Shown here: piece after piece, positions 1-64,000 of the stretch
Layout of the letters: each line of letters begins with the position of its first letter
Position numbering within the stretch: the first letter of the stretch is position 1
Source of the DNA: Lineus longissimus
Lineage: Eukaryota; Nemertea; Pilidiophora; Heteronemertea; Lineidae
Direction: 5' to 3'
DNA length: 64,000 nucleotides
Assembly (NCBI RefSeq): GCF_910592395.1
Contig: NC_088317.1
Span: forward strand, 2,914,001-2,978,000
Translations under genes and position numbers: made by a program
Notes under the pieces: model-generated
What the model was told of the DNA's origin: nothing
Databases searched by the model: none
Seen by the model: only the letters and a program-made list of their open reading frames with translations

Positions 1-1334
1 AAGCGCAACATTACAACTGTAAACTGTGTCCTCAACGATTCCATAAGCAAGAACACTTACAAACTCATATGTTGATTCATTCAGGGGAAGTGGTTACTTA
101 CCCAGATGGGGAAATGGTTACTTACCCCGATAGGGAAGTGGTTGCTCACCCAGATGGGGAAATGGTTGCCCAACCAGATGAGGAAGTAGCTTCTAAGCCA
201 GAGGGTGTAGTATATACTACACCAGTCACCCTGAAGAGACGTAGACAATCACACACTGGTGGTAAAGTATTTGAATGTGACACGTGCGAAAAGAAGTTCT
301 CAGATCAGCGGAAACTAGCCATCCATGTTCTAATCAAGACTCACTCAGGCAAGGTACCTTATGAATGTAAGCAATGTGGTAAAAGCTTCAATAGTGTAGC
401 TGGCCTGAAACGACATAAGACGGTTATGCACAAGAAGGAGAATAAATCTGTTTACAGCGAAAGACTGAATAGTAAGGGGAACTTAAGAGCTCATGCAAGG
501 ACACACTCTGGGTCCTTGATGACACATATCAGTAGAATCTTGAACGCACATTCTGGTGGAGTCCTGGAAGCGCATACTGGTAGAAATACAAAGGTACGCA
601 GTGAACGCAAGTCTAAGTCACAACGGAATGTGAAAGCTCTGACACCTGTTCAGGCTAGTTCTGGTGAGGAAATGAAAGAACTTATCAGCGGGATTCTGAA
701 GGCAAATACGGGGAGGACATTGAAATCACATATTGTTGGAAATGCGAGGAGTAATGTTCGCAACGTAAGCGGACGTATTCCTGGGAACTTCAAGAGGGTC
801 ACAGATACGAATGGCAACTTTAAGGCACAGGCAAATAGGAATTTAAAGTCACACTTTGCGGGGAACCTGAAAGCAAAGATTGGTCGCAGTTTGCCAAAAC
901 CGGCTCGTGGAAACTTGAAGTCACATTTTGCGGGTAGCATGAGTGCTCCGACTCTCCCGGTACAAGTCGAGAAGCTGCAGATAAGCACCAACAGTAAAAC
1001 TCCCATCAACGGAAGCATCAAAATACAGAACAAGAAAGCGTCGGGCATGGCTGCTGAAGATAACAAATTTAAATGTAAAAAATGTACTAAATCCTTCTCT
1101 TTTGCTGGGCTGTTAAAAAGGCATGCAAAGATTCATAACCAAGAACCACTCACATTGAATGCAAGTGTGAAGAGTGAGGCTGAGTTGACTCCTGTCAAAA
1201 CTGAGGTGGTTGACGTGGTTAACAAGGGTGAGATCCAGATTGAATGTGAGCATTGTGGCAAGCATTTCTCTCTCCAGAGTTACTATGACTTACATTGTAA
1301 AATAATGCACCGTAATCTTGTTAAAACTGCATAG
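1..1334 (+). CDS. C2H2 zinc-finger protein, 5'-truncated by window edge
   Basis: The reading frame is already open at base 3 and ends at a TAG at 1332-1334, so about 443 C-terminal residues are present and the N-terminus lies outside the window. Five Cys2His2 fingers are visible: one at the window edge (CKLC...HLQTHMLIH), then CDTCEKKF, CKQCGKSF, CKKCTKSF and CEHCGKHF, each with the phenylalanine, leucine and paired-histidine spacing of the family. Between fingers 3 and 4 lies a stretch of roughly 200 residues, basic and serine-rich, with many finger-like fragments (GNLRAHARTHSG, GNLKSHFAG) that lack the CxxC half. An acidic repeat (YPDGEMV, HPDGEMV) follows finger 1. Such proteins are nuclear and bind DNA or RNA; the target cannot be read from this. 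The frame shows no intron. Confidence 0.9.
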   Translation, partial: AQHYNCKLCPQRFHKQEHLQTHMLIHSGEVVTYPDGEMVTYPDREVVAHPDGEMVAQPDEEVASKPEGVVYTTPVTLKRRRQSHTGGKVFECDTCEKKFSDQRKLAIHVLIKTHSGKVPYECKQCGKSFNSVAGLKRHKTVMHKKENKSVYSERLNSKGNLRAHARTHSGSLMTHISRILNAHSGGVLEAHTGRNTKVRSERKSKSQRNVKALTPVQASSGEEMKELISGILKANTGRTLKSHIVGNARSNVRNVSGRIPGNFKRVTDTNGNFKAQANRNLKSHFAGNLKAKIGRSLPKPARGNLKSHFAGSMSAPTLPVQVEKLQISTNSKTPINGSIKIQNKKASGMAAEDNKFKCKKCTKSFSFAGLLKRHAKIHNQEPLTLNASVKSEAELTPVKTEVVDVVNKGEIQIECEHCGKHFSLQSYYDLHCKIMHRNLVKTA

Positions 1335-4300
1335 ATCACTTAATCTCATATTTTACATATAAATTGGTATTTGTATCATTTACAATTTCCTTGGAATTTA
1401 TTCAACAAGTTCTTGTGTTATCAGTCATATATACTATTTGTACCTTTCATGTCTTTGCCTTAGAAATATAGGCATCCATATCAAAACCAATTGGTCCTAG
1501 GTTTTCATAAAGTGCCTACAACTATTTTTTTCTAAGTTTGGGGAAAATGGCTGCATTTGAAATATTATAGGATTGAATTTCTCAATTTTTTTGACTGGAG
1601 TTAAATAATCATCTTCCAATGATGAGGAAATTTATTACTCTATTGTGGCTGTAGGGCCTATGTCAGAAAAATATATTCATCTAGTCCCTACCAGGAGAGG
1701 CATACATGTATGTGTTGAAATTTGCCTAATGTACAGTGTACTAATGGTGTGCATGTACATGTCAGTGGTTGAGCTCAGGTAGCTTGGAATTGGATTGTTC
1801 AGTAATGAACAAGTGCACAGACAAGCATGATTGGAACACATTTGAAAGTACATTGTACAGTTATATGTCCCACTACTTGGTCAGTATCATTGCGTAAATA
1901 GACTTTTACACCATATGAAATTTAGTGGGAGGAACTAAATTGTGACAGCGTGGAGTGGTGTTCAAGCATTCTTGTCTCTGTGTATGCTGATTATTTTTTG
2001 TAAATTTTATATCTAACCAGATTAACTTAGTATAGATTCATCGCATGTTCATTTTTATATTCCTGTTACTGTAAATTTATCTGAATTTTATTACTGATTA
2101 CCCTGTTGAGTGTGATTTGAAACCTTGTGCTTCAATAATCAAGTTCTAAGTTATCAATACCATGTTGCGTCAACATTGTCCTAAATTATATTGGTCTCTC
2201 CAGAAAATCTTCTTTTTTTGGTGATCAGCCCATGAGCTGAAGAAGTTTTTGTGGACTGATCATGGCGATCTTTTGAAGGTCAGATCTATCATTTTTGTGT
2301 TAACTAGGTTGAGCATCATACTACAGATTAGTGAAGGTTTTTTCTTTTTCTTTTAGCTGTTTTATGTCACAGAGTTTTAAAAGTGATCTCCAGGTTGCAG
2401 TATGCATGGTTTGAATCATTTCAAAGTTGTGGTTTGTTCTGGTGATGAATAATATGGTGAGGTTCATAAGTCGGGCAAGGATACCTGAAGGGCGAGTTTT
2501 AGCCTTATTAGGGAGCTTCATCCATGCCAGTCACGACTTGTCATGGTGCAGCTTGATATTTGGGTGAGACAGCGAAAATATATACAGTATTAGTAGTTGA
2601 ACCAAAAAATGTACAATCTCTCTTTACATCAATTGACAAGGTGGATTTGTATATCATCTTTGAAATAAACAACGATATTCCCAGATGTGGGACTATAACT
2701 CACCCTTCATTGCCTGACTGTTCATGTCTATGCATGAACATGTACAACGTGTAAATAATGTTCAAATGTATAAATCATATTATAATATAAAACTGGAGAT
2801 AAAGTGACTACATGTGTAGAATGAAGAAAAAGGGTAGACTACTATGATGTATTGGTTCTGTGGTGCCTTGGGTTGCCCATTTGGAGAGATTTTCAAATAT
2901 TTCTGAACAATTTTGCAATATTATCCGCTGCTGAATAGAGTTTTATAACAGTTATACAGTACCAAAGAATAGATAAAATATTGTTAATAGTGCCTTGATG
3001 GCTTGGTTATATTATAATCTTGTTTCCAAATTGTCAGTCCCGAGATGTTGAGTTTAAAAGATATATTATATAATTGCAGTTGGCTCAAGTGTACATGTTT
3101 CAGAGTCTTCCAAAGTCCGAATGAAAGTTATATTTTTTATATTTTAATACTGAGCAGGAAACTTGGCTCAAATAATGTTTTCTGTGTCTTCCAGTTCCAG
3201 TCTAAAGGTCGGGAATAATATGTGTGTCATTGCTTCCATAAAACCAGTATTTTTTGGTAAAAACTTTTTAATAGCAATACTGCTGTATTGAATAATTGAT
3301 TCCTTCTTACATGTTTTATGAAAGCTTGCCATAGACATAGCCCCAGGGGGGTTATATGTCAAAAATACATTGCAAGCGGGCTTTTCATGGTCAGTTTAGT
3401 CGAAGGACTTTCGCAGTCAAATTCAAAGATTTCTTCACCTACAAATATGGTTACATGAGGTAGCCCAATGCAAGTCATTCCAGGAAATTTAAGCATAAGG
3501 TGACCGATTTTACGTAACCTGACAGTTGTCATAGGCCTATTATAAGTAGTTTTGTAGATTAAAACAGAGTATTTATAGTTTACTATAGATTATTATGTTT
3601 TGTCAAATACTATTATATTGTAATATAAATGTGTAAAGTAGATGGACTGGCATTATAGACAGGTCTCATGTTGGGAGATATTTGTTTTGTTGCTTGGTGA
3701 AATAATATCAGTGACAACTTATGGATGTTTTCCTGGTATCAGCTGCAAAAGTGCTATTCTAAGTCTCTGGATGAACTACTCCTTTGCCTAACCTGAAATT
3801 TGTCTAATGCCAGAATAGATTTATTTAGTTATATAATAATTTGTCCAAAACTAAAGCATAAGTTGGTGAGAACTAGTGTTCGTAAATGTAGAATGTAAGT
3901 GTGAAACTACCAAATTTATTGAATTGCCTCGGTTAGGATGCCTGGCAACAGGTTTGTCCTGCAGCTAGATCTGTCCTCCCATGTTGAGCTTGAATGCTGT
4001 AAAGTGTAAAATCAGCTCCTTGATAATGATTTCAAATAGGGTAGTTATTATAAAACCATTTTTCATAATCAACTAATATAATATGGTATCATATTTTTAT
4101 ACAGTAAGTGATATCTGTTAATAATGTTTGCTGCTGCAGATTGGAATTGTCATATTTTTTAATGGTTTTCATATTTTGTGGAATCGTGCTTTATGCACTC
4201 TTTAGTCAAGTGCCTTCAAACTTGCAAACCAGAGGGTTAAATTCAGGAAAGACCGTCCTAAATGTCTAATGAATTCAGCTTTGAATATTCATGAATGTCC

Positions 4301-6281
4301 TGTATAAGAGTAATAACTCAATAAAATGTTCCAGTTATACAGATGTATGGTAGAACCTCTCTGGTGATAAAGGACACCCTTGGACTGACAAATGCTGTCC
4401 TTATTTATGACCCATTACATTTCAATGGAAACAACCAATTTTGGACCAAATACGGTGTCCCTCATAAGGAGGGCGTCTCTTTAAACAGAGAGGTGTTCGC
4501 AAAAGGGAGGTTCCACGGTGTATTGCATGCCAGAAGTGCTAATAATATGGTTTGTATGTAGATGGACCCAAGTACATCCACCATCTGTTAATGTCATCTC
4601 CACCCCAACAACACGAGAGGACCTGTCATCATTACATCGTGACAAACTAAAGTGCCCCGCAAACCAGAGATTTTAACCCAGCAACCTGCAACAATTATCA
4701 TTGCGATGAGAGACAAAAAGTGCTTGTCACCGGTCATCGCTGGGTTACATGTTATGGCTGGTAGCAGAGACGAATATGTCTTATCTTGTCGAATGTGATA
4801 GTTGTTGGAGTTTGCTTGAGTTACCAAAAGGTTTTTGTTTGCAGGGCACTTAAATTTCTTCATTACTCTTTTAGAACTGGAAATGGTGATTTGATATCAA
4901 CATTTGTGGATGTACTTGAAGTGTATCCTTTCGTTTTCTTTCTAAATCTAATATATTTCATAACTTCACAGATCTTTTTTTTAGTATTTTGGTGTATGGG
5001 TATCTATCATGAATAGAGATATCAATCATGAAACCTAGAATTTAAATGAATAGCAAATGGGTAGGGCTTTTGAAATTGAAATTTTAAATTGCCACAGTTT
5101 TCCTGTGTGTTTGTATAATAAAACCAAAAACTAATGTAAAGTTTGTGTTTTTTCATATTTTGCTGCACAAGGTTGTTCCTTTGCATGGAAAGAATTCAGG
5201 GATTCCCAGATTCTGTGGCATTGCGGCAACCCACCTGCCAAAATCATTAACCGAAATTGTCTCTTAACTGCCATTGACCTGGTGAAAACCACTTCCCCTT
5301 GGTCTCAAGGCCTGAATACTGGTCACCAAAGTGATTCACTCGTCCTCCTGTTGTGACCCTGTCACAACCAATCTGATGACAGTAGCTGCTACAATGTCCC
5401 AGATCTGACTAGTAGTTACCAGCCGGCTTCACTTGTCCCATCCCGAGATCAGGTTTTTGCTATACTACCTCGTATACAAAAATACGTTTGAAATATCGAG
5501 AGGGGGAGGTGGTCTGACTTACTGCAGAGTTGCATAGGAGAAGACAAACCTCACGCGCACCAGATGTGCACCTAGCTGCTACATTGTGAACAAGTTCATA
5601 CATGTATACACTTTATACAGATTATATGCCGGAACACCTGTCAGTGCATGATTGAACGGATATATAATTGTTCTGGATACAAGGTTGCGATGGAGTGAGT
5701 GGTTGTGGTGGAGACCAATGTGCATTGTGCTCCATTCTGTGAGACACAGACGTAATTGGGGATCGGTAACCAGCTGGAAGAGTCAAGAGGCTGACCTCTG
5801 CCTGCCACCATGCGCCGCCACCTGTACATGACTGTAGTGTCAACAGTAGATAGATAACCAGCTGGAAGAGTAAAAGATCTTGGTCAAGTCGAATCTCCTG
5901 TTCCACAGACTTGTACTGCCAATCAGAAGATTGTTACCGTCAAATAGACGGTATCATACCAGTCAGTGGACCGGATGGGAGGCCACTGAAAGCCACAACT
6001 AGCCTTACACACCCAACAGCTGCAGAATACCACAGGATATGCAGCCACAATCTTTTGTGTGAAGCAGATAGGTTTTGGCTCTTGAGGGCACTCACCAACT
6101 ACTGATACGTCTTCAGACCCTATGTTCATCACAAAACAAAGATCAGAACTCTGAGGTGTAAAACTCGGGTACTCTGCCCAGCAGATGCTGTCGGAGACTT
6201 CCAAAAACCAATATGATGAAAACAATTTACCAACAAAAACAGGAAAAAAGAAAACCAAAAATTATTTTCTTTGTATGTTTG
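1335..6281. other. 3' UTR and intergenic DNA, no gene seen
   Basis: This AT-rich sequence has no convincing exon. It probably contains the 3' UTR of the zinc-finger gene: AATAAA hexamers occur near 4318 and at 5117-5122. A MITE-like repeat sits at about 4340-4525. Around 5760-5880 a short motif (aaccagctggaagagt) occurs twice. Short open frames here look like chance. Confidence 0.6.
4340..4525. mobile_element. MITE-like nonautonomous DNA transposon
   Basis: The left edge carries tagaacctctct and the right edge carries the imperfect inverted counterpart gggaggttccacggt. Between them, inverted sub-motifs (ggacaccctt near the left; ggtgtccctc and ggtgttcgc towards the right) give a fold-back layout. 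No transposase frame is present. I recall similar cagaacctct...gaggttcca repeats as widespread in marine invertebrate DNA, but the exact ends and target duplication are uncertain. Confidence 0.45.
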
Positions 6282-6287
6282 TTTATT
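6282..6287 (-). terminator. Polyadenylation signal of RPA3
   Basis: The plus-strand hexamer TTTATT reads AATAAA on the minus strand, 280 bp downstream of the RPA3 stop codon. Confidence 0.5.
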
Positions 6288-6566
6288 TTACAAAAATGTA
6301 CAATACACACATCAGCACCTACTGATACAAGTTTACTATTCAATTTCACAAGAAATGGGTATGAAATATTGAGGAGCTGAGAGTTGAATTGAATTGAATC
6401 CAGGAATTGAAGACACTATACAACACTCAACAGATCTATAAATTGGACAACTCGTTAATTGTAACCCGATATTTCAGGGAAAACTAGTACATGTACTCCA
6501 TTTGAAACTTTCATCCACAGTCACACCAAATTATGTAACAGATGTCCATATTCTTTTTAACCAATG

Positions 6567-7905
6567 CTACACCATTTTATAACAGGCAGGAAATCTTTGT
6601 GCTAATTCGATCGCTTTGTTGTACTGTGTCATATCTGAAATGAATGAATATCAGAAATTTAAGATGAGTAGTAGAGAAGTTTGTGCAATCAAAATGAAAA
6701 CTACCGGTAGTGAAATAACAGGGGCCTAATAAAGCAAAAATAAGACGATTACAATATATTATCAGTGTAGATGGTGCCACAGACCTGCATTGGAAAATTT
6801 TTGGAAATAAGAAATGTGTACATTTTCTGAGATATCCCAGTTCACCCCTTTATTCTGAGATATCCCAGTTCACCCCTTTATGCAGGAAAACAGGAAACAC
6901 CCATTAGTGCAGGCCTGGTATCATTTTCAGAGACTCATCCTTAAATGGTAACTGCTTTGTCATATCACTTACCAAAACCATTTGTCTGGTCTGAATCAAA
7001 GCTGATATAATTTGATGCTAATATAGCATTTCCCTCAACACGGCCATGCACCTCAACAATGCCCTGCATGTAATCTTGTAGCTAAAACAGAAAGAGAGAG
7101 CAGCTAAAAACGTTTTTCGGACACCATCTACATGCACATGGTACTCTTTATCTCTGCACCGTCTGATACAGTAGTAGTTGGGTCTACAAGACAATCGGTG
7201 TGAACTAAATCAGATCGGAATTGTTTTTTGATACAAGTTTCCATTGGCACTTCCCTCACATCTTAGTATCAGATCTCTGCTTTCTTCAACACTCAGTTTA
7301 GTGAAAAACAAAGAAAACGTGAATGATAATGTTGCGGGTCAAAGGAAAGGCCCAACAGTGGGAACAAGTTCTTTAACTTTTACTAACTAATGTCTTCTTC
7401 CAATAAAGATGATGATGATTGTACTCACAGGCTCTTGAAGCTTTACGATAACTTCTTGTCCGTCACATGACTTCAGTTTGAAAGACATCCCATCGTTGTC
7501 TGGCTGAATAAAAAATAGATTAATTTTAACACTCGGGCTACAATCATCTTGCAGAATTAGACTAGTTAAGCCAAAACTAGTCGAATGAACCATTACCATC
7601 GACGTATATTTGCTAAGACAATCAGATTAGCGCCATATATACAAGCTTTAAGCTTTACTGCTTGCTTCATTACATTTCATTTTGATGACTTTAAACCTAG
7701 TGGACGCTGTTTTGGATGACCTGGGCAATCAACCGTCCGACAATAGAACTATCCAGCGTTCGACTTTAGAAATGTTTAGATAATTTCATCATATCGATGG
7801 CAAACATACATCATGAGCAGATCCCAACAAAGTGACATTTTGTCCTTGGTAATCAGGCAACATAGCTCCATTCACACGGGGCATTCCTGATGAAGTTTCC
7901 ATCAT
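6567..7905 (-). CDS. RPA3: Replication protein A 14 kDa subunit, four exons
   Basis: RPA3 is the smallest subunit of the nuclear heterotrimeric single-strand-DNA-binding complex used in replication and repair, and is a single OB fold. Four minus-strand exons assemble into 115 residues, close to the 121 of human RPA3: 7905-7810 (start MMETSSG, then PRVNGAMLPDYQGQNVTLLG), 7503-7429 (DGMSFKLKSCDGQEVIVKL), 7081-6973 (GIVEVHGRVEGNAILASNY) and 6634-6567 (YNKAIELAQRFP, then TAG). Phases 0, 0 and 1 match across the three introns, all GT...AG. The strongest family matches are GIVEVxGRV and the C-terminal YNxA helix, which lies in the part used for trimerisation. Two adjacent ATG codons exist; I chose the outer one. 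It is divergently paired with the UMAD1-like gene. Confidence 0.9.
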
Positions 7906-8679
7906 GGTTTCGGAAAAAATAGGTTTTTTTGTTGGCAAAAAATTAAAATCTAAAAACGGCGGGTACAGGCAGAGAAATGAAGGAGAAAATTGCGTGGACA
8001 TGGCCGAAAGAATATAAACGTACTGCGGGTTCAAGCCAATACACAGTTTAAAAGTGATAAAAATTGGCTAATTGGAATCTATAGTTAAGTTACAGTGAGT
8101 TCATCTGGTTTATAAACAGAGTTAAAATGAATTCCAGAAAATTAAAATTTGTAGCATATTCCATGTATTCTCTAGTTTCTCTCGTCACTGACGTCAGTTT
8201 CGGTCGTGGTTGCGAAATTTCCCAAAATCTTTTCAGAGAGTCACTAACATGTGATGGTTTAGACATCAAGACAGTTGTAAGTATCACAATTTGTGGATAG
8301 TATGTAGGTTGGGCTGTACACCAGACAGTACCACTACCAAAGGCAAAGCAAAAAATGTGACATGGTAAACGTCACTGACGAGTGACACCACACTCACTGA
8401 CCACACTACTGTTACTACTGCTGTCAGTGTCGCTGTCGCTCGCTGACACTGACACCAATACTCACACTCACACTGACTCGGTCACTTACATCACCTCTGA
8501 CACTCAACTGTTAGTCTTACACTGTCACTGATGACAGCCACTCAAAATCTAAAAAAGGGTAGAGGCCAAATTTCTGATTTCACTTTCATTCAGTTGCAGA
8601 TGTCCCGGAGACGGGCAGAGAACAGTGTGGCAGAGAGCTAGATATTCAGTTTGTTCATTTTCTACTCTCCGTTTTGCAG
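7906..8679. promoter_or_regulatory. Shared divergent promoter region of RPA3 and UMAD1-like genes
   Basis: This is the gap between the RPA3 start codon and the first recognised UMAD1-like exon. It holds a perfect CRE palindrome TGACGTCA at about 8188-8195 and no clear TATA box. From about 8360 to 8530 there is a degenerate CACTGA/CACTCA-rich simple repeat. The first (5') exon of the UMAD1-like transcript should lie here but I could not fix it. Bidirectional use is inferred from gene orientation. Confidence 0.5.
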
Positions 8680-9563
8680 AGGTCAAGATCACCTTGGAAC
8701 ATGTGGCGCCATCTGTCGTGTCCAGCATACCAGCAGCTGCCTGCACCAGCAGAACGTGAAGAAGATGGTTTTGTGCTGGTCGGTGAGACAATTAGTGAAA
8801 GGAATGCAACTGGGCTAAGAAGTTGTCCCAACCAGGAAGATCTTCCACCTTCATATGAGGTACAGTATTACATGAAGGCTACTCATAAAGAGTACAAGAA
8901 ACTTAGCATTGTACTGAAAAGCCATTTTATGGTTAGAATATATCTTTGGTCGATATTTATTTTAGTGACAGGCCTTTATACACTACACTGTCTTGCAATG
9001 TCTTGCTGTATTGCCCTTTAATAATTCCATGTCTTGTTCCTTTTCACTTGCAGATGACAATGTCGATGAGCCAGTCTGATCGACCTCCAGTTTATTCTGA
9101 GCTGCCACCAAGTCTTCCATATTTCCATAGCCTCTCACTCCAGGATCAATTCCCATCACTCGCATCTTCGTATTCTAGAGCAAATTCTTCGTGCAATAAC
9201 AACGAAGTGAATGAAAATGTCCAAACTGCATCGAAGGACTGGTCAACATTCAATGTAGAACCATCTACTAGAACTCCCTTGGAATCACCTTCCAGTTCAA
9301 ACCAGGGTTTTAGACTCTCAAACAGCCTACTTTTACTGACAAGTGCCAAAGACTTGCATATCCCTGTGATGCCTGCGCTAGATTTGGACAAATTTAACTA
9401 TGACTTTTCATTAGAAAGGAGCTTTTTGAGAGACTCTGAAGCGGATGAAAGAGTTGGGACGTTAGTGGAAATAGACAGTCGTTTTGATGCAGGGTGGAAT
9501 GTCCATGGCCCTCTATTGTCAGATATTCAAACAGATGTGCTGGAATTCTCTGGATTTGGTTAG
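8680..9563 (+). CDS. UMAD1: UBAP1-MVB12-associated (UMA) domain protein, UMAD1-like
   Basis: Two exons are clear: 8680-8859 and 9054-9563, joined in phase 0 across a GT...AG intron. The first begins after a good acceptor (ctctccgttttgcag) and may be preceded by an undetected 5' exon; the first in-frame ATG is at 8701. The N-terminal motif EEDGFVLVGE matches the conserved start of human UMAD1 (ADGFVLLGD), and the C-terminal block LDKFNYDFSLERSFL matches its UMA domain (FWYDFTLENSVL). UMA domains link to the ESCRT-I complex in endosomal sorting. Two PPxY motifs, PPSYE at the end of the first exon and PPVYSE early in the second, could bind WW domains such as those of NEDD4 ligases. At about 229 residues it is longer than the human protein (137). 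Neighbouring RPA3 in divergent orientation supports the call. Confidence 0.8.
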
Positions 9564-9580
9564 TGTAAAAACCAAGATGG

Positions 9581-9586
9581 AATAAA
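9581..9586 (+). terminator. Polyadenylation signal of UMAD1-like gene
   Basis: AATAAA lies 18 bp after the TAG stop of the UMAD1-like frame. Confidence 0.6.
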
Positions 9587-9959
9587 GGCTGGTCTTTAGT
9601 TATTCTTGTAAAAACCCTAAAATCTAGTCATTTTGATTGTTGTAAATTGTGCCATATGATATTATTTCGCCTGTCTATATAAATGAAAATTTCATATAAA
9701 AGTTATGTTTGTACTCTGCCAGCATTTCAATGAACGAATTGTGAGTTGTGAATTGTGAATTATGGCTTTATTGCTCATTTCCTTATCATTATAGTCCTGG
9801 ACTATTGGACGGGTAGGCCTATACACTGCATCTTTGCCAGTGTCTGACTTCCCACGCTTGATTTCCTGGGAATGAAGTGTTGAACCAAGTTCTCCGTCTG
9901 GCATCGTGAGAAGGCAAGGTCCAAGCTTTCACTTAGTGCTGTCACTGCTTAATGAATGC

Positions 9960-10640
9960 ATCCATAATTGTGAAGAACCATTCTAATGCAGTCCCAGTAC
10001 CAAGCATTCCAGAAAGGCCCAGAGTACCCTGCTGTGTATGTGTTAGGATAAATCTTGGATGCTAATTTTTCCAACCTGTATCCAGACTGGTGAAGAACCA
10101 TGGTAATGTGATCCCAGCATCCAGCATTTCATGACAGTTCGGATAAATGACCCTGTAGTGGAAGCATTATTACTCTTGGACACTTGAAACTCGGTGTGTA
10201 TCCATACTAGAGATGACCACTTCATTGACAATGTAATCCTGATGTCAAGTTTTCAAGGAAAGTACAGACTCCTGCTCTGTCCATACTGGAGAAATACCAT
10301 TTCAATTCAATCCCAATGTCATGTGCCAAACTGAATCCATGCCCAGGGAAGAGACATTCTAACCTGTATCCATACCGGGGAAGGACCACATCCAATCCCC
10401 GTGTCAACTGTTGACGTTCAGTCTGGGGAAAGACCATTTCAATGCGATCCCAATGTCAATTAATGTAAGGACAGTCTGGACTCCAACCTGTATCCTAACT
10501 AGGGGAGGGTCATTTCAATTTAATCCCATTGTCAAATGTTTGAGGACAGTTCCCCAGCCAGTGTATCTATACTGGGAAAGACCACTGAAGACAACCCAAA
10601 TGTCCAGTGTTAAAGGACAACCTGGGCCCCCAATTTGTAT
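9960..10640. repeat. Degenerate minisatellite, period about 80-90 bp
   Basis: About eight diverged copies of a unit containing 'cctgtatccatactgg(g)gaa(a)gaccatttcaat' followed by 'caatcccaatgtcaa...gacagt'. Copies differ by substitutions and small gaps. Short open frames across it, on both strands, are by-products of the repetition. Confidence 0.75.
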
Positions 10641-11585
10641 CCAGGCTTTGGAAGGAAGGCCGGGAAGGGCGGGGGACTTAAAAAACGGGACCTTTTCCTC
10701 GTCTATTTTTTCTGAAAAGCGAGACCAACGTCAGTCTTCGCGGCAGGTGGGTGCGTACACGGAGGTGACATCTGAAAAGGTTCTACAGGGAAAAACAACC
10801 ACGACAGCAACGTTCCGTTTCACCGATTAGTAAAATGTATCCAGCCTCGCCTTGCCAGTTGGTAATCATTCCCGATTCCACATTTTTAAGTAGCTCGCCG
10901 GCTGACTTTGCGTGGAAATTGAAAAGTATCGTGCAGTAAAAGCGAGATGTAGGCATATACCTACAGCAGCAAGTTTTTGTCCAGCTGCTCGAAGTAGGCC
11001 TAAGTATCAAACCGATTCTCTACGCTTTAAAGATCATGATCATGATTTGAATGACACATTTGCGCTGCGAAATGTTATTTTTCGCTATTCGTATGTATCG
11101 GCTTCGAAGCCGCGCCCGCCCCAAGCACGTGGTGCACCTCGCGGTCCGCCTCTGACAAGCAGTGATGGCGTCCATACGTAAGTCTTCGCTCATCACTAAG
11201 TAGGGGCTTAGGTGACTAATCTTTTTTGTGCCGTATATTCAGTTTTTTAGTCAATAATTTATAAACGAATTGACACGTATATATATAGGCCTACTCGGCG
11301 GAAACTGCATGAGATACGCCTCGACACCGGAGTACTAACTGAATGGACCACCACGGGCGGCCTGGAGCCCAGGATTGGCCCAACACATTCGGACGCAGTG
11401 GACCAGCCTCGTATGAATAGGATGACGAAACGGACTACCCCGAGGAGTCTGGGTTAGTTGATACTATAGGTGAAACAAAAAAGACTGGCTGCTTTTTATC
11501 CATGAATTCATTGTTACCAACTACCTGCATTCCTTTGTGTCAAAGAAGAAAATCAAAATCAAAATTTTAAAACGAGATTACCCTA
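10641..11585. other. Intergenic, one GC-rich island
   Basis: At about 11095-11185 the base composition becomes GC-rich, with a CACGTG E-box and an ATGGCGTCCATAC followed by a good splice donor (GTAAGT). This could be the first exon of an unidentified plus-strand gene, but no second exon was recognised. Confidence 0.3.
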
Positions 11586-11591
11586 TTTATT
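11586..11591 (-). terminator. Polyadenylation signal of gene B
   Basis: Minus-strand AATAAA, 258 bp downstream of the gene B stop codon. Confidence 0.5.
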
Positions 11592-11848
11592 CTTTTATAA
11601 GAACGGATGTTTCAGCAGTTCAGTGATAGCAGACTAGAAAACACAGAGAAACGGAAAGATCTGGGAAAGTTCACTTTGGGACATCAAAGTAGGCAATGTA
11701 ATTTCAATAGATTAATATTGACTGTTGTCCCTGATTCAGCATCAAAAAAACTTAAAATCATTTTGTTGCCATCTTTCTCAACTTTCTTTCCTTCACCAGA
11801 TTTTTCCACTCGCTGAAATAGCCGCTTTTCCTCTAAGTCCATGCTTTT

Positions 11849-12054
11849 TTAGGCGCCAGGCTTTCCTTTTTTTCCATGTTCTCCAGATTTTTTTGCGTCA
11901 CCTTTTTTTCCATGTCCTCCAGATCTTTTTGCGTCACCTTTTTTTCCATGTCCTCCAGTTTTTTTTGCATCACCTTTCCCTGCACTACCTCCCTTACTAC
12001 TTTTACCTTTCGCAGCAGAACCTTCTACCAGTTTTGCTCTCATGGCGTCGCCAA
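11849..12054 (-). CDS. Gene B exon f: Lys/Gly/His repeat C-terminus and stop
   Basis: Final exon, preceded by a ttttttcag acceptor. It starts GDAMRAKL and then consists of repeats of the form GHGKKGDAKKSG (three near copies) with SKGGSAGKG, ending GKKGKPGA and TAA at 11851-11849. It is strongly basic. The paralogous exon in gene A begins GDALGMQLKKG at the same phase, which confirms the boundary. Confidence 0.8.
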
Positions 12055-15000
12055 CTGAAAAAAGGTTTTTTAAGTGGATGTGACAAATTATACTATAGTG
12101 ATTATCGCCCAGGTTCCCTCACCTGCCCTTTCGCACGAAACAATTATTTTGCCATGTTTTAAAAACAAAGGCTTTTTCTGTAAAGTTTGTTATCCGGAAA
12201 ATCAATTTCGTCGGAAAATTAGGATGATGTCCAAAAATATTGTCGCTCATCTCACCTATACATGTTCCGGGTTCTTGTGGATAGAGGTTGCTACCAGCTG
12301 GACATTTTCCGTTTTGGTCGGTGGCAATAAGTGGCACGGCACCTGAGGTAAAGATAATTGATCAATTAGTATAAATTACTATTCACTGTTGTACTAGGAT
12401 TTGCTTTTGAAAGTCTGCTGCTTATCACCTGGAGATATGGGCATAGGCAGCATTTCTCCAAAATTAGCATTTGACATAAAATGTATAAAACTGCTAAAGT
12501 TACTCCGAAATTGGAATTAGAACCACAGATCTCCCTTAAGAAGATGACTGATGATGAATAACGTACCCGCTTTAAACTTGGCCCAGTCCTTGACTGAAAA
12601 GGTAATGCAATGAAGTTAGTGCCGACTGAACAGCATCTTGACACAGAACAGAAGTTATCGTCAAGTCTTCCGAATACTACGGGACAAAAAGACTAGCGAA
12701 CGAGGACATGTTAGTGTGGGCTGTTTCTGCACGAGCAATCACAACCAAATAGTGGTAGTGCCTCCAGAACTGGGGAGCCATTGTCTCCTTCTGAGAACAC
12801 TACGAATAACGGATTTCGTTGGTTTATGTGGATGCCTTCCGAACTCAAAGGGCAAGAAGACTGATAAAGATTGAGGCCATAATATTAGTGCGGGCTGTTT
12901 CTGCTAAAACTATCACCACCAGTTAGTGGTGGTGCCTCCAGATGAGCTATTGTCCCTTGAATTATATGATATCCAAACACTGTGAACGATAAATCTCCAT
13001 ATGCCTTCCGAACACAACGGGGACCAGGTAATTCGCGATGACTAAACTGGCGAGGTCATGATATTAGTGCGGGATGAGGTGCAGATCACCACGATAAACT
13101 CCACACTTGAGCAACAATTATCAAATGAATTACAAAAGTTACTTACTGATGCAGGTGTTTGGTCTCTTGTCATACTTCTCGGTCCCAGATGGACACTTCC
13201 CGTGCTTCATATTGATGGTTCGTAAGTGGACAAAAACTTTAGCCTGGAAGGCCTTCAAGTTCCTGACTGAAACAGTTTTAGAGAAGGCAGTATAAGGAAA
13301 CCAAAAACCCCTCACTTTGAAGTGATGAACCAACGGAGTGGACGAGGACGGATCACGCGCCCACAATGACATCACACGTTTCGGTCCCGCTTCAAAATTG
13401 TTTTCTGCTGTCACTGTCACAATTAAAGCTTAATCAACTTTTGCCACCTATCAACTCCGTGTGTAGTACGGGTAAATGAGGGTCAAAGATAAATTTCCAT
13501 GCAAAAAGCGAGACCTGATGTCTTAATGGTCCTTAATGCGTTGATAGCAAATACTCGAGCATACTAGTATACTGAAAGACAAACAGGACAAGGTTGTGAC
13601 ATTGTCTCCCGACAGCAACTTGCCGTTAAAGTAGGCTACATTACGGAAACATACTCGTGCATAATCGTGGGTCCTTCTTATACGTCTTGGTCCCTGTTGG
13701 GCATTTCCCACTGTCGTTCTTGTGTGTCAGATGGACCAGGATGAGCTCTGTAACAGAATAATTAAACATTAGATTCGTACACAAAGTATACTCTGTTCTA
13801 ATCAGCTCAGTTCGCATACATCACTCTTTTCACTCGGGGTGGTTGGTGAAATTGCTCTCGGGGGGGAGGGGGGGGACGGGTACAATGTTGTACAAATATG
13901 TTCTATGTTTTACTGTACTTACTTCTGCAGAGGTTCTTCCAGAGTGGGTGAACCTTTGTTCCCGGTGGACACTTGCCATTCACCTTCTTTACCAGTTTGA
14001 TTGACATGCCTAGAAATGGGATAAAGCAATTAGGACTAGGAGAGAGATAAAGAAAATGTCTGGGTGCTACAAACTTTGGTGGCATAATATTAAAACTTTT
14101 CATCATGTTGATGTCTAATAAAATGTACTAAACTGCCAGATAATATTTTCGGAAAATTTTCTTGCCTTTTGTTACACCGTCCGGCGTTCTTGCACCAGCT
14201 CCAGTTCCCTTTCCACCAGCACCAGTTCCCTTTCCACCAGTGCCAGTCCCCTTTCCACCTGCACCAGTCCCCTTTCCTCCTGCGCCAGTCCCCTTACCAC
14301 CAGCACCAGTTCCCTTTCCACCTGCACCAGTCCCCTTTCCTCCTGCGCCAGTCCCCTTTCCACCAGCACCAGTTCCCTTTCCACCTGCGCCAGTCCCCTT
14401 TCCACCTGCACCAGTTCCCTTTCCTCCTGCACCAGTTCCCTTTCCACCTGCGGCAGTTCCCTTTCCTCCTGCACCAGTTCCCTTTCCTCCTGCACCAGTT
14501 CCCTTACCACTTGCACCAGTCCCCTTACCACTTGCACCAGTTCCCTTTCCGACTGCAGTTCCCTTACCACCAGCACCAGTTCCCTTTCCACCTGCATCAG
14601 TTCCCTTTCCTCCTGCCCCAGTTCCCTTTCCACCTGCACCAGTTCCCTTTCCTCCTGCACCAGTTCCCTTTCCACCTGCAGCAGTTCCCTTTCCACCTGC
14701 AGCAGTTCCCTTTCCACCTGAACCAGTTCCCTTTCCACCTGAACCAGTTCCCTTTCCGACTGCAGTTCCCTTTCCACCAGCACCAGTTCCCTTTCCACCT
14801 GCGGCAGTTCCCTTTCCACCTGCATCGGTTCCCTTTCCTCCTGCACCAGTTCCCTTTCCACCTGCACCAGTCCCCTTACCACCTGCACCAGTTCCCTTTC
14901 CTCCTGCACCAGTTCCCTTTCCACCTGCGGCAGTTCCCTTTCCACCTGCATCGGTTCCCTTTCCTCCTGCAGCAGTTCCCTTTCCACCTGCAGCAGTTCC

Positions 15001-18000
15001 CTTTCCACCTGCATCGGTTCCCTTTCCTCCTGCGCCAGTTCCCTTTCCTCCTGCACCAGTTCCCTTTCCACCTGCGGCAGTTCCCTTTCCATCTGCATCG
15101 GTTCCCTTTCCTCCTGCGCCAGTTCCCTTTCCTCCTGCACCAGTTCCCTTTCCACCTGCGGCAGTTCCCTTTCCACCTGCATCGGTTCCCTTTCCTCCTG
15201 CAGCAGTTCCCTTTCCACCTACGGCAGTTCCCTTTCCACCTGCATCGGTTCCCTTTCCTCCTGCACCAGTTCCCTTTCCTCCTGCACCAGTCCCCTTACC
15301 ACTTGCACCAGTTCCCTTTCCTCCTGCACCAGTCCCCTTACCACTTGCACCAGTCCCCTTACCGCTTGCACCAGTTCCCTTTCCGACTGCAGTTCCCTTT
15401 CCACCAGCACTAGTTCCCTTTCCACCTGCACCAGTTCCCTTTCCACCTGCACCAGTCCCCTTTCCACCTGCACCAGTTCCCTTTCCTCCTGCACCAGTTC
15501 CTTTTCCACCTGCATCAGTTCCCTTTCCACCTGCAGCAGTTCCCTTTCCACCTGAACCAGCACCCTTTCCTCCTGCACCATTTCCCTTTCCACCTGCAGC
15601 AGTTCCCTTTCCACCCGCACCAGTTCTCTTTCCACCTGCAGCAGTTCCCTTTCCACCTGCAGCAGTTCCCTTTCCACCTGCAGTAGTTCCCTTTCTTCCT
15701 GCACCAGTCCCCTTTCCACCAGCACCAGTTCCCTTTCCTCCTGCAGCAGTTCCCTTTCCTCCTGCACCAGTTCCCTTTCCACCTGCACCAGTTCCCTTTC
15801 CACCTGCACCAGTTCCCTTTCCTCCTGCACCTGTCCCCTTACCGCTTGCACCAGTTCCCTTACCACTTGCACTGGTACCCTTTCCGCCTTCAACCGTAAC
15901 CTTTCCTCCTGCAGCAGTTCCCTTACCACTTGCACCGGTACCCTTTCCGCCTGCACCCGTACCCTTTCCTCCTGCAGCAGTTCCCTTACCACTTGCACCG
16001 GTACCCTTACCGCCTGCACCCGTACCCTTTCCACCTGCAGCAGTTCCCTTACCACTTACACCGGTACCCTTTCCGCCTGCACCCGTACCCTTTCCACCTG
16101 CAGCAGTTCCCTTTCCACCTGCAGCAGTTCCCTTACCACTTGTGCCGGTACCCTTTCCGCCTGCACCTTTACCCTTTCCACCTGTACCCTTTCCTCCTGC
16201 AGCAGTTCCCTTACCACTTGCACCGGAACCCTTTCCGCCTGCACCCGTACCCTTTCCACCTTCAGCAGTGGTTCCCTTACCACCTGCAGCAGTTCCCTTA
16301 CCACCTGAAAAACAAAAATTACTTTAGGATTGCAACTGCTGGGTGTTTTTTAAATTGACATCACGTGATGTTCTTATATTTGGCAAAAGTGACTTACTTG
16401 GTTGCTTAGTTCCACCTGAAAGTTGTAATGTAGATCTGAGTTGGCAAATAATCTATTCAAAATAGTTAAAATTCAAACACTAATCTTTTTTTTACGTTTT
16501 ATAACTTTTTAGATGGCGATACTGATGGGATTGACGGCCCAAGCCGTTCTAGAAAGATTTTAAATTTGTGTTTGAATTTTTTGCGGAAAGTTCAGAGTGC
16601 GTACTGAATATAAATGTCAGCATTGCCGTTGTGCAGGCAGATGTACTAATACTTCAAATACCATGTTCCATCAAATTTGTGTTGAATTGGGACAAAAAAA
16701 TCCTGCTGCCATTTATTGCGGGACATGCCTTACCTTTTTTGACGTACACCCTGACCTCACAGAGGGTCAAGTACTGACCCCTTGCCTGCTGCACAGCCAC
16801 ATAACGGCCAGTCACGTCACCTCCACATCTCAGAACCTTTGTTGCTCCTCTTCCAACATGACCAGTGTGATGGGCGCAAAGTTTCACACCCTTAAGGTTC
16901 TGCCCCGTCAATGGCCTTTTGTCTGTCACTAGGATTTTGAAGTTATACAGGCGGTTCCCTGAAAAATAAAGTACATGCTTAGAATAGGATTCATGGATGA
17001 TCCAATCAAAAGTATCTTTCATCCGCAACATGAATTGAAATCCTTATATAGCTATGTTCAGCTGGGCTCTTACTTATCAATTAGCTGGCAAAAAATAATG
17101 TTCACACAGGTATCCCGAATCCAACAAATGTGCAAAATATCTTCGAATTGCGTGGTACCTTAAGTTTGCGCAAGTACCCACTCTCCCGAAAATTCCCGAA
17201 GTATTCGGCTCCTAAAAATAAAGTAGTTTACAGTGTTTGACACAGGTCAAGATGACTTCTAGATTGGGCTATTACTGACTTACAACAACAGTCTCCTCTG
17301 TTGACGACCTCCACCCTCTTGATAGTGTAACGGGCTTGAAGGTCAACTGCCCACCAGTTCCATCTCGTCCGACCTCGGTTATGGGTATGTGTACATGAAT
17401 TCCCTCTGTAATAAGTATTTGCGTTGCCATCAACAGCTCTCTGTGGCACGCCACCCCAGCCAACATCGAATTGCCAAGCCGGTTTTTTCAGAGCCATGTT
17501 TTTATCCACTGAAATACAATGTGTAAGTACATTTAATTCTGATTAACAATCTTGATGATATCATGTAGGAAATAGCAACGTTTGTTGCCCTGCTTCGTCC
17601 CTTTCTTCGTTTTGTCTTTCCAATACCATCGGATTTACATCTTCAGTACCAAATAGGTAGGCCAGGAAAAGCATTTGTTGATGAACATGTATCTCTTTGC
17701 CAAAAAATTGTTATAAAATGAAAAAATAAACTTTCGATCCGAAAATCAACAAGAAGGATTTACCTGATTGGCTCCCACCTGAATAACAATACAGTTTTCT
17801 ATAAGTTATTCAATAGAAGCGTGTAAGTCTAATTTAATTATTCAGTATAAAGTGTCTAATCATTTATTCAACATAAAGTGTTATTCTAATTAGTTATTCA
17901 ACGTTAAGTGTAGTCTAATTGGGTATTCAACACAAAGTGTCATTCTAATCATTTATTCAACATTAAGTGTTTAATGGTCTAGCAGTTATTCAAGAGTAAA

Positions 18001-21000
18001 ACAAATAACGAAGTGGTGTACAATCTTTGAGTGAATGAATAAGTGAATTTGTAATCTTGTACTTTTGATCTTGTACTATTTTTTAATCTTGTACTGTTTT
18101 TAATTGCAAAGTATATTACTACGTATTCTACCTTTTTTGCCGAATACCCTGACCTCACAGAGAGTCAGGTATTGATTCCTTGGCTGTTCTACAGCCACAT
18201 AACGGCCACTAACACCGTCTCTGCATGTCACGGTCTCCGTCGCTCCTCTGTCAACACCACCTGTGTGATGTGCACAAACCCTGGTAGCCCTCAGATTCTG
18301 CCCAGTATGTGGTTTGATGTCCGTCACAAGGATGACAAAGTTTTTCAGGCGGCCCCCTGAAAAGAGAATTCATTTGCTCATCTATTAACTCGCAATGCAA
18401 CTCTAACTGTAACTGAATGGACTTATCCCTCTCAATTACTATAATTTGAAATTAAACTAGCAAGTTTTAATGACATCTAGGAAAGGTTCCGTAAAGTTGC
18501 TATAATTGTCGACTGCTTTTGTAAAATTTTGATTTAGATTGAAATAAGAAACTGAGAGATATTTACAACTTACAGCAACAGTCTCCCCTGTTGACCACCT
18601 CCACCCTGCTGATGGTGTATCGAGTTTTGAGGTCAACTGCCCACCAGTTCTGGCTAGTTCGACCTCTGTTGTGGGTATGGGTACAAGAGCGACCATTGTA
18701 GTGAGTGTTGGCATTACCATCAGTGGCTCGACTTGCCACACCGCCCCAGCCAACATCGAATTGCCACGCTGGTTTTTGCAAAGCAAGATTGATCTCTTTC
18801 ACTGAAATACAAAAAGTGTTAACTTTTCTTCATGAACTGTTTGATATCAAAAGTGGTATTTATGAACAATTTTCATGTCAGAAAATAAAAATATTGCCTG
18901 GTCAAAGCAATCAAAGTCCTCATAATTAATTAATCAATTAAGTTGTAAAAGTTAAAAAAACAACTAAAATGTACTTACCTGGTTTGGTTCCACCTGAAGT
19001 TTATCCAAAAGTTCTGAGTTAACGTCAAGTTAGTTTTTCAACATCAACAGCAGAAGACATAAAGGAGATGCACATGTGTACGCCGTGCAATTAGTCTTTA
19101 GTTCGTAGGTTTGTCTTGCAGTGATGGCTTTTACGTATACTGTTTGTCATAATATGTCAGGGATAACGACGAGACCTTGTGCAATTGTATAGCATTGTAA
19201 TAATGGAACATTAAGTGTTCAATATTTCGTTTTCTCTTCGGCATCGTGGTTGAGGGATGCGGTAAGAAAATTATGAAAACTTGGCAAATCGAGATTTACC
19301 TTTTTTGCCGTATACCCTGACCTCACAGAGGGTCAAGAACTGGCCCCTTTGTTGCTGTATTGCCACATAACGGCCACTAACCCCGCTTTTACACGTTACA
19401 ACCTGTGTCGCCCCTCTACCAACACCACCACCATGGTGGGCACAAAGTCTGACATATTCCAGGTCACGTCCTGTCCTTGGCTTCACATCTGTCACCACGA
19501 CCTTGAAATTTCGCAAACGGGTCCCTGGAAAATCATGCAGTAGTTTATATTTGGGAATCAATACATTATTGAACTATAATGTAAAGAGTTTATATCAGTC
19601 ATTATAATGGTTAGGAGGGTTAGAATGCCATAACTTCCAAAAGCGACTTGGAAGGTGAGGCTGTAATAGTTATAGAGTATTGCCAACATGATGAAAAGAA
19701 CATATCTTGTATGATTTTCAATTAAGAGTTATTCAGTTTTGATGTAAATACTGGTATGTATTTAACTGACATGCACATTTTTTTAACCCACACTCAACTT
19801 ACAACAGCAGTCAGCCCTGTTGACTACCTCTACTTTCTCGATGGTGTAGCGAGCTTTAAGGTCAACCGCCCACCAGTTCTGACTGGTCTTCCCAGAGTTA
19901 AGGGTATGGCTGCAAGAGGCACCGTTCCAGTAAGGATTGGAATTGCCATCAGTGGCCCTCCATGGTACACCACCCCAGCCTACATCGAATTGATATGCTG
20001 GTTTTCTAAAAGCAAGGTTAATAGGTGTTCCTGAAATGAAATTCGAGTTCTTTGAGTAAGTGATATTGGCAAACAAGCTTTAGAAAGTTTTATGTTGTAG
20101 AGCTATGAGGAAGTTGGAGTGGGCGTATATCTCACTGAAGAATTTACTATCTACATGTATATATTATTTCTATCATATTCAGTTATTGCAGTAGAAGAAG
20201 AAAACACATTGATTTTAAAAGGGAACTGTTTATCATCAGCATCCGAAATCGCAGAAGAAAAGAAATAGATAATTTCATTTGAAAAGAATATGTGTAAAAC
20301 TGGGAAAAATCATTTGTTGGTTTAAATCTGTGACATCATCAATGACGTATGAAGGTAAACTGATTGATATTTTGATTTTAAAAGTATATTTAGGGCAGGG
20401 ATGTGATTCCCTGCTAAGCTTACCCGGTCCCTTGGCCCCAGGAGCTGGAAAAAGATGTATTGGTAAATGTATGAGTATGAAAACTTTAGGCAAACTATGA
20501 CTATGAGTTGTATGGACAGGACGGATGTTTTATACGCAGTCTTACAGGTATCGTGGCTTAATTGTCTTCGTCTTGTAGAGCCTGATTTCATTGGATAAAC
20601 GAGAAATCCTGTAATCCTTACCACTTTAAAGTTTTCAATTTATAAATGGTGTAGTTTGAATGAAGAAATACGAAAACATCAGTGTCTTAATTGTGGCTAA
20701 CGATGATTCCCTACTAGGTTCTGGACATATTAGAATAAAAATAGTTTTTGACATATGTGAGATGTTAGTTAAGACAGACTATCATTGAAACATATGCCTC
20801 ACCTTTTTTGCCAAACACCCTGACCTCACAGAGTGTCAGGTGCTGGTTCCTCGGCTGCTGTACAGCCACATAACGGCCGCTAATACCACCTTTGCACTTC
20901 AGTGTCAGTAAGGCTCCTCTACCAACACCACCCCTGTGATGGGCACAGACCTTAACACCTTTAAGGTTATTGCCTGCTCTTGGCCTGACGTCTGTTACAA

Positions 21001-21646
21001 GGATCTTGAAGTTTTTGAGGCGGCCCCCTGGAAAATATGTTGTGTAGTGTACAATATCATAATATATTTTAGAATGAATAAGAATGATAGCAAGGGTTGA
21101 GTATGGGAGGTTCTTCTTTTATTCTATCAATGCCCTTTTAACTGCTTATCTCCTATGTTACTTCCTTCAGCACAGCCGGAACTTCATCAGAGAATACAAT
21201 GTACACACACATTATATTCTAGGACATTTTAAGAACTAAATCCAGTATTGCACTACATGATCTCAAAAATCTATTTTCATAAGAGCAAAATATTTGTTCA
21301 TCAACGTACCCTCATCATTATTTACTAACTTCACTCCAGAATGAATCAAGCAAAAAAACAATGAATTTACGTTTTTATCCGTGAACCTGTATCAACTTAC
21401 AGCAACAGTCTCCCCTGTTGACCACCTCCACCCTCATGATTATGTAGCGAGTTTCAAGATCAACAGCCCACCAATTCTGACTGGTTCGACCTCGGTTGTG
21501 GGTATGTGTACACGAGCGACCATTGTAGAAAGTGTTGGCATTGCCATCAGTGGCCCTTCTAGCGACACCTCCCCAACCGACATCGAATTGAAATGCTGGT
21601 TTTCGCAGAGCAATGTTCCCATTCGCATATGCTGGATCTGATGAAT
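11849..21646 (-). CDS. Gene B: four F-type lectin domains plus Lys/Gly heptad repeats (5' end not found)
   Basis: Nineteen minus-strand exons chain in one frame. Order from the N-terminal side: F-type lectin 1 (21646-21401, 21027-20803), linker (20444-20424), lectin 2 (20030-19803, 19524-19300), linker (18993-18979), lectin 3 (18801-18574, 18356-18132), linker (17778-17764), lectin 4 (17508-17284, 16958-16734), linker (16415-16398), heptad exon (16304-14178), then cassette exons a to f (14009-13923, 13747-13655, 13266-13147, 12593-12567, 12342-12256, 12054-11849). Every junction is phase 1, the pattern of exon-shuffled extracellular proteins, and all internal exon lengths are multiples of three. 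The sum is about 1,550 residues. The signal-peptide exon upstream of 21646 was not identified. The likely product is a secreted, tetravalent, fucose-binding, polycationic protein. An adhesive, mucus or matrix role is inference. Confidence 0.8.
12256..12342 (-). CDS. Gene B exon e: GKCPxG cysteine module
   Basis: An 87-nt exon reading AVPLIATDQNGKCPAGS then LYPQEPGTCIG. Two cysteines are spaced as GKCPxG...PxTC. The gene A counterpart (26266-26180) has SAPLIALDSNGKCPKGS. Splice sites are cctcag and GTGAGA. I do not recognise the module; a small disulphide-closed loop is the simplest reading. Confidence 0.75.
   Translation of the reverse strand: MPCHLLPPTKTENVQLVATSIHKNPEHV
12567..12593 (-). 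CDS. Gene B exon d: 27-nt microexon
   Basis: Reads KDWAKFKA between ttttcag and GTACGT, phase 1 at both ends. Matching exons exist in gene A (26628-26602, NQWLKFKK) and gene C (63869-63898, KSMEMFEKS), so its small size is real rather than a misread intron. Confidence 0.7.
12650..13110. repeat. Intronic tandem repeat, period about 175 bp
   Basis: Three diverged copies within the intron between exons c and d of gene B, each with 'ttagtg(c/t)gggctgtttctgc' (near 12709, 12883 and, shortened, 13060) followed by 'tagtggtggtgcctccaga'. No coding signal. Confidence 0.6.
13147..13266 (-). CDS. Gene B exon c: GKCPxG module with FVHLRT leader
   Basis: A 120-nt exon: RNLKAFQAKVFVHLRTINM, then GKCPSGTEKYDKRPNTC. 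The gene A equivalent (27007-26888) reads TDMKAFQAIVFVHLRTIAM followed by GKCPSG. The conserved VHL(R/T)T leader also appears in exon b, so b and c are probably ancient duplicates. Confidence 0.78.
13655..13747 (-). CDS. Gene B exon b: GKCPxG module
   Basis: A 93-nt exon: LILVHLTHKNDSGKCPTGT then TYKKDPRLCT. It has a good acceptor (ctgttacag) and GTATGT donor. The gene A copy is 27275-27183 (IILIHLTHKDELGKCPAGT) and the gene C copy is 63487-63576. Confidence 0.78.
13923..14009 (-). CDS. Gene B exon a: GKCPxG module
   Basis: An 87-nt exon: MSIKLVKKVNGKCPPGTKVH then PLWKNLCR. It is almost identical to gene A exon a (27484-27395) and similar to gene C exon a (62986-63075), making it the best-conserved exon of the cassette. 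Confidence 0.82.
14178..16304 (-). CDS. Gene B heptad-repeat exon, about 100 x KGTGAGG
   Basis: A 2.1-kb exon encodes about 100 copies of a 7-residue repeat, consensus KGTGAGG with variants KGTAAGG, KGTDAGG, KGTVGKG and, towards the N-terminal side, KGTGASG and KGSGASG. It has no methionine in frame, so an ATG-to-stop search misses it. The flanks are non-repetitive in phase 1: acceptor tttttcag at the 5' side, and at the 3' side ARTPDG before either a GT donor (exon end 14178) or a consensus-like GC donor AAAG|GCAAGA (exon end 14166); both keep phase. The product is a long flexible glycine-rich chain with one lysine per seven residues. Proline-rich (PFPPAPV) and Glu/Arg-rich frames across the same DNA are shadows. 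Confidence 0.85.
16398..16415 (-). CDS. Gene B linker microexon, 18 nt (GGTKQP)
   Basis: Between an 'actttcag' acceptor and a GTAAGT donor; phase 1 on both sides. It joins lectin 4 to the heptad exon. Confidence 0.65.
16734..17508 (-). CDS. Gene B F-type lectin domain 4 (two exons)
   Basis: Exon 17508-17284 gives KPAWQFDVGWGGVPQRAVDG, then CTHTHN and WWAVDLQARYTI, ending VVNRGDCC. Exon 16958-16734 gives NRLYNFKILVTDKRPLTGQN, then CAHHTGHVGRGATK and SGRYVAVQQARGQYLTLCEV. This is the F-type lectin (fucolectin) fold: a beta-barrel binding L-fucose through a histidine and an RxDx4R pair, here R-G-D-CCWN-R across the intron, with the adjacent-cysteine pair typical of the family. Length is about 150 residues, as expected. 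Confidence 0.88.
17764..17778 (-). CDS. Gene B linker microexon, 15 nt (GGSQS)
   Basis: Between 'gttattcag' and GTAAAT; phase 1 on both sides. It joins lectins 3 and 4. Confidence 0.6.
17805..17975. repeat. Intronic tandem repeat, period about 32 bp
   Basis: About five to six copies of 'ttattcaacataaagtgt(c)attctaatca', diverged, within the intron after linker 17764-17778 of gene B. Confidence 0.7.
18132..18801 (-). CDS. Gene B F-type lectin domain 3 (two exons)
   Basis: Exon 18801-18574: LALQKPAWQFDVGWGGVASR, THYNGRSCTHTHNRG, WWAVDLKTRYTIS, VVNRGDCC. Exon 18356-18132: GRLKNFVILVTDIKPHTGQN, VCAHHTGGVDRGATETVTC, SGRYVAVEQPRNQYLTLCEV. The fucose-site pattern R-G-D-CCWG-R is intact. The exon split falls at the same codon as in the other lectin copies. 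Confidence 0.88.
18979..18993 (-). CDS. Gene B linker microexon, 15 nt (GGTKP)
   Basis: Between 'aaacttcag' and GTAAGT; phase 1 on both sides. It joins lectins 2 and 3. Confidence 0.65.
19300..20030 (-). CDS. Gene B F-type lectin domain 2 (two exons)
   Basis: Exon 20030-19803: NLAFRKPAYQFDVGWGGVPW, CSHTLNSGKTSQNWWAVDLK, VVNRADCC. Exon 19524-19300: TRLRNFKVVVTDVKPRTGRD, LCAHHGGGVGRGATQVVTC, SGRYVAIQQQRGQFLTLCEV. The RxDx4R pair is kept with alanine in the middle (R-A-D). This is the most diverged of the four copies in its first exon. Confidence 0.88.
20424..20444 (-). CDS. Gene B linker microexon, 21 nt (PGAKGP)
   Basis: Between 'ctttttccag' and GTAAGC; phase 1 on both sides. It joins lectins 1 and 2. 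Confidence 0.65.
20803..21646 (-). CDS. Gene B F-type lectin domain 1 (two exons)
   Basis: Exon 21646-21401: a short Ser/Ala leader (SSDPAYANG), then NIALRKPAFQFDVGWGGVAR, CTHTHNRGRTSQNWWAVDLE, VVNRGDCC. Exon 21027-20803: GRLKNFKILVTDVRPRAGNN, VCAHHRGGVGRGALLTLKC, SGRYVAVQQPRNQHLTLCEV. The fucose-site pattern is intact. This is the most upstream exon I can assign to gene B. An ordinary phase-1 acceptor precedes it, so at least one 5' exon is missing. Confidence 0.87.
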
Positions 21647-21761
21647 CTGAAATACAATACACTTCCGAATTTAGTATTCTATCGTTTAAAAAGTTCATGC
21701 CAGATGTTGCTGTTGTCCTATGAATTAGTTGTGTGGTGCTGTTGAGGTTGTGAATTAGAGT

Positions 21762-22003
21762 TTTCTGTGTGGTCAAATAGGTATCACATCTTGTCATATT
21801 GACACAATGTCTCTTGATGTCGTTCTGTGTCTGGTAGCCGGGGAGTTCCTTCTATTAGAAATCTTTATGAATGCTGTTCTTGGTTAACAGGACAACTGCT
21901 CATTGATCTTCTGAAATCTGTTTTCTAAACACAGTAACTAAACTTTTAAATGAAAAAGCATGAAACAAATGACATGGTCCTAAAAAACTTATGTTTACGT
22001 ACG
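21762..22003. repeat. Block shared with gene A introns (third copy)
   Basis: About 240 bp nearly identical to 29811-30047 and 33641-33877, including 'ctgtgtctggtagccgggga(a/g)ttcctt' and 'gacatggtcctaaaaaactt'. It stops at the splice donor of the gene A exon at 30048/33878 and that exon is absent here. Confidence 0.85.
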
Positions 22004-24233
22004 CATGACACGTTTGAAATACTGATTCACCCAAAACACTGAGTAGAGAGTTGAACACGTACGAAGTTCAAAAGCGACGAATTTTTAGCGAAGTGAAGTA
22101 TAGTGGATAAGTTCAGCATAAATTACGATCGAGACAGTGTAGTCCTTGTGATCATTTCTATATTGTTCTTAAAGATTGCATTGCATTCAATATTAAAAGG
22201 CCTAGGTATACATTGTGTAATCGTTCTCCCTACATGTATTGAATATCTCATTTTCAAGGCAATGCGGCAAAGTGGCAAGATTTGTAATAAGCTGGAGTTA
22301 AAAAGTAAGTTGTAAATTATTTTTTTCATTCAGTCAGGTGCGTGAACAAATAATTTTAAGTAATACAGTTAATGTTGAATCATTCATGAATTATAACCGT
22401 CGTAAGAGGTTTATTGTCAAAATATGCTTATTTTCAATGTAACTAGAGATGTCATTTGAACATGTGAGAAAAAGCTGTGGATCAAAAGTTTCAGAATCGT
22501 TAATCAGGAAAGGAAAGTTTGCCGTTAATATGTAAACAATGCATGCGTATGAAATGTATCGTGGAAAATATACATTACAGACTGAAGATTTTTCTTCATC
22601 TTTATAATGTTGCGATTACAGCTAGAATTCCTTACTACATTATATTAAGAAAATCAAAGCTTAACTGAAAAGTAAACGACATATAATTATAGATGAAAAT
22701 GAAAATGTGATTTATAGATGATGCATTAACAGTTACTGTAATTGATAAAACCGAAAAGGTCATTGTTAGAGAGCTAAGCATGGATTGTCAGTCAGATTGC
22801 AATGTCAAGCTACATGTATGAAAAACAGCTTCCAGAACTTGATCATTGTTTCAACAGCGAATCATGAATCCAGTAAAGCTTGATAACACTCGAGAACAAT
22901 CCGACCTCAACGTGAGGTACCACATTGTAACTCAGATTTTAAAGTGATGGTAATAACATGAATGCTGATTCAACCTTAAATAATTGGAGAGGAAGGTTCG
23001 TTTGAAGACTTACCTACTTAGCGAGAGGTCTTTTTTCTGTTTTCAACGGTCACATACCTGCAGTGTCAGCGCTCTCGGCGTACGATAGATCTCACAGCTA
23101 TTATACACTATCTCTCCCCAGTTGCTTGAACTATATAGAAAGTGAGGGTGTTCGATTCGATTCCTCCATCTTCTCTTTGCGCTTCTTTTCTTTCCGTATT
23201 CGATACCAATGCTTCGTGGTGCTTGGAAGAAAATTCCACTTAATCGCGAAATCTCTGAGCTTGTCCAGTAGAAGCTCTATTGAATAATAGAACTACAGAA
23301 ATTTTAATAATGACTGGCTGTATCTACATTCCACTAATGCAAGGAATAATAAAATGATATCGTGCTTATTTCTCCTTGCTTACGTCTGCTGCAGTTTAAT
23401 AAAGCATACATTTTGAGTATACTCTACCTCATGAGAAGAGATACTTCTCCAGAATAATGTGAATTTTCAAGTGAAGATTGGAACTGACTAGAAAAACGCA
23501 ATACTGGTCATAAGACAGTGTTTGGTTGTGATAGACAGATCACTTCTTTCGAAACATATCACCATCGATCAAAACCAAATACTTTAAGGTGACACGAGTG
23601 GCCAGACACAAGGTCAAATGCGTAAATCAAGGAAGAAACAATTTGATTTCCAAAATAGAAAACTTACACCATCCAGTTAAAAGGACAATTCACGCCTAGA
23701 ATTGCTACGAACAGGTAACGGAAATGACTTCGGAAAAAGACACTCTGTCTTCATTGTAGGCCAATTTTTTTCTGAAAATGAATCAATGATCAAAGGGCGT
23801 ATTCTTGCATGCTCTTCCTTCAGTCAGTATCATAGCTTCGATGGCCTGTTGATTTTGACAGTATCGGAAGTTTTGCTGACCAATTACCGCCAAGCACACC
23901 TGCCAGAAATAACAAGGACCCTTAAATTGTGTTGATTGGCCATTAGATATGCACATCAACCGGAATTCAAACCTTCATAACAAAAAAAGCCATACACGCA
24001 AAGTTGTCGTGAAAACATGTTTAAAGTACATGTATCTTCAATTAGGGCCTTTTTAAATACGTAGTGTGGGTCAATACCGTCAATAATATCAATACTTTAC
24101 CTATCGGATCGATTTCCTCGTGTCCAGTTACTGTACTGCCATTGTTATTAACGGCCTACGCCGTTCGTGTGATATTTGAAATTTGTAATTGAATTTGAAA
24201 ATTTCAAATCCTGTAAAATACTTAATGGAATAT

Positions 24234-25190
24234 ATGAAAAGTCAAGGACTTAGTGCGCCCCCCCCCCTTTATGTCGGGGGAGCACCCCGAACTCCCCTAC
24301 GATAGTGTAACGTTTTTACCCAGTACCATGGAGGGGAACCCACCCCCCACCCCCCAGCCCCATGTTGGGACCATCCATAGTTCCTTCCGACACATTTTTG
24401 TTTTGGTAATACATTGTCCTTATTCATTAGTGAGTGTAAATCAGTGTTATATATAATTCGGGGGGACACCCCAGCACCCCCCCCCCATTTTGGCCTTGCG
24501 GCCAGGCAGATTGTTCACCATTCATTCCCTCCAGTTTTTAAAAGTAGTTCATATTTGTTTGTTCCAATCATGGAAAATTGGTTCAATGATGCTCAAGAGA
24601 GACAGGATAGTATTATTACTCCCTTCACAGACTGTAGTTTGTTCGTTGTCCGCTAGGTTGCAGAAATTCGGTCATTCATTGAACTCTAGCCAATTTGCTC
24701 GCGCAATCGGTGTTTGGATTATGATTATGAGTTTGCTTGTAAAACGCTGCTAAATACAAATGATTTTTCTAGTTATGTTGGCATTTTATATCGAGGGCGG
24801 TTCAAAAATTTAAATTAATTTAATAATTGAATAATTAGAGCCTACAGCCAACCAACGGCAATGAAATATGCGACTCCGAGGAGCTGCCTGGTGACGAGTG
24901 TGCGAGATGGTTGGTGACGAGATTAGTAACTACCCCGCAAATTCAGCGCCATTTTGAAATCAGAAGTGCGACCAAAAAATCTTTCTTGGCAGGCCGATAT
25001 GGATTGGATTGACCAAATAATATTTCCCCACCTGTATAATATCTTACGTGCCTCGTCCTAACGGGGGGTGCACAATCAATCGCACTGTAAATGGCCGAGC
25101 AATGATATGAAAAGTCAAGGACTTAGTGCGCCCCCCTTTAGAATTTCATATTTGTTCGTTCCAATCTTGGCAAATTGGTTCAATGATCAT
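24234..25190. repeat. Dispersed repeat fragments with C-runs
   Basis: 'tatgaaaagtcaaggactta' followed by 'gtgcgcccccc' occurs at about 24234 and again at about 25107, and 'ttcatatttgttngttccaatc' with 'aattggttcaatgat' follows both (24548 and 25145). They are direct copies of one interspersed element with internal deletion in the second. Confidence 0.65.
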
Positions 25191-25437
25191 ATGTATGTCG
25201 ATAGGACTTAATTGCTATCTGGGAAGTGCCACGCTTCTGTAAAATTGTAAAATGTTTGGAAAAGCTTTGAATAAGCGCCGATGTGTACTATCTTTCGCTG
25301 ATGCTGGATGGTGATCTAGCATATTTATGATCCATTCAAGAGTTGGAGTTGGGTGCTGAGAACATCCTGTCGTGGCCGATCGTAATGGAGCTGCGTTAAG
25401 TGCAGACAATTGATCACCACGGGGCTAGCGTCTCATC

Positions 25438-25471
25438 GGTGGGGGGGGGGGGGAGACGGGGGGGGGGGGGC
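25438..25471. repeat. Poly-G tracts, G-quadruplex potential
   Basis: Two runs of about 13-14 G residues separated by 'agac', on the plus strand. Assembly errors in run length are likely here. Confidence 0.7.
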
Positions 25472-25566
25472 AGAACACTCGGTCCTGTACTGGGCTGAAT
25501 CTGCCAATTTATAAAAACATTAAAAATGTGCACCAACAAAACATCTTGATTCATATAAAATGATAT

Positions 25567-25572
25567 TTTATT
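25567..25572 (-). terminator. Polyadenylation signal of gene A
   Basis: Minus-strand AATAAA, about 150 bp past the gene A stop. Confidence 0.55.
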
Positions 25573-25723
25573 GTGTTCAATCATTCAAAGACTTTCTGAC
25601 CATGGATTGGTTCATTTCTGGTCTTTTTAAAAGGAAGATCTTATGGACATCGTAATCGCGGACCATTTCATCTATGGTTTATGCACATTCCCATGCCTCT
25701 TTCCTCCTTCTCCTTTCCCGGAA

Positions 25724-25884
25724 TTACGCTTTCCCTTTATGGCCTTTTCCGGAACCACCCTTTTTTCTTTTCCCTTTCGCTGGACCACCTTTCCCGGAAC
25801 TACCCTTTCTCTTTCTTGCTTTCTTGCTACTTGCACCAGCTCCTCCAGAACCTTTCTTCAGTTGCATTCCCAATGCATCACCGA
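25724..25884 (-). CDS. Gene A exon f: basic C-terminus and stop
   Basis: Starts GDALGMQLKKGSGGAGASSK after ttttttcag, continues with KARKRKGSSGKGG and KRKKGGSGKGHKGKA, then TAA. More arginine and less repetitive than the gene B counterpart, but aligned at the first ten residues. Confidence 0.8.
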
Positions 25885-28800
25885 CTGAAAAAAGACAGGA
25901 TTCTGTCACAATCAAGTTTTCTACCTCGGGTTACCTTCTCCTATAGTTTTAAAAGGGCATGCTTTGAACATGACAGTAAAGCTTTGTTTCCAAAACAGCA
26001 GAAAACTGCAGCGAACCCGCGGTTTTCACCGCCGTTGGATTAATTTCAAATTACATTTGAAACTGACCACAAAGCTAGGCGTGTCAGAGCAGCAAAAGTC
26101 AGACGGTTTTCCACTGTAGTGGAATCAGGCCTTTGATTTATCCCACCACATATCTGAGTTAGTGAACTGCTAAACTTACCCAAACACGTTCCAGGCTCCT
26201 TTGGATATGGAGCGCTACCTTTTGGACATTTGCCATTTGAATCCAACGCAATCAAAGGAGCAGATCCTGGAATTGAATAAAAGCTTTTACACATGAAAGA
26301 TGTAATTCTACATAACAGCGCATGTTTATGTACAAACTTCTATTGGTTTTGTGCTTGCGTATTTTTCGGCAAAATAAGTCTTGAAGAAGGGCGTGGCAGG
26401 TTGTGGGTGTTTCAATATCTAATTTAACAGACCCTACAAGAGAAATATTTCCATTATAGATGGCTTTCTTTTATTTACACACCTGACTCTTCGCACATAC
26501 AGTATGTGTTTATGTATCTTTAGATTATTGCCCCTACAGCATGTTGCATTTTTAACTTAGATCATCTAGGTCCTTGTTAACATTGAATAGTTGATTCCTA
26601 CCTTTTTTGAACTTCAGCCATTGGTTAACTAGAAAAGAAAGTATCATGAAATAATCATACCATTGAAGCAGAGCATCCCAAATGGATTTCAACACTCTGA
26701 GCATTGTTCCCTTTTGGATTTGTAATTTGGGTTTTACACCCCTGGTTAAACCGTGGGAGTCAGAATTTGCTGGTAGACAGCCAATTTATGACTCTACACG
26801 TCATTCACACGGTCAAACCTGCCGCAGCTGGGACGTTTTGTCCGCTAGCCTCTTACCAGACAAAATGTACTAAATGAGGCGACTTACTTATGCAGGTATT
26901 TTTTCTCTTGGTGTAAGGCACACTACCAGATGGACATTTGCCGCCAGTCATGGCAATTGTCCTAAGGTGGACGAAAACTATCGCCTGGAAAGCCTTCATG
27001 TCAGTGACTGAAATGAATCATTATGGATTATTTAGAACAGTTACTGTAATGTAATATCAACAATAGTTTACATTAAGGTTCGAGAGTAGAAACTACGATC
27101 TAGTTTGTGACCATTAACAGAAAATATGCTGAAGGACCGAGTTGCTGTGATGATTATAATGACGATGGGAATAAAAACATACTTTTGCATAGTTTTGGGT
27201 CTTTTTTGTACTGCTTGGTACCTGCCGGACATTTCCCTAACTCGTCCTTGTGCGTCAGATGGATGAGGATAATCTCTGAAATTAAAGAATACACTGGAGT
27301 CAGGAGAAAACGGACGTTTGACACCATCAGATTTTTCTACCAGTACAATTAAGTGTCCTAAATGAGGAGATGGCGTGGAAGGCCCCGTACTTACTTCGGC
27401 ATAGGTTAGGCCAAAGTGGATGAACTTTTGTTCCCGGTGGACACTTTCCATTCACCTTCTTCACCAGTTTGATTGACACCGTATCTGGAAAAGAAATACA
27501 ATCATCTAACAGCAATAAGGGTATTTGACTTCAAGTTTGATAACAAAACTCCCCTTTGCGTATGTCAAGTTGCAATGATTCAGTGGAAAACTTTTTTGAG
27601 ATTGCATGACGCTAATTCAAGTCCAGGTGATATTGCATATCGTGCATGCCTTCGTATATGCTTTAGTTTTCAGGTAGAGTTCTGTGGAACAAGCTGCAAA
27701 TAGTCAGTTCGGTCTAGATTCTGCGCAAAATATCACACCTTCACTGCCTCCTGGTGATGTGGCAGCTGTTTTTGTACTGGTCTTGCCTCCTGCTTTCTTC
27801 TTCGCTGGGGCTGCCCCACCAGTTTTCTTGCCAGGCGCGCTCCCGGATTTCTTCTTCGTTGGGGCTGCCCCACCAGTTTTCTTGCCAGGCGCGCTCCCGG
27901 ATTTCTTCTTCGTTGGGGCTGCCCCACCAGTTTTCTTGCCAGGCGCGCTCCCGGATTTCTTCTTCGCTGGGGCTGCCCCACCAGTTTTCTTGCCAGGCGC
28001 GCTCCCGGATTTCTTCTTGGTTGGGGCTGCCCCACCAGTTTTCTTGTCTGGCTTGCCTCCTGCTTTCTTCTTGGTTGGGGCTGCCCCACCAGTTTTCTTG
28101 TCTGGCTTGCCTTCCGGTTTCTTCTTGGTTGGGGCTGCCCCGCCAGATTTCTTGCCAGATTTCTTGCCAGGTTTCTTGCCAGGTTTCTTGCCAGATTTCT
28201 TGCCAGATTTCTTGCCAGATTTCTTGCCAGATTTCTTGCCAGATTTCTTGCCAGATTTCTTGCCAGATTTCTTGCCAGATTTCTTGCCAGATTTCTTGCC
28301 AGATTTTTTGCCAGATTTCTTCCCACCTTTAGAAATAAAATGAATAAAGTAGACATGTCTTCAATATCGACCTTTGCCTATCATTCATTCGTCAATCGGC
28401 ATGCTATTCGGGTCTATTGGAGATGCTGAAGGCGTTATACTCAATATCAAGATAATTCTTCGTTGATCAGCGAAGGAGAGAGTTGTGGCTTGCTTCATAA
28501 AGTACTAAAAGATATTTGGAAAACAAGAATGGTTTGATGGGAGGACTTGGCTGAAACTGATTTAATTGATGCGAAATACTGACTTTACCTGCCGCCTTGT
28601 TAATGTATCCCTTTAGTTTATGAACTTGAACCTTTAGTAGATATAGCGCCCTTAATTATGGTTTGGCCTTTAGAGGAATTTGTGGGTCTTTTCCAGTGGG
28701 TCTGATCCCAGAAACGTTAATTGAAAAGAACTATCAAGTTTACCTGCAGCCTTGCCAATATCTCCTTTCAGTTTATCGATCTGGTCTTTGGTTTTGATTG

Positions 28801-31800
28801 AGCCCTTCAGTATGGTAAGGCCAGCAAGTTTAGCCTTCAAGGGATAGCTCTTGTTAGCTGGTCTGATCCCGGTATACACATCGCCAGAGGTGTCAGGTAT
28901 TGCCTTCGTCCTCTTTTTGAGTAGTAGGTCACTGTCAATCCACATGAGCAACTCTCCGGTGTCCGCGTTGTAACTGACTCCGATGAAATGCCATTTCTTA
29001 GGTGTGACCTGTTTGAAGTGCTGCATGAGGGTGGGGCCTGTTTTCGGGTCGACATTGACAAAGAGTTTTCCTTGCCAGATCCAAAAGTGTGTTCCAAAGG
29101 GGCCGTTACCACGCCATTCTGCGATTGCTCCGTTCTTGACCTGATCCTGGTAGAACCATACCGCAATTGTGAAACTGCCTTTGAAGTCCAGCTTGCCGCC
29201 GTTGGATACCTTTGTGTAGGCAGTCTTGAGTCCAGGGTAATTCCAGGCTTTTAGCTTTCCGGGACCAGAGGTTTGTGTTACACCCTTGACGGTAAGTGTT
29301 AAGCCTTTGAGGTGCTTTGGCTTTGGTTCGGTGGTGGGGCCAAGAACAAGCCACGATGGATATCCAAAGAAAGAACCTGTAAGAAAATTGGGAAATCTGT
29401 TTTTTGTTTTCGCATCAGAAGCTTTGCAGATGATTATTATCGTGTTATATAATGTAAACTGCTGAGATAGACTAATCCATTATTGTTGGGTTGTGGTTTC
29501 TAATTCAGAGTCGTTCGCCACTTTCTTCATGCAGCCCATTAAGTTCATTTTCTGGCCCGCCCTCTTACTTCCCATGCCTAGGTAATATCTGAATAGTTCG
29601 GAAATAATGCCAACTATCAATTAGAACGTTGCAATGTAACACTGCAGTGCGAACCAAATCGGCAAGTTTCTTGCTTTACCTGATGTAGACTTTTTTGGCG
29701 AGGGCTTTGACTTTCCACCAGTCGGTTTACCTGAGAAGAAAACGTCAAGATCTTCGTGAAAAGTCTATTTTAGGTATGTGGTTATTGAGTATTATATTCT
29801 GATTACATTTTTTCTGTGTGGTCAAATAGGCATCACATCTTATCATACTGACACAAGGTCTCTTGATGTCGTTCTGTGTCTGGTAGCCGGGGAATTCCTT
29901 CTGTTAGAAATCTTTATGAATGCTGTACTTGGTTAACAGGACAACTGCTCATTGATCTTCTGAAATCTGTTTTCTAAACACAGTAACTAAACTTTTAAAT
30001 GAAAAAACATGAAACAAATGACATGGTCCTAAAAAACTTATGTTTACCTTTTTTTATAGTTTGAATATTCAGTATGTTGTCTTTGAAATACAAAGTGACG
30101 TATTCAATTGATCATGGCCAATCTAGTGACACGCTCCTCTCAACTGACAAGGGAAAACCTTTTCAACTCCTCATTAATCATCTGAAATCCCTTTCAAATG
30201 TTGTCTTATCTTATCACAGTTACTCATATTTTGAAACAGTATGAACAAATTATGTAGCCCTATTACCGATTCCTCACGGATGTTGCTACTATCAATTTTG
30301 ATAATTATTCAATACTGATAATAAAACAGAACTTACCTGTTTTTTTTGGTGACCCAGAAGCTGAAAATGATGGATATTAATCTGTACCAATTTTCTAAGA
30401 GAGAGCAAAATAGCTCAGAAATGAAAAAGGAACACAGTTATAAGGCTGATGGCCAGGTGCTACAGTATTAGTTTTCTTCCTTCTTCATTTCGTTGTTATG
30501 ACAATTATGTCTTGAAGATCATTTTTTAAATCATTTGATTCATGTATAGTGCTAGTATTCAAAGTCGTAATCCCAGCATGAGTTGTACGTGTAGTGTTGG
30601 ATGGTTGCTGCTGAAGATATTAGCAGCTTTGATTATTGCCAATTCGTGTATCAACCTCATTTTCACAGTTAAATGGCTGCGACTTGCAGCGGTACAGCAT
30701 ATCTAGTGTCTCCGTGGAATAGAGTTGATTAATTTTAGAATTACTCTTTTTGTGTTATTAGGTAAAAAGTGTTCTCTTTTCAGCGTATAAACTCAATTCT
30801 TTTCATAACTTACCTCCGCATGATAGTTCTGTACCAAAGAGAACAATAACACAACATCATAATAATGTTAGAATAGAATGTCATTGCACTGTTTTCTAGT
30901 TGTGATGACGCTGGGAGGTTATAAAAAGAGACAATCTCTCTCTCAAGCAGCCATTGCCAGCTGTGTTCAGTTCAGAATCATTGAATTATATCATTCAGAA
31001 TAAGACTAATACGTTCACCTGATAGGTTTAATCACTTGATCTTCTAAATGAAATTTGTGACAGCCAGCCAGCTTAGCGTATAGGAGAAATATTTGTGGCT
31101 GACAATGAAAGGCAATGTCATTCAACTTACTTGTCCACTGGTGGTAGGTCTTGTTTCCTCTGTTCCTTAGTTGTCCTGACTTACACGCGTACCTATAATC
31201 AAACCAATTAGTTGGTTATTATCATATTTAATATTTTGGTAAGCGCCTACCCATTCCAGGATTTGGTGAGATAAAAGGCGTTTTTAGGATCAAGATATAA
31301 TAGAAGACCGTTTAGGAAAAAAGAACAGCATTGATAAATGCTCACCGCTTTAGCCAGCAGCTCCGTCCTCGATGCTGGATAGACTTGCACTCATTTTTAT
31401 ATGTACACAACCTCTTGCACTGATGAAGGGTCTTCCCACCATAGTGTTTGATGTCATGACCCCAGCAATCGCCGTTCTCGTGCTTATATTTACAATTCTC
31501 TGAAAAGGATAAAAGAACGTCTTGAAGTCATTATTCAAAACAGAAACTGATCCTAAGTTTCTTCGGAACCTGACGAATTTACTCGCAGAAGGGATGCAGG
31601 CACTAATTTTAGAACCTCAGACTCGTAACAAAACAGATAAGTCAGTGTCATATATTGATTTGTCGGAAAATACAAAACTGTTGAATCTTACTTACTTGAA
31701 ACCTTCGCTGAAAAATGTAAAAACGGATTTGTGATAGTTTTTAGTTGGTTTCTTTTGACCAATTGGTTGTCTATACACATGTAGGCTAAAATGGTGTTTA

Positions 31801-34800
31801 ATATTTGGATGCTTAGGTTTTCCTTCGTTTTGCATTTAGTCCTTCACTTCAATCCCCTTTGCATGAAATAGATATTTTTGGCAATGACAGTGCTCCCGCA
31901 CACTTTCTGTTTCTTCAATAATACGCTAGGGAACTTAGAGGTGTTGTCTTTTTTTCATCTTGATAGTAACTCTTACATTTGGTCGTACTGGGCAAGAATT
32001 CGTATTCAATAATTGGGAAGTATGAGGTGTGTCAGTACTGCATTGACCGCAGAAGTCTTGGATAACATGTCGTTCTGCTTTTATTCTATATGCAAATATC
32101 AAATATAATGTAATTAAAGATATGCAGTTTCTAACTTACCACACGTGTCTGTAACAAATGAGATAAAAGACATAAAACATTGATGTCAGAATATACAATG
32201 GATTTCAAGGCGATTTGTTATCATAATGTGGTTCTAACTAAAATTGGTTGTAATTTTCTCTCAACCTGGAGTAAGAATGCATACATAGCCTTGGAATGAA
32301 TTTGGGAAAGGCGTAGTATGTGATTTCAGTGGTACTTAATGTAATATTTTCAATTCACATTCTCAAAGATTTCTTCAAGTTTACCCCCTGACAACTTTGT
32401 AATGCAGAAGAAGGTTGAAATTTGAGACTGATGAAGCACATTAGTTCAACTTACTTGTCCACTGGTGGAATGTCTTGTTTCCTTTACTTCGTAGTTCATT
32501 CGATTCGCATGCATACCTTAAGAGGTAGAAAAGCTTTAAGATGTTGTATCACTTCTCTATTAAAATCACTTCTTAAGCTTTGAGTATGTATTTTGCTGAA
32601 GTCACTTAGGACGGGCAGTCGTAACTGCATGGATGACATGCCAGGCATGTGAGACTTGGAGTGGCATTTGCCCTTCCTTCTTAGCTAAAGCGTGTGTTTA
32701 GAATTATATCAATATTTTATTTCGATTGCAATAGCGGAAGGAAAGAAAAAAAGTGACTGGAATTTAGATGAAGAAGACAGTTGGGATGCTTACCATTTTA
32801 GCCAGCAGCTTTTGCCACGGTGTTGGATAGACCTGCAATCTGCTCGAGCTTTACATAAGCTCTTACACTGGTCAAGGGTCTTTCCACCGTAATGCTTAAT
32901 GTCGTTACCCCAGCAGTCACCATGCCTATGCGTAAAACACTTATCTGAAACATGAATCATTAACATAAACAGTAAGTTTTTACTGGAGATTAGGGCACGA
33001 TATTCTCCCAGATATAGTTTGCAGCCTTCAACATTATTCCTATTGCTCTTCAATACTGCATGGCCACATATAAACATGCGGAATGATAGGCCTACATTAT
33101 ACAAGTTGTAATATTTCTCCGTACGTGTTTGGATGTCTACACTGTTCATCATGCTGCTACACGGCGTAAGATTTGGTAGGAACCATTCTGAAATTTCAGA
33201 GGTATTTTCTCCGCAGACTCCGTAGCCACATACCTCTGAAGAAATCAATAGGCTTTGCAGATGATTATTATCGTGTTATATAATGTAAACTGCTGAGATA
33301 GACTAATCCATTATTGTTGGGTTGTGGTTTCTAATTCAGAGTCGTTCGCCACTTTCTTCATGCAGCCCATTAAGTTCATTTTCTGGCCCGCCCTCTTTCT
33401 TCCCATGCCTAGGTAATATCTGAATAGTTCGGAAATAATGCCAACTATCAATTAGAACGTTGCAATGTAACACTGCAGTGCGAACCAAATTGGCAAGTTT
33501 CTTGCTTACCTGATGTAGACTTTTTTGGCGAGGGCTTTGACTTTCCACCAGTCGGTTTACCTGAGAAGAAAACGTCAAGATCTTCGTGAAAAGGCTATTT
33601 CAGGTTTGTGGTTATTGAGTATTATATTCTGATTACATTTTTTCTGTGTGGTCAAATAGGCATCACATCTTATCATATTGACACAAGGTCTCTTGATGTC
33701 GTTCTGTGTCTGGTAGCCGGGGAGTTCCTTCTATTAGAAATCTTTATGAATGCTGTACTTGGTTAACAGGACAACTGCTCATTGATCTTCTGAAATCTGT
33801 TTTCTAAACACAGTAACTAAACTTTTAAATGAAAACACATGAAACAAATGACATGGTCCTAAAAAACTTATGTTTACCTTTTTTTATAGTTTGAATATTC
33901 AGTATGTTGTCTTTGAAATACAAAGTGACGTATTCAATTGATCATGGCCAATCTAGTGACACGCTCTTCTCAACTGACAAAGGAAAACCTTTTCAACTCC
34001 TCATTGATCATCTGAAATCCCTTTCAAATGTTGTCTTATCTTATCACAGTTACTCATATTTTGAAACAGTATGAACGAATTATGTAGCCCTATTACCGAT
34101 TCCTCACGGATGTTGCTACTATCAATTTTGATAATTATTCAATACTGATAATAAAACAGAACTTACCTGTTTTTTTTGGTGACCCAGAAGCTGAAAATGA
34201 TGGATATTAATCTGTACCAATTTTCTAAGAGAGAGCAAAATAACTCAGAAATGAAAAAGGAACACAGTTATAAAGCTGATGGCCAGGTGCTACAGTATTA
34301 GTTTTCTTCCTTCTTCATTTCGTTGTTATGACAATTTTGTCTTGAAGATCATTTTTTAAATCATTTGATTCATGTATAGTGCTAGTATTCAAAGTCGTAA
34401 TCCCAGCATGAGTTGTACGTGTAGTGTTGGATGGTTGCTGCTGAAGATATTAGCAGCTTTGATTATTGCCAATTCGTGTATGATCCTCATTTTCACAGTT
34501 AAATGGCTGCGACTTGCAGCGGTACAGCATATCTAGTGTCTCCGTGGAATAGAGTTGATTAATTTTAGAATTACTCTTTTTGTGTTATTAGGTAAAAAGT
34601 GTTCTCTTTTCAGCGTATAAACTCAATTCTTTTCATAACTTACCTCCGCATGATAGTTCTGTACCAAAGAGAACAATACACAACATCATAATAATGTTAG
34701 AATAGAATGTCATTGCACTGTTTTCTAGTTGTGATGACGCTGGGAGGTTATAAAAAGAGACAATCTCTCTCTCAAGCAGCCATTGCCAGCTGTGTTCAGT

Positions 34801-37800
34801 TCAGAATCATTGAATTATATCATTCAGAATAAGACTAATACGTTCACCTGATAGGTTTAATCACTTGATCTTCTAAATGAAATTTGTGACAGCCAGCCAG
34901 CTTAGCGTATAGGAGAAATATTTGTGGCTGACAATGAAAGGCAATGTCATTCAACTTACTTGTCCACTGGTGGAAGGCCTTGTTTCCTCTGTTCCTTAGT
35001 TGTCCTGAATTACACGCGTACCTATAATCAAACCAATTAGTTGGTTATTATCATATTTAATATTTTGGTAAGCGCCTACCCATTCCAGGATTTGGTGAGA
35101 TAAAAGGCGTTTTTAGGATCAAGATATAATAGAAGACCGTTTAGGAAAAAAGAACAGCATTGATAAATGCTCACCGCTTTAGCCAGCAGCTCCGTCCTCG
35201 ATGCTGGATAGACTTGCACTCATTTTTATATGTACACAACCTCTTGCACTGATGAAGGGTCTTCCCACCATAGTGTTTGATGTCATGACCCCAGCAATCG
35301 CCGTTCTCGTGCTTATATTTACAATTCTCTGAAAAGGATAAAAGAACGTCTTGAAGTCATTATTCAAAACAGAAACTGATCCTAAGTTTCTTCGGAACCT
35401 GACGAATTTACTCGCAGAAAGGATGCAGGCACTAATTTTAGAACCTCAGACTCGTAACAAAACAGATAAGTCAGTGTCATATATTGATTTGTCGGAAAAT
35501 ACAAAACTGTTGAATCTTACTTACTTGAAACCTTCGCTGAAAAATGTAAAAACGGATTTGTGATAGTTTTTAGTTGGTTTCTTTTGACCAATTGGTTGTC
35601 TATACACATGTAGGCTAAAATGGTGTTTAATATTTGGATGCTTAGGTTTTCCTTCGTTTTGCATTTAGTCCTTCACTTTAATCCCCTTTGCATGAAATAT
35701 ATATTTTTGGCAATGACAGTGCATTTGGTCGTACTGGGCAAGAATTCGTATTCAATAATTGGGAAGTATGAGGTGTGTCAGTACTGCATTGACCGCAGAA
35801 GTCTTGGATAACATGTCGTTCTGCTTTTGTTCTATATGCAAATATCAAATATAATGTAATTAAAGATATGCAGTTTCTAACTTACCACACGTGTCTGTAA
35901 CAAATGAGATAAAAGACATAAAACATTGATGTCAGAATATACAATGGATTTCAAGGCGAATAGTTATCATAATGTGGTTCTAACTAAAATTGGTTGTAAT
36001 TTTCTCTCAACCTAGAGTAAGAATGCATACATAGCCTTGGAATAAATTTGGGAAAGGCGTAGTATGTGATTTCAGTGGTACTTAAAGTAATATTTTCAAT
36101 TCACATTCTCAAAGATTTCTTCAAGTTTACCCCCTGACAACTTTGTAATGCAGAAGAAGGTTGAAATTTGAGACTGATGAAGCACATTATCCTTTAGTTC
36201 AACTTACTTGTCCACTGGTGGAATGTCTTGTTTCCTTTACTTCGTAGTTCATTCGATTCGCATGCATACCTTAAGAGGTAGAAAAGCTTTAAGATGTTGT
36301 ATCACTACTCTATTAAAATCACTTCTTAAGCTTTGAGTATGTATTTTGCTGAAGTCACTTAGGACGGGCAGTCGTAACTGCATGGATGACATGCCAGGCA
36401 TGTGAGACTTGGAGTGGCATTTGCCCTTCCTTCTTAGCTAAAGCGTGTGTATAGAATTATATCAATATTTTATTTCGATTGCAATAGCGGAAGGAAAGAA
36501 CAAAAAGTGACTGGAATTTAGATGAAGAAGACAGTTGGGATGCTTACCATTTTAGCCAGCAGCTTTTGCCACGGTGTTGGATAGACCTGCAATCTGCTCG
36601 AGCTTTACATAAGCTCTTACACTGGTCAAGGGTCTTTCCACCGTAATGCTTAATGTCGTTACCCCAGCAGTCACCATGCCTATGCGTAAAACACTTATCT
36701 GAAACATGAATCATTAACATAAACAGTAAGTTTTTACTGGAGATTAGGGCACGATATTCTCCCAGATATAGTTTACAGCCTTCAACATTTATTATTCCTA
36801 TTGCTCTTCAATACTGCATGGCCACATATAAACATGCGGAATGATAGGCCTACATTATACAAGTTGTAATATTTCTCCGTACGTGTTTGGATGTCTATAC
36901 TGTTCATCATGCTGCTACACAGCGTAAGATTTGGTAGGAACCATTCTGAACTTTCAGAGATATTTTCTCTGCAGACTCCGTAGCCACATACCTCTGAAGA
37001 AATCAATACCTCTCTACACTGCGCGCCGGTGTTTGCGCGGCACCTTACTCAAGTTGGTTTAATTCTGCTGTTCGTAGTGTACACTGTGTATATATACGTG
37101 TTTATAAACCAACATATCTTGAAAACATATTTCGATAACATAGACCTTACCCCTAAGTTTCAATGCAAAATTTATGGGGTTTTGAGTGAGACCATTGTTG
37201 AGATCGTCAGACTCTGCGTCCGATCGTGATGATCAGTCGAAACTATAAAAGAACAATAGCCAATCTACCGCGTTTGAAAATGGTTTGTATGTAAATGCAT
37301 GCTGTACTCTCTATCAAGGTCGCGACGCGCGTTGTCTGAAAACTGAACAAGGTGAAAACATTGAAGGTCAAGATGGTATAAGCAGGAGTTTTAAAGATTG
37401 CAAACATTTTTGCAGTCACGATTTGTAATGCTATGTTTTTATGCAGCAAATGTTAAACTTGCATTTTTTCGGACGAGCATAAAAGCTTTAGTATCAGAAT
37501 ATGCTTATTCTTAATGTAAATGTGGATGTCATTTGAACGTGTGACCGAAAAGCTGTAGATCAAAAGGTTTCAGAATTATCAACCAACAACAAAAAGATGC
37601 TTGTTTGCACGTTTGCAATCTCATAGAGAATAATATGTAATACTGTATGGTTGCTAGTTAGAAGTATATGTATTTCAATCGGTGGTTTACTATTACTTAA
37701 ACTTAAAGTTAGAAATGAAAATAACTTACTCGGTGAGGTCCGAGAGGCTGTAAGGTATGAATATGGATATGCGGTAATTTGAGTTTTTTAATTCATTTAC

Positions 37801-38986
37801 AATTTTCCTTCTAACAAACTAGTATCTTCAGGTTAAGGCAATTCCCTCCTTTTCCATGCACTTTCCTCTCTTTTCCCCTTGACCTGACGAAAAGGATGAA
37901 TTCATTTTGAATTTTTCTTCTAACAGACTGGTATCTTCAGGTTAAGCCTTTACATATTCCCCTTTTTCCATACACATTCTCCCCTTTTCCTCGGACCTGA
38001 CAAAAAGGACAAGTATCCCCGTGAACCATGAAGAATACACAAGACGAAATAAAAATAGAAATAACCAAAACTCCTTTTGTGACTTTATTCTATGCACGAC
38101 TTACACAACATGTTCGAAAGGTTTTTAATTTCATTAAGCCATTATGAAATAATCAAATCTTCTTATGGTAACCGTTTTTAATTGAACAAGCTGTAATAAC
38201 GCTGCAGTGTTGCTTAATATCACTCTTGTCATACCTTTTGTGCCAAACACCCTGACCTCACAGAGGGTCAACGGCTGGCTCCTCGCCTGCTGTACAGCCA
38301 CATAACGTCCGCTCACACCACCTTTACATGTCAACCTCTGTGTAGCCCCTTTACCGACACCACCTTTATGGTGGACACACACCCTGACGCCTTTTAAGTC
38401 TTTCCCTGTCTGTGGTTTGACGTCTGTTACAAGGACCTGAAAGTTTTTCAGGCGCTGCCCTAAACGATAAATTATTGGAGTCGTGTAACAAAAGAATGCC
38501 ATTTACATATCCACTTATTTTTATATATGAGACTTGCTTATCATTTCTAACATTCATATTGGTTAATAGGCAGATGAATAGATCATGCATGTTACCATCA
38601 GTCCGCTGCGTACCCATTACCATGTTTGCAACGGTAAACCATTATTCACACCAAACTACTGGTCATATGGAATAAGGTCTGCACATTTGATTAAGGCGTC
38701 GAAAGAACCTCATTCGTGTTTGCATATACAGGTAAACCTACATTGTTAAACTTACAACAACAGTCTCCTCTGTTGACTACCTCTACCCTCTTGACCGTGT
38801 AACGGGCTTGAAGGTCGACTGCCCACCAGTTCCTACTCGTCCGACCTCGGTTATGGGTATGTGTACATGAACGCCGTCCGTAATTAGTATCAGCGTTGCC
38901 ATCAACAGCTCTCTGTGGCACACCGCCCGAAGAGACATCGAATTGAAATGCTGGTTTTCTCAAAGCAACATTTGTTTCTTTTTTTC
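25724..38986 (-). CDS. Gene A: F-type lectin, 4 PAN-like domains, LamG-like, Lys repeats (5' end not found)
   Basis: A paralogue of gene B on the same strand. In order: F-type lectin (38986-38756, 38459-38235), linker (37747-37730), a PAN-like pair with linkers (36698-33510), a second near-identical PAN-like pair with linkers (32944-29680), a LamG-like exon (29376-28744), a Lys-Ser-Gly repeat exon (28326-27739) and cassette exons a to f (27484-27395, 27275-27183, 27007-26888, 26628-26602, 26266-26180, 25884-25724). All junctions are phase 1 except the intron splitting each PAN-like domain (phase 2), and the frame is continuous throughout, about 1,130 residues. No signal-peptide exon was found above 38986. 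It is probably a secreted, cationic, multidomain glycan-binding protein; an extracellular adhesive or matrix role is inferred. Confidence 0.78.
26180..26266 (-). CDS. Gene A exon e: GKCPxG module
   Basis: SAPLIALDSNGKCPKGSAPY then PKEPGTCLG; acceptor aattccag and GTAAGT donor. Orthologous in position to gene B exon e. Confidence 0.78.
26602..26628 (-). CDS. Gene A exon d: 27-nt microexon
   Basis: NQWLKFKK between ttttctag and GTAGGA, phase 1 on both sides; counterpart of KDWAKFKA in gene B. Confidence 0.65.
26888..27007 (-). CDS. Gene A exon c: GKCPxG module with FVHLRT leader
   Basis: TDMKAFQAIVFVHLRTIAM then GGKCPSGSVPYTKRKNTCI. It is 120 nt, the same as in gene B. Confidence 0.8.
27183..27275 (-). 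CDS. Gene A exon b: GKCPxG module
   Basis: IILIHLTHKDELGKCPAGTK then QYKKDPKLCK; 93 nt as in gene B, GTATGT donor as in gene B. Confidence 0.8.
27395..27484 (-). CDS. Gene A exon a: GKCPxG module
   Basis: TVSIKLVKKVNGKCPPGTKV then HPLWPNLCR; 90 nt, one codon longer than in gene B at its start. Confidence 0.82.
27739..28326 (-). CDS. Gene A Lys-rich repeat exon: (GKKS)n then GGAAPTKKK repeats
   Basis: A 588-nt exon, phase 1 at both ends. The N-terminal third is about 15 uninterrupted copies of a 12-bp unit encoding GKKS (two as GKKP). The rest is seven longer repeats of the pattern GGAAPTKKKSGSAPGKKT, with a KPEGKPDKK/KAGGKPDKK variant in the two nearest the GKKS tract, closing TSTKTAATSPGGSEG. 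It contains no methionine in frame. The net charge is strongly positive. It occupies the position taken by the KGTGAGG exon in gene B, so the two genes carry different cationic repeats in the same slot. Hydrophobic (FLPD) and NLAR frames over the same DNA are shadows. Confidence 0.85.
28586..28722 (-). pseudogene. Decayed partial duplicate of the LamG-like exon 3' end
   Basis: Minus-strand sequence from 'gggatcagaccca' to 'aacaaggcggcag|gtaaag' aligns with the last about 130 nt of the LamG-like exon (28744 side: 'gggatcagaccagc' to 'ggcaaggctgcag|gtaaac'). The donor is kept but a frame shift and substitutions separate it from the parent frame. Confidence 0.6.
28744..29376 (-). CDS. Gene A LamG-like (concanavalin A-like) domain exon
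   Basis: One 633-nt exon, phase 1 on both sides, 211 residues. Typical jelly-roll landmarks: a hydrophobic strand FTIAVWFYQDQ after LDFKGS, the central GTHFWIWQGKLFVNV, then KKWHFIGVSYNADTGELLMW, and a closing LAGLTILKGSIKTKDQIDKL, the pattern of LamG/pentraxin-like domains (W-H-F-I-G-V-S-Y followed by a tryptophan strand). Such domains often bind glycans or matrix proteins; the ligand here cannot be told. The last 15 residues are helical and basic and lead into the Lys-rich exon. Confidence 0.75.
29680..30828 (-). CDS. Gene A linker microexons, unit 1
   Basis: Four small phase-1 exons: 30828-30814 (15 nt, LSCG), 30360-30337 (24 nt, SGSPKKT), 30080-30048 (33 nt, NILNIQTIKK) and 29730-29680 (51 nt, KPTGGKSKPSPKKSTS). 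Each has GTAAxT-type donors and pyrimidine-rich acceptors. The first supplies a cysteine after the second PAN-like domain; the others form a Lys/Ser/Gly/Pro linker towards the LamG-like domain. Confidence 0.62.
31131..31499 (-). CDS. Gene A PAN-like domain, unit 1, second of pair
   Basis: Exon 31499-31346 reads NCKYKHENGDCWGHDIKHYG then KTLHQCKRLCTYKNECKSIQ and SCWLK; a phase-2 intron separates exon 31192-31131, YACKSGQLRNRGNKTYHQW. Cysteine spacing (C...C, CxxLC, EC, SIQ) resembles PAN/apple-type domains; the fold is inferred. The final cysteine comes from microexon 30828-30814. Confidence 0.68.
32140..32944 (-). CDS. Gene A PAN-like domain, unit 1, first of pair, plus 9-nt microexon
   Basis: Exon 32944-32794: KCFTHRHGDCWGNDIKHYGG, CKSLCKARADCRSIQ, SCWLK. 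Exon 32516-32455: YACESNELRSKGNKTFHQW. Microexon 32148-32140 (ACACGTGTG) encodes Thr-Cys between a cttttgttacag-type acceptor and GTAAGT, phase 1 on both sides. The parallel 15-nt exon after the next domain supports it. Confidence 0.66.
33510..34658 (-). CDS. Gene A linker microexons, unit 2
   Basis: Counterparts of unit 1: 34658-34644 (LSCG), 34190-34167 (SGSPKKT), 33910-33878 (NILNIQTIKK), 33560-33510 (KPTGGKSKPSPKKSTS). Coding sequence is identical in the two units. Here they lead into the first PAN-like domain of unit 1. Confidence 0.6.
34960..35328 (-). CDS. Gene A PAN-like domain, unit 2, second of pair
   Basis: Exons 35328-35175 and 35021-34960. The first is identical to its unit 1 copy. 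The second differs (YACNSGQLRNRGNKAFHQW), with several amino-acid changes in 62 nt while flanking introns barely differ. Confidence 0.66.
35886..36698 (-). CDS. Gene A PAN-like domain, unit 2, first of pair, plus 9-nt microexon
   Basis: Exons 36698-36548 and 36269-36208 and microexon 35894-35886, identical in coding to unit 1. It follows the linker microexon at 37747-37730. Confidence 0.66.
37730..37747 (-). CDS. Gene A linker microexon, 18 nt (SRTSP)
   Basis: Between 'cataccttacag' and GTAAGT, phase 1 on both sides, placed between the F-type lectin and the first PAN-like domain exactly where gene B has its linkers. Confidence 0.5.
37793..38010. repeat. Intronic direct repeat, two copies of about 110 bp
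   Basis: 'ttctaacanactngtatcttcaggttaa' followed by 'ccttttccat(g/a)cac' and 'ttttcc...gacctgac(g/a)aaaagga' occurs twice. Confidence 0.7.
38235..38986 (-). CDS. Gene A F-type lectin domain (two exons)
   Basis: Exon 38986-38756: NVALRKPAFQFDVSSGGVPQ, CTHTHNRGRTSRNWWAVDLQ, VVNRGDCC. Exon 38459-38235: QRLKNFQVLVTDVKPQTGKD, VCVHHKGGVGKGATQRLTC, SGRYVAVQQARSQPLTLCEV. RxDx4R is intact. DVSSGG replaces the DVGWGG of all four gene B copies. An acceptor precedes 38986, so a 5' exon is missing. Confidence 0.87.
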
Positions 38987-39009
38987 CTGAAATGGAGTAA
39001 ATAGGCGGC

Positions 39010-40240
39010 ACTGTTGAATGGAGTTATAAATAAATATAAAGACGTGACATTCGATCTGAAAATATAACCGAGAGACTTGAAGGATTAACGTCAGTACAAC
39101 ATGTTACTAATAACTGATAACTCGATAGCTACTAAAGCTTTATGATATACCCATGCAGTTTTAATGTTTTTCTGATTATAAAATACTATACATGTAGAAA
39201 GTTCTTTCTATCAATACATTAAGCTTAAAATGTGTTGGACACGACCACTTTGAGATAAGGTACTAACACGATCTGCCGAGTATATGATAAACAAGGTAAC
39301 TGCAATATAGAAACGGGTAAAATTTGAATTTGAAATTGAAAGTGTGCAACAAATAAGAGAAACAGAGAAACTAATGATGTCTTCTGAAAAAGTAAGTGAA
39401 AAACGGCAAAAACCTGAAAAAGACAAAAAAATAGTTTAATATGTGGAATACAGATCACAATACAGATCCCAATGGGTAGCCTGCTAACTCAATAAAATCG
39501 TCCTCGACGATCTAATCGACGGTACGAATTTTAGGCGTCGAGGAAAAGGATCGCGCCAAGCACAGCTGGGCCGTGGAATTCGAGTTATCCTGAGTTATTA
39601 TTGTATCAACACGCCATGCTGTTCTCTGCTTTGTCGGAGTTAGTGCTACAGTTTGTTATCCGTAAAGAAATTTGAAAGTCTGAAGCCGTATCTTACTGAA
39701 AAGTTTGAAATGGAATCGCCATTTGTCCCTCAGTCTTCCTCCTACATAGATGTGGGATGGTGAATGCACATTTCTTAAAAAACCCTATGGTATAAGCCAT
39801 GCAAACGTGTAGGGACTCTGACCGGAGCCTATACGCCAATTAATGGAAAGAACAAGGGACAGCTGTACCAAAGGGCCATCGAACCATTTATCACCTGACT
39901 TGAAGGTACTTGTAGCTGTGATAAAACGTATACCATCAGACGAAAGACGAATATATCGATTGGTGCAAAACTCAAGGGTATTCCATTTAGATATGCCATA
40001 CCAAAACAAAGTATAAGGTCTTATATATGCATTTTGATGATGACACACATTGTTATATCAACCAACCACGTTTACAATGTTGGGACTGATCATGCGGTGC
40101 CAAGGCCGGCCGCCGCGTGACTGGTATGAGCTAAGTACTGTTCGTCGCGCGTACATTGCCCGTACATTTTAGACAAACTTGCTCTTAAAACATAACGGTT
40201 ATTACATTCAGATCTGTTCCTTTAATGATACCAAACAAAA
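39010..40240. other. Gene A 5' flank, no exon assigned
   Basis: AT-rich. The gene A signal-peptide exon may lie here but no start codon with a phase-1 donor was convincing. A minus-strand open frame at 39785-40048 is not recognisable and has no supporting features. Confidence 0.5.
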
Positions 40241-41487
40241 GGCTGTCAAACGACTGACATATTTCAATCAGAAATTGCTAAATCTCGCAGCTCCCACTGA
40301 GACATCCCTCATAGTAATGATCAATGATAAATATGCTCACCATAATCATATTTAATATATGGAGTATAATTTTTCATATACTCCATGCACCAGCGTGAAA
40401 AAAAGGCAGTTCTTGTTACAATATCAATCAAGAGGGATCGATTATTGCATGGATTAACTTCGCAACGAACAAAAACAGTTGCTGTTCGCCATGTTTTACA
40501 CAATAAAAAACAATAATAGTATTGCACAGATTCACAAAGAATTTATCGAAAGCTTCATTATACCAAAATTTGGATGGTTTTAAAAGCAATTACAACAATG
40601 ACCAACTTTACTGCATGATATTGTCCCTCGTTTAATTTTGCACACTCGTATATACATCGGCTTTTTAAATCATTGACATTTACCGTGTGCAGTCCGGGAT
40701 TTTGTTCGAGCATTCTTGCTGCGTTCATTCGTGTGAATCACACATTCAATACACGTGCAATGGACGCCAATACGTGCAGAGATGCTGTGCTGGTATATAA
40801 TGGCAGCTTTGGAGAATGCATCATCACTAGAGGTGCCACCTTAACCAATAAGTCACATCCCACCTTAACCAAGCAATTCTATGAGACTGCTTAGGGACGT
40901 TGCGATCTCAAAGTCTTGGGTGTCGTAATGCAGAGCTGCGGAATAGTTCGTGGTGAGGCGCAGGCGTAGGATTATCCAATCTCATGATATTTTAGTGTAG
41001 TGGCGATTCGCTGGTGGCTGTTCCCGGGCGATAGAGTTTGCGACGCTCTCTCTTTAGCAACTCCTTCGCGGGAAGCAGACAGACAGAGAAAAAAACTCAA
41101 AAAATCTTTTTAGTGTCACATGTAAGCTTACATTTGAAATTAATGATGATTATACGATGTGTTTACTATATTCTGTTTTCAAGGCTATGCATCTGTCCAG
41201 AACTCAGAATTGTGGTACTACATATACAATCATGTACACATGTAAGTGTAAATTGCGTGTTGTAAAATAATGTCGTATTAACTTCTTTTAGTGCTGATGC
41301 TGGCACTACTTTTGGTGAGGTACCAAAAAGAAGGTATGAATAAGCTTGTTCATTGCACTGTCAACGAATTTACATAGATATTTGAAATAGCCAATACGAT
41401 TGTCTACAGTCGTCAGCGATAACATACGGTAGTGCACAAACCCGGGTGCACAAACCACTGGCCGGTCTCGTTGGCATCAACAAAAAA

Positions 41488-41799
41488 ATGATGAATTGTC
41501 AGAATCCGAATGCCATTGGCATAAAGAGGCTACCATGTGAGTTTACCAACCAGGAGGATCAGGTGACGCAAATCTATGTTTCACTGAACGTGAGTTCTTA
41601 CGGCGAGAACTTATATCGCCGCAAATCTGTCGTAGTTGTCTCCAAGATAGAATGTGTGCTTCTCTGTGTTACGGCAAATGTTCTTGCATTGATATACAGA
41701 TCCAGTCCTGACAAACGATGCCTTCTTCAGGCTACCGAAGGTTCGATATGCGGGAAGCGCATTCCCCTTGAAATTGGAAGTAGGTTGATGGTCAATAAG
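41488..41799 (+). CDS. Unknown tandem family, unit 1, cysteine exon (Q)
   Basis: Starts MMNCQNPNAIGIKRLPCEFT, continues VTQIYVSLNVSSYGENLYRR and KIECVLLCVTANV, and ends LMVNK before a GTGAGG donor in phase 0. It has five cysteines (six in units 2-4). The exact 5' end is uncertain because the frame is also open upstream. No family recognised. Confidence 0.6.
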
Positions 41800-42123
41800 G
41801 TGAGGCAGTTTCTCCAAGGTGACAACAGTTTTTTATGATTACATACATATAACATTTGAAAGACATAACGGAAAGGTGCTGCAGTTATGTAATTTTCAAT
41901 TGTGTTGCGGATATTCCGTAGTGTCCGACCAGCCCTTTTCCATAACCTGCCCAATTCTCTCTCAAACTTCAAAAACGTGGTTATAGAGTTCTCGGTCACT
42001 TCTCGGTCAATGTTGGTAAATCATGAAAAATTCTTTAACTTCACAGTAAAGTCTCAGTGTTGAATGAAGCCACGAACTCGCGAAATATTGAATTTCTATT
42101 GGCAAAACCCCATTTTGTGGTAG

Positions 42124-42258
42124 TGGGTCAGGTTAAGTCTTGGGGTTGAGAAAGTATAGAGTGTTGGTGTAACACCGTAACCAAGGTAAAACCATCACAA
42201 CGGCAACACTACACCAATACCTTACACTTCCCCAACCCCGAGACTTGACCTGACACAG
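42124..42258. repeat. Fold-back inverted repeat specific to unit 1
   Basis: Arm 'gggtcaggttaagtcttggg' onward pairs imperfectly with the right arm ending 'gagacttgacctgacacag'; each arm is about 53 bp with a loop of about 28 bp. It is absent from the aligned place in units 2-4, so it is probably a small fold-back MITE. Confidence 0.6.
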
Positions 42259-43374
42259 TGTGGTTGGCATGCTTGGTTCGTGACAGACACCAGCTTCAGT
42301 GCATACCAAAAACCGAAGTCCGAATATTGCAGTAACTCAACTAATGCACTAGGTGGCGCTTATTCAGATTTCTTATTTTTTTAAAAAATTTACAAAACGG
42401 CCTGACTACGCTTATGCTAAACACTCAAGCCATTCTCATCCTCCAGTATACTTCTACTAGTATATACTCCAGTTCATAACGACGGATTTCTTTTTTTCTC
42501 TCTCTTGAATGTCCGTAGGCAGTCAAAGGTAAAAACTCGGTGGTAAATAATGGTCTCGGTGGCATAGGCTTAATATTTTGGTCGCCAAGAGTGAAATAAA
42601 ATGATGAGAAATGACAGTACAGTCGTATAATAATTTTACAAAACCTCTGAATTGAATGATTGGTACATTATCTCAAGCTACACATATAAATAAACATTTT
42701 ACTCTTGACCCTCCTAGTTTCTTCCATTTAATACATCAGTTCAGCACATTTCATAAAACTCCTTTGTAGACATATTACTGTGAATTTCAAAATGGAATGA
42801 ATTAGATATCGTTTTGTGGACTTCTTAAGTGTAAATTTTCCAAATGACATGAAGGAGATACATGTGCGACATATGAATCAAATATTATCAAAAACATCAT
42901 ATACAGCTTAGGTGTACAGCACATGCACGACGGTATCATCGAAAACATATAAGGCCGGATCGCGTGTACAGTACATGAATATTTTTTATATCGCGTGATC
43001 GAGTTTTCAGGTGTATTTCCACTGAGCCATCTCGGTGGCCGTGTAAGTCGTTTATCGTATCTCGAATTCTGGCGCAAGTTGTAGCATTCTCACTAATCTC
43101 CCAATGAGAGGACTCCGCTTCATTTGCCACGGCCCAACCGGAAGAGGCAAAATGTACGCATGAAAACGGCGCTTGAATCACAAAGCAACCGTGTCCAATG
43201 GTGAGGCAAGGAGATTGCATTCTTGCCGTACTCTCTGATCTCGTCTTACTTTTTTTAGTCAAGAAACCAGGATCCCTCTTACCAACGAAGCCAGCCCCAA
43301 ATATATTTAGCATCATAGGAAAATAATTCACTATCGGTAAAATACACCTCAATGAAATAGAGAATGAGTATATA

Positions 43375-44247
43375 ATGAACTTCATGAGCAATGGTGATCA
43401 TGTTACGAGTGTAATTGGTTTGAAGCTGACTATGCGGGGAGTAGAGAAGTGGTATGTCAGACATCTCCTCTCTGTGAATGATTATTTCTACAAAAAAGTA
43501 CTACACGGGCACACCTTAACTGGACGAATGAGGGGCCATTGGATGATGTTCAGCACAAAAGGTAAACGCAAGGTTACTTTGAAAGCAATTTGCCTCAAAC
43601 CGCCATGTTCGAAAGACCGTGTTATGTTTTTAACGGCTTTTGAGGACGCGCACAATTTAGATATTGGGCACCTCGTCGCGTTTATCAAAGATAAAAAACA
43701 TGCAAAAAAAAAATGGATGTTATATGTAATAATACTACGATACAGTGGTCTTATGGAAGGAAAGTTTAAAATTGAACGACAAGAAGAGGTTATTGAAATG
43801 CACAGAGACAAACGGTTATCATCGAGGTGGCGTTTTATTTCTACGATAGACAACAGGTCCCGGGACATCTCCATATTGCTGTTACGATCATGGTCACTTA
43901 AACTTTACCGCTTGTCATTAAAAGGCGACCTCTATCGAAAGGTTGGTGAGCCTTTAAAAGTAAATGAAAGGTTTGAAGAGCTAAAAACAATGTACGTAGA
44001 AAGATTCACAAACTCACTGTTCTTTCAAGGGAAGAAAAGGAAGAAAGTACATGTACATTTATACACAGTGATGACGGTCAGGTTGCCATGCAATGGTGAA
44101 AATACCAAAAACATCAAGTCAAGCTTAATTCAAATTCATGCATATTTTATCTCCTTCTTACTTGACCCAAAAGGATATTATATTTATAAAAAATATCCGG
44201 CCAACAAACCGATGCAATTAATGCGTGTTGTCCCCCATGTATACTGA
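43375..44247 (+). CDS. Unknown tandem family, unit 1, long exon (R)
   Basis: 290 residues from the ATG. The homologous upstream codons (KPGSLLPTKPAPN) are also readable but broken by a TAA (about 43322) that units 2-4 lack. Conserved blocks: VRHLLSVND, LHGHTLTGRM, VTLKAICLKPPCSKDR, LYVIILRYSGLMEGKFKIER, LKLYRLS, YRKVGEPL, TVMTVRLPC, SFLLDPKGYYIYKKY, MRVVPHVY. Clearly diverged from the other copies, with codon-sized gaps only after the ATG. Possibly a 5'-truncated gene. Confidence 0.65.
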   Translation: MNFMSNGDHVTSVIGLKLTMRGVEKWYVRHLLSVNDYFYKKVLHGHTLTGRMRGHWMMFSTKGKRKVTLKAICLKPPCSKDRVMFLTAFEDAHNLDIGHLVAFIKDKKHAKKKWMLYVIILRYSGLMEGKFKIERQEEVIEMHRDKRLSSRWRFISTIDNRSRDISILLLRSWSLKLYRLSLKGDLYRKVGEPLKVNERFEELKTMYVERFTNSLFFQGKKRKKVHVHLYTVMTVRLPCNGENTKNIKSSLIQIHAYFISFLLDPKGYYIYKKYPANKPMQLMRVVPHVY

Positions 44248-44981
44248 GAGACAAAGTACATGAACAGATACATGTACGCCGCATGTTATCAACATGTCAG
44301 TATTTGTACAAAATTCATTGTCCATCGTCTACACACAAAATCGTTCCAATGTACAGGGTAGACCGTAAAAAGACCATACTTTTACCGCCCAGGAGTAGTT
44401 TAGCAGTTGTTCGAATTCAGTTGTTTCGGCTGCCTGACTTCTCATGACAAAATTGGCTTAGGAGCTATAGCCTCTGGACCGAATCTAGATACATTTTTCT
44501 TCGTGTCATTTTTTCTCTTGAGAGATTCTCCTTCCACTGCTGGTACAGGTGCTTTGCGTTTGAGAGTGGTGAAAAAATGCTATCTATTTTTTTGGTCACC
44601 CGGTACAGATGGTTGGAGTGACACAACAGTATACATAGTAGTTTGTACAAAAGCCGTCAATGTGATAGCACACTCAGTTATCCCTTTCTGCAGAAACGTG
44701 CACGCAATCCTCATGACTTCAATTATTTGATGGTTGATGCAAAGTTTCACTGGACGAGGAACTGCTATGAAATGCCTGCAACCACGACAGAGACTGCCAG
44801 CCTAGAAACGGTGGATCAAGGGATTTTGAAATCTAGTTTCAAGTAAAGCTTCAGCTTTTTTTTAAAGATCCCTCATTGGAAACGGCAATGTATATTGTCG
44901 GCTGCTGAGTGCAAGTGTTTGCCATGAAGCATCAAACAGTTAACACGGCCAACGTATGAGACTGACATATTTCAATCAGAA

Positions 44982-45296
44982 TTGCAAAATCTCCCAGCTC
45001 CAACTGAGATACCCCTCACAATAATTATCAATGATAAATATGTTCATCATAACCATACTATGTGGATTACAATTTTTCATACTCCATGCACAGTACCAAA
45101 AAAAGATAGTTCTTGTTACGATATCAATCAAGAGGGATCGATTATCGCATGGATAAACTGCACAATGAAACAAAAACAGTTGATACTGGCCACGTTTTGC
45201 ACAATAAAAAGGAAAATTAGAATTCTACAGATGCACAGAGAATATATTGAAAGGTTCATTATACTAGAAAAAACTAAAAAATATACTAGATTATAA
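44982..45296 (+). CDS. Unknown tandem family, unit 2, 5' open block (P)
   Basis: About 100 residues: LPAPTEIPLTIIINDKYVHH, MWITIFHTPCTVPKKDSSCY, INQEGSIIAWIN, RKIRILQMHREYIERFI. The motif TI..PC..KD..C..G.I.A.I recurs inside the long exon (VTLKAICLKPPCSKDR...GHIVAII), which hints at an internal domain repeat. Units 1 and 3 have stops in the homologous frame, so this may be an exon in decay or not an exon. Confidence 0.35.
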   Translation: MQNLPAPTEIPLTIIINDKYVHHNHTMWITIFHTPCTVPKKDSSCYDINQEGSIIAWINCTMKQKQLILATFCTIKRKIRILQMHREYIERFIILEKTKKYTRL

Positions 45297-46083
45297 AGAA
45301 CTTGATGGTTTTGAAAGCAATGACAACATTGACCAACTTTACTGCATTGTCTCCAGTTTGATTTTGCTCACTGTCGTGTAGACATCGGCTGTTTTGGAAC
45401 ATCCTTAATACTTACCGGGCGGCTGTAGTAGGCAATGCAGGTTCGTTTTAAGATTTTTTTGAAATCGAGACATCTATGGCAATTCTATGAGACCGCAGAG
45501 GGAAGTTGTGCCGGATCTCAAAGTCTTGTGTGTCATCATGATGCAGAGCTGGATACATCGAGGCGAAGCGTACGTACATTGATCCAGCCTCGTGTAGTGG
45601 CGATTCGACTGTTCCCGGGCTATAGAGTTTGACGTTTCGCTCTCTGGCAACTCCTTTGCGGGTAGCAGACAGATAGAGAAAAAAACTTAAACGGACATGT
45701 ATGAGCTTATATTTGGAATTAAAGATGTTTACATGACGTGTTTAGTATATGTTGTTTATTTAAGGTTATGCATCTTGCCAGTACTCATAATTGTAGTACT
45801 TCATGTACATGTACGTGTATATTGCGTATTGTAACATAACGTCTTATTAACTGCTTTGAGATTGTTGCTGGTACTTCTTTTGTAGGCCGGATATCTATAA
45901 GAAGGTATGAATAAGCTTGTTCATAGCACTGTCTACGAATTTGATGTTTGATATAGCCCATCATTAGACAGAAAGTTTGATATTTTTAAATACGACGATC
46001 TAACAGTCGTCAAGTTGTATCATACGGTAAAGCACAAACTCGGGTGCACAAACCACTGGCCGGTCCCGTTGGCTTCAACAAAA

Positions 46084-46401
46084 ATGATGAATTGTCAGAA
46101 TCCGAATGCAGATGGCATAAAGAGGCTACCATGTGAGTTTACCAACCAGGAAAATCAGGTGACGCAAATCTATGTTTCACTGAACGTGAGCTCTTACGGC
46201 GAGAAATTATATCGCCGCAAATCCGTCGGAGTTGTCTCCAAGATAGAATGTGTGCTTCTCTGTGTTACGGCAAATGTTTTTGCAACAATATACAGACCCA
46301 GTCCTGACAGACGGTGCATTCTTCAGGCTACCGAAGGTTCGATATGTGGGAGACGCATTCCCCTTGAAATCGGAAGTACGTGTAGTTTGATGGTCAATAA
46401 G
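46084..46401 (+). CDS. Unknown tandem family, unit 2, cysteine exon (Q)
   Basis: MMNCQNPNADGIKRLPCEFT, SYGEKLYRRKSVGVVSKIEC, DRRCILQATEGSICGRR, STCSLMVNK before AAG|GTGAGG. Six cysteines. Probably spliced in phase 0 to the long exon at about 47214. Confidence 0.6.
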
Positions 46402-47234
46402 GTGAGGCAGTTTTATCATTTTCTCAAAAGTGACAGCAATTTTTAAAACTATGGGGCTGCCACCTGTGTAAGTGTTGATTATTTGACGGATATTCCGTGA
46501 GTGTCTGATCAACCCTCTCCACTCAGCTGCCAAACCCGCTCTAAGTCAATCATTTAGGACTTCTCGGTCAATTCTCGGTAAATAATGGTAAATTCTCTAA
46601 CTTCACGGCAACGTATTGTCGGAAAGAACCTTGTCATGATTTTACAAATAATGTTAAAATGAACCCATGGACTTGCGATCGAATCTCATGTTTGAGGTAT
46701 ATCTTCACGCAGGAGTCGGCACAAGTCGTGAAGACATCATGTATATCTTTCAGAATTCTTCACTGCTCATAACGACAGATTTCTTTATATTCTCTCTATC
46801 ACTGTAGGCAGTTGAAGGTAAACACACGGCAGTTAATGGTAATTACTGCAATAAGGTATACATGTAATTATATTGGTTATCAAGAATTAAGCTGCATCAC
46901 TCTTTTCGCTCTTGACATCCTCGATTCCTTCCATTTATGCCAAAAATGATAGGATACATTTCATATCAATCTGTTTTTAAATTATCTCCTTTCTGAAGAA
47001 AATAATCACTCTGAATATGAGATGAAATAGATTGCTTTTGCATGTATGCTTTTGATATTATATCAACAGGTCGTCTTCAGGTATAATATAGGCAACAACG
47101 CAAAAGTCCTCTTTCACGTATAGAATGCTGGCTCAAACGTTATCACGTCTAGACTTCCTCTTCCTAGCAAGCACTCTTGACTTCTGTAGTCTTTTCTTGG
47201 TTTTGAAGAAAAGAAGCCGGGGTTCCTCTTACAA

Positions 47235-48209
47235 ATGAAACCAGCCCCAAATATTGTTGACATCATTGGAAAACAATACACGGAACATGTATGTAAAATA
47301 CACCTCAATGAAATAGAGAATGAGTATGTTATGAACTTCGAACGCGGTGGTGCTCATGCTATGACTCTTGTAATTGGTAGTAAGCTGACTAGGCAAGGGG
47401 GAGAGATCAAATGGTTTATCAGACATCTCCTCTCAGTAAATGGTTATTACTACTTAAAAAAGATACACGGACACACCTTAACTGGACGATTGAGGCACCA
47501 TTGGATATTGTTCAGCACAAAAGGTAAACACAATGTTACTTTGAAAGCGATTTGCCTCAAACCGCCATGTTCGAAAGACCGTGCTAAATGTTTATCGGCT
47601 TTTGAGGACGTTGACAATTTAGATAGTGGCCACATCGTCGCGATTATCAGAGATATAAAGAAATCAAGAAGTTGGCTGGATGCAGAAAAATACATGTTAT
47701 ATGTTATAGTATTGCGATACAGTGGTCTTGTGAAGGGAAGGTTTAAAATTGAACGACAGGAAGTTATCACTGAAGTCCACCTAGACAAACGGTTGGTATC
47801 GAAGTTACGTTTGATTTCTATGATAGACAACAGGTCTCGGGATATCTATATATTGGTGTTACGATCACGGTCATTGAAACTTTACCGCTTGTCCCGTATA
47901 GGCGACTTCTACCGAAAGGTAGGTGAGCCTTTGACAGTAAATGAAAGGTTTGAAACACTTGATAAGATGTACTTGGACAGTTTCACCAGCACACTATTCA
48001 TTCATGGGAGGAAAAGGAAGAAATTGTACACGACGATGACGGTCAGGTTACCTTGCGATGGTGAGAGTGTAAAACTCAAATCAACCTTTATTCAAAGACA
48101 CACCTATTACATTTCCTTCTTACTTGATCCAAAAGGATATTATATTTATAAACATTTTTTTGCCAGCAAACCGATGAATGTGATGCGCGTTGTCCCTAAT
48201 ACATGCTGA
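47235..48209 (+). CDS. Unknown tandem family, unit 2, long exon (R)
   Basis: 324 residues, MKPAPNIVDIIGKQYTEHVC to VVPNTC and TGA. The frame continues upstream (KKPGFLLQ) to a likely acceptor ending gaagaaaag at 47213, so the ATG may be internal. Beta-strand-rich, basic, with blocks KWFIRHLLSVNG, HGHTLTGRLRHHW, KPPCSKDRAKCLSAFEDVDN, MLYVIVLRYSGLVKGRFKIE, YRKVGEPLTVNERF and SFLLDPKGYYIYKHF. No transmembrane segment and no family I recognise. Confidence 0.72.
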   Translation: MKPAPNIVDIIGKQYTEHVCKIHLNEIENEYVMNFERGGAHAMTLVIGSKLTRQGGEIKWFIRHLLSVNGYYYLKKIHGHTLTGRLRHHWILFSTKGKHNVTLKAICLKPPCSKDRAKCLSAFEDVDNLDSGHIVAIIRDIKKSRSWLDAEKYMLYVIVLRYSGLVKGRFKIERQEVITEVHLDKRLVSKLRLISMIDNRSRDIYILVLRSRSLKLYRLSRIGDFYRKVGEPLTVNERFETLDKMYLDSFTSTLFIHGRKRKKLYTTMTVRLPCDGESVKLKSTFIQRHTYYISFLLDPKGYYIYKHFFASKPMNVMRVVPNTC

Positions 48210-49983
48210 GAGACAGAGTACATGAACATGTACAGCATATGCCGAATGTTATCAACATGTCAGTATTCGTACAAATTTTATTCTCCATCGTCTACACATA
48301 AAATAGTTCCAATGTACAGGGTAGCCCGTAAAAATGTCGACCATACTTTTACTACCCACAAACGCAGGAGTAGTTTTAGCAGTTGTTCAAATTCTGTTTA
48401 TTTCGGCAGCCTTGCTTCTCGTCACAAAATTGGCTCTGGATACCTTCGTGTCATTTTTCTCGAGAGAGATTCTCCTTCCACTGTTTGTGCAGGTGCTTTG
48501 AGTTTGAGAGATGTTGAAAAATGCTATCCAGTTTTTTCCCACCCTGGACAGGTGGTGGAAGTGACACAACATTACGGTGTAGGTTGGTCAAAAGCCTTCC
48601 ATGTACTAGCACACCAAGTTATCCCTTCGTGCAGAAACGTGCACGCATCCTCATGACTTTAGTTATCTGCTCGATGATGGCAAGAATCACTGGACGGGTA
48701 ACTGCTATGAAATGCCATCAATCCCGACAGAGATGGCCAGCCTAGAAAGGTGCATCCAGGGATTTTGAAAACTTCGGTATTATTTTGACTTCAGATTTTT
48801 TGTAAACGATCCCTCATGGGAATCAGCAATACATTTTGTTGGTTGGTGTGTACAGGTGTTTATCATGAAGCATCGAACAGTAAGCACGGCGAAGGTTTGG
48901 CCCTTACAGATTTCAATCAGAAATTGCTAAATCTGAAATTGCTAAATCTCCCAGCTCCCACTGAGACACCCCTCACAATAATGATCAATGGCGAATGTGC
49001 TCACCATAACCATACTATGTGGGGTACAATTTTTCACACTCCGTGCACAGTACCAAAAAAAGATAGTTCTTGTTACGATATCAATCAAGAGGGATCGATT
49101 ATTGCATAGATAAACTGCACAATGAAACAAAAACAGTTCATATGGCCACGTTTTGCAAAATAGAGAGGAATTCTACAGATGCACAGAGAATATATTGAAA
49201 GGTTCATAGATTAAGAACTTGATGGTTTTGAAAGCAATGACAACATTGACCAACTTTACTGCATTGTCTCCAGTTTGATTTTGCTCACTGTCGTGTAGAC
49301 ATCGGCTGTTTTGGAACATCCTTAATACTTACCGTGCGGCTGTATAGTAGGCAATGCAGTTTCTTTTTAAGATTTTTGGAAATTGAGACATCTATGGCAA
49401 TTCCATGAGACCGCAGAGGGAAGTTGTGCCGGATCTCAAAGTCTTGTGTGTCATCATGATGCAGAGCTGGATACATCGAGGTGAAGCGTACGTACATTGA
49501 TCCAGCCTCGTGTAGTGGCGATTCGACTGTTCACGGGCTATAGAGTTTACCGTTTTGCTCTCTGGAAACTCCTTCGCGGGTAGCAGACAGATAGAGAAAA
49601 AAACTTAAACGGACATGTATGAGCTTGTATTTGGAATTAAAGATGTTTACATGACGTGTTTAGTATATGTTGTTTTTTTAAAGTTATGCATCTTGCCAGT
49701 ACTCATAATTGTAGTACTTCATGTACATGTACGTGTATATTGCGTATTGTAACATAACGTCTTATTAACTGCTTCGAGATTGTTGCTGGTACTTCTTTGG
49801 TAGGCCGGGTACCTACCAAAAAGAAGGTATGAATAAGCTTGTTCATAGCACTGTCTACGAATTTACTTAAATGTTTGAAATAGTGAGCCAATACGATTAT
49901 CTACAGTCGTCAGCGATAACATACGGTAGAGCACAAACCTGGGTGCACAAACCACTGGCCAGTCCCGTTGGCATCAACAAAAA

Positions 49984-50301
49984 ATGATGAATTGTCAGAA
50001 TCCGAATGCCGATGGCATAAAGAGGCTACCATGTGAGTTTACCAACCTGGATGATCAGGTGACGCAAAGCTATGTTTCACTGAACGTGAGCTCTTACGGC
50101 GAGAACTTATATCGCCGCAAATCTGTCGTAGTTGTCTCCAAGATAGAATGTGTGCTTCTCTGTGTTACGGCAAATGTTCTTGCATTAATATACAGACCCA
50201 GTTCTTACAGACAGTGCCTTCTTCAGGCTACCGAAGGTTCGATATGTGGGAGACGCATTCCCCTTGAAATCGGAAGTACGTGTAGTTTGATGGTCAATAA
50301 G
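49984..50301 (+). CDS. Unknown tandem family, unit 3, cysteine exon (Q)
   Basis: Same exon as in unit 2 with CEFTNLDDQVTQSYVSLNVS and YRPSSYRQCLLQ; GTGAGG donor retained. Confidence 0.58.
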
Positions 50302-51128
50302 GTGAGGCAGTTTTATCATTTTCTCAAAAGTGACAGCAATTTTTAAAACTATGTGGCTGCCACCTGTGTAAGTGTTGATTATTTGACGGATATTCCGTGA
50401 GTGTCTGATCAACCCTCTCCACTCAACTGCCAAACCCGCTCTAAGTCAATCATTTAAGACTTCTCGGTCAATTCTCGGTAAATAATGGTAAATTCTCTAA
50501 CTTCACGGCAACGTATTGTCGGAAAGAACCGTGTCATGATTTTACAAATAATGTTAAAATGAACCCATGGACTCGCGATCGAATCTCATCTTTGAGGTAT
50601 ATCTTCACGCAGGAGTCGGCACAAGTCGTGAAGACGTCATGTATATCTTCCAGAATTCTTAACTGCTCATAACGACAGATTTCTTTATATTCTCTCTATC
50701 ACTGTAGGCAGTTGAAGGTAAACACACGGCAGTTAATGGTAATTACTGCAATAAGGTATACATGTAATTATATTGGTTATCAAGAATTAAGCTGCGTCAC
50801 TCTTTTCGCTCTTGACATCCCCGTTTCCTTCCATTTATGCAAAAAATGATAAGACACATTTCATATCAATCTGTTTTATCTCCTTTCTGAAGAAAATAAT
50901 CACTCTGAATATGAGATGAAATAGATTGCTTTTGCATGTATGCTTTTGATATAATATCAACGGATCGTCTTCAGGTATAATATAGGCAACCACGCTAACG
51001 TCCTCTTTCACGTATAGAATGCTGGCTCAAACGTTATCACGTCTAGACTTCCTCTTCCTAGCAAGCACTCTTGACTTCTGTAGTCTTTTCTTGGTTTTGA
51101 AGAAAAGAAGCCGGGGTTCCTCTTACAA

Positions 51129-52103
51129 ATGAAGCCAGCCCCAAATATTGTTGACATCATTGGAAAACAATACACTGAACATGTATGTGAAATACACCTC
51201 AATGAAATAGAGAATGAGTATGTTATGAACTTCGAACGCGGTGGTGCTCATGCTATGACTCTTGTAATTGGTAGTAAGCTGACTAGGCAAGGGGGAGAGA
51301 CCAAATGGTTTATCAGGCATCTCCTCTCAGTAAATGGCGATTACCACTTAAAAATGCTACACGGACACACCTTAACTGGACGATTGAGGCACCATTGGAT
51401 GATGTTCAGCACAAAAGGTAAACACAATGTTACTTTGAAAGCGATTTGCCTCAAACCGCCATGTTCGAAAGACCGTGCTAAATGTTTATCGGCTTTTGAG
51501 GACGTTGACAATTTAGATAGCGGACACATCGTCGCAAATATCAAAGATAAAAAGAAATCAAGAAGTTGGCCGGATGCAGAAAAATACATGTTATATGTTA
51601 TAGTACTGCGATACAGTGGTCTTGTGAAAGGAAGGTTTAAAATTGAACGACAAGAAGATATCATTGAAGTGCACCTAGACAAACGGTTATCATCGTTGTG
51701 GCGTTTTCTTTCTATGGTAGACAACAGGTCTCGGGATATCTATATATTGGTGTTACTATCACGGTCATTGAAACTTTACCGCTTGTCCCGTATAGGCGAC
51801 TTCTACCGAAAGGTAGGCGAGCCTTTGACAGTAAATGAAAGGTTTGAAACACTGGATAAGATGTGCTTGGACAGTTTCACCAACACACTATTCATTCATG
51901 GGAGGAAAAGAAAGAAAGTGTACCCGATGATGACGGTCAGGTTATCTTGCTATGGTGAGAGTGTAAAAATCAAATCAACCTTTATTCAAAGACACACCTA
52001 TTACATTTCCTTCTTACTTGATCCAAAAGGATATTATATTTATAAACAATTTTTGGCCAGCAAACCGATGAATGTGATGCGCGTTGTTCCTAATACATAC
52101 TGA
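51129..52103 (+). CDS. Unknown tandem family, unit 3, long exon (R)
   Basis: 324 residues, same length as unit 2. Differences are scattered substitutions (for example NGDYHLKMLHGHT, VRLSCYGESVKIK, where the proline-cysteine of the others becomes serine-cysteine). No frame breaks. Confidence 0.72.
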   Translation: MKPAPNIVDIIGKQYTEHVCEIHLNEIENEYVMNFERGGAHAMTLVIGSKLTRQGGETKWFIRHLLSVNGDYHLKMLHGHTLTGRLRHHWMMFSTKGKHNVTLKAICLKPPCSKDRAKCLSAFEDVDNLDSGHIVANIKDKKKSRSWPDAEKYMLYVIVLRYSGLVKGRFKIERQEDIIEVHLDKRLSSLWRFLSMVDNRSRDIYILVLLSRSLKLYRLSRIGDFYRKVGEPLTVNERFETLDKMCLDSFTNTLFIHGRKRKKVYPMMTVRLSCYGESVKIKSTFIQRHTYYISFLLDPKGYYIYKQFLASKPMNVMRVVPNTY

Positions 52104-52660
52104 TAGACATACTGAGAGACAGAGTACATGAACATGTACAGCATATGTCGAATGTTATCAACATGTCGGTATTCGTACAAATTTCATTCTCCATCGTCTA
52201 CACATAAAATAGTTCCAATGTACAGGGTAGCCCGTAAAAATGTCGATCATACTTTTACTACCCACAAACGCAGGAGTAGTTTGAGCAGTTGTTCAAATTC
52301 TGTTTATTTCGGTAGCCTTGCTTCTCGTAAAAAAATTGGCTCTGGATATCTTCGTGTCATTTTTTCTCGAGAGAGATTTTCCTGCCACTGCTTGTGCAGG
52401 TGCTTTGAGTTTGAGAGATGTGGAAAAATGCTATCCAGTTTTTTGCCCACCCTGGACAGATGGTGGGAGTGACACAACGTTACGGTGTAGATTAGTCAAA
52501 AGCCGTCCATGTGATAGCACACCCAGTTATCCTCAGTTACTGCAGAAACGTGCATGCATCCTCATGACTTTAGTTATCTCGTCGATGATGGCACGTTTCA
52601 CTGAACGGGGAACTGCTATGAAATGACATTAACCGCGACAGAGATGGCCAGCCTAGAAAG

Positions 52661-53108
52661 CAAACTCGCACAGTGCCGAAATTAAAATTCAATTTCAGAC
52701 ACTGGAATTGGTAAGATTCCGCCATCTTGGATATCGGCATCCTGAGATTCAGGTGTTTTCAACACTGCGTCACCACCACTTCAAACTCCAAAGTCTTATC
52801 CAGGCCTAGTAAGTGCCACCTTCTTTCATAAAATGGCTTGTGTTATAAATAAATGACAAAATATGATCTTTGTAAATAAAACCCGAGATGTTCTGGTGTG
52901 TTTTTACGTGAATTTATTGCAAACTATCAATGCAGCGTAGTGCAGCCATCGTGTTCTCGGGCGTAGTGGTGATGCGATAGCCTCTTTGCAATTGTAAAGA
53001 TTCTTTACATTTCCACATGCGCGGTACTGCTTTTCAAGATGGTGGCAATTTAGCAGTGCTAGAGCCGTTGTTTAGGAACGACATCAGCGCCTCTAGTGTC
53101 AAGATTGT
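52661..53108. mobile_element. 448-bp nonautonomous insertion with 8-bp target duplication
   Basis: Flanked by CTAGAAAG on both sides (52653-52660 and 53109-53116). Unit 2 has the uninterrupted site with one CTAGAAAG at about 48742-48749, so this is a clean insertion. Eight-bp duplications are typical of hAT and P-type elements. Ends (CAAACTCGCACAG... and ...GTGTCAAGATTGT) are only weakly inverted. It has no open frame. Confidence 0.78.
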
Positions 53109-53279
53109 CTAGAAAGGTGCATCCAGAGATTTTAGTGAAATCTGGTTTTGTAAAACTTCGGTATTATTTTGACTTCAACTTTTTTAAAAAGGTCCCTCAT
53201 GGGAATCGGCAATACATTTTGTCGGTTGGTGTGTACAGGTGTTTGTCATGAAGCATCAAACAGTTAACACGGCCAGCGT

Positions 53280-53597
53280 ATGAGACTTACATATTTCAAT
53301 CAGAAATTGCTAAATCTCCCAGCTCCCACTGAGACACCCCTCACAATAATGATCAATGATAAATATGCTCACCATAACCATACTATGTGGATTACAATTT
53401 TTCACACTCCGTGCACAGTACCAAAAAAAGATAGTTCTTGTTACGATATCAATCAAGAGGGATCGATTAATGCATGGATTAACATTACAACGAAACAAAA
53501 GCATTTGATACTAGCCTGGTTTTGCACAATAAAAAGGAAAATTAGAATTCTACAGATGCACAGAGAATACATTGAAAGGTTCATTATACTAGATTAA
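53280..53597 (+). CDS. Unknown tandem family, unit 4, 5' open block (P)
   Basis: Open for 105 residues: MRLTYFNQKLLNLPAPTETP then LTIMINDKYAHHNHTMWI and the shared CTVPKKDSSCYDINQEGSI. Same caution as in unit 2. Confidence 0.35.
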   Translation: MRLTYFNQKLLNLPAPTETPLTIMINDKYAHHNHTMWITIFHTPCTVPKKDSSCYDINQEGSINAWINITTKQKHLILAWFCTIKRKIRILQMHREYIERFIILD

Positions 53598-54362
53598 GAA
53601 CTTGATGGTTTTGAAAGCAATGACAACATTGACCAACTTTACTGCATTGTCTCCAGTTTGATTTTGCTCACTGTCGTGCAGACATCGGCTGTTTTCGAAC
53701 ATCCTTAATACTTACCGTGCAGCTGTATAGTAGACAATGCAGTTTCTTTTTAAGGTTTTCGGAAATCGAGAAATCTATGGCAATTCTATGAGACCGCAGA
53801 GGGACGTTGCGCCGGATCTCAAAGTCTTGTGTGTCATCATGATGCAGAGCTGGATACATCGAGGTGAAGCGTAGGTACATTGATCTAGCCACGTGTAGAG
53901 GCGATTCAACTGTTCCCGGGCGATAGAGTTTGCCGTGTCGCTCTCTGGCAACTCCTTGGCGGGTAGCAGACGGATGGAGAAAAAAACTTAAACGGACATG
54001 TATGAGCTTATATTTGAAATTAAAGGCGATTACATGACGTGTTTAGTATATGTTGTTTATTTAAGGTTATGCATCTTGATAGTACTCATAATTGTAGTAC
54101 TTCATGTACATGTACGTGTATATTGCGTGTTGTAACATAACGTCTTATTAACTGCTTTGAGATTGTTGCTGGTACTTCTTTTGTAGGCCGGATATCTATA
54201 GAAGGTGTGAGTAAGCTTGTTCATAGCACTGTCTACGAATTTGATGTTTGATATAACCAATCATTAGACAGAAAGTTTGATATTTTTAAATACGTCGATC
54301 TAACAGTCGTCAAGTTGTATCATACGGTAAAGCGCACACCCGGGTGCACAAACCAACAAAAA

Positions 54363-54680
54363 ATGATGAATTGTCAGAATCCGAATGCCAATGGCATAAA
54401 GAGGCTACCATGTGAGTTTACCAACCAGGAAAATCAGGTGACGCAAATCTATGTTTCACTGAACGTGAGCTCTTACGACGAGAAATTATATCGCCGCAAA
54501 TCCGTCGGAGTTGTCTCCAAGATAGAATGTGTGCTTCTCTGTGTTACGGCAAATGTTCTTGCAACAATATACAGACCCAGTCCTGACAGACGGTGCCTTC
54601 TTCAGGCTACCGAAGGTTCGATATGTGGGAGACGCATTCCCCTTGAAATCGGAAGTACGTGTAGTTTGATGGTCAATAAG
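54363..54680 (+). CDS. Unknown tandem family, unit 4, cysteine exon (Q)
   Basis: MMNCQNPNANGIKRLPCEFT with SYDEKLYRRKSVGVVSKIEC; six cysteines, GTGAGG donor. A short upstream segment (ctggccggtcccgttggc) present in the other units is missing here. Confidence 0.58.
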
Positions 54681-55507
54681 GTGAGGCAGTTTTATCATTT
54701 TCTCAAAAGTGACAGCAATTTTTAAAACTATGTGGCTGCCACCTGTGTAAGTGTTGATTATTTGACGGATATTCCGTGAGTGTCTGATCAACCCTCTCCA
54801 CTCAACTGCCAAACCCGCTCTAAGTCAATCATTTAAGACTTCTCGGTCAATTCTCGGTAAATAATGGTAAATTCTCTAACTTCACGGCAACGTATTGTCG
54901 GAAAGAACCGTGTCATGATTTTACAAATAATGTTAAAATGAACCCATGGACTCGCGATCGAATCTCATCTTTGAGGTATATCTTCACGCAGGAGTCGGCA
55001 CAAGTCGTGAAGACGTCATGTATATCTTCCAGAATTCTTAACTGCTCATAACGACAGATTTCTTTATATTCTCTCTATCACTGTAGGCAGTTGAAGGTAA
55101 ACACACGGCAGTTAATGGTAATTACTGCAATAAGGTATACATGTAATTATATTGGTTATCAATAATTAAGCTGCGTCACTCTTTTCGCTCTTGACATCCC
55201 CGTTTCCTTCCATTTATGCAAAAAATGATAAGATACATTTCATATCAATCTGTTTTATCTCCTTTCTGAAGAAAATAATCACTCTGAATATGAGATGAAA
55301 TAGATTGCTTTTGCATGTATGCTTTTGATATAATATCAACGGATCGTCTTCAGGTATAATATAGGCAACAACGCTAAAGTCCTCTTTCACGTATAGAATG
55401 CTGGCTCAAACGTTATCACGTCTAGACTTCCTCTTCCTAGCAAGCACTCTTGACTTCTGTAGTCTTTTCTTGGTTTTGAAGAAAAGAAGCCGGGGTTCCT
55501 CTTACAA

Positions 55508-56479
55508 ATGAAACCAGCCCCAAATATCGTTGACATCATTGGAAAACAATACACTGAACATGCATGTAAAATACACCTCAATGAAATAGAGAATGAGTTT
55601 GTTATGAACTTCGGACGCAGTGGTGCTCATGCTATGACTCTTGTAATTGGTAGTAAGCTGACTAGGCAAGGGGGAGAGACCAAATGGTTTATCAGGCATC
55701 TCCTCTCAGTAAATGGCGATTACCACTCAAAAATGCTACACGGACACACCTTAACTGGACGATTGAGGCATCATTGGATGATGTTCAGCACAAAAGGTAA
55801 ACACAATGTTACTTTGAAAGCGATTTGCCTCAAACCGCCATGTTCGAAAGACCGTGCTAAATGTTTATCGGCTTTTGAGGACGTTGACAATTTAGATAGT
55901 GGCCACATCGTCGCGATTATCAGAGATATAAAGAAATCAAGAAGTTGGCTGGATGCAGAAAAATACATGTTATATGTTATAGTATTACGATACAGTGGTC
56001 TTGTGAAAGGAAGGTTTAAAATTGAACGACAAGAAGATATCATTGAAGTGCACCTAGACAAACGGTTATCATCGTTGTGGCGTTTTCTTTCTATGATAGA
56101 CAACAGCTCTCGGGATATCTATATATTGGTGTTACGATCACGGTCATTGAAACTTTACCGCTTGTCCCGTATAGGCGACTTCTACCGAAAGGTAGGTGAG
56201 CCTTTGACGGTAAATGAAAGGTTTGAAACACTTGAAAAGATGTACTTGGACAGTTTCACCAACACACTATTCATTCATGGGAAGAAAAGGTCGAAAGTGT
56301 ACCCAATGATGACGGTCAGGTTACCTTGCGATGGTGAGAGTGTAAAACTCAAATCAACCTTTATTCAAAGACACATCTTTTACATTTCTTTCATACTTGA
56401 TCCAAATGGATATTATGTCTATAAATATTATCCGGGCAAAAAACCGATGCATGTAATGCGCGTTGTCCCTAATTACTGA
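55508..56479 (+). CDS. Unknown tandem family, unit 4, long exon (R)
   Basis: 323 residues, one codon shorter at the end (VVPNY). The last 60 residues differ most (FYISFILDPNGYYVYKYYPG), resembling unit 1 at YYPG, which suggests gene conversion or an older split at the 3' end. Confidence 0.72.
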   Translation: MKPAPNIVDIIGKQYTEHACKIHLNEIENEFVMNFGRSGAHAMTLVIGSKLTRQGGETKWFIRHLLSVNGDYHSKMLHGHTLTGRLRHHWMMFSTKGKHNVTLKAICLKPPCSKDRAKCLSAFEDVDNLDSGHIVAIIRDIKKSRSWLDAEKYMLYVIVLRYSGLVKGRFKIERQEDIIEVHLDKRLSSLWRFLSMIDNSSRDIYILVLRSRSLKLYRLSRIGDFYRKVGEPLTVNERFETLEKMYLDSFTNTLFIHGKKRSKVYPMMTVRLPCDGESVKLKSTFIQRHIFYISFILDPNGYYVYKYYPGKKPMHVMRVVPNY

Positions 56480-57538
56480 GAGACATAGTACATGAACATG
56501 CACATGTATGCCGAATGCTATCAACATGTCAGTATTCGTACAAATTTCATTCTCCATCGTCTACACACAAAATCGTTCCAATGTACAGGGTAGCCCGCAA
56601 AAAGGTCGACCATACTTTTACCACCAACAAACCCAGGAGAAGTTTTGCAGTTGTTCGAATTCAGCTCTATTTTTGTGTACGGGTACCCTACACGCGGGAG
56701 GACTGCCAATTTCAAGTTAATTCAGTAAGGAAACGCGCCGCATAGCTGAGACGTGGTCAATACCGAACCCCTCAAACGAGTGATTTGGATTGCTCCGACA
56801 TGCGATTAAAATTGCATGCTATATAAAACGCTCGTTTGCGGTTGTCGGCGGCCTGCGAGTCGTTAGAGAGTATTCGCACCCGCACGGTTAGCCAAACGAC
56901 TACATTTAGGTCATCAAATATTGCGGTCTTATGACGTTTACACATACGGTTTGGAGAGATTATTATCCGTAGCTAGTTACAATACGTGAGTGAAAAACGG
57001 TTTGACAAAACAGCCTGATTATCCAAAAAAAATCTTCCCACAATGATAGTTTTTCTTTTAAAATCATAAATGAACAAATATCTTTGCAATTTTTGTGAAA
57101 CATTTCGTTTCTGGCATTTGTATCCATGTTTATTTCACTTTTAAATATCTTGTTTATAGCCGTCTATAAGTGCCTTTTTCATTGATGTCCAAGGCAGTCA
57201 AAAGAGGCATTTCGCAATTTAACTGATTACAAAATCAGCACTGTTAAGTCATCGACTTCTGTGCGGTCGTTACGTGTACACAGGCCCTTATAAGAGGCCT
57301 TTTGGCTAGCCGTCTGCATTTCACGCATAACAAGCTGGATATCCGCAAGGTGAATGGCGTTTAGCATGTTTGGTAAAATACACTACGGGTAGCTTGATTT
57401 TCTCTGGTGGTAGATCTCAGTGCCAGAAGTAGCTATTTGTTATTAATCCTTTGTTTCGGAAATAATTTCGTATTCTTTAAATGGAATTTTATGATTTTAA
57501 AAGAGGCCTGCATAAAACTTTCATGATTCTCTTTTAGC

Positions 57539-58685
57539 ATGGCGACCGAAGGTGCAAGTACCAGCAAGTCAACAAACAAAAAAAACGCGCCTACTCGATT
57601 TTTCCCAGCACTTGACATTCTTCTTCTCAGAGCACTGGTTGCGGTACAACCAACAACTAAGCCACCGTGGGATGAAGTCCACCAACATGTGAACACAGCT
57701 TTGACGGAGGTGAAGCGCGACAGCTTTGTCACTCTCCGGGCATGCAAGGATAGGGTGAAAACTCTCCAAGAGGCTCATACGAAGGACGAGTTGAAATCTC
57801 TTAGAGCGTAAGTATATCTTAAACACTGAATCATTGCAGTGTAACACAAATGTGGCTAAGAGCGGCCCCATACACTCTGTGTCATTAGGCCCTTGGTGAT
57901 TTTAAGTTACCAGGGAGATATCATTTTCTTGATGGAAAAATTGGTCCAAGTATATACATGTACTATGTGTTTTTCCATTGCTTTAGCACCAATTAAAACA
58001 CTATTTTATAATTTATACTCCCAGTTTCTTTCTCGGCTGAAAATGCGTCACGCTGACCTTTGATCAGGACCTGCAATGTTACTCATCAACTTTTGTGTCA
58101 CTTTTTAGGTCTGGGACAGATGAGGAATACGACGAGCGAGCCCAGCTGCTTACTGAGTTGGCCAGCCTTAGCGAGGAAAGGGCGGCCAAAAAGCAGGAAG
58201 AAAAACCCGATCTCAAGGAAGCCCAGGGACGACCAATACGCCAGGCTGCTATGGAGACGCTGAAAGTAAGAGACGATCCGGAAGAACACGCGGATGGTTT
58301 TGATCGTGAGTTGGACGGAGCTGATGAAAATCTCGAACATCATGGAAAGAAAGGTAAGAATAACTTTTTCTTCTTCACGAAAGTATGAAACTCGCTTTAA
58401 TGGCAGCTACTGATTGACAATACGTACATTGTATTACATGTAACATAACCCGACTCTGCATTAAACGGCGGGTACACTATTCTTTTTGCAGCTGCGAATT
58501 GCACCACCAAGCCGGCAACGAAGAAGCGTCGAACTGATTCTGCAGAGTACGTGACGTATCTAAAAGATAAACTTTCCTTTGAAAAAGAGCGTTTCGAGGT
58601 AGAAAAGAAGGAAAGAGAGGCGAGGATCCAGAGGGATCAGCAAATGATGGAAATGATGATGGCGTTGGACAAAAACAAAAATTAG
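57539..58685 (+). CDS. Harbinger accessory (Myb/SANT-like) protein, three exons
   Basis: Exons 57539-57807, 58109-58353 and 58492-58685 join in frame (GT...AG) to about 235 residues. The N-terminal part (FFPALDILLLRALVAVQPTT, WDEVHQHVNTALTE, TLRACKDRVKTL) has the tryptophan-and-helix pattern of the Myb/SANT-like domain. The middle is acidic/Gln-rich (SLSEERAAKKQEEKP). The C-terminus is a basic patch (KPATKKRRTD) followed by a charged coiled coil. In this superfamily the protein binds transposon DNA and brings the transposase into the nucleus. It looks intact. Confidence 0.78.
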
Positions 58686-58803
58686 ATGCTGCTCGTAACG
58701 ATGTAAGATTTGACAAATAAATAATTACTCGCAGAATAAATTTGGACTTTTCGTCTGTAATTTGCACAATTCAAATATTTTCTCTACATTTACAACGCAA
58801 AGT

Positions 58804-60382
58804 TCAGGCTAAATAGTTCTCTAAAGTTGGAGGGTCCAGTTGAAAGTACTGACTCGTCTGATTGCCATAGACACATGTACGACAGTTGACCAGAATAGCA
58901 CCTACCAAGTAATACTTGGCTACTGGAGACAACAGTACTTTTAAATTTTTCCTAAAGTCCAAAAACGCGTAGTTTTGCACCAAATTTCCGAACTCCCATT
59001 CCACGCATTGACAGACAGAGGACATTCTCCTGTTGAATTCTTCTTCTGCGGCACACAGGTTTGCTCCTCTGAATGGACTCGACAGATACCTTCGAATGGG
59101 ATAAGCCGGATCGCCGTATATTGCAAATGGCAGGCCATTCCTATCAGTGAGATCTCTAGCCTCCATTTGCTCCATCAGTCCACTCATACGAAGCAAAGCG
59201 CAATCATGTCGACGCCCTTCCAGTGGACCATACAGATGCGTAATCAACCCGTTTGGTATGACTACTGACTGAAATTTAATCGCATGTATACGCTTATGCC
59301 CATTATAACACACGCGTTGATGGCGTGTTGGCCTGGTAACCGGAAAAACGCCGACCGACCGACCTGCCAACCTACTGTCATAGTGCAGTATCCCTTTCGC
59401 TTCTCTATAGCACATGTATCTGTGTAGTGCCCAGCGCAATGGACGTGATGGAGTCCGACGTGTCTGACAGCAGCATCTCCAGTCAATTATACCGGGAAAA
59501 CGAGTTCACGCGGTAAGGAACTGATAACGATACTCTAAAGATATGCTTTGTCTACATGGTCGGTGGATATCAAAACATGATTTGGGCCTAATTATGCACT
59601 GTAGTTTTTCTACTCGAGTGTCTCGACCGATGCAATGCATGAACTGCAACGCGCAACATGCATTTGTTGTCATTTGACCAGCGCACGTGCGCTTGTTTAC
59701 AATTTCATTTCACGTGACCTGCTATCGTGGATTGGAAATATCACATTGACTTATGAGACCTGTGACTCAACTACGAAACTCCTTGGGTTGGTAGGTCGGA
59801 AGGTCGGTCGGTCAGTCGGTCGGTCGGTCGGTCGGCGTTTTTCCGGTTACCTGTTGGCCTGCATATAGGACGAACCGTGCCATCTACGAAACCTATGCAG
59901 TTCAGCAGCGGGGCACCCTTCGCGTGTATCTGGTCTGCATAGATTTGAAGTTGTGCGGGACCCAGCCATGGGTTGTCGAGAGTCCTCAAACGATGAGCAT
60001 GAGTGTTGTACAGAAGGCTTATAGTCTCATTAATCACCATTGACATGGTAGATGCAGGTCGTCCAAAAAACCTTTCCAAATCGCTCAGTCTGTTCGGATA
60101 CGAAAATCGCCTTAAAACCATACACAATGCATCGAGTCCGCTGCACGTGCACCTGTTTGTTACAGTAATCACATCAGGAAGTCCCAACAAGCGATACAGA
60201 CGATACAGTTCTTCCTTCCTAAACCGAAAGTTGAACCATGACTGGTCATCAGTAAGCTCATCCAAATTAAACCTCGGCCATTGAGGGTCGTATGTAATCG
60301 CGCGTTCCTGTGGTCTATCGTGAAAAAGAATGTATAGAAGATCTTCATCCTCTTCCTCGACTGCCATTTGTAAAAGGTCCAT
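58804..60382 (-). pseudogene. HARBI1-type transposase split by a nested MITE
   Basis: The frame runs MDLLQMAVEEEDEDLLYILF from 60382 to the site at 59860, is interrupted by 526 bp (517-bp insertion plus 9-bp target duplication), and resumes at 59334 with RPTRHQRVCYNGHKRIHAIK to the stop at 58804. Without the insertion the coding length is 1,053 bp, 350 residues, the usual size of HARBI1. DDE landmarks are present: FVDGTV, GRRHDCALL and CVEWEFG. As it stands translation would run into the insertion and stop, so the element should be unable to move alone. Confidence 0.88.
59335..59851. mobile_element. 517-bp MITE nested in the Harbinger transposase
   Basis: Perfect terminal inverted repeats of about 30 bp starting GGTAACCGGAAAAACGCCGA and running into CGAC repeats; the right side has a longer CGGT/CGAC array. 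Target duplication TGTTGGCCT at 59326-59334 and 59852-59860. The 9-bp duplication suggests a Mutator-like source. It contains no transposase. Confidence 0.92.
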
Positions 60383-60671
60383 GTTGAAAGTCTAGTGAGC
60401 GTCGACTGTTCACTTTACCACTTGTAGGTCTCCTCGGACATGACCCGTTCAAAGTTCAGAAAATAATTACCTAACCTGTCGAATGCCATTGACAAATTGA
60501 AGGTACCTGCCTTCTACAAGGGAAACTTACATAAACCTTGTCTATTAACTATCCGTAAAGGCTAACCGAATCTATCAGCGAAATCACGATAAATTAAACG
60601 TTGACCGTTTCACGGTTACGGATGACTAAATGTAGTCGTTAGGCCTAAATGTACTGGTGCGAATACTCTCT

Positions 60672-62985
60672 ATTATCAAACCATGCAGCGATTACAAGTT
60701 TTACCCGCAGACGAGAGGTCTTGTTGTCGCACATAGCAGCTATTATCATGCAGGTTAGCTGTGATTAAATGTCTTGTTTGCACGGCGCTTTTATAACTAC
60801 AGAAGACACGGGCTCTTGTTTGAGATTTTGCGACGGTTGCTGCGACTTGTAGTTTGATAAAAAAAAAGTGGTGGGTATCACTTTCAGTCCTTCGCAAAGG
60901 CTTGGGTTTATAATTTGGGTTTATAATTTGCGCTGTCATTCCAGAGTGTCGGCCTAATGAGAAAAACGAGGGGGCTCCAAACGCCCATTTTCCTTGTGCT
61001 CTTCACTCAAAAAGCCTAATTGGCAATGGTCGTGGTGGTGTACAAAGGCCTATGGCTGGGTAAAAGCCTCGAGAACCTCTCTCGAGTCCGATAAGTGGTC
61101 TCGTAAATGTTTTAGTGGCCAGCTGGACATGTAGAAATGCATGGCACCTGTATACTCAGTGCTAGTGGCAGACTTTTCAAGGATGGATAGACCGCCATTT
61201 ATTGTTTTCTATTTTTCAATGTAACAGATTTGCCGTGATTGACAATGGGTCCGTTCAAAATTAGGTAGGTCGTACACTCTCCGATTCACATTTTGAAAAT
61301 GCTATATGGTGATACAGACGCCGATCCGGGGGAAGCCCCCTCAAGTTTTTCCGATTGGTGTTTATCATCTGGATTAGCATGAAATCGTTTCTTGGAACGC
61401 GTATATTTTAGGTGTCTTTGGGACGAACACGGAAGGGAGTGCTTGCCTACGGCGACGGAATTGGCCAGAATGATATCTCAGTAAATCTAGATCTCAAATG
61501 TCGACCTTTGAATCTTTCCTGAGAACATTCCTGGAGCGGCCACTATCAAAATAGGCATATTGTATCGATTCGCCTCCGGCGCCAGGATCCGCCATTATCA
61601 GCACGTATAAAAAAGCATGAAGCAAGAATAGAACAGAGACATGTGTTCGACCGGAGGTGCATGGGATGGATCAAAATGGAACTAATTCTCAATCTGTGGT
61701 TGATTCTAAATATACAGAGTCAGGCCATCACAGAAATATGCTTTTTGATAATACATGTATATTCAATAAAATGTGGTCTCGCTGGTCACTTTAGAACACG
61801 TATTTTGATAGGGTCCAATGCGCGAGTGTCGATTTGACGGATATGCTGTACAGAAGTCACTTTTTCTCAGGCAATTGGTAGTGGAATGTCGTAGAATTTT
61901 ATTATGATATTCGTTAAGGGTTCTTCTTAACACACTATAAAATTTGGTGAGGATTGATTGGCACATGGGTGGGTTTTTTCAAAACCAAGAGGAAATATCT
62001 TCCCCAGTGTGACCTTCTTTTATTGATCGTCATCCCCTCGTTGATAAATTGGAGCTGACCTTTTCCTGCGACAGAGTCCTGCTTGTCATTATTTAATAAT
62101 TTCATTTCCAGTTAACAGATAATCAATTTACCTGGTGTCATTATACGTGTTCATGCTATTGATGTTTGAACCTCGGGATTGATCGGTATTTTAACTGGGC
62201 TCTTTGTGAGTACATACATGCAGCTGCTTTATGATGTAGACATCACATTTTGTGTACACTGATATCAACATTTTAATGCAATAATGATTTTTAAATGTTT
62301 CTTTTTTCAGCATTTCTGATCCAAAGGTTTCCTTATGCATGTTTCCTTTAGGGTTTTTTCAAACAATCTTTCCAGTGGTTCAGAAAAAAGAATAGTGTGT
62401 TTTGTCTAGAAAGTCTGGCTTTAAACCGATAGTGAATAATTAAAAAAATCTTAGTCATTACTTTTCAAAATCTCTTGGACGGTTACCGGTTCACACGAGA
62501 AACTTTATGCTCATCGCGTGGTTGCATTCTACATGTATATTCTCCCACCTCGTAATTAGTGTCGTTGTGAATGCGAGACCGTAATAAACCGTTCGTTGCA
62601 CTAAGCCAAAACCGTTTTTGCAAGTATTTCGAACTACGCGCAGAATTTTCGATACCATTCGCAATAGCATTCTTCTTTTCCTTTCACCAGTTTCTTTGCA
62701 GAATGTTTTGTTTTGCGTTAACAAGTTTGGTCTGTGTGAATCGTGACCTATCTTTTTGTTATATATCATTTTGTTGGGGATTTTGTCCGAAACACTTCTT
62801 TCGATAGATGCAATTCCAAGCGTATTATAGGCTATTTCATGTCTGCATTTTACCTTAAATGAATGAAAGTAAAGTTTTAATCATTACTGCATCTAAGATG
62901 CTGATGCCTTTTTTGTTATTTGTTATTTCCTTTATGATAGATGACTGATAACTAATTACCAATTATCTTCCCTTCCCCTTTCCAG
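60672..62985. other. Intergenic or gene C upstream region, nothing assigned
   Basis: AT-rich, short open frames only. A hydrophobic stretch (MELILNLWLILNIQSQ) at about 61676-61725 could be a signal peptide of gene C, but no donor in the right phase follows convincingly. Confidence 0.4.
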
Positions 62986-64000
62986 CAATGGGCCAGTTTA
63001 GCCTGGTTCCGATGGTCAACGGGGTCTGTCCAGCAGGAACGAGGGTCCATCCACTCTGGAAAAATCTTTGTCAGAGTAGGTCTTAGGAGCATATTGTTTG
63101 GGCGTTTTCAGTGGCATAGGGCGTTATCAGTGGCGTAGTGGTTTATAAAGCGCCGGGTGTAACCAAGAGATCGTAGGTTTGACCCTCGACGTATCCGATC
63201 ACTACTATCACTTCTAAAGGAACGCGCTTAACTCCATTTTCTTCTCTTCACCAAGTAGTAAATTGATACCTAGCTGGCAGAGATGGCAAAGGTATATAAG
63301 ACAGCCCTGAGCACCCAGTGGCAGCCTATTACTCGATATTCTCAGTCACGGCCGCTATGCACCATAATCCGTAAGAATACAATGGGGCCGACACTTTTTC
63401 CAGGGGTGCATGCATTTTTACTTCTACACCCGACACATCTGGAGGAAGCACATTTTATCACCAATTGATTCTATTTTGACTTCTAGGAGAACTTTTGATC
63501 CATCTAACGCACAGAATCCAAGGCAAGTGCCCACCAGGGACGGTATCATACGCGAAACGTAAAGGAACATGTCTAAGTAAGTCCGTTATTCATGTAGAAG
63601 AATCGGTTAAAAAATTAATTGACAAAGATGCATCAAATTGTATTGATGTTAACTGTATCTGAGTGCATTCATTGAAGACTTTCGGTATTCGGAAGACCAG
63701 GGGGTGCGTTTACTATAGATGCACCGTTTCCACTGAACCGAGTACATGTGTCCACTTATTCGTACACCAGATCGCCAAAAGGGGGTCTCTCCTATCCAAC
63801 AGCCTCGAAACCTGAATTGATTTGGTCATCTGCTCATCTCCTATTCATTTCTTTGAATTTAATTTCAGTCAAAAGCATGGAGATGTTCGAAAAATCAGGT
63901 AAGATGTATTTGATTGCTGTAGTCCCAAGCGCTCTGATTGTGTTAAAGGAATGGGCGGATGTTTCTGAAGATTGTTTGGCCAACCCGAATATATTGGCGA
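62986..64000 (+). CDS. Gene C: third cassette paralogue, runs off window
   Basis: Three plus-strand exons, phase 1 at all ends: 62986-63075 (GQFSLVPMVNGVCPAGTRVH then PLWKNLCQ), 63487-63576 (ELLIHLTHRIQGKCPPGTVS then YAKRKGTCL) and 63869-63898 (KSMEMFEKS). They correspond to cassette exons a, b and d of genes A and B; exon c is missing, and the second exon ends YAKRKGTC, closer to c. Lysine and glycine of the GKCPxG motif are replaced by GVCPAG in the first. Exons e and f, if present, lie beyond 64000. Upstream domains were not found. Confidence 0.72.
63115..63335 (+). mobile_element. tRNA-derived SINE in gene C intron
   Basis: 'tggcgtagtggtttataaag' resembles a pol III A box and 'cgtaggtttgaccctcgacg' a B box (GGTTCGANNCC type), about 45 bp apart, followed by a non-tRNA body. 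The cloverleaf is not intact, so this is a SINE rather than a tRNA gene. Confidence 0.6.

Follow-up and report, generated by a model that had tools for sequence, protein, structure and literature searches.

Two genes on the minus strand of a 64,000-nucleotide stretch of the Lineus longissimus genome (the window; C10:2914001-2978000, contig NC_088317.1) are modelled to carry F-type lectin domains, a long lysine-rich repeat exon and a six-exon cysteine cassette in this order. We tentatively propose that the products of these two genes, A and B, are secreted and act as polycation-lectin cross-linkers in mucus or glue, a reading that we regard as plausible, if short of probable. Coordinates below are those of the window unless prefixed with C10.

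The gene B model comprises 19 exons, all 18 introns of which are GT-AG and phase 1, and the exons join in frame. The model contains 4 F-type lectin domains, 4 short linkers, a repeat exon (KG exon) and the 6-exon cassette, which extends to the stop codon. Each lectin domain is encoded by 2 exons and is followed by a linker micro-exon (21, 15, 15, and 18 bp).

11849..21646, minus strand: gene B, 19 modelled exons, in the order 21646 to 11849
20803..21646, minus strand: F-type lectin domain 1 (exons 21646-21401 and 21027-20803)
19300..20030, minus strand: F-type lectin domain 2 (exons 20030-19803 and 19524-19300)
18132..18801, minus strand: F-type lectin domain 3 (exons 18801-18574 and 18356-18132)
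16734..17508, minus strand: F-type lectin domain 4 (exons 17508-17284 and 16958-16734)
20444-20424, 18993-18979 and 17778-17764, minus strand: the other linkers of gene B
16398..16415, minus strand: linker micro-exon between lectin domain 4 and the KG exon (18 bp)
14178..16304, minus strand: KGTGAGG repeat (KG) exon (2127 bp, 709 codons, 102 Lys-led units)
11849..14009, minus strand: six-exon GKCPxG cassette (14009-13923, 13747-13655, 13266-13147, 12593-12567, 12342-12256, 12054-11849)

The donor site of the KG exon scored the lowest of the 45 donors scored with the splice-site matrix (2.1). Inspection by eye also revealed an alternative GT 18 bases upstream of this donor, the use of which would preserve the frame.

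The gene A model comprises 28 exons with GT-AG boundaries in 27 of 27 introns, 23 of which are phase 1 and 4 of which, located inside the PAN-like units, are phase 2. The modelled exons encode, in order, (i) an F-type lectin domain; (ii) a pair of PAN-like units and 2 basic linkers; (iii) a second pair of PAN-like units, again with linkers; (iv) a laminin-G domain; (v) a repeat exon (KK exon); and (vi) the 6 cassette exons.

25724..38986, minus strand: gene A, 28 modelled exons, in the order 38986 to 25724
38235..38986, minus strand: F-type lectin domain (exons 38986-38756 and 38459-38235)
30814..36698, minus strand: four PAN-like units in two tandem pairs (36698-34644 and 32944-30814)
34190-34167 and 33560-33510, minus strand: linkers in the PAN-like region, which also has micro-exons of 9 bp and 12 bp
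29680..30360, minus strand: second copies of the linker exons (30360-30337 and 29730-29680)
28744..29376, minus strand: laminin-G_3 domain (a single 633-bp exon)
27739..28326, minus strand: GKKS / GGAAPTKKK repeat (KK) exon (588 bp, 196 codons)
25724..27484, minus strand: six-exon GKCPxG cassette (27484-27395, 27275-27183, 27007-26888, 26628-26602, 26266-26180, 25884-25724)

The laminin-G exon scored 33.4 bits against the PF13385 cut-off of 27.6. The scores of the PAN units were below the Pfam cut-offs (21.0 bits versus 27 for PAN_4 and 20.4 versus 21.4 for PAN_1). Thus, we designate them PAN-like. The 2 PAN-like pairs, which form a 2 + 2 tandem duplication, are 98-99% identical, introns included, and therefore reflect either a recent duplication or an effect of the assembly. 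Neither the 4 PAN-like units nor the laminin-G exon was part of the preliminary description of this DNA. The predicted join between the lectin and the first PAN-like unit is the least certain step, and the weakest link, of the gene A model; the gap between them is 1.5 kb long and holds 6 A[A/T]TAAA hexamers, which are possible poly(A) signals.

The F-type lectin assignment, originally made from the letters alone, is upheld by profile searches. The gene A domain matched Pfam family PF22633 well above the cut-off (E = 3.8e-19, 69.5 bits versus 27.8), and the gene B lectin exons are included among the at least 128 exon matches to PF22633, often in tandem clusters, in the 391,118,348-base genome. 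The best solved relatives of gene B lectin domain 1 are striped-bass FBP32 (3cqo, E = 2.3e-36) and eel agglutinin (1k12, E = 5.4e-17). The His/Arg/Arg triad, with RxDx4R, and the RxDCC vicinal cysteines are conserved in all 5 lectin domains of genes A and B, and the triad of gene B lectin domain 1 aligned to that of the eel lectin, in which, according to the excerpted text of a review, the His, the 2 Arg residues and the DCC pair contact fucose (PMC5712786). The canonical motif as worded in that text, HX24RXDX4(R/K), is not matched in its first spacing: all 5 domains have HX29R, and the eel lectin, counted by eye in the alignment, has X26 at this position. The loop from the His to the Trp-Trp is 3 residues longer than in the eel lectin. 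The cation motif (two small hydrophobics, DG, N/D/S) reads AVDGN in 2 of the 5 domains (that of gene A and domain 4 of gene B) and ATDGN in the other 3. Given the conserved triad and the longer loop, fucose binding, as predicted from the conserved residues, is likely, and the specificity may differ from that of the eel lectin.

Such lectins could instead belong to humoral or mucosal defence, in which they would recognise microbial glycans while the polycation would agglutinate or permeabilise the microbes, so that the whole protein would be antimicrobial or opsonin-like. Antimicrobial action is within the reach of lysine-rich chains, and the number and tandem clustering of the PF22633 exons in this genome agree with such a role. 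In the review text, F-type lectins are best known from innate-immune recognition (PMC5712786). However, the Gly/Lys arrays, long and regular at 709 and 196 codons, appear structural, as does the cysteine cassette, and a Pfam search of genes A and B recognised no protease, complement or receptor domain. We therefore consider a defence function rather unlikely.

The 2 repeat exons occupy the same slot, ahead of the cassette, and differ in composition. The KG exon contains 102 Lys-led units, of which 94 are heptads and 41 are exact copies of KGTGAGG; the KK exon contains 15 GKK[S/P] units and 7 units of 18 residues led by GGAAP[T/A]KKK. Across the 94 heptads, in every one of which the Lys is conserved, the entropy at codon positions 1, 2, and 3 is 0.21, 0.25, and 0.74. 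When read in the minus frame, 119 of the 182 changes from the consensus are synonymous and none creates a stop codon, whereas synonymous changes averaged 95.7 and never exceeded 110 in 2000 random placements. One plus-strand frame over the array is open too (102 of 182 synonymous, no stops), and therefore the codon test by itself speaks for the minus frame but does not exclude the plus frame. An artefact of repetitive DNA is set aside on the strength of this codon-position test, with the open plus-strand frame as a caveat. The corresponding entropies of the KK exon (0.30, 0.17, and 0.39) form a weak test, since they come from only 7 units. The lectins and the cassette are under purifying selection, as judged from the substitution rates: dN/dS for the gene A and gene B cassettes is 0.206/1.385 by NG86 and 0.213/0.872 by YN00, and all 10 pairs of lectin domains have dN of 0.13-0.22 versus dS of 0.64-1.25.

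The KG array contains 105 Lys/Arg residues versus 12 Asp/Glu residues. The modelled exons of the 2 genes have pI values of 10.2 and 10.5 and net charges of approximately +192 and +186, and the lectin domains are themselves basic, making the modelled proteins strongly basic from end to end. A DOPA-based glue is unlikely and was set aside, because Tyr is absent from both repeats. The preliminary description had depicted a small cationic family with F-type lectins at one end, a shared six-exon cassette at the other and different basic repeats in the slot between; the PF22633 and PDB matches, the exon models and the charges bear out this outline, and genes D and E (described below) add the cassette behind other parts. 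The same description called the repeat exons interchangeable. This term is borne out for their position and reading phase; no alignable sequence was found between the 2 repeats that would tell an exchange of exons from divergent growth within one ancestral exon.

The cassette consists of 6 exons in both genes, with matching lengths except for the first and last exons, and the gene A and gene B copies are 65% identical on alignment. It has 8 cysteines in genes A, B, and C, arranged as 4 CPxG[TSY]x9C units that are mostly preceded by a hydrophobic stretch; this pattern fits 18 of 18 units from the 5 genes A to E (4, 4, 4, 3, and 3). The gene A and B cassettes matched no Pfam family over its cut-off. 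The closest is the CC domain (PF04942), with 19.1 bits for A and 12.2 for B against a cut-off of 20.6. Like the cassette, the CC domain is a small cysteine module, and PF04942 is a precomputed label of the gene C protein; unlike the CC domain, the cassette unit lacks a CC pair, its 2 cysteines being spaced 14 residues apart. Searches with the cassette gave no match among the PDB sequences up to E = 1 and only a chance-level match in NCBIfam (E = 0.05, 13.6 bits versus 50), and the AlphaFold2 model of the single gene C protein had a mean pLDDT of 43.8 and was not interpreted. Among public proteins of 106-1942 residues, searched in the ranges 106-336 (2650 candidates), 329-1048 (301) and 611-1942 residues (36) by means of shared five-residue words, which distant relatives may escape, the cassette was present only in the gene C protein. 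No public gene model in this size range thus corresponds to A or B.

A search of the whole genome with the cassette at E <= 10 returned 14 exon matches, 4 in gene A, 4 in B, 3 in C, 2 in D, and 1 in E; this family size comes from one search of the species' own genome, which more diverged copies may escape.

62988..63575, plus strand: first two cassette exons of gene C (NCBI LOC135494423), the remainder of which lies past the window, to C10:2979043
C10:6704351-6718262, plus strand: gene D, three laminin-G exons, linkers and cassette
C10:17252232-17248687, minus strand: gene E, a Lys-rich exon followed by three cassette exons

Gene C encodes the uncharacterized protein LOC135494423, which tblastn placed in 5 pieces from C10:2976988 to 2979043 that read as identical within the exon bounds, with residues ~62-69 unplaced. 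Its NCBI model consists of the cassette alone, without a lectin, repeat or signal peptide, and 6.5 kb of upstream sequence showed no repeat exon on the plus strand. Because the first exon opens in the phase common to the other genes, the start as annotated is uncertain. In gene D, 3 laminin-G exons (40-43% identical to that of gene A) are followed by short basic linker exons of 27 and 78 bp and then, in frame, by cassette exons 1-4 and 6; no exon 5 could be located, and exon 4 would need a GC donor. Gene E was indicated by a single search match (E = 5.9), which is supported by 2 neighbouring cassette exons and by a phase-1 basic exon of 1506 bp (502 codons), the enclosing open frame of which contains 20.5% Lys. 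The 8.7 kb upstream of this basic exon gave no match to lectin, PAN or laminin-G domains at E < 0.2. The cassette is preceded by long repeats in genes A, B, and E and by short linkers in D, and none were seen in C. The presence of the cassette in D and E as well points to one conserved end behind different domains and basic stretches, that is to say, the family rule, as read from the gene models, is variable domains, a variable basic stretch and a constant cassette. A further generalisation is possible and more doubtful: the cassette might be the universal end plug of a ribbon-worm-only family, in which phase-1 exon shuffling varies the domains and polylysine chains ahead of it, yielding tunable mucus cross-linkers with fucose-lectin grips and a glue design independent of that of flatworms.

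The domains ahead of the cassette would also suit an extracellular matrix protein or elastomer of the body wall or basement membrane, in which the array lysines would be cross-linked by lysyl oxidase or transglutaminase and the lectin, laminin-G and PAN domains would serve as anchors. The laminin-G and PAN-like domains of gene A, the laminin-G domains of gene D and a Gly/Ala/Thr chain with a Lys each seven residues are in line with this role. The charge is, however, extreme for an elastomer, and we consider such a protein improbable.

A lectin-polylysine protein would not exist at all if the lectin genes and the repeat/cassette genes simply adjoin and are transcribed apart, for which we see a similarly small chance. 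The lack of an A- or B-like layout among the public gene models of 106-1942 residues, the restriction of the NCBI model of gene C to the cassette and the possible poly(A) signals between the lectin and the PAN-like units of gene A all lean this way. By contrast, the gene B exons are phase-compatible, with GT-AG introns and no intervening terminal exon; the linker micro-exon ahead of the KG exon resembles the inter-lectin linkers in kind; an AATAAA lies 258 bases past the stop codon of gene B and 152 bases past that of gene A, although such hexamers occur about once per kb; and the order of laminin-G followed by the cassette recurs in gene D.

The cross-linker reading would have the lectin, repeat and cassette exons on one transcript and the product in the epidermal mucus or the sticky secretion of the proboscis. 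The F-type lectin domains would grip fucosylated glycans, the long, flexible lysine-rich chain would bind polyanionic mucus or surfaces, and the cysteine-rich cassette, with disulfides and oligomers formed through its 8 cysteines, would likely link the chains into a network. By analogy with the flatworm adhesive protein Mlig-ap1, cohesion would come from the polycation and grip from the lectins. The cysteine-rich lectin, PAN-like and laminin-G domains suggest that the A and B proteins are secreted. Scans for first exons with signal peptides revealed no convincing candidate for either gene: the first scan gave 3 overlapping candidates for A at 43385, within another gene cluster, and none for B, and the second gave 2 weak candidates for B and 1 for A, all dropped for weak donors or for their place.

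The chemistry of nemertean epidermal mucus is described as little explored in a review (PMC6410017), and genes A to E provide concrete candidates for its structural proteins. They form a natural series with a constant end module, the members of which differ in their binding domains and in how charge is patterned along the chain. In the hoplonemertean Antarctonemertes valida, fucolectin homologues are up-regulated in the proboscis, the gland cells of which make sticky mucus (PMC9132205). The excerpted passages of 2 further papers on nemertean secretion and mucus (PMC11768458, PMC7460313) make no mention of an F-type lectin repeat protein. If the cross-linker reading is correct, lectin-polycation cohesive proteins would be known from a second lineage of worms, the nemerteans, and might also serve as a template for DOPA-free wet adhesives.

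Like known F-type lectins such as MsaFBP32 and eel agglutinin, the models have F-type domains, in tandem in gene B, that keep the vicinal cysteines and the His/Arg/Arg triad. Mosaics are frequent among F-type lectins, and the partner domains named in the excerpted review are pentraxin, C-type lectin, H-type lectin, CCP and others; neither a polycationic repeat nor a GKCPxG cassette is among the partners described in that text (PMC5712786). Among the matches listed in the open-access literature, no paper combines F-type lectins, polylysine repeats and the cassette. The preliminary description knew of no described protein with this layout, which stands for the parts and their arrangement and not for the function, for which Mlig-ap1 of the flatworm Macrostomum is a precedent (PMC6410801, as excerpted).

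In Mlig-ap1, Lys/Arg-rich regions exceeding 3,600 residues accompany a C-type lectin domain; RNAi revealed that the protein is required for attachment, and heparin blocks attachment (PMC6410801). In the flatworm adhesive proteins, positive charge is thought to confer cohesion, in the wording of the passages available (PMC6410801, PMC9229212). If spliced as modelled, A and B would share with Mlig-ap1 the union of a lectin-type domain and very long Lys/Arg-rich low-complexity regions in one protein (PMC6410801); in Theama, the source of the related precedent Tmed-ap1 to ap3, the lectin-type domain and the Lys/Arg-rich regions are divided over 2 proteins, Tmed-ap1/ap3 (PMC9229212). In both A and B, the lectin-type and polycationic regions are modelled on phase-compatible exons of one strand. 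The differences lie (i) in the domains, which are C-type lectin, von Willebrand D and EGF in the flatworm proteins and F-type lectins, PAN-like units, laminin-G and an unrelated cassette in A and B, with no domain family seen in common between A/B and Mlig-ap1 on a comparison of described domains; and (ii) in the evidence, which includes tests of secretion and function for the flatworm proteins and consists of gene models for A and B. The design principle is known from flatworms, and the parts and their arrangement are new.

In the model of gene A, a lectin gene on the minus strand of the window, joining of the PAN-like units in phase 1 requires micro-exons of 9 and 12 bp:
35894–35886 and 35536–35525, minus strand, micro-exons of 9 and 12 bp
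32148–32140 and 31707–31696, minus strand, copies of these micro-exons, 9 and 12 bp

A 238-bp sequence occurs in three copies with 97% identity (21761–21998, 29810–30047, and 33640–33877), one upstream of the first lectin exon of the neighboring gene B and 2 within gene A introns; it may be a repeat or a shared regulatory piece.

To the right of gene A, 4 long, similar reading frames (306–339 aa; positions 43327, 47190, 51084, and 55463) lie in tandem on the plus strand (41386–56479), each preceded by a shorter cysteine-bearing frame, with 75–93% identity between blocks. The copies searched against Pfam and NCBIfam gave no matches, and the array is an unnamed gene family. Two further features lie beyond it:
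58804–60391, minus strand, a frame resembling a transposase (match to DDE_Tnp_4 at E = 1.5e-22), together with its neighbor frame
59771–60391, minus strand, the adjoining unassigned frame

Two near-identical tRNA-like sequences, recognized by eye, adjoin gene E, a cassette relative on the same contig (positions 2026–2097 and 2941–3014 of its locus).

The laminin-G exon of gene A has 96 matches in the Lineus longissimus genome (E ≤ 0.01), including relatives with 43–50% identity:
C7:19437983–19447167, 8 tandem relatives
C17:58619–1367036 and C15:1454746–1480488, a large group

At 3 sites on the window's contig, C10, and one on C4, F-type lectin matches sit about 5 kb or less from laminin-G matches, and this pairing may therefore be frequent in the genome:
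C10:6083226/6084075
C10:6274023/6274866
C10:17758868/17754734
C4:5743159/5740634
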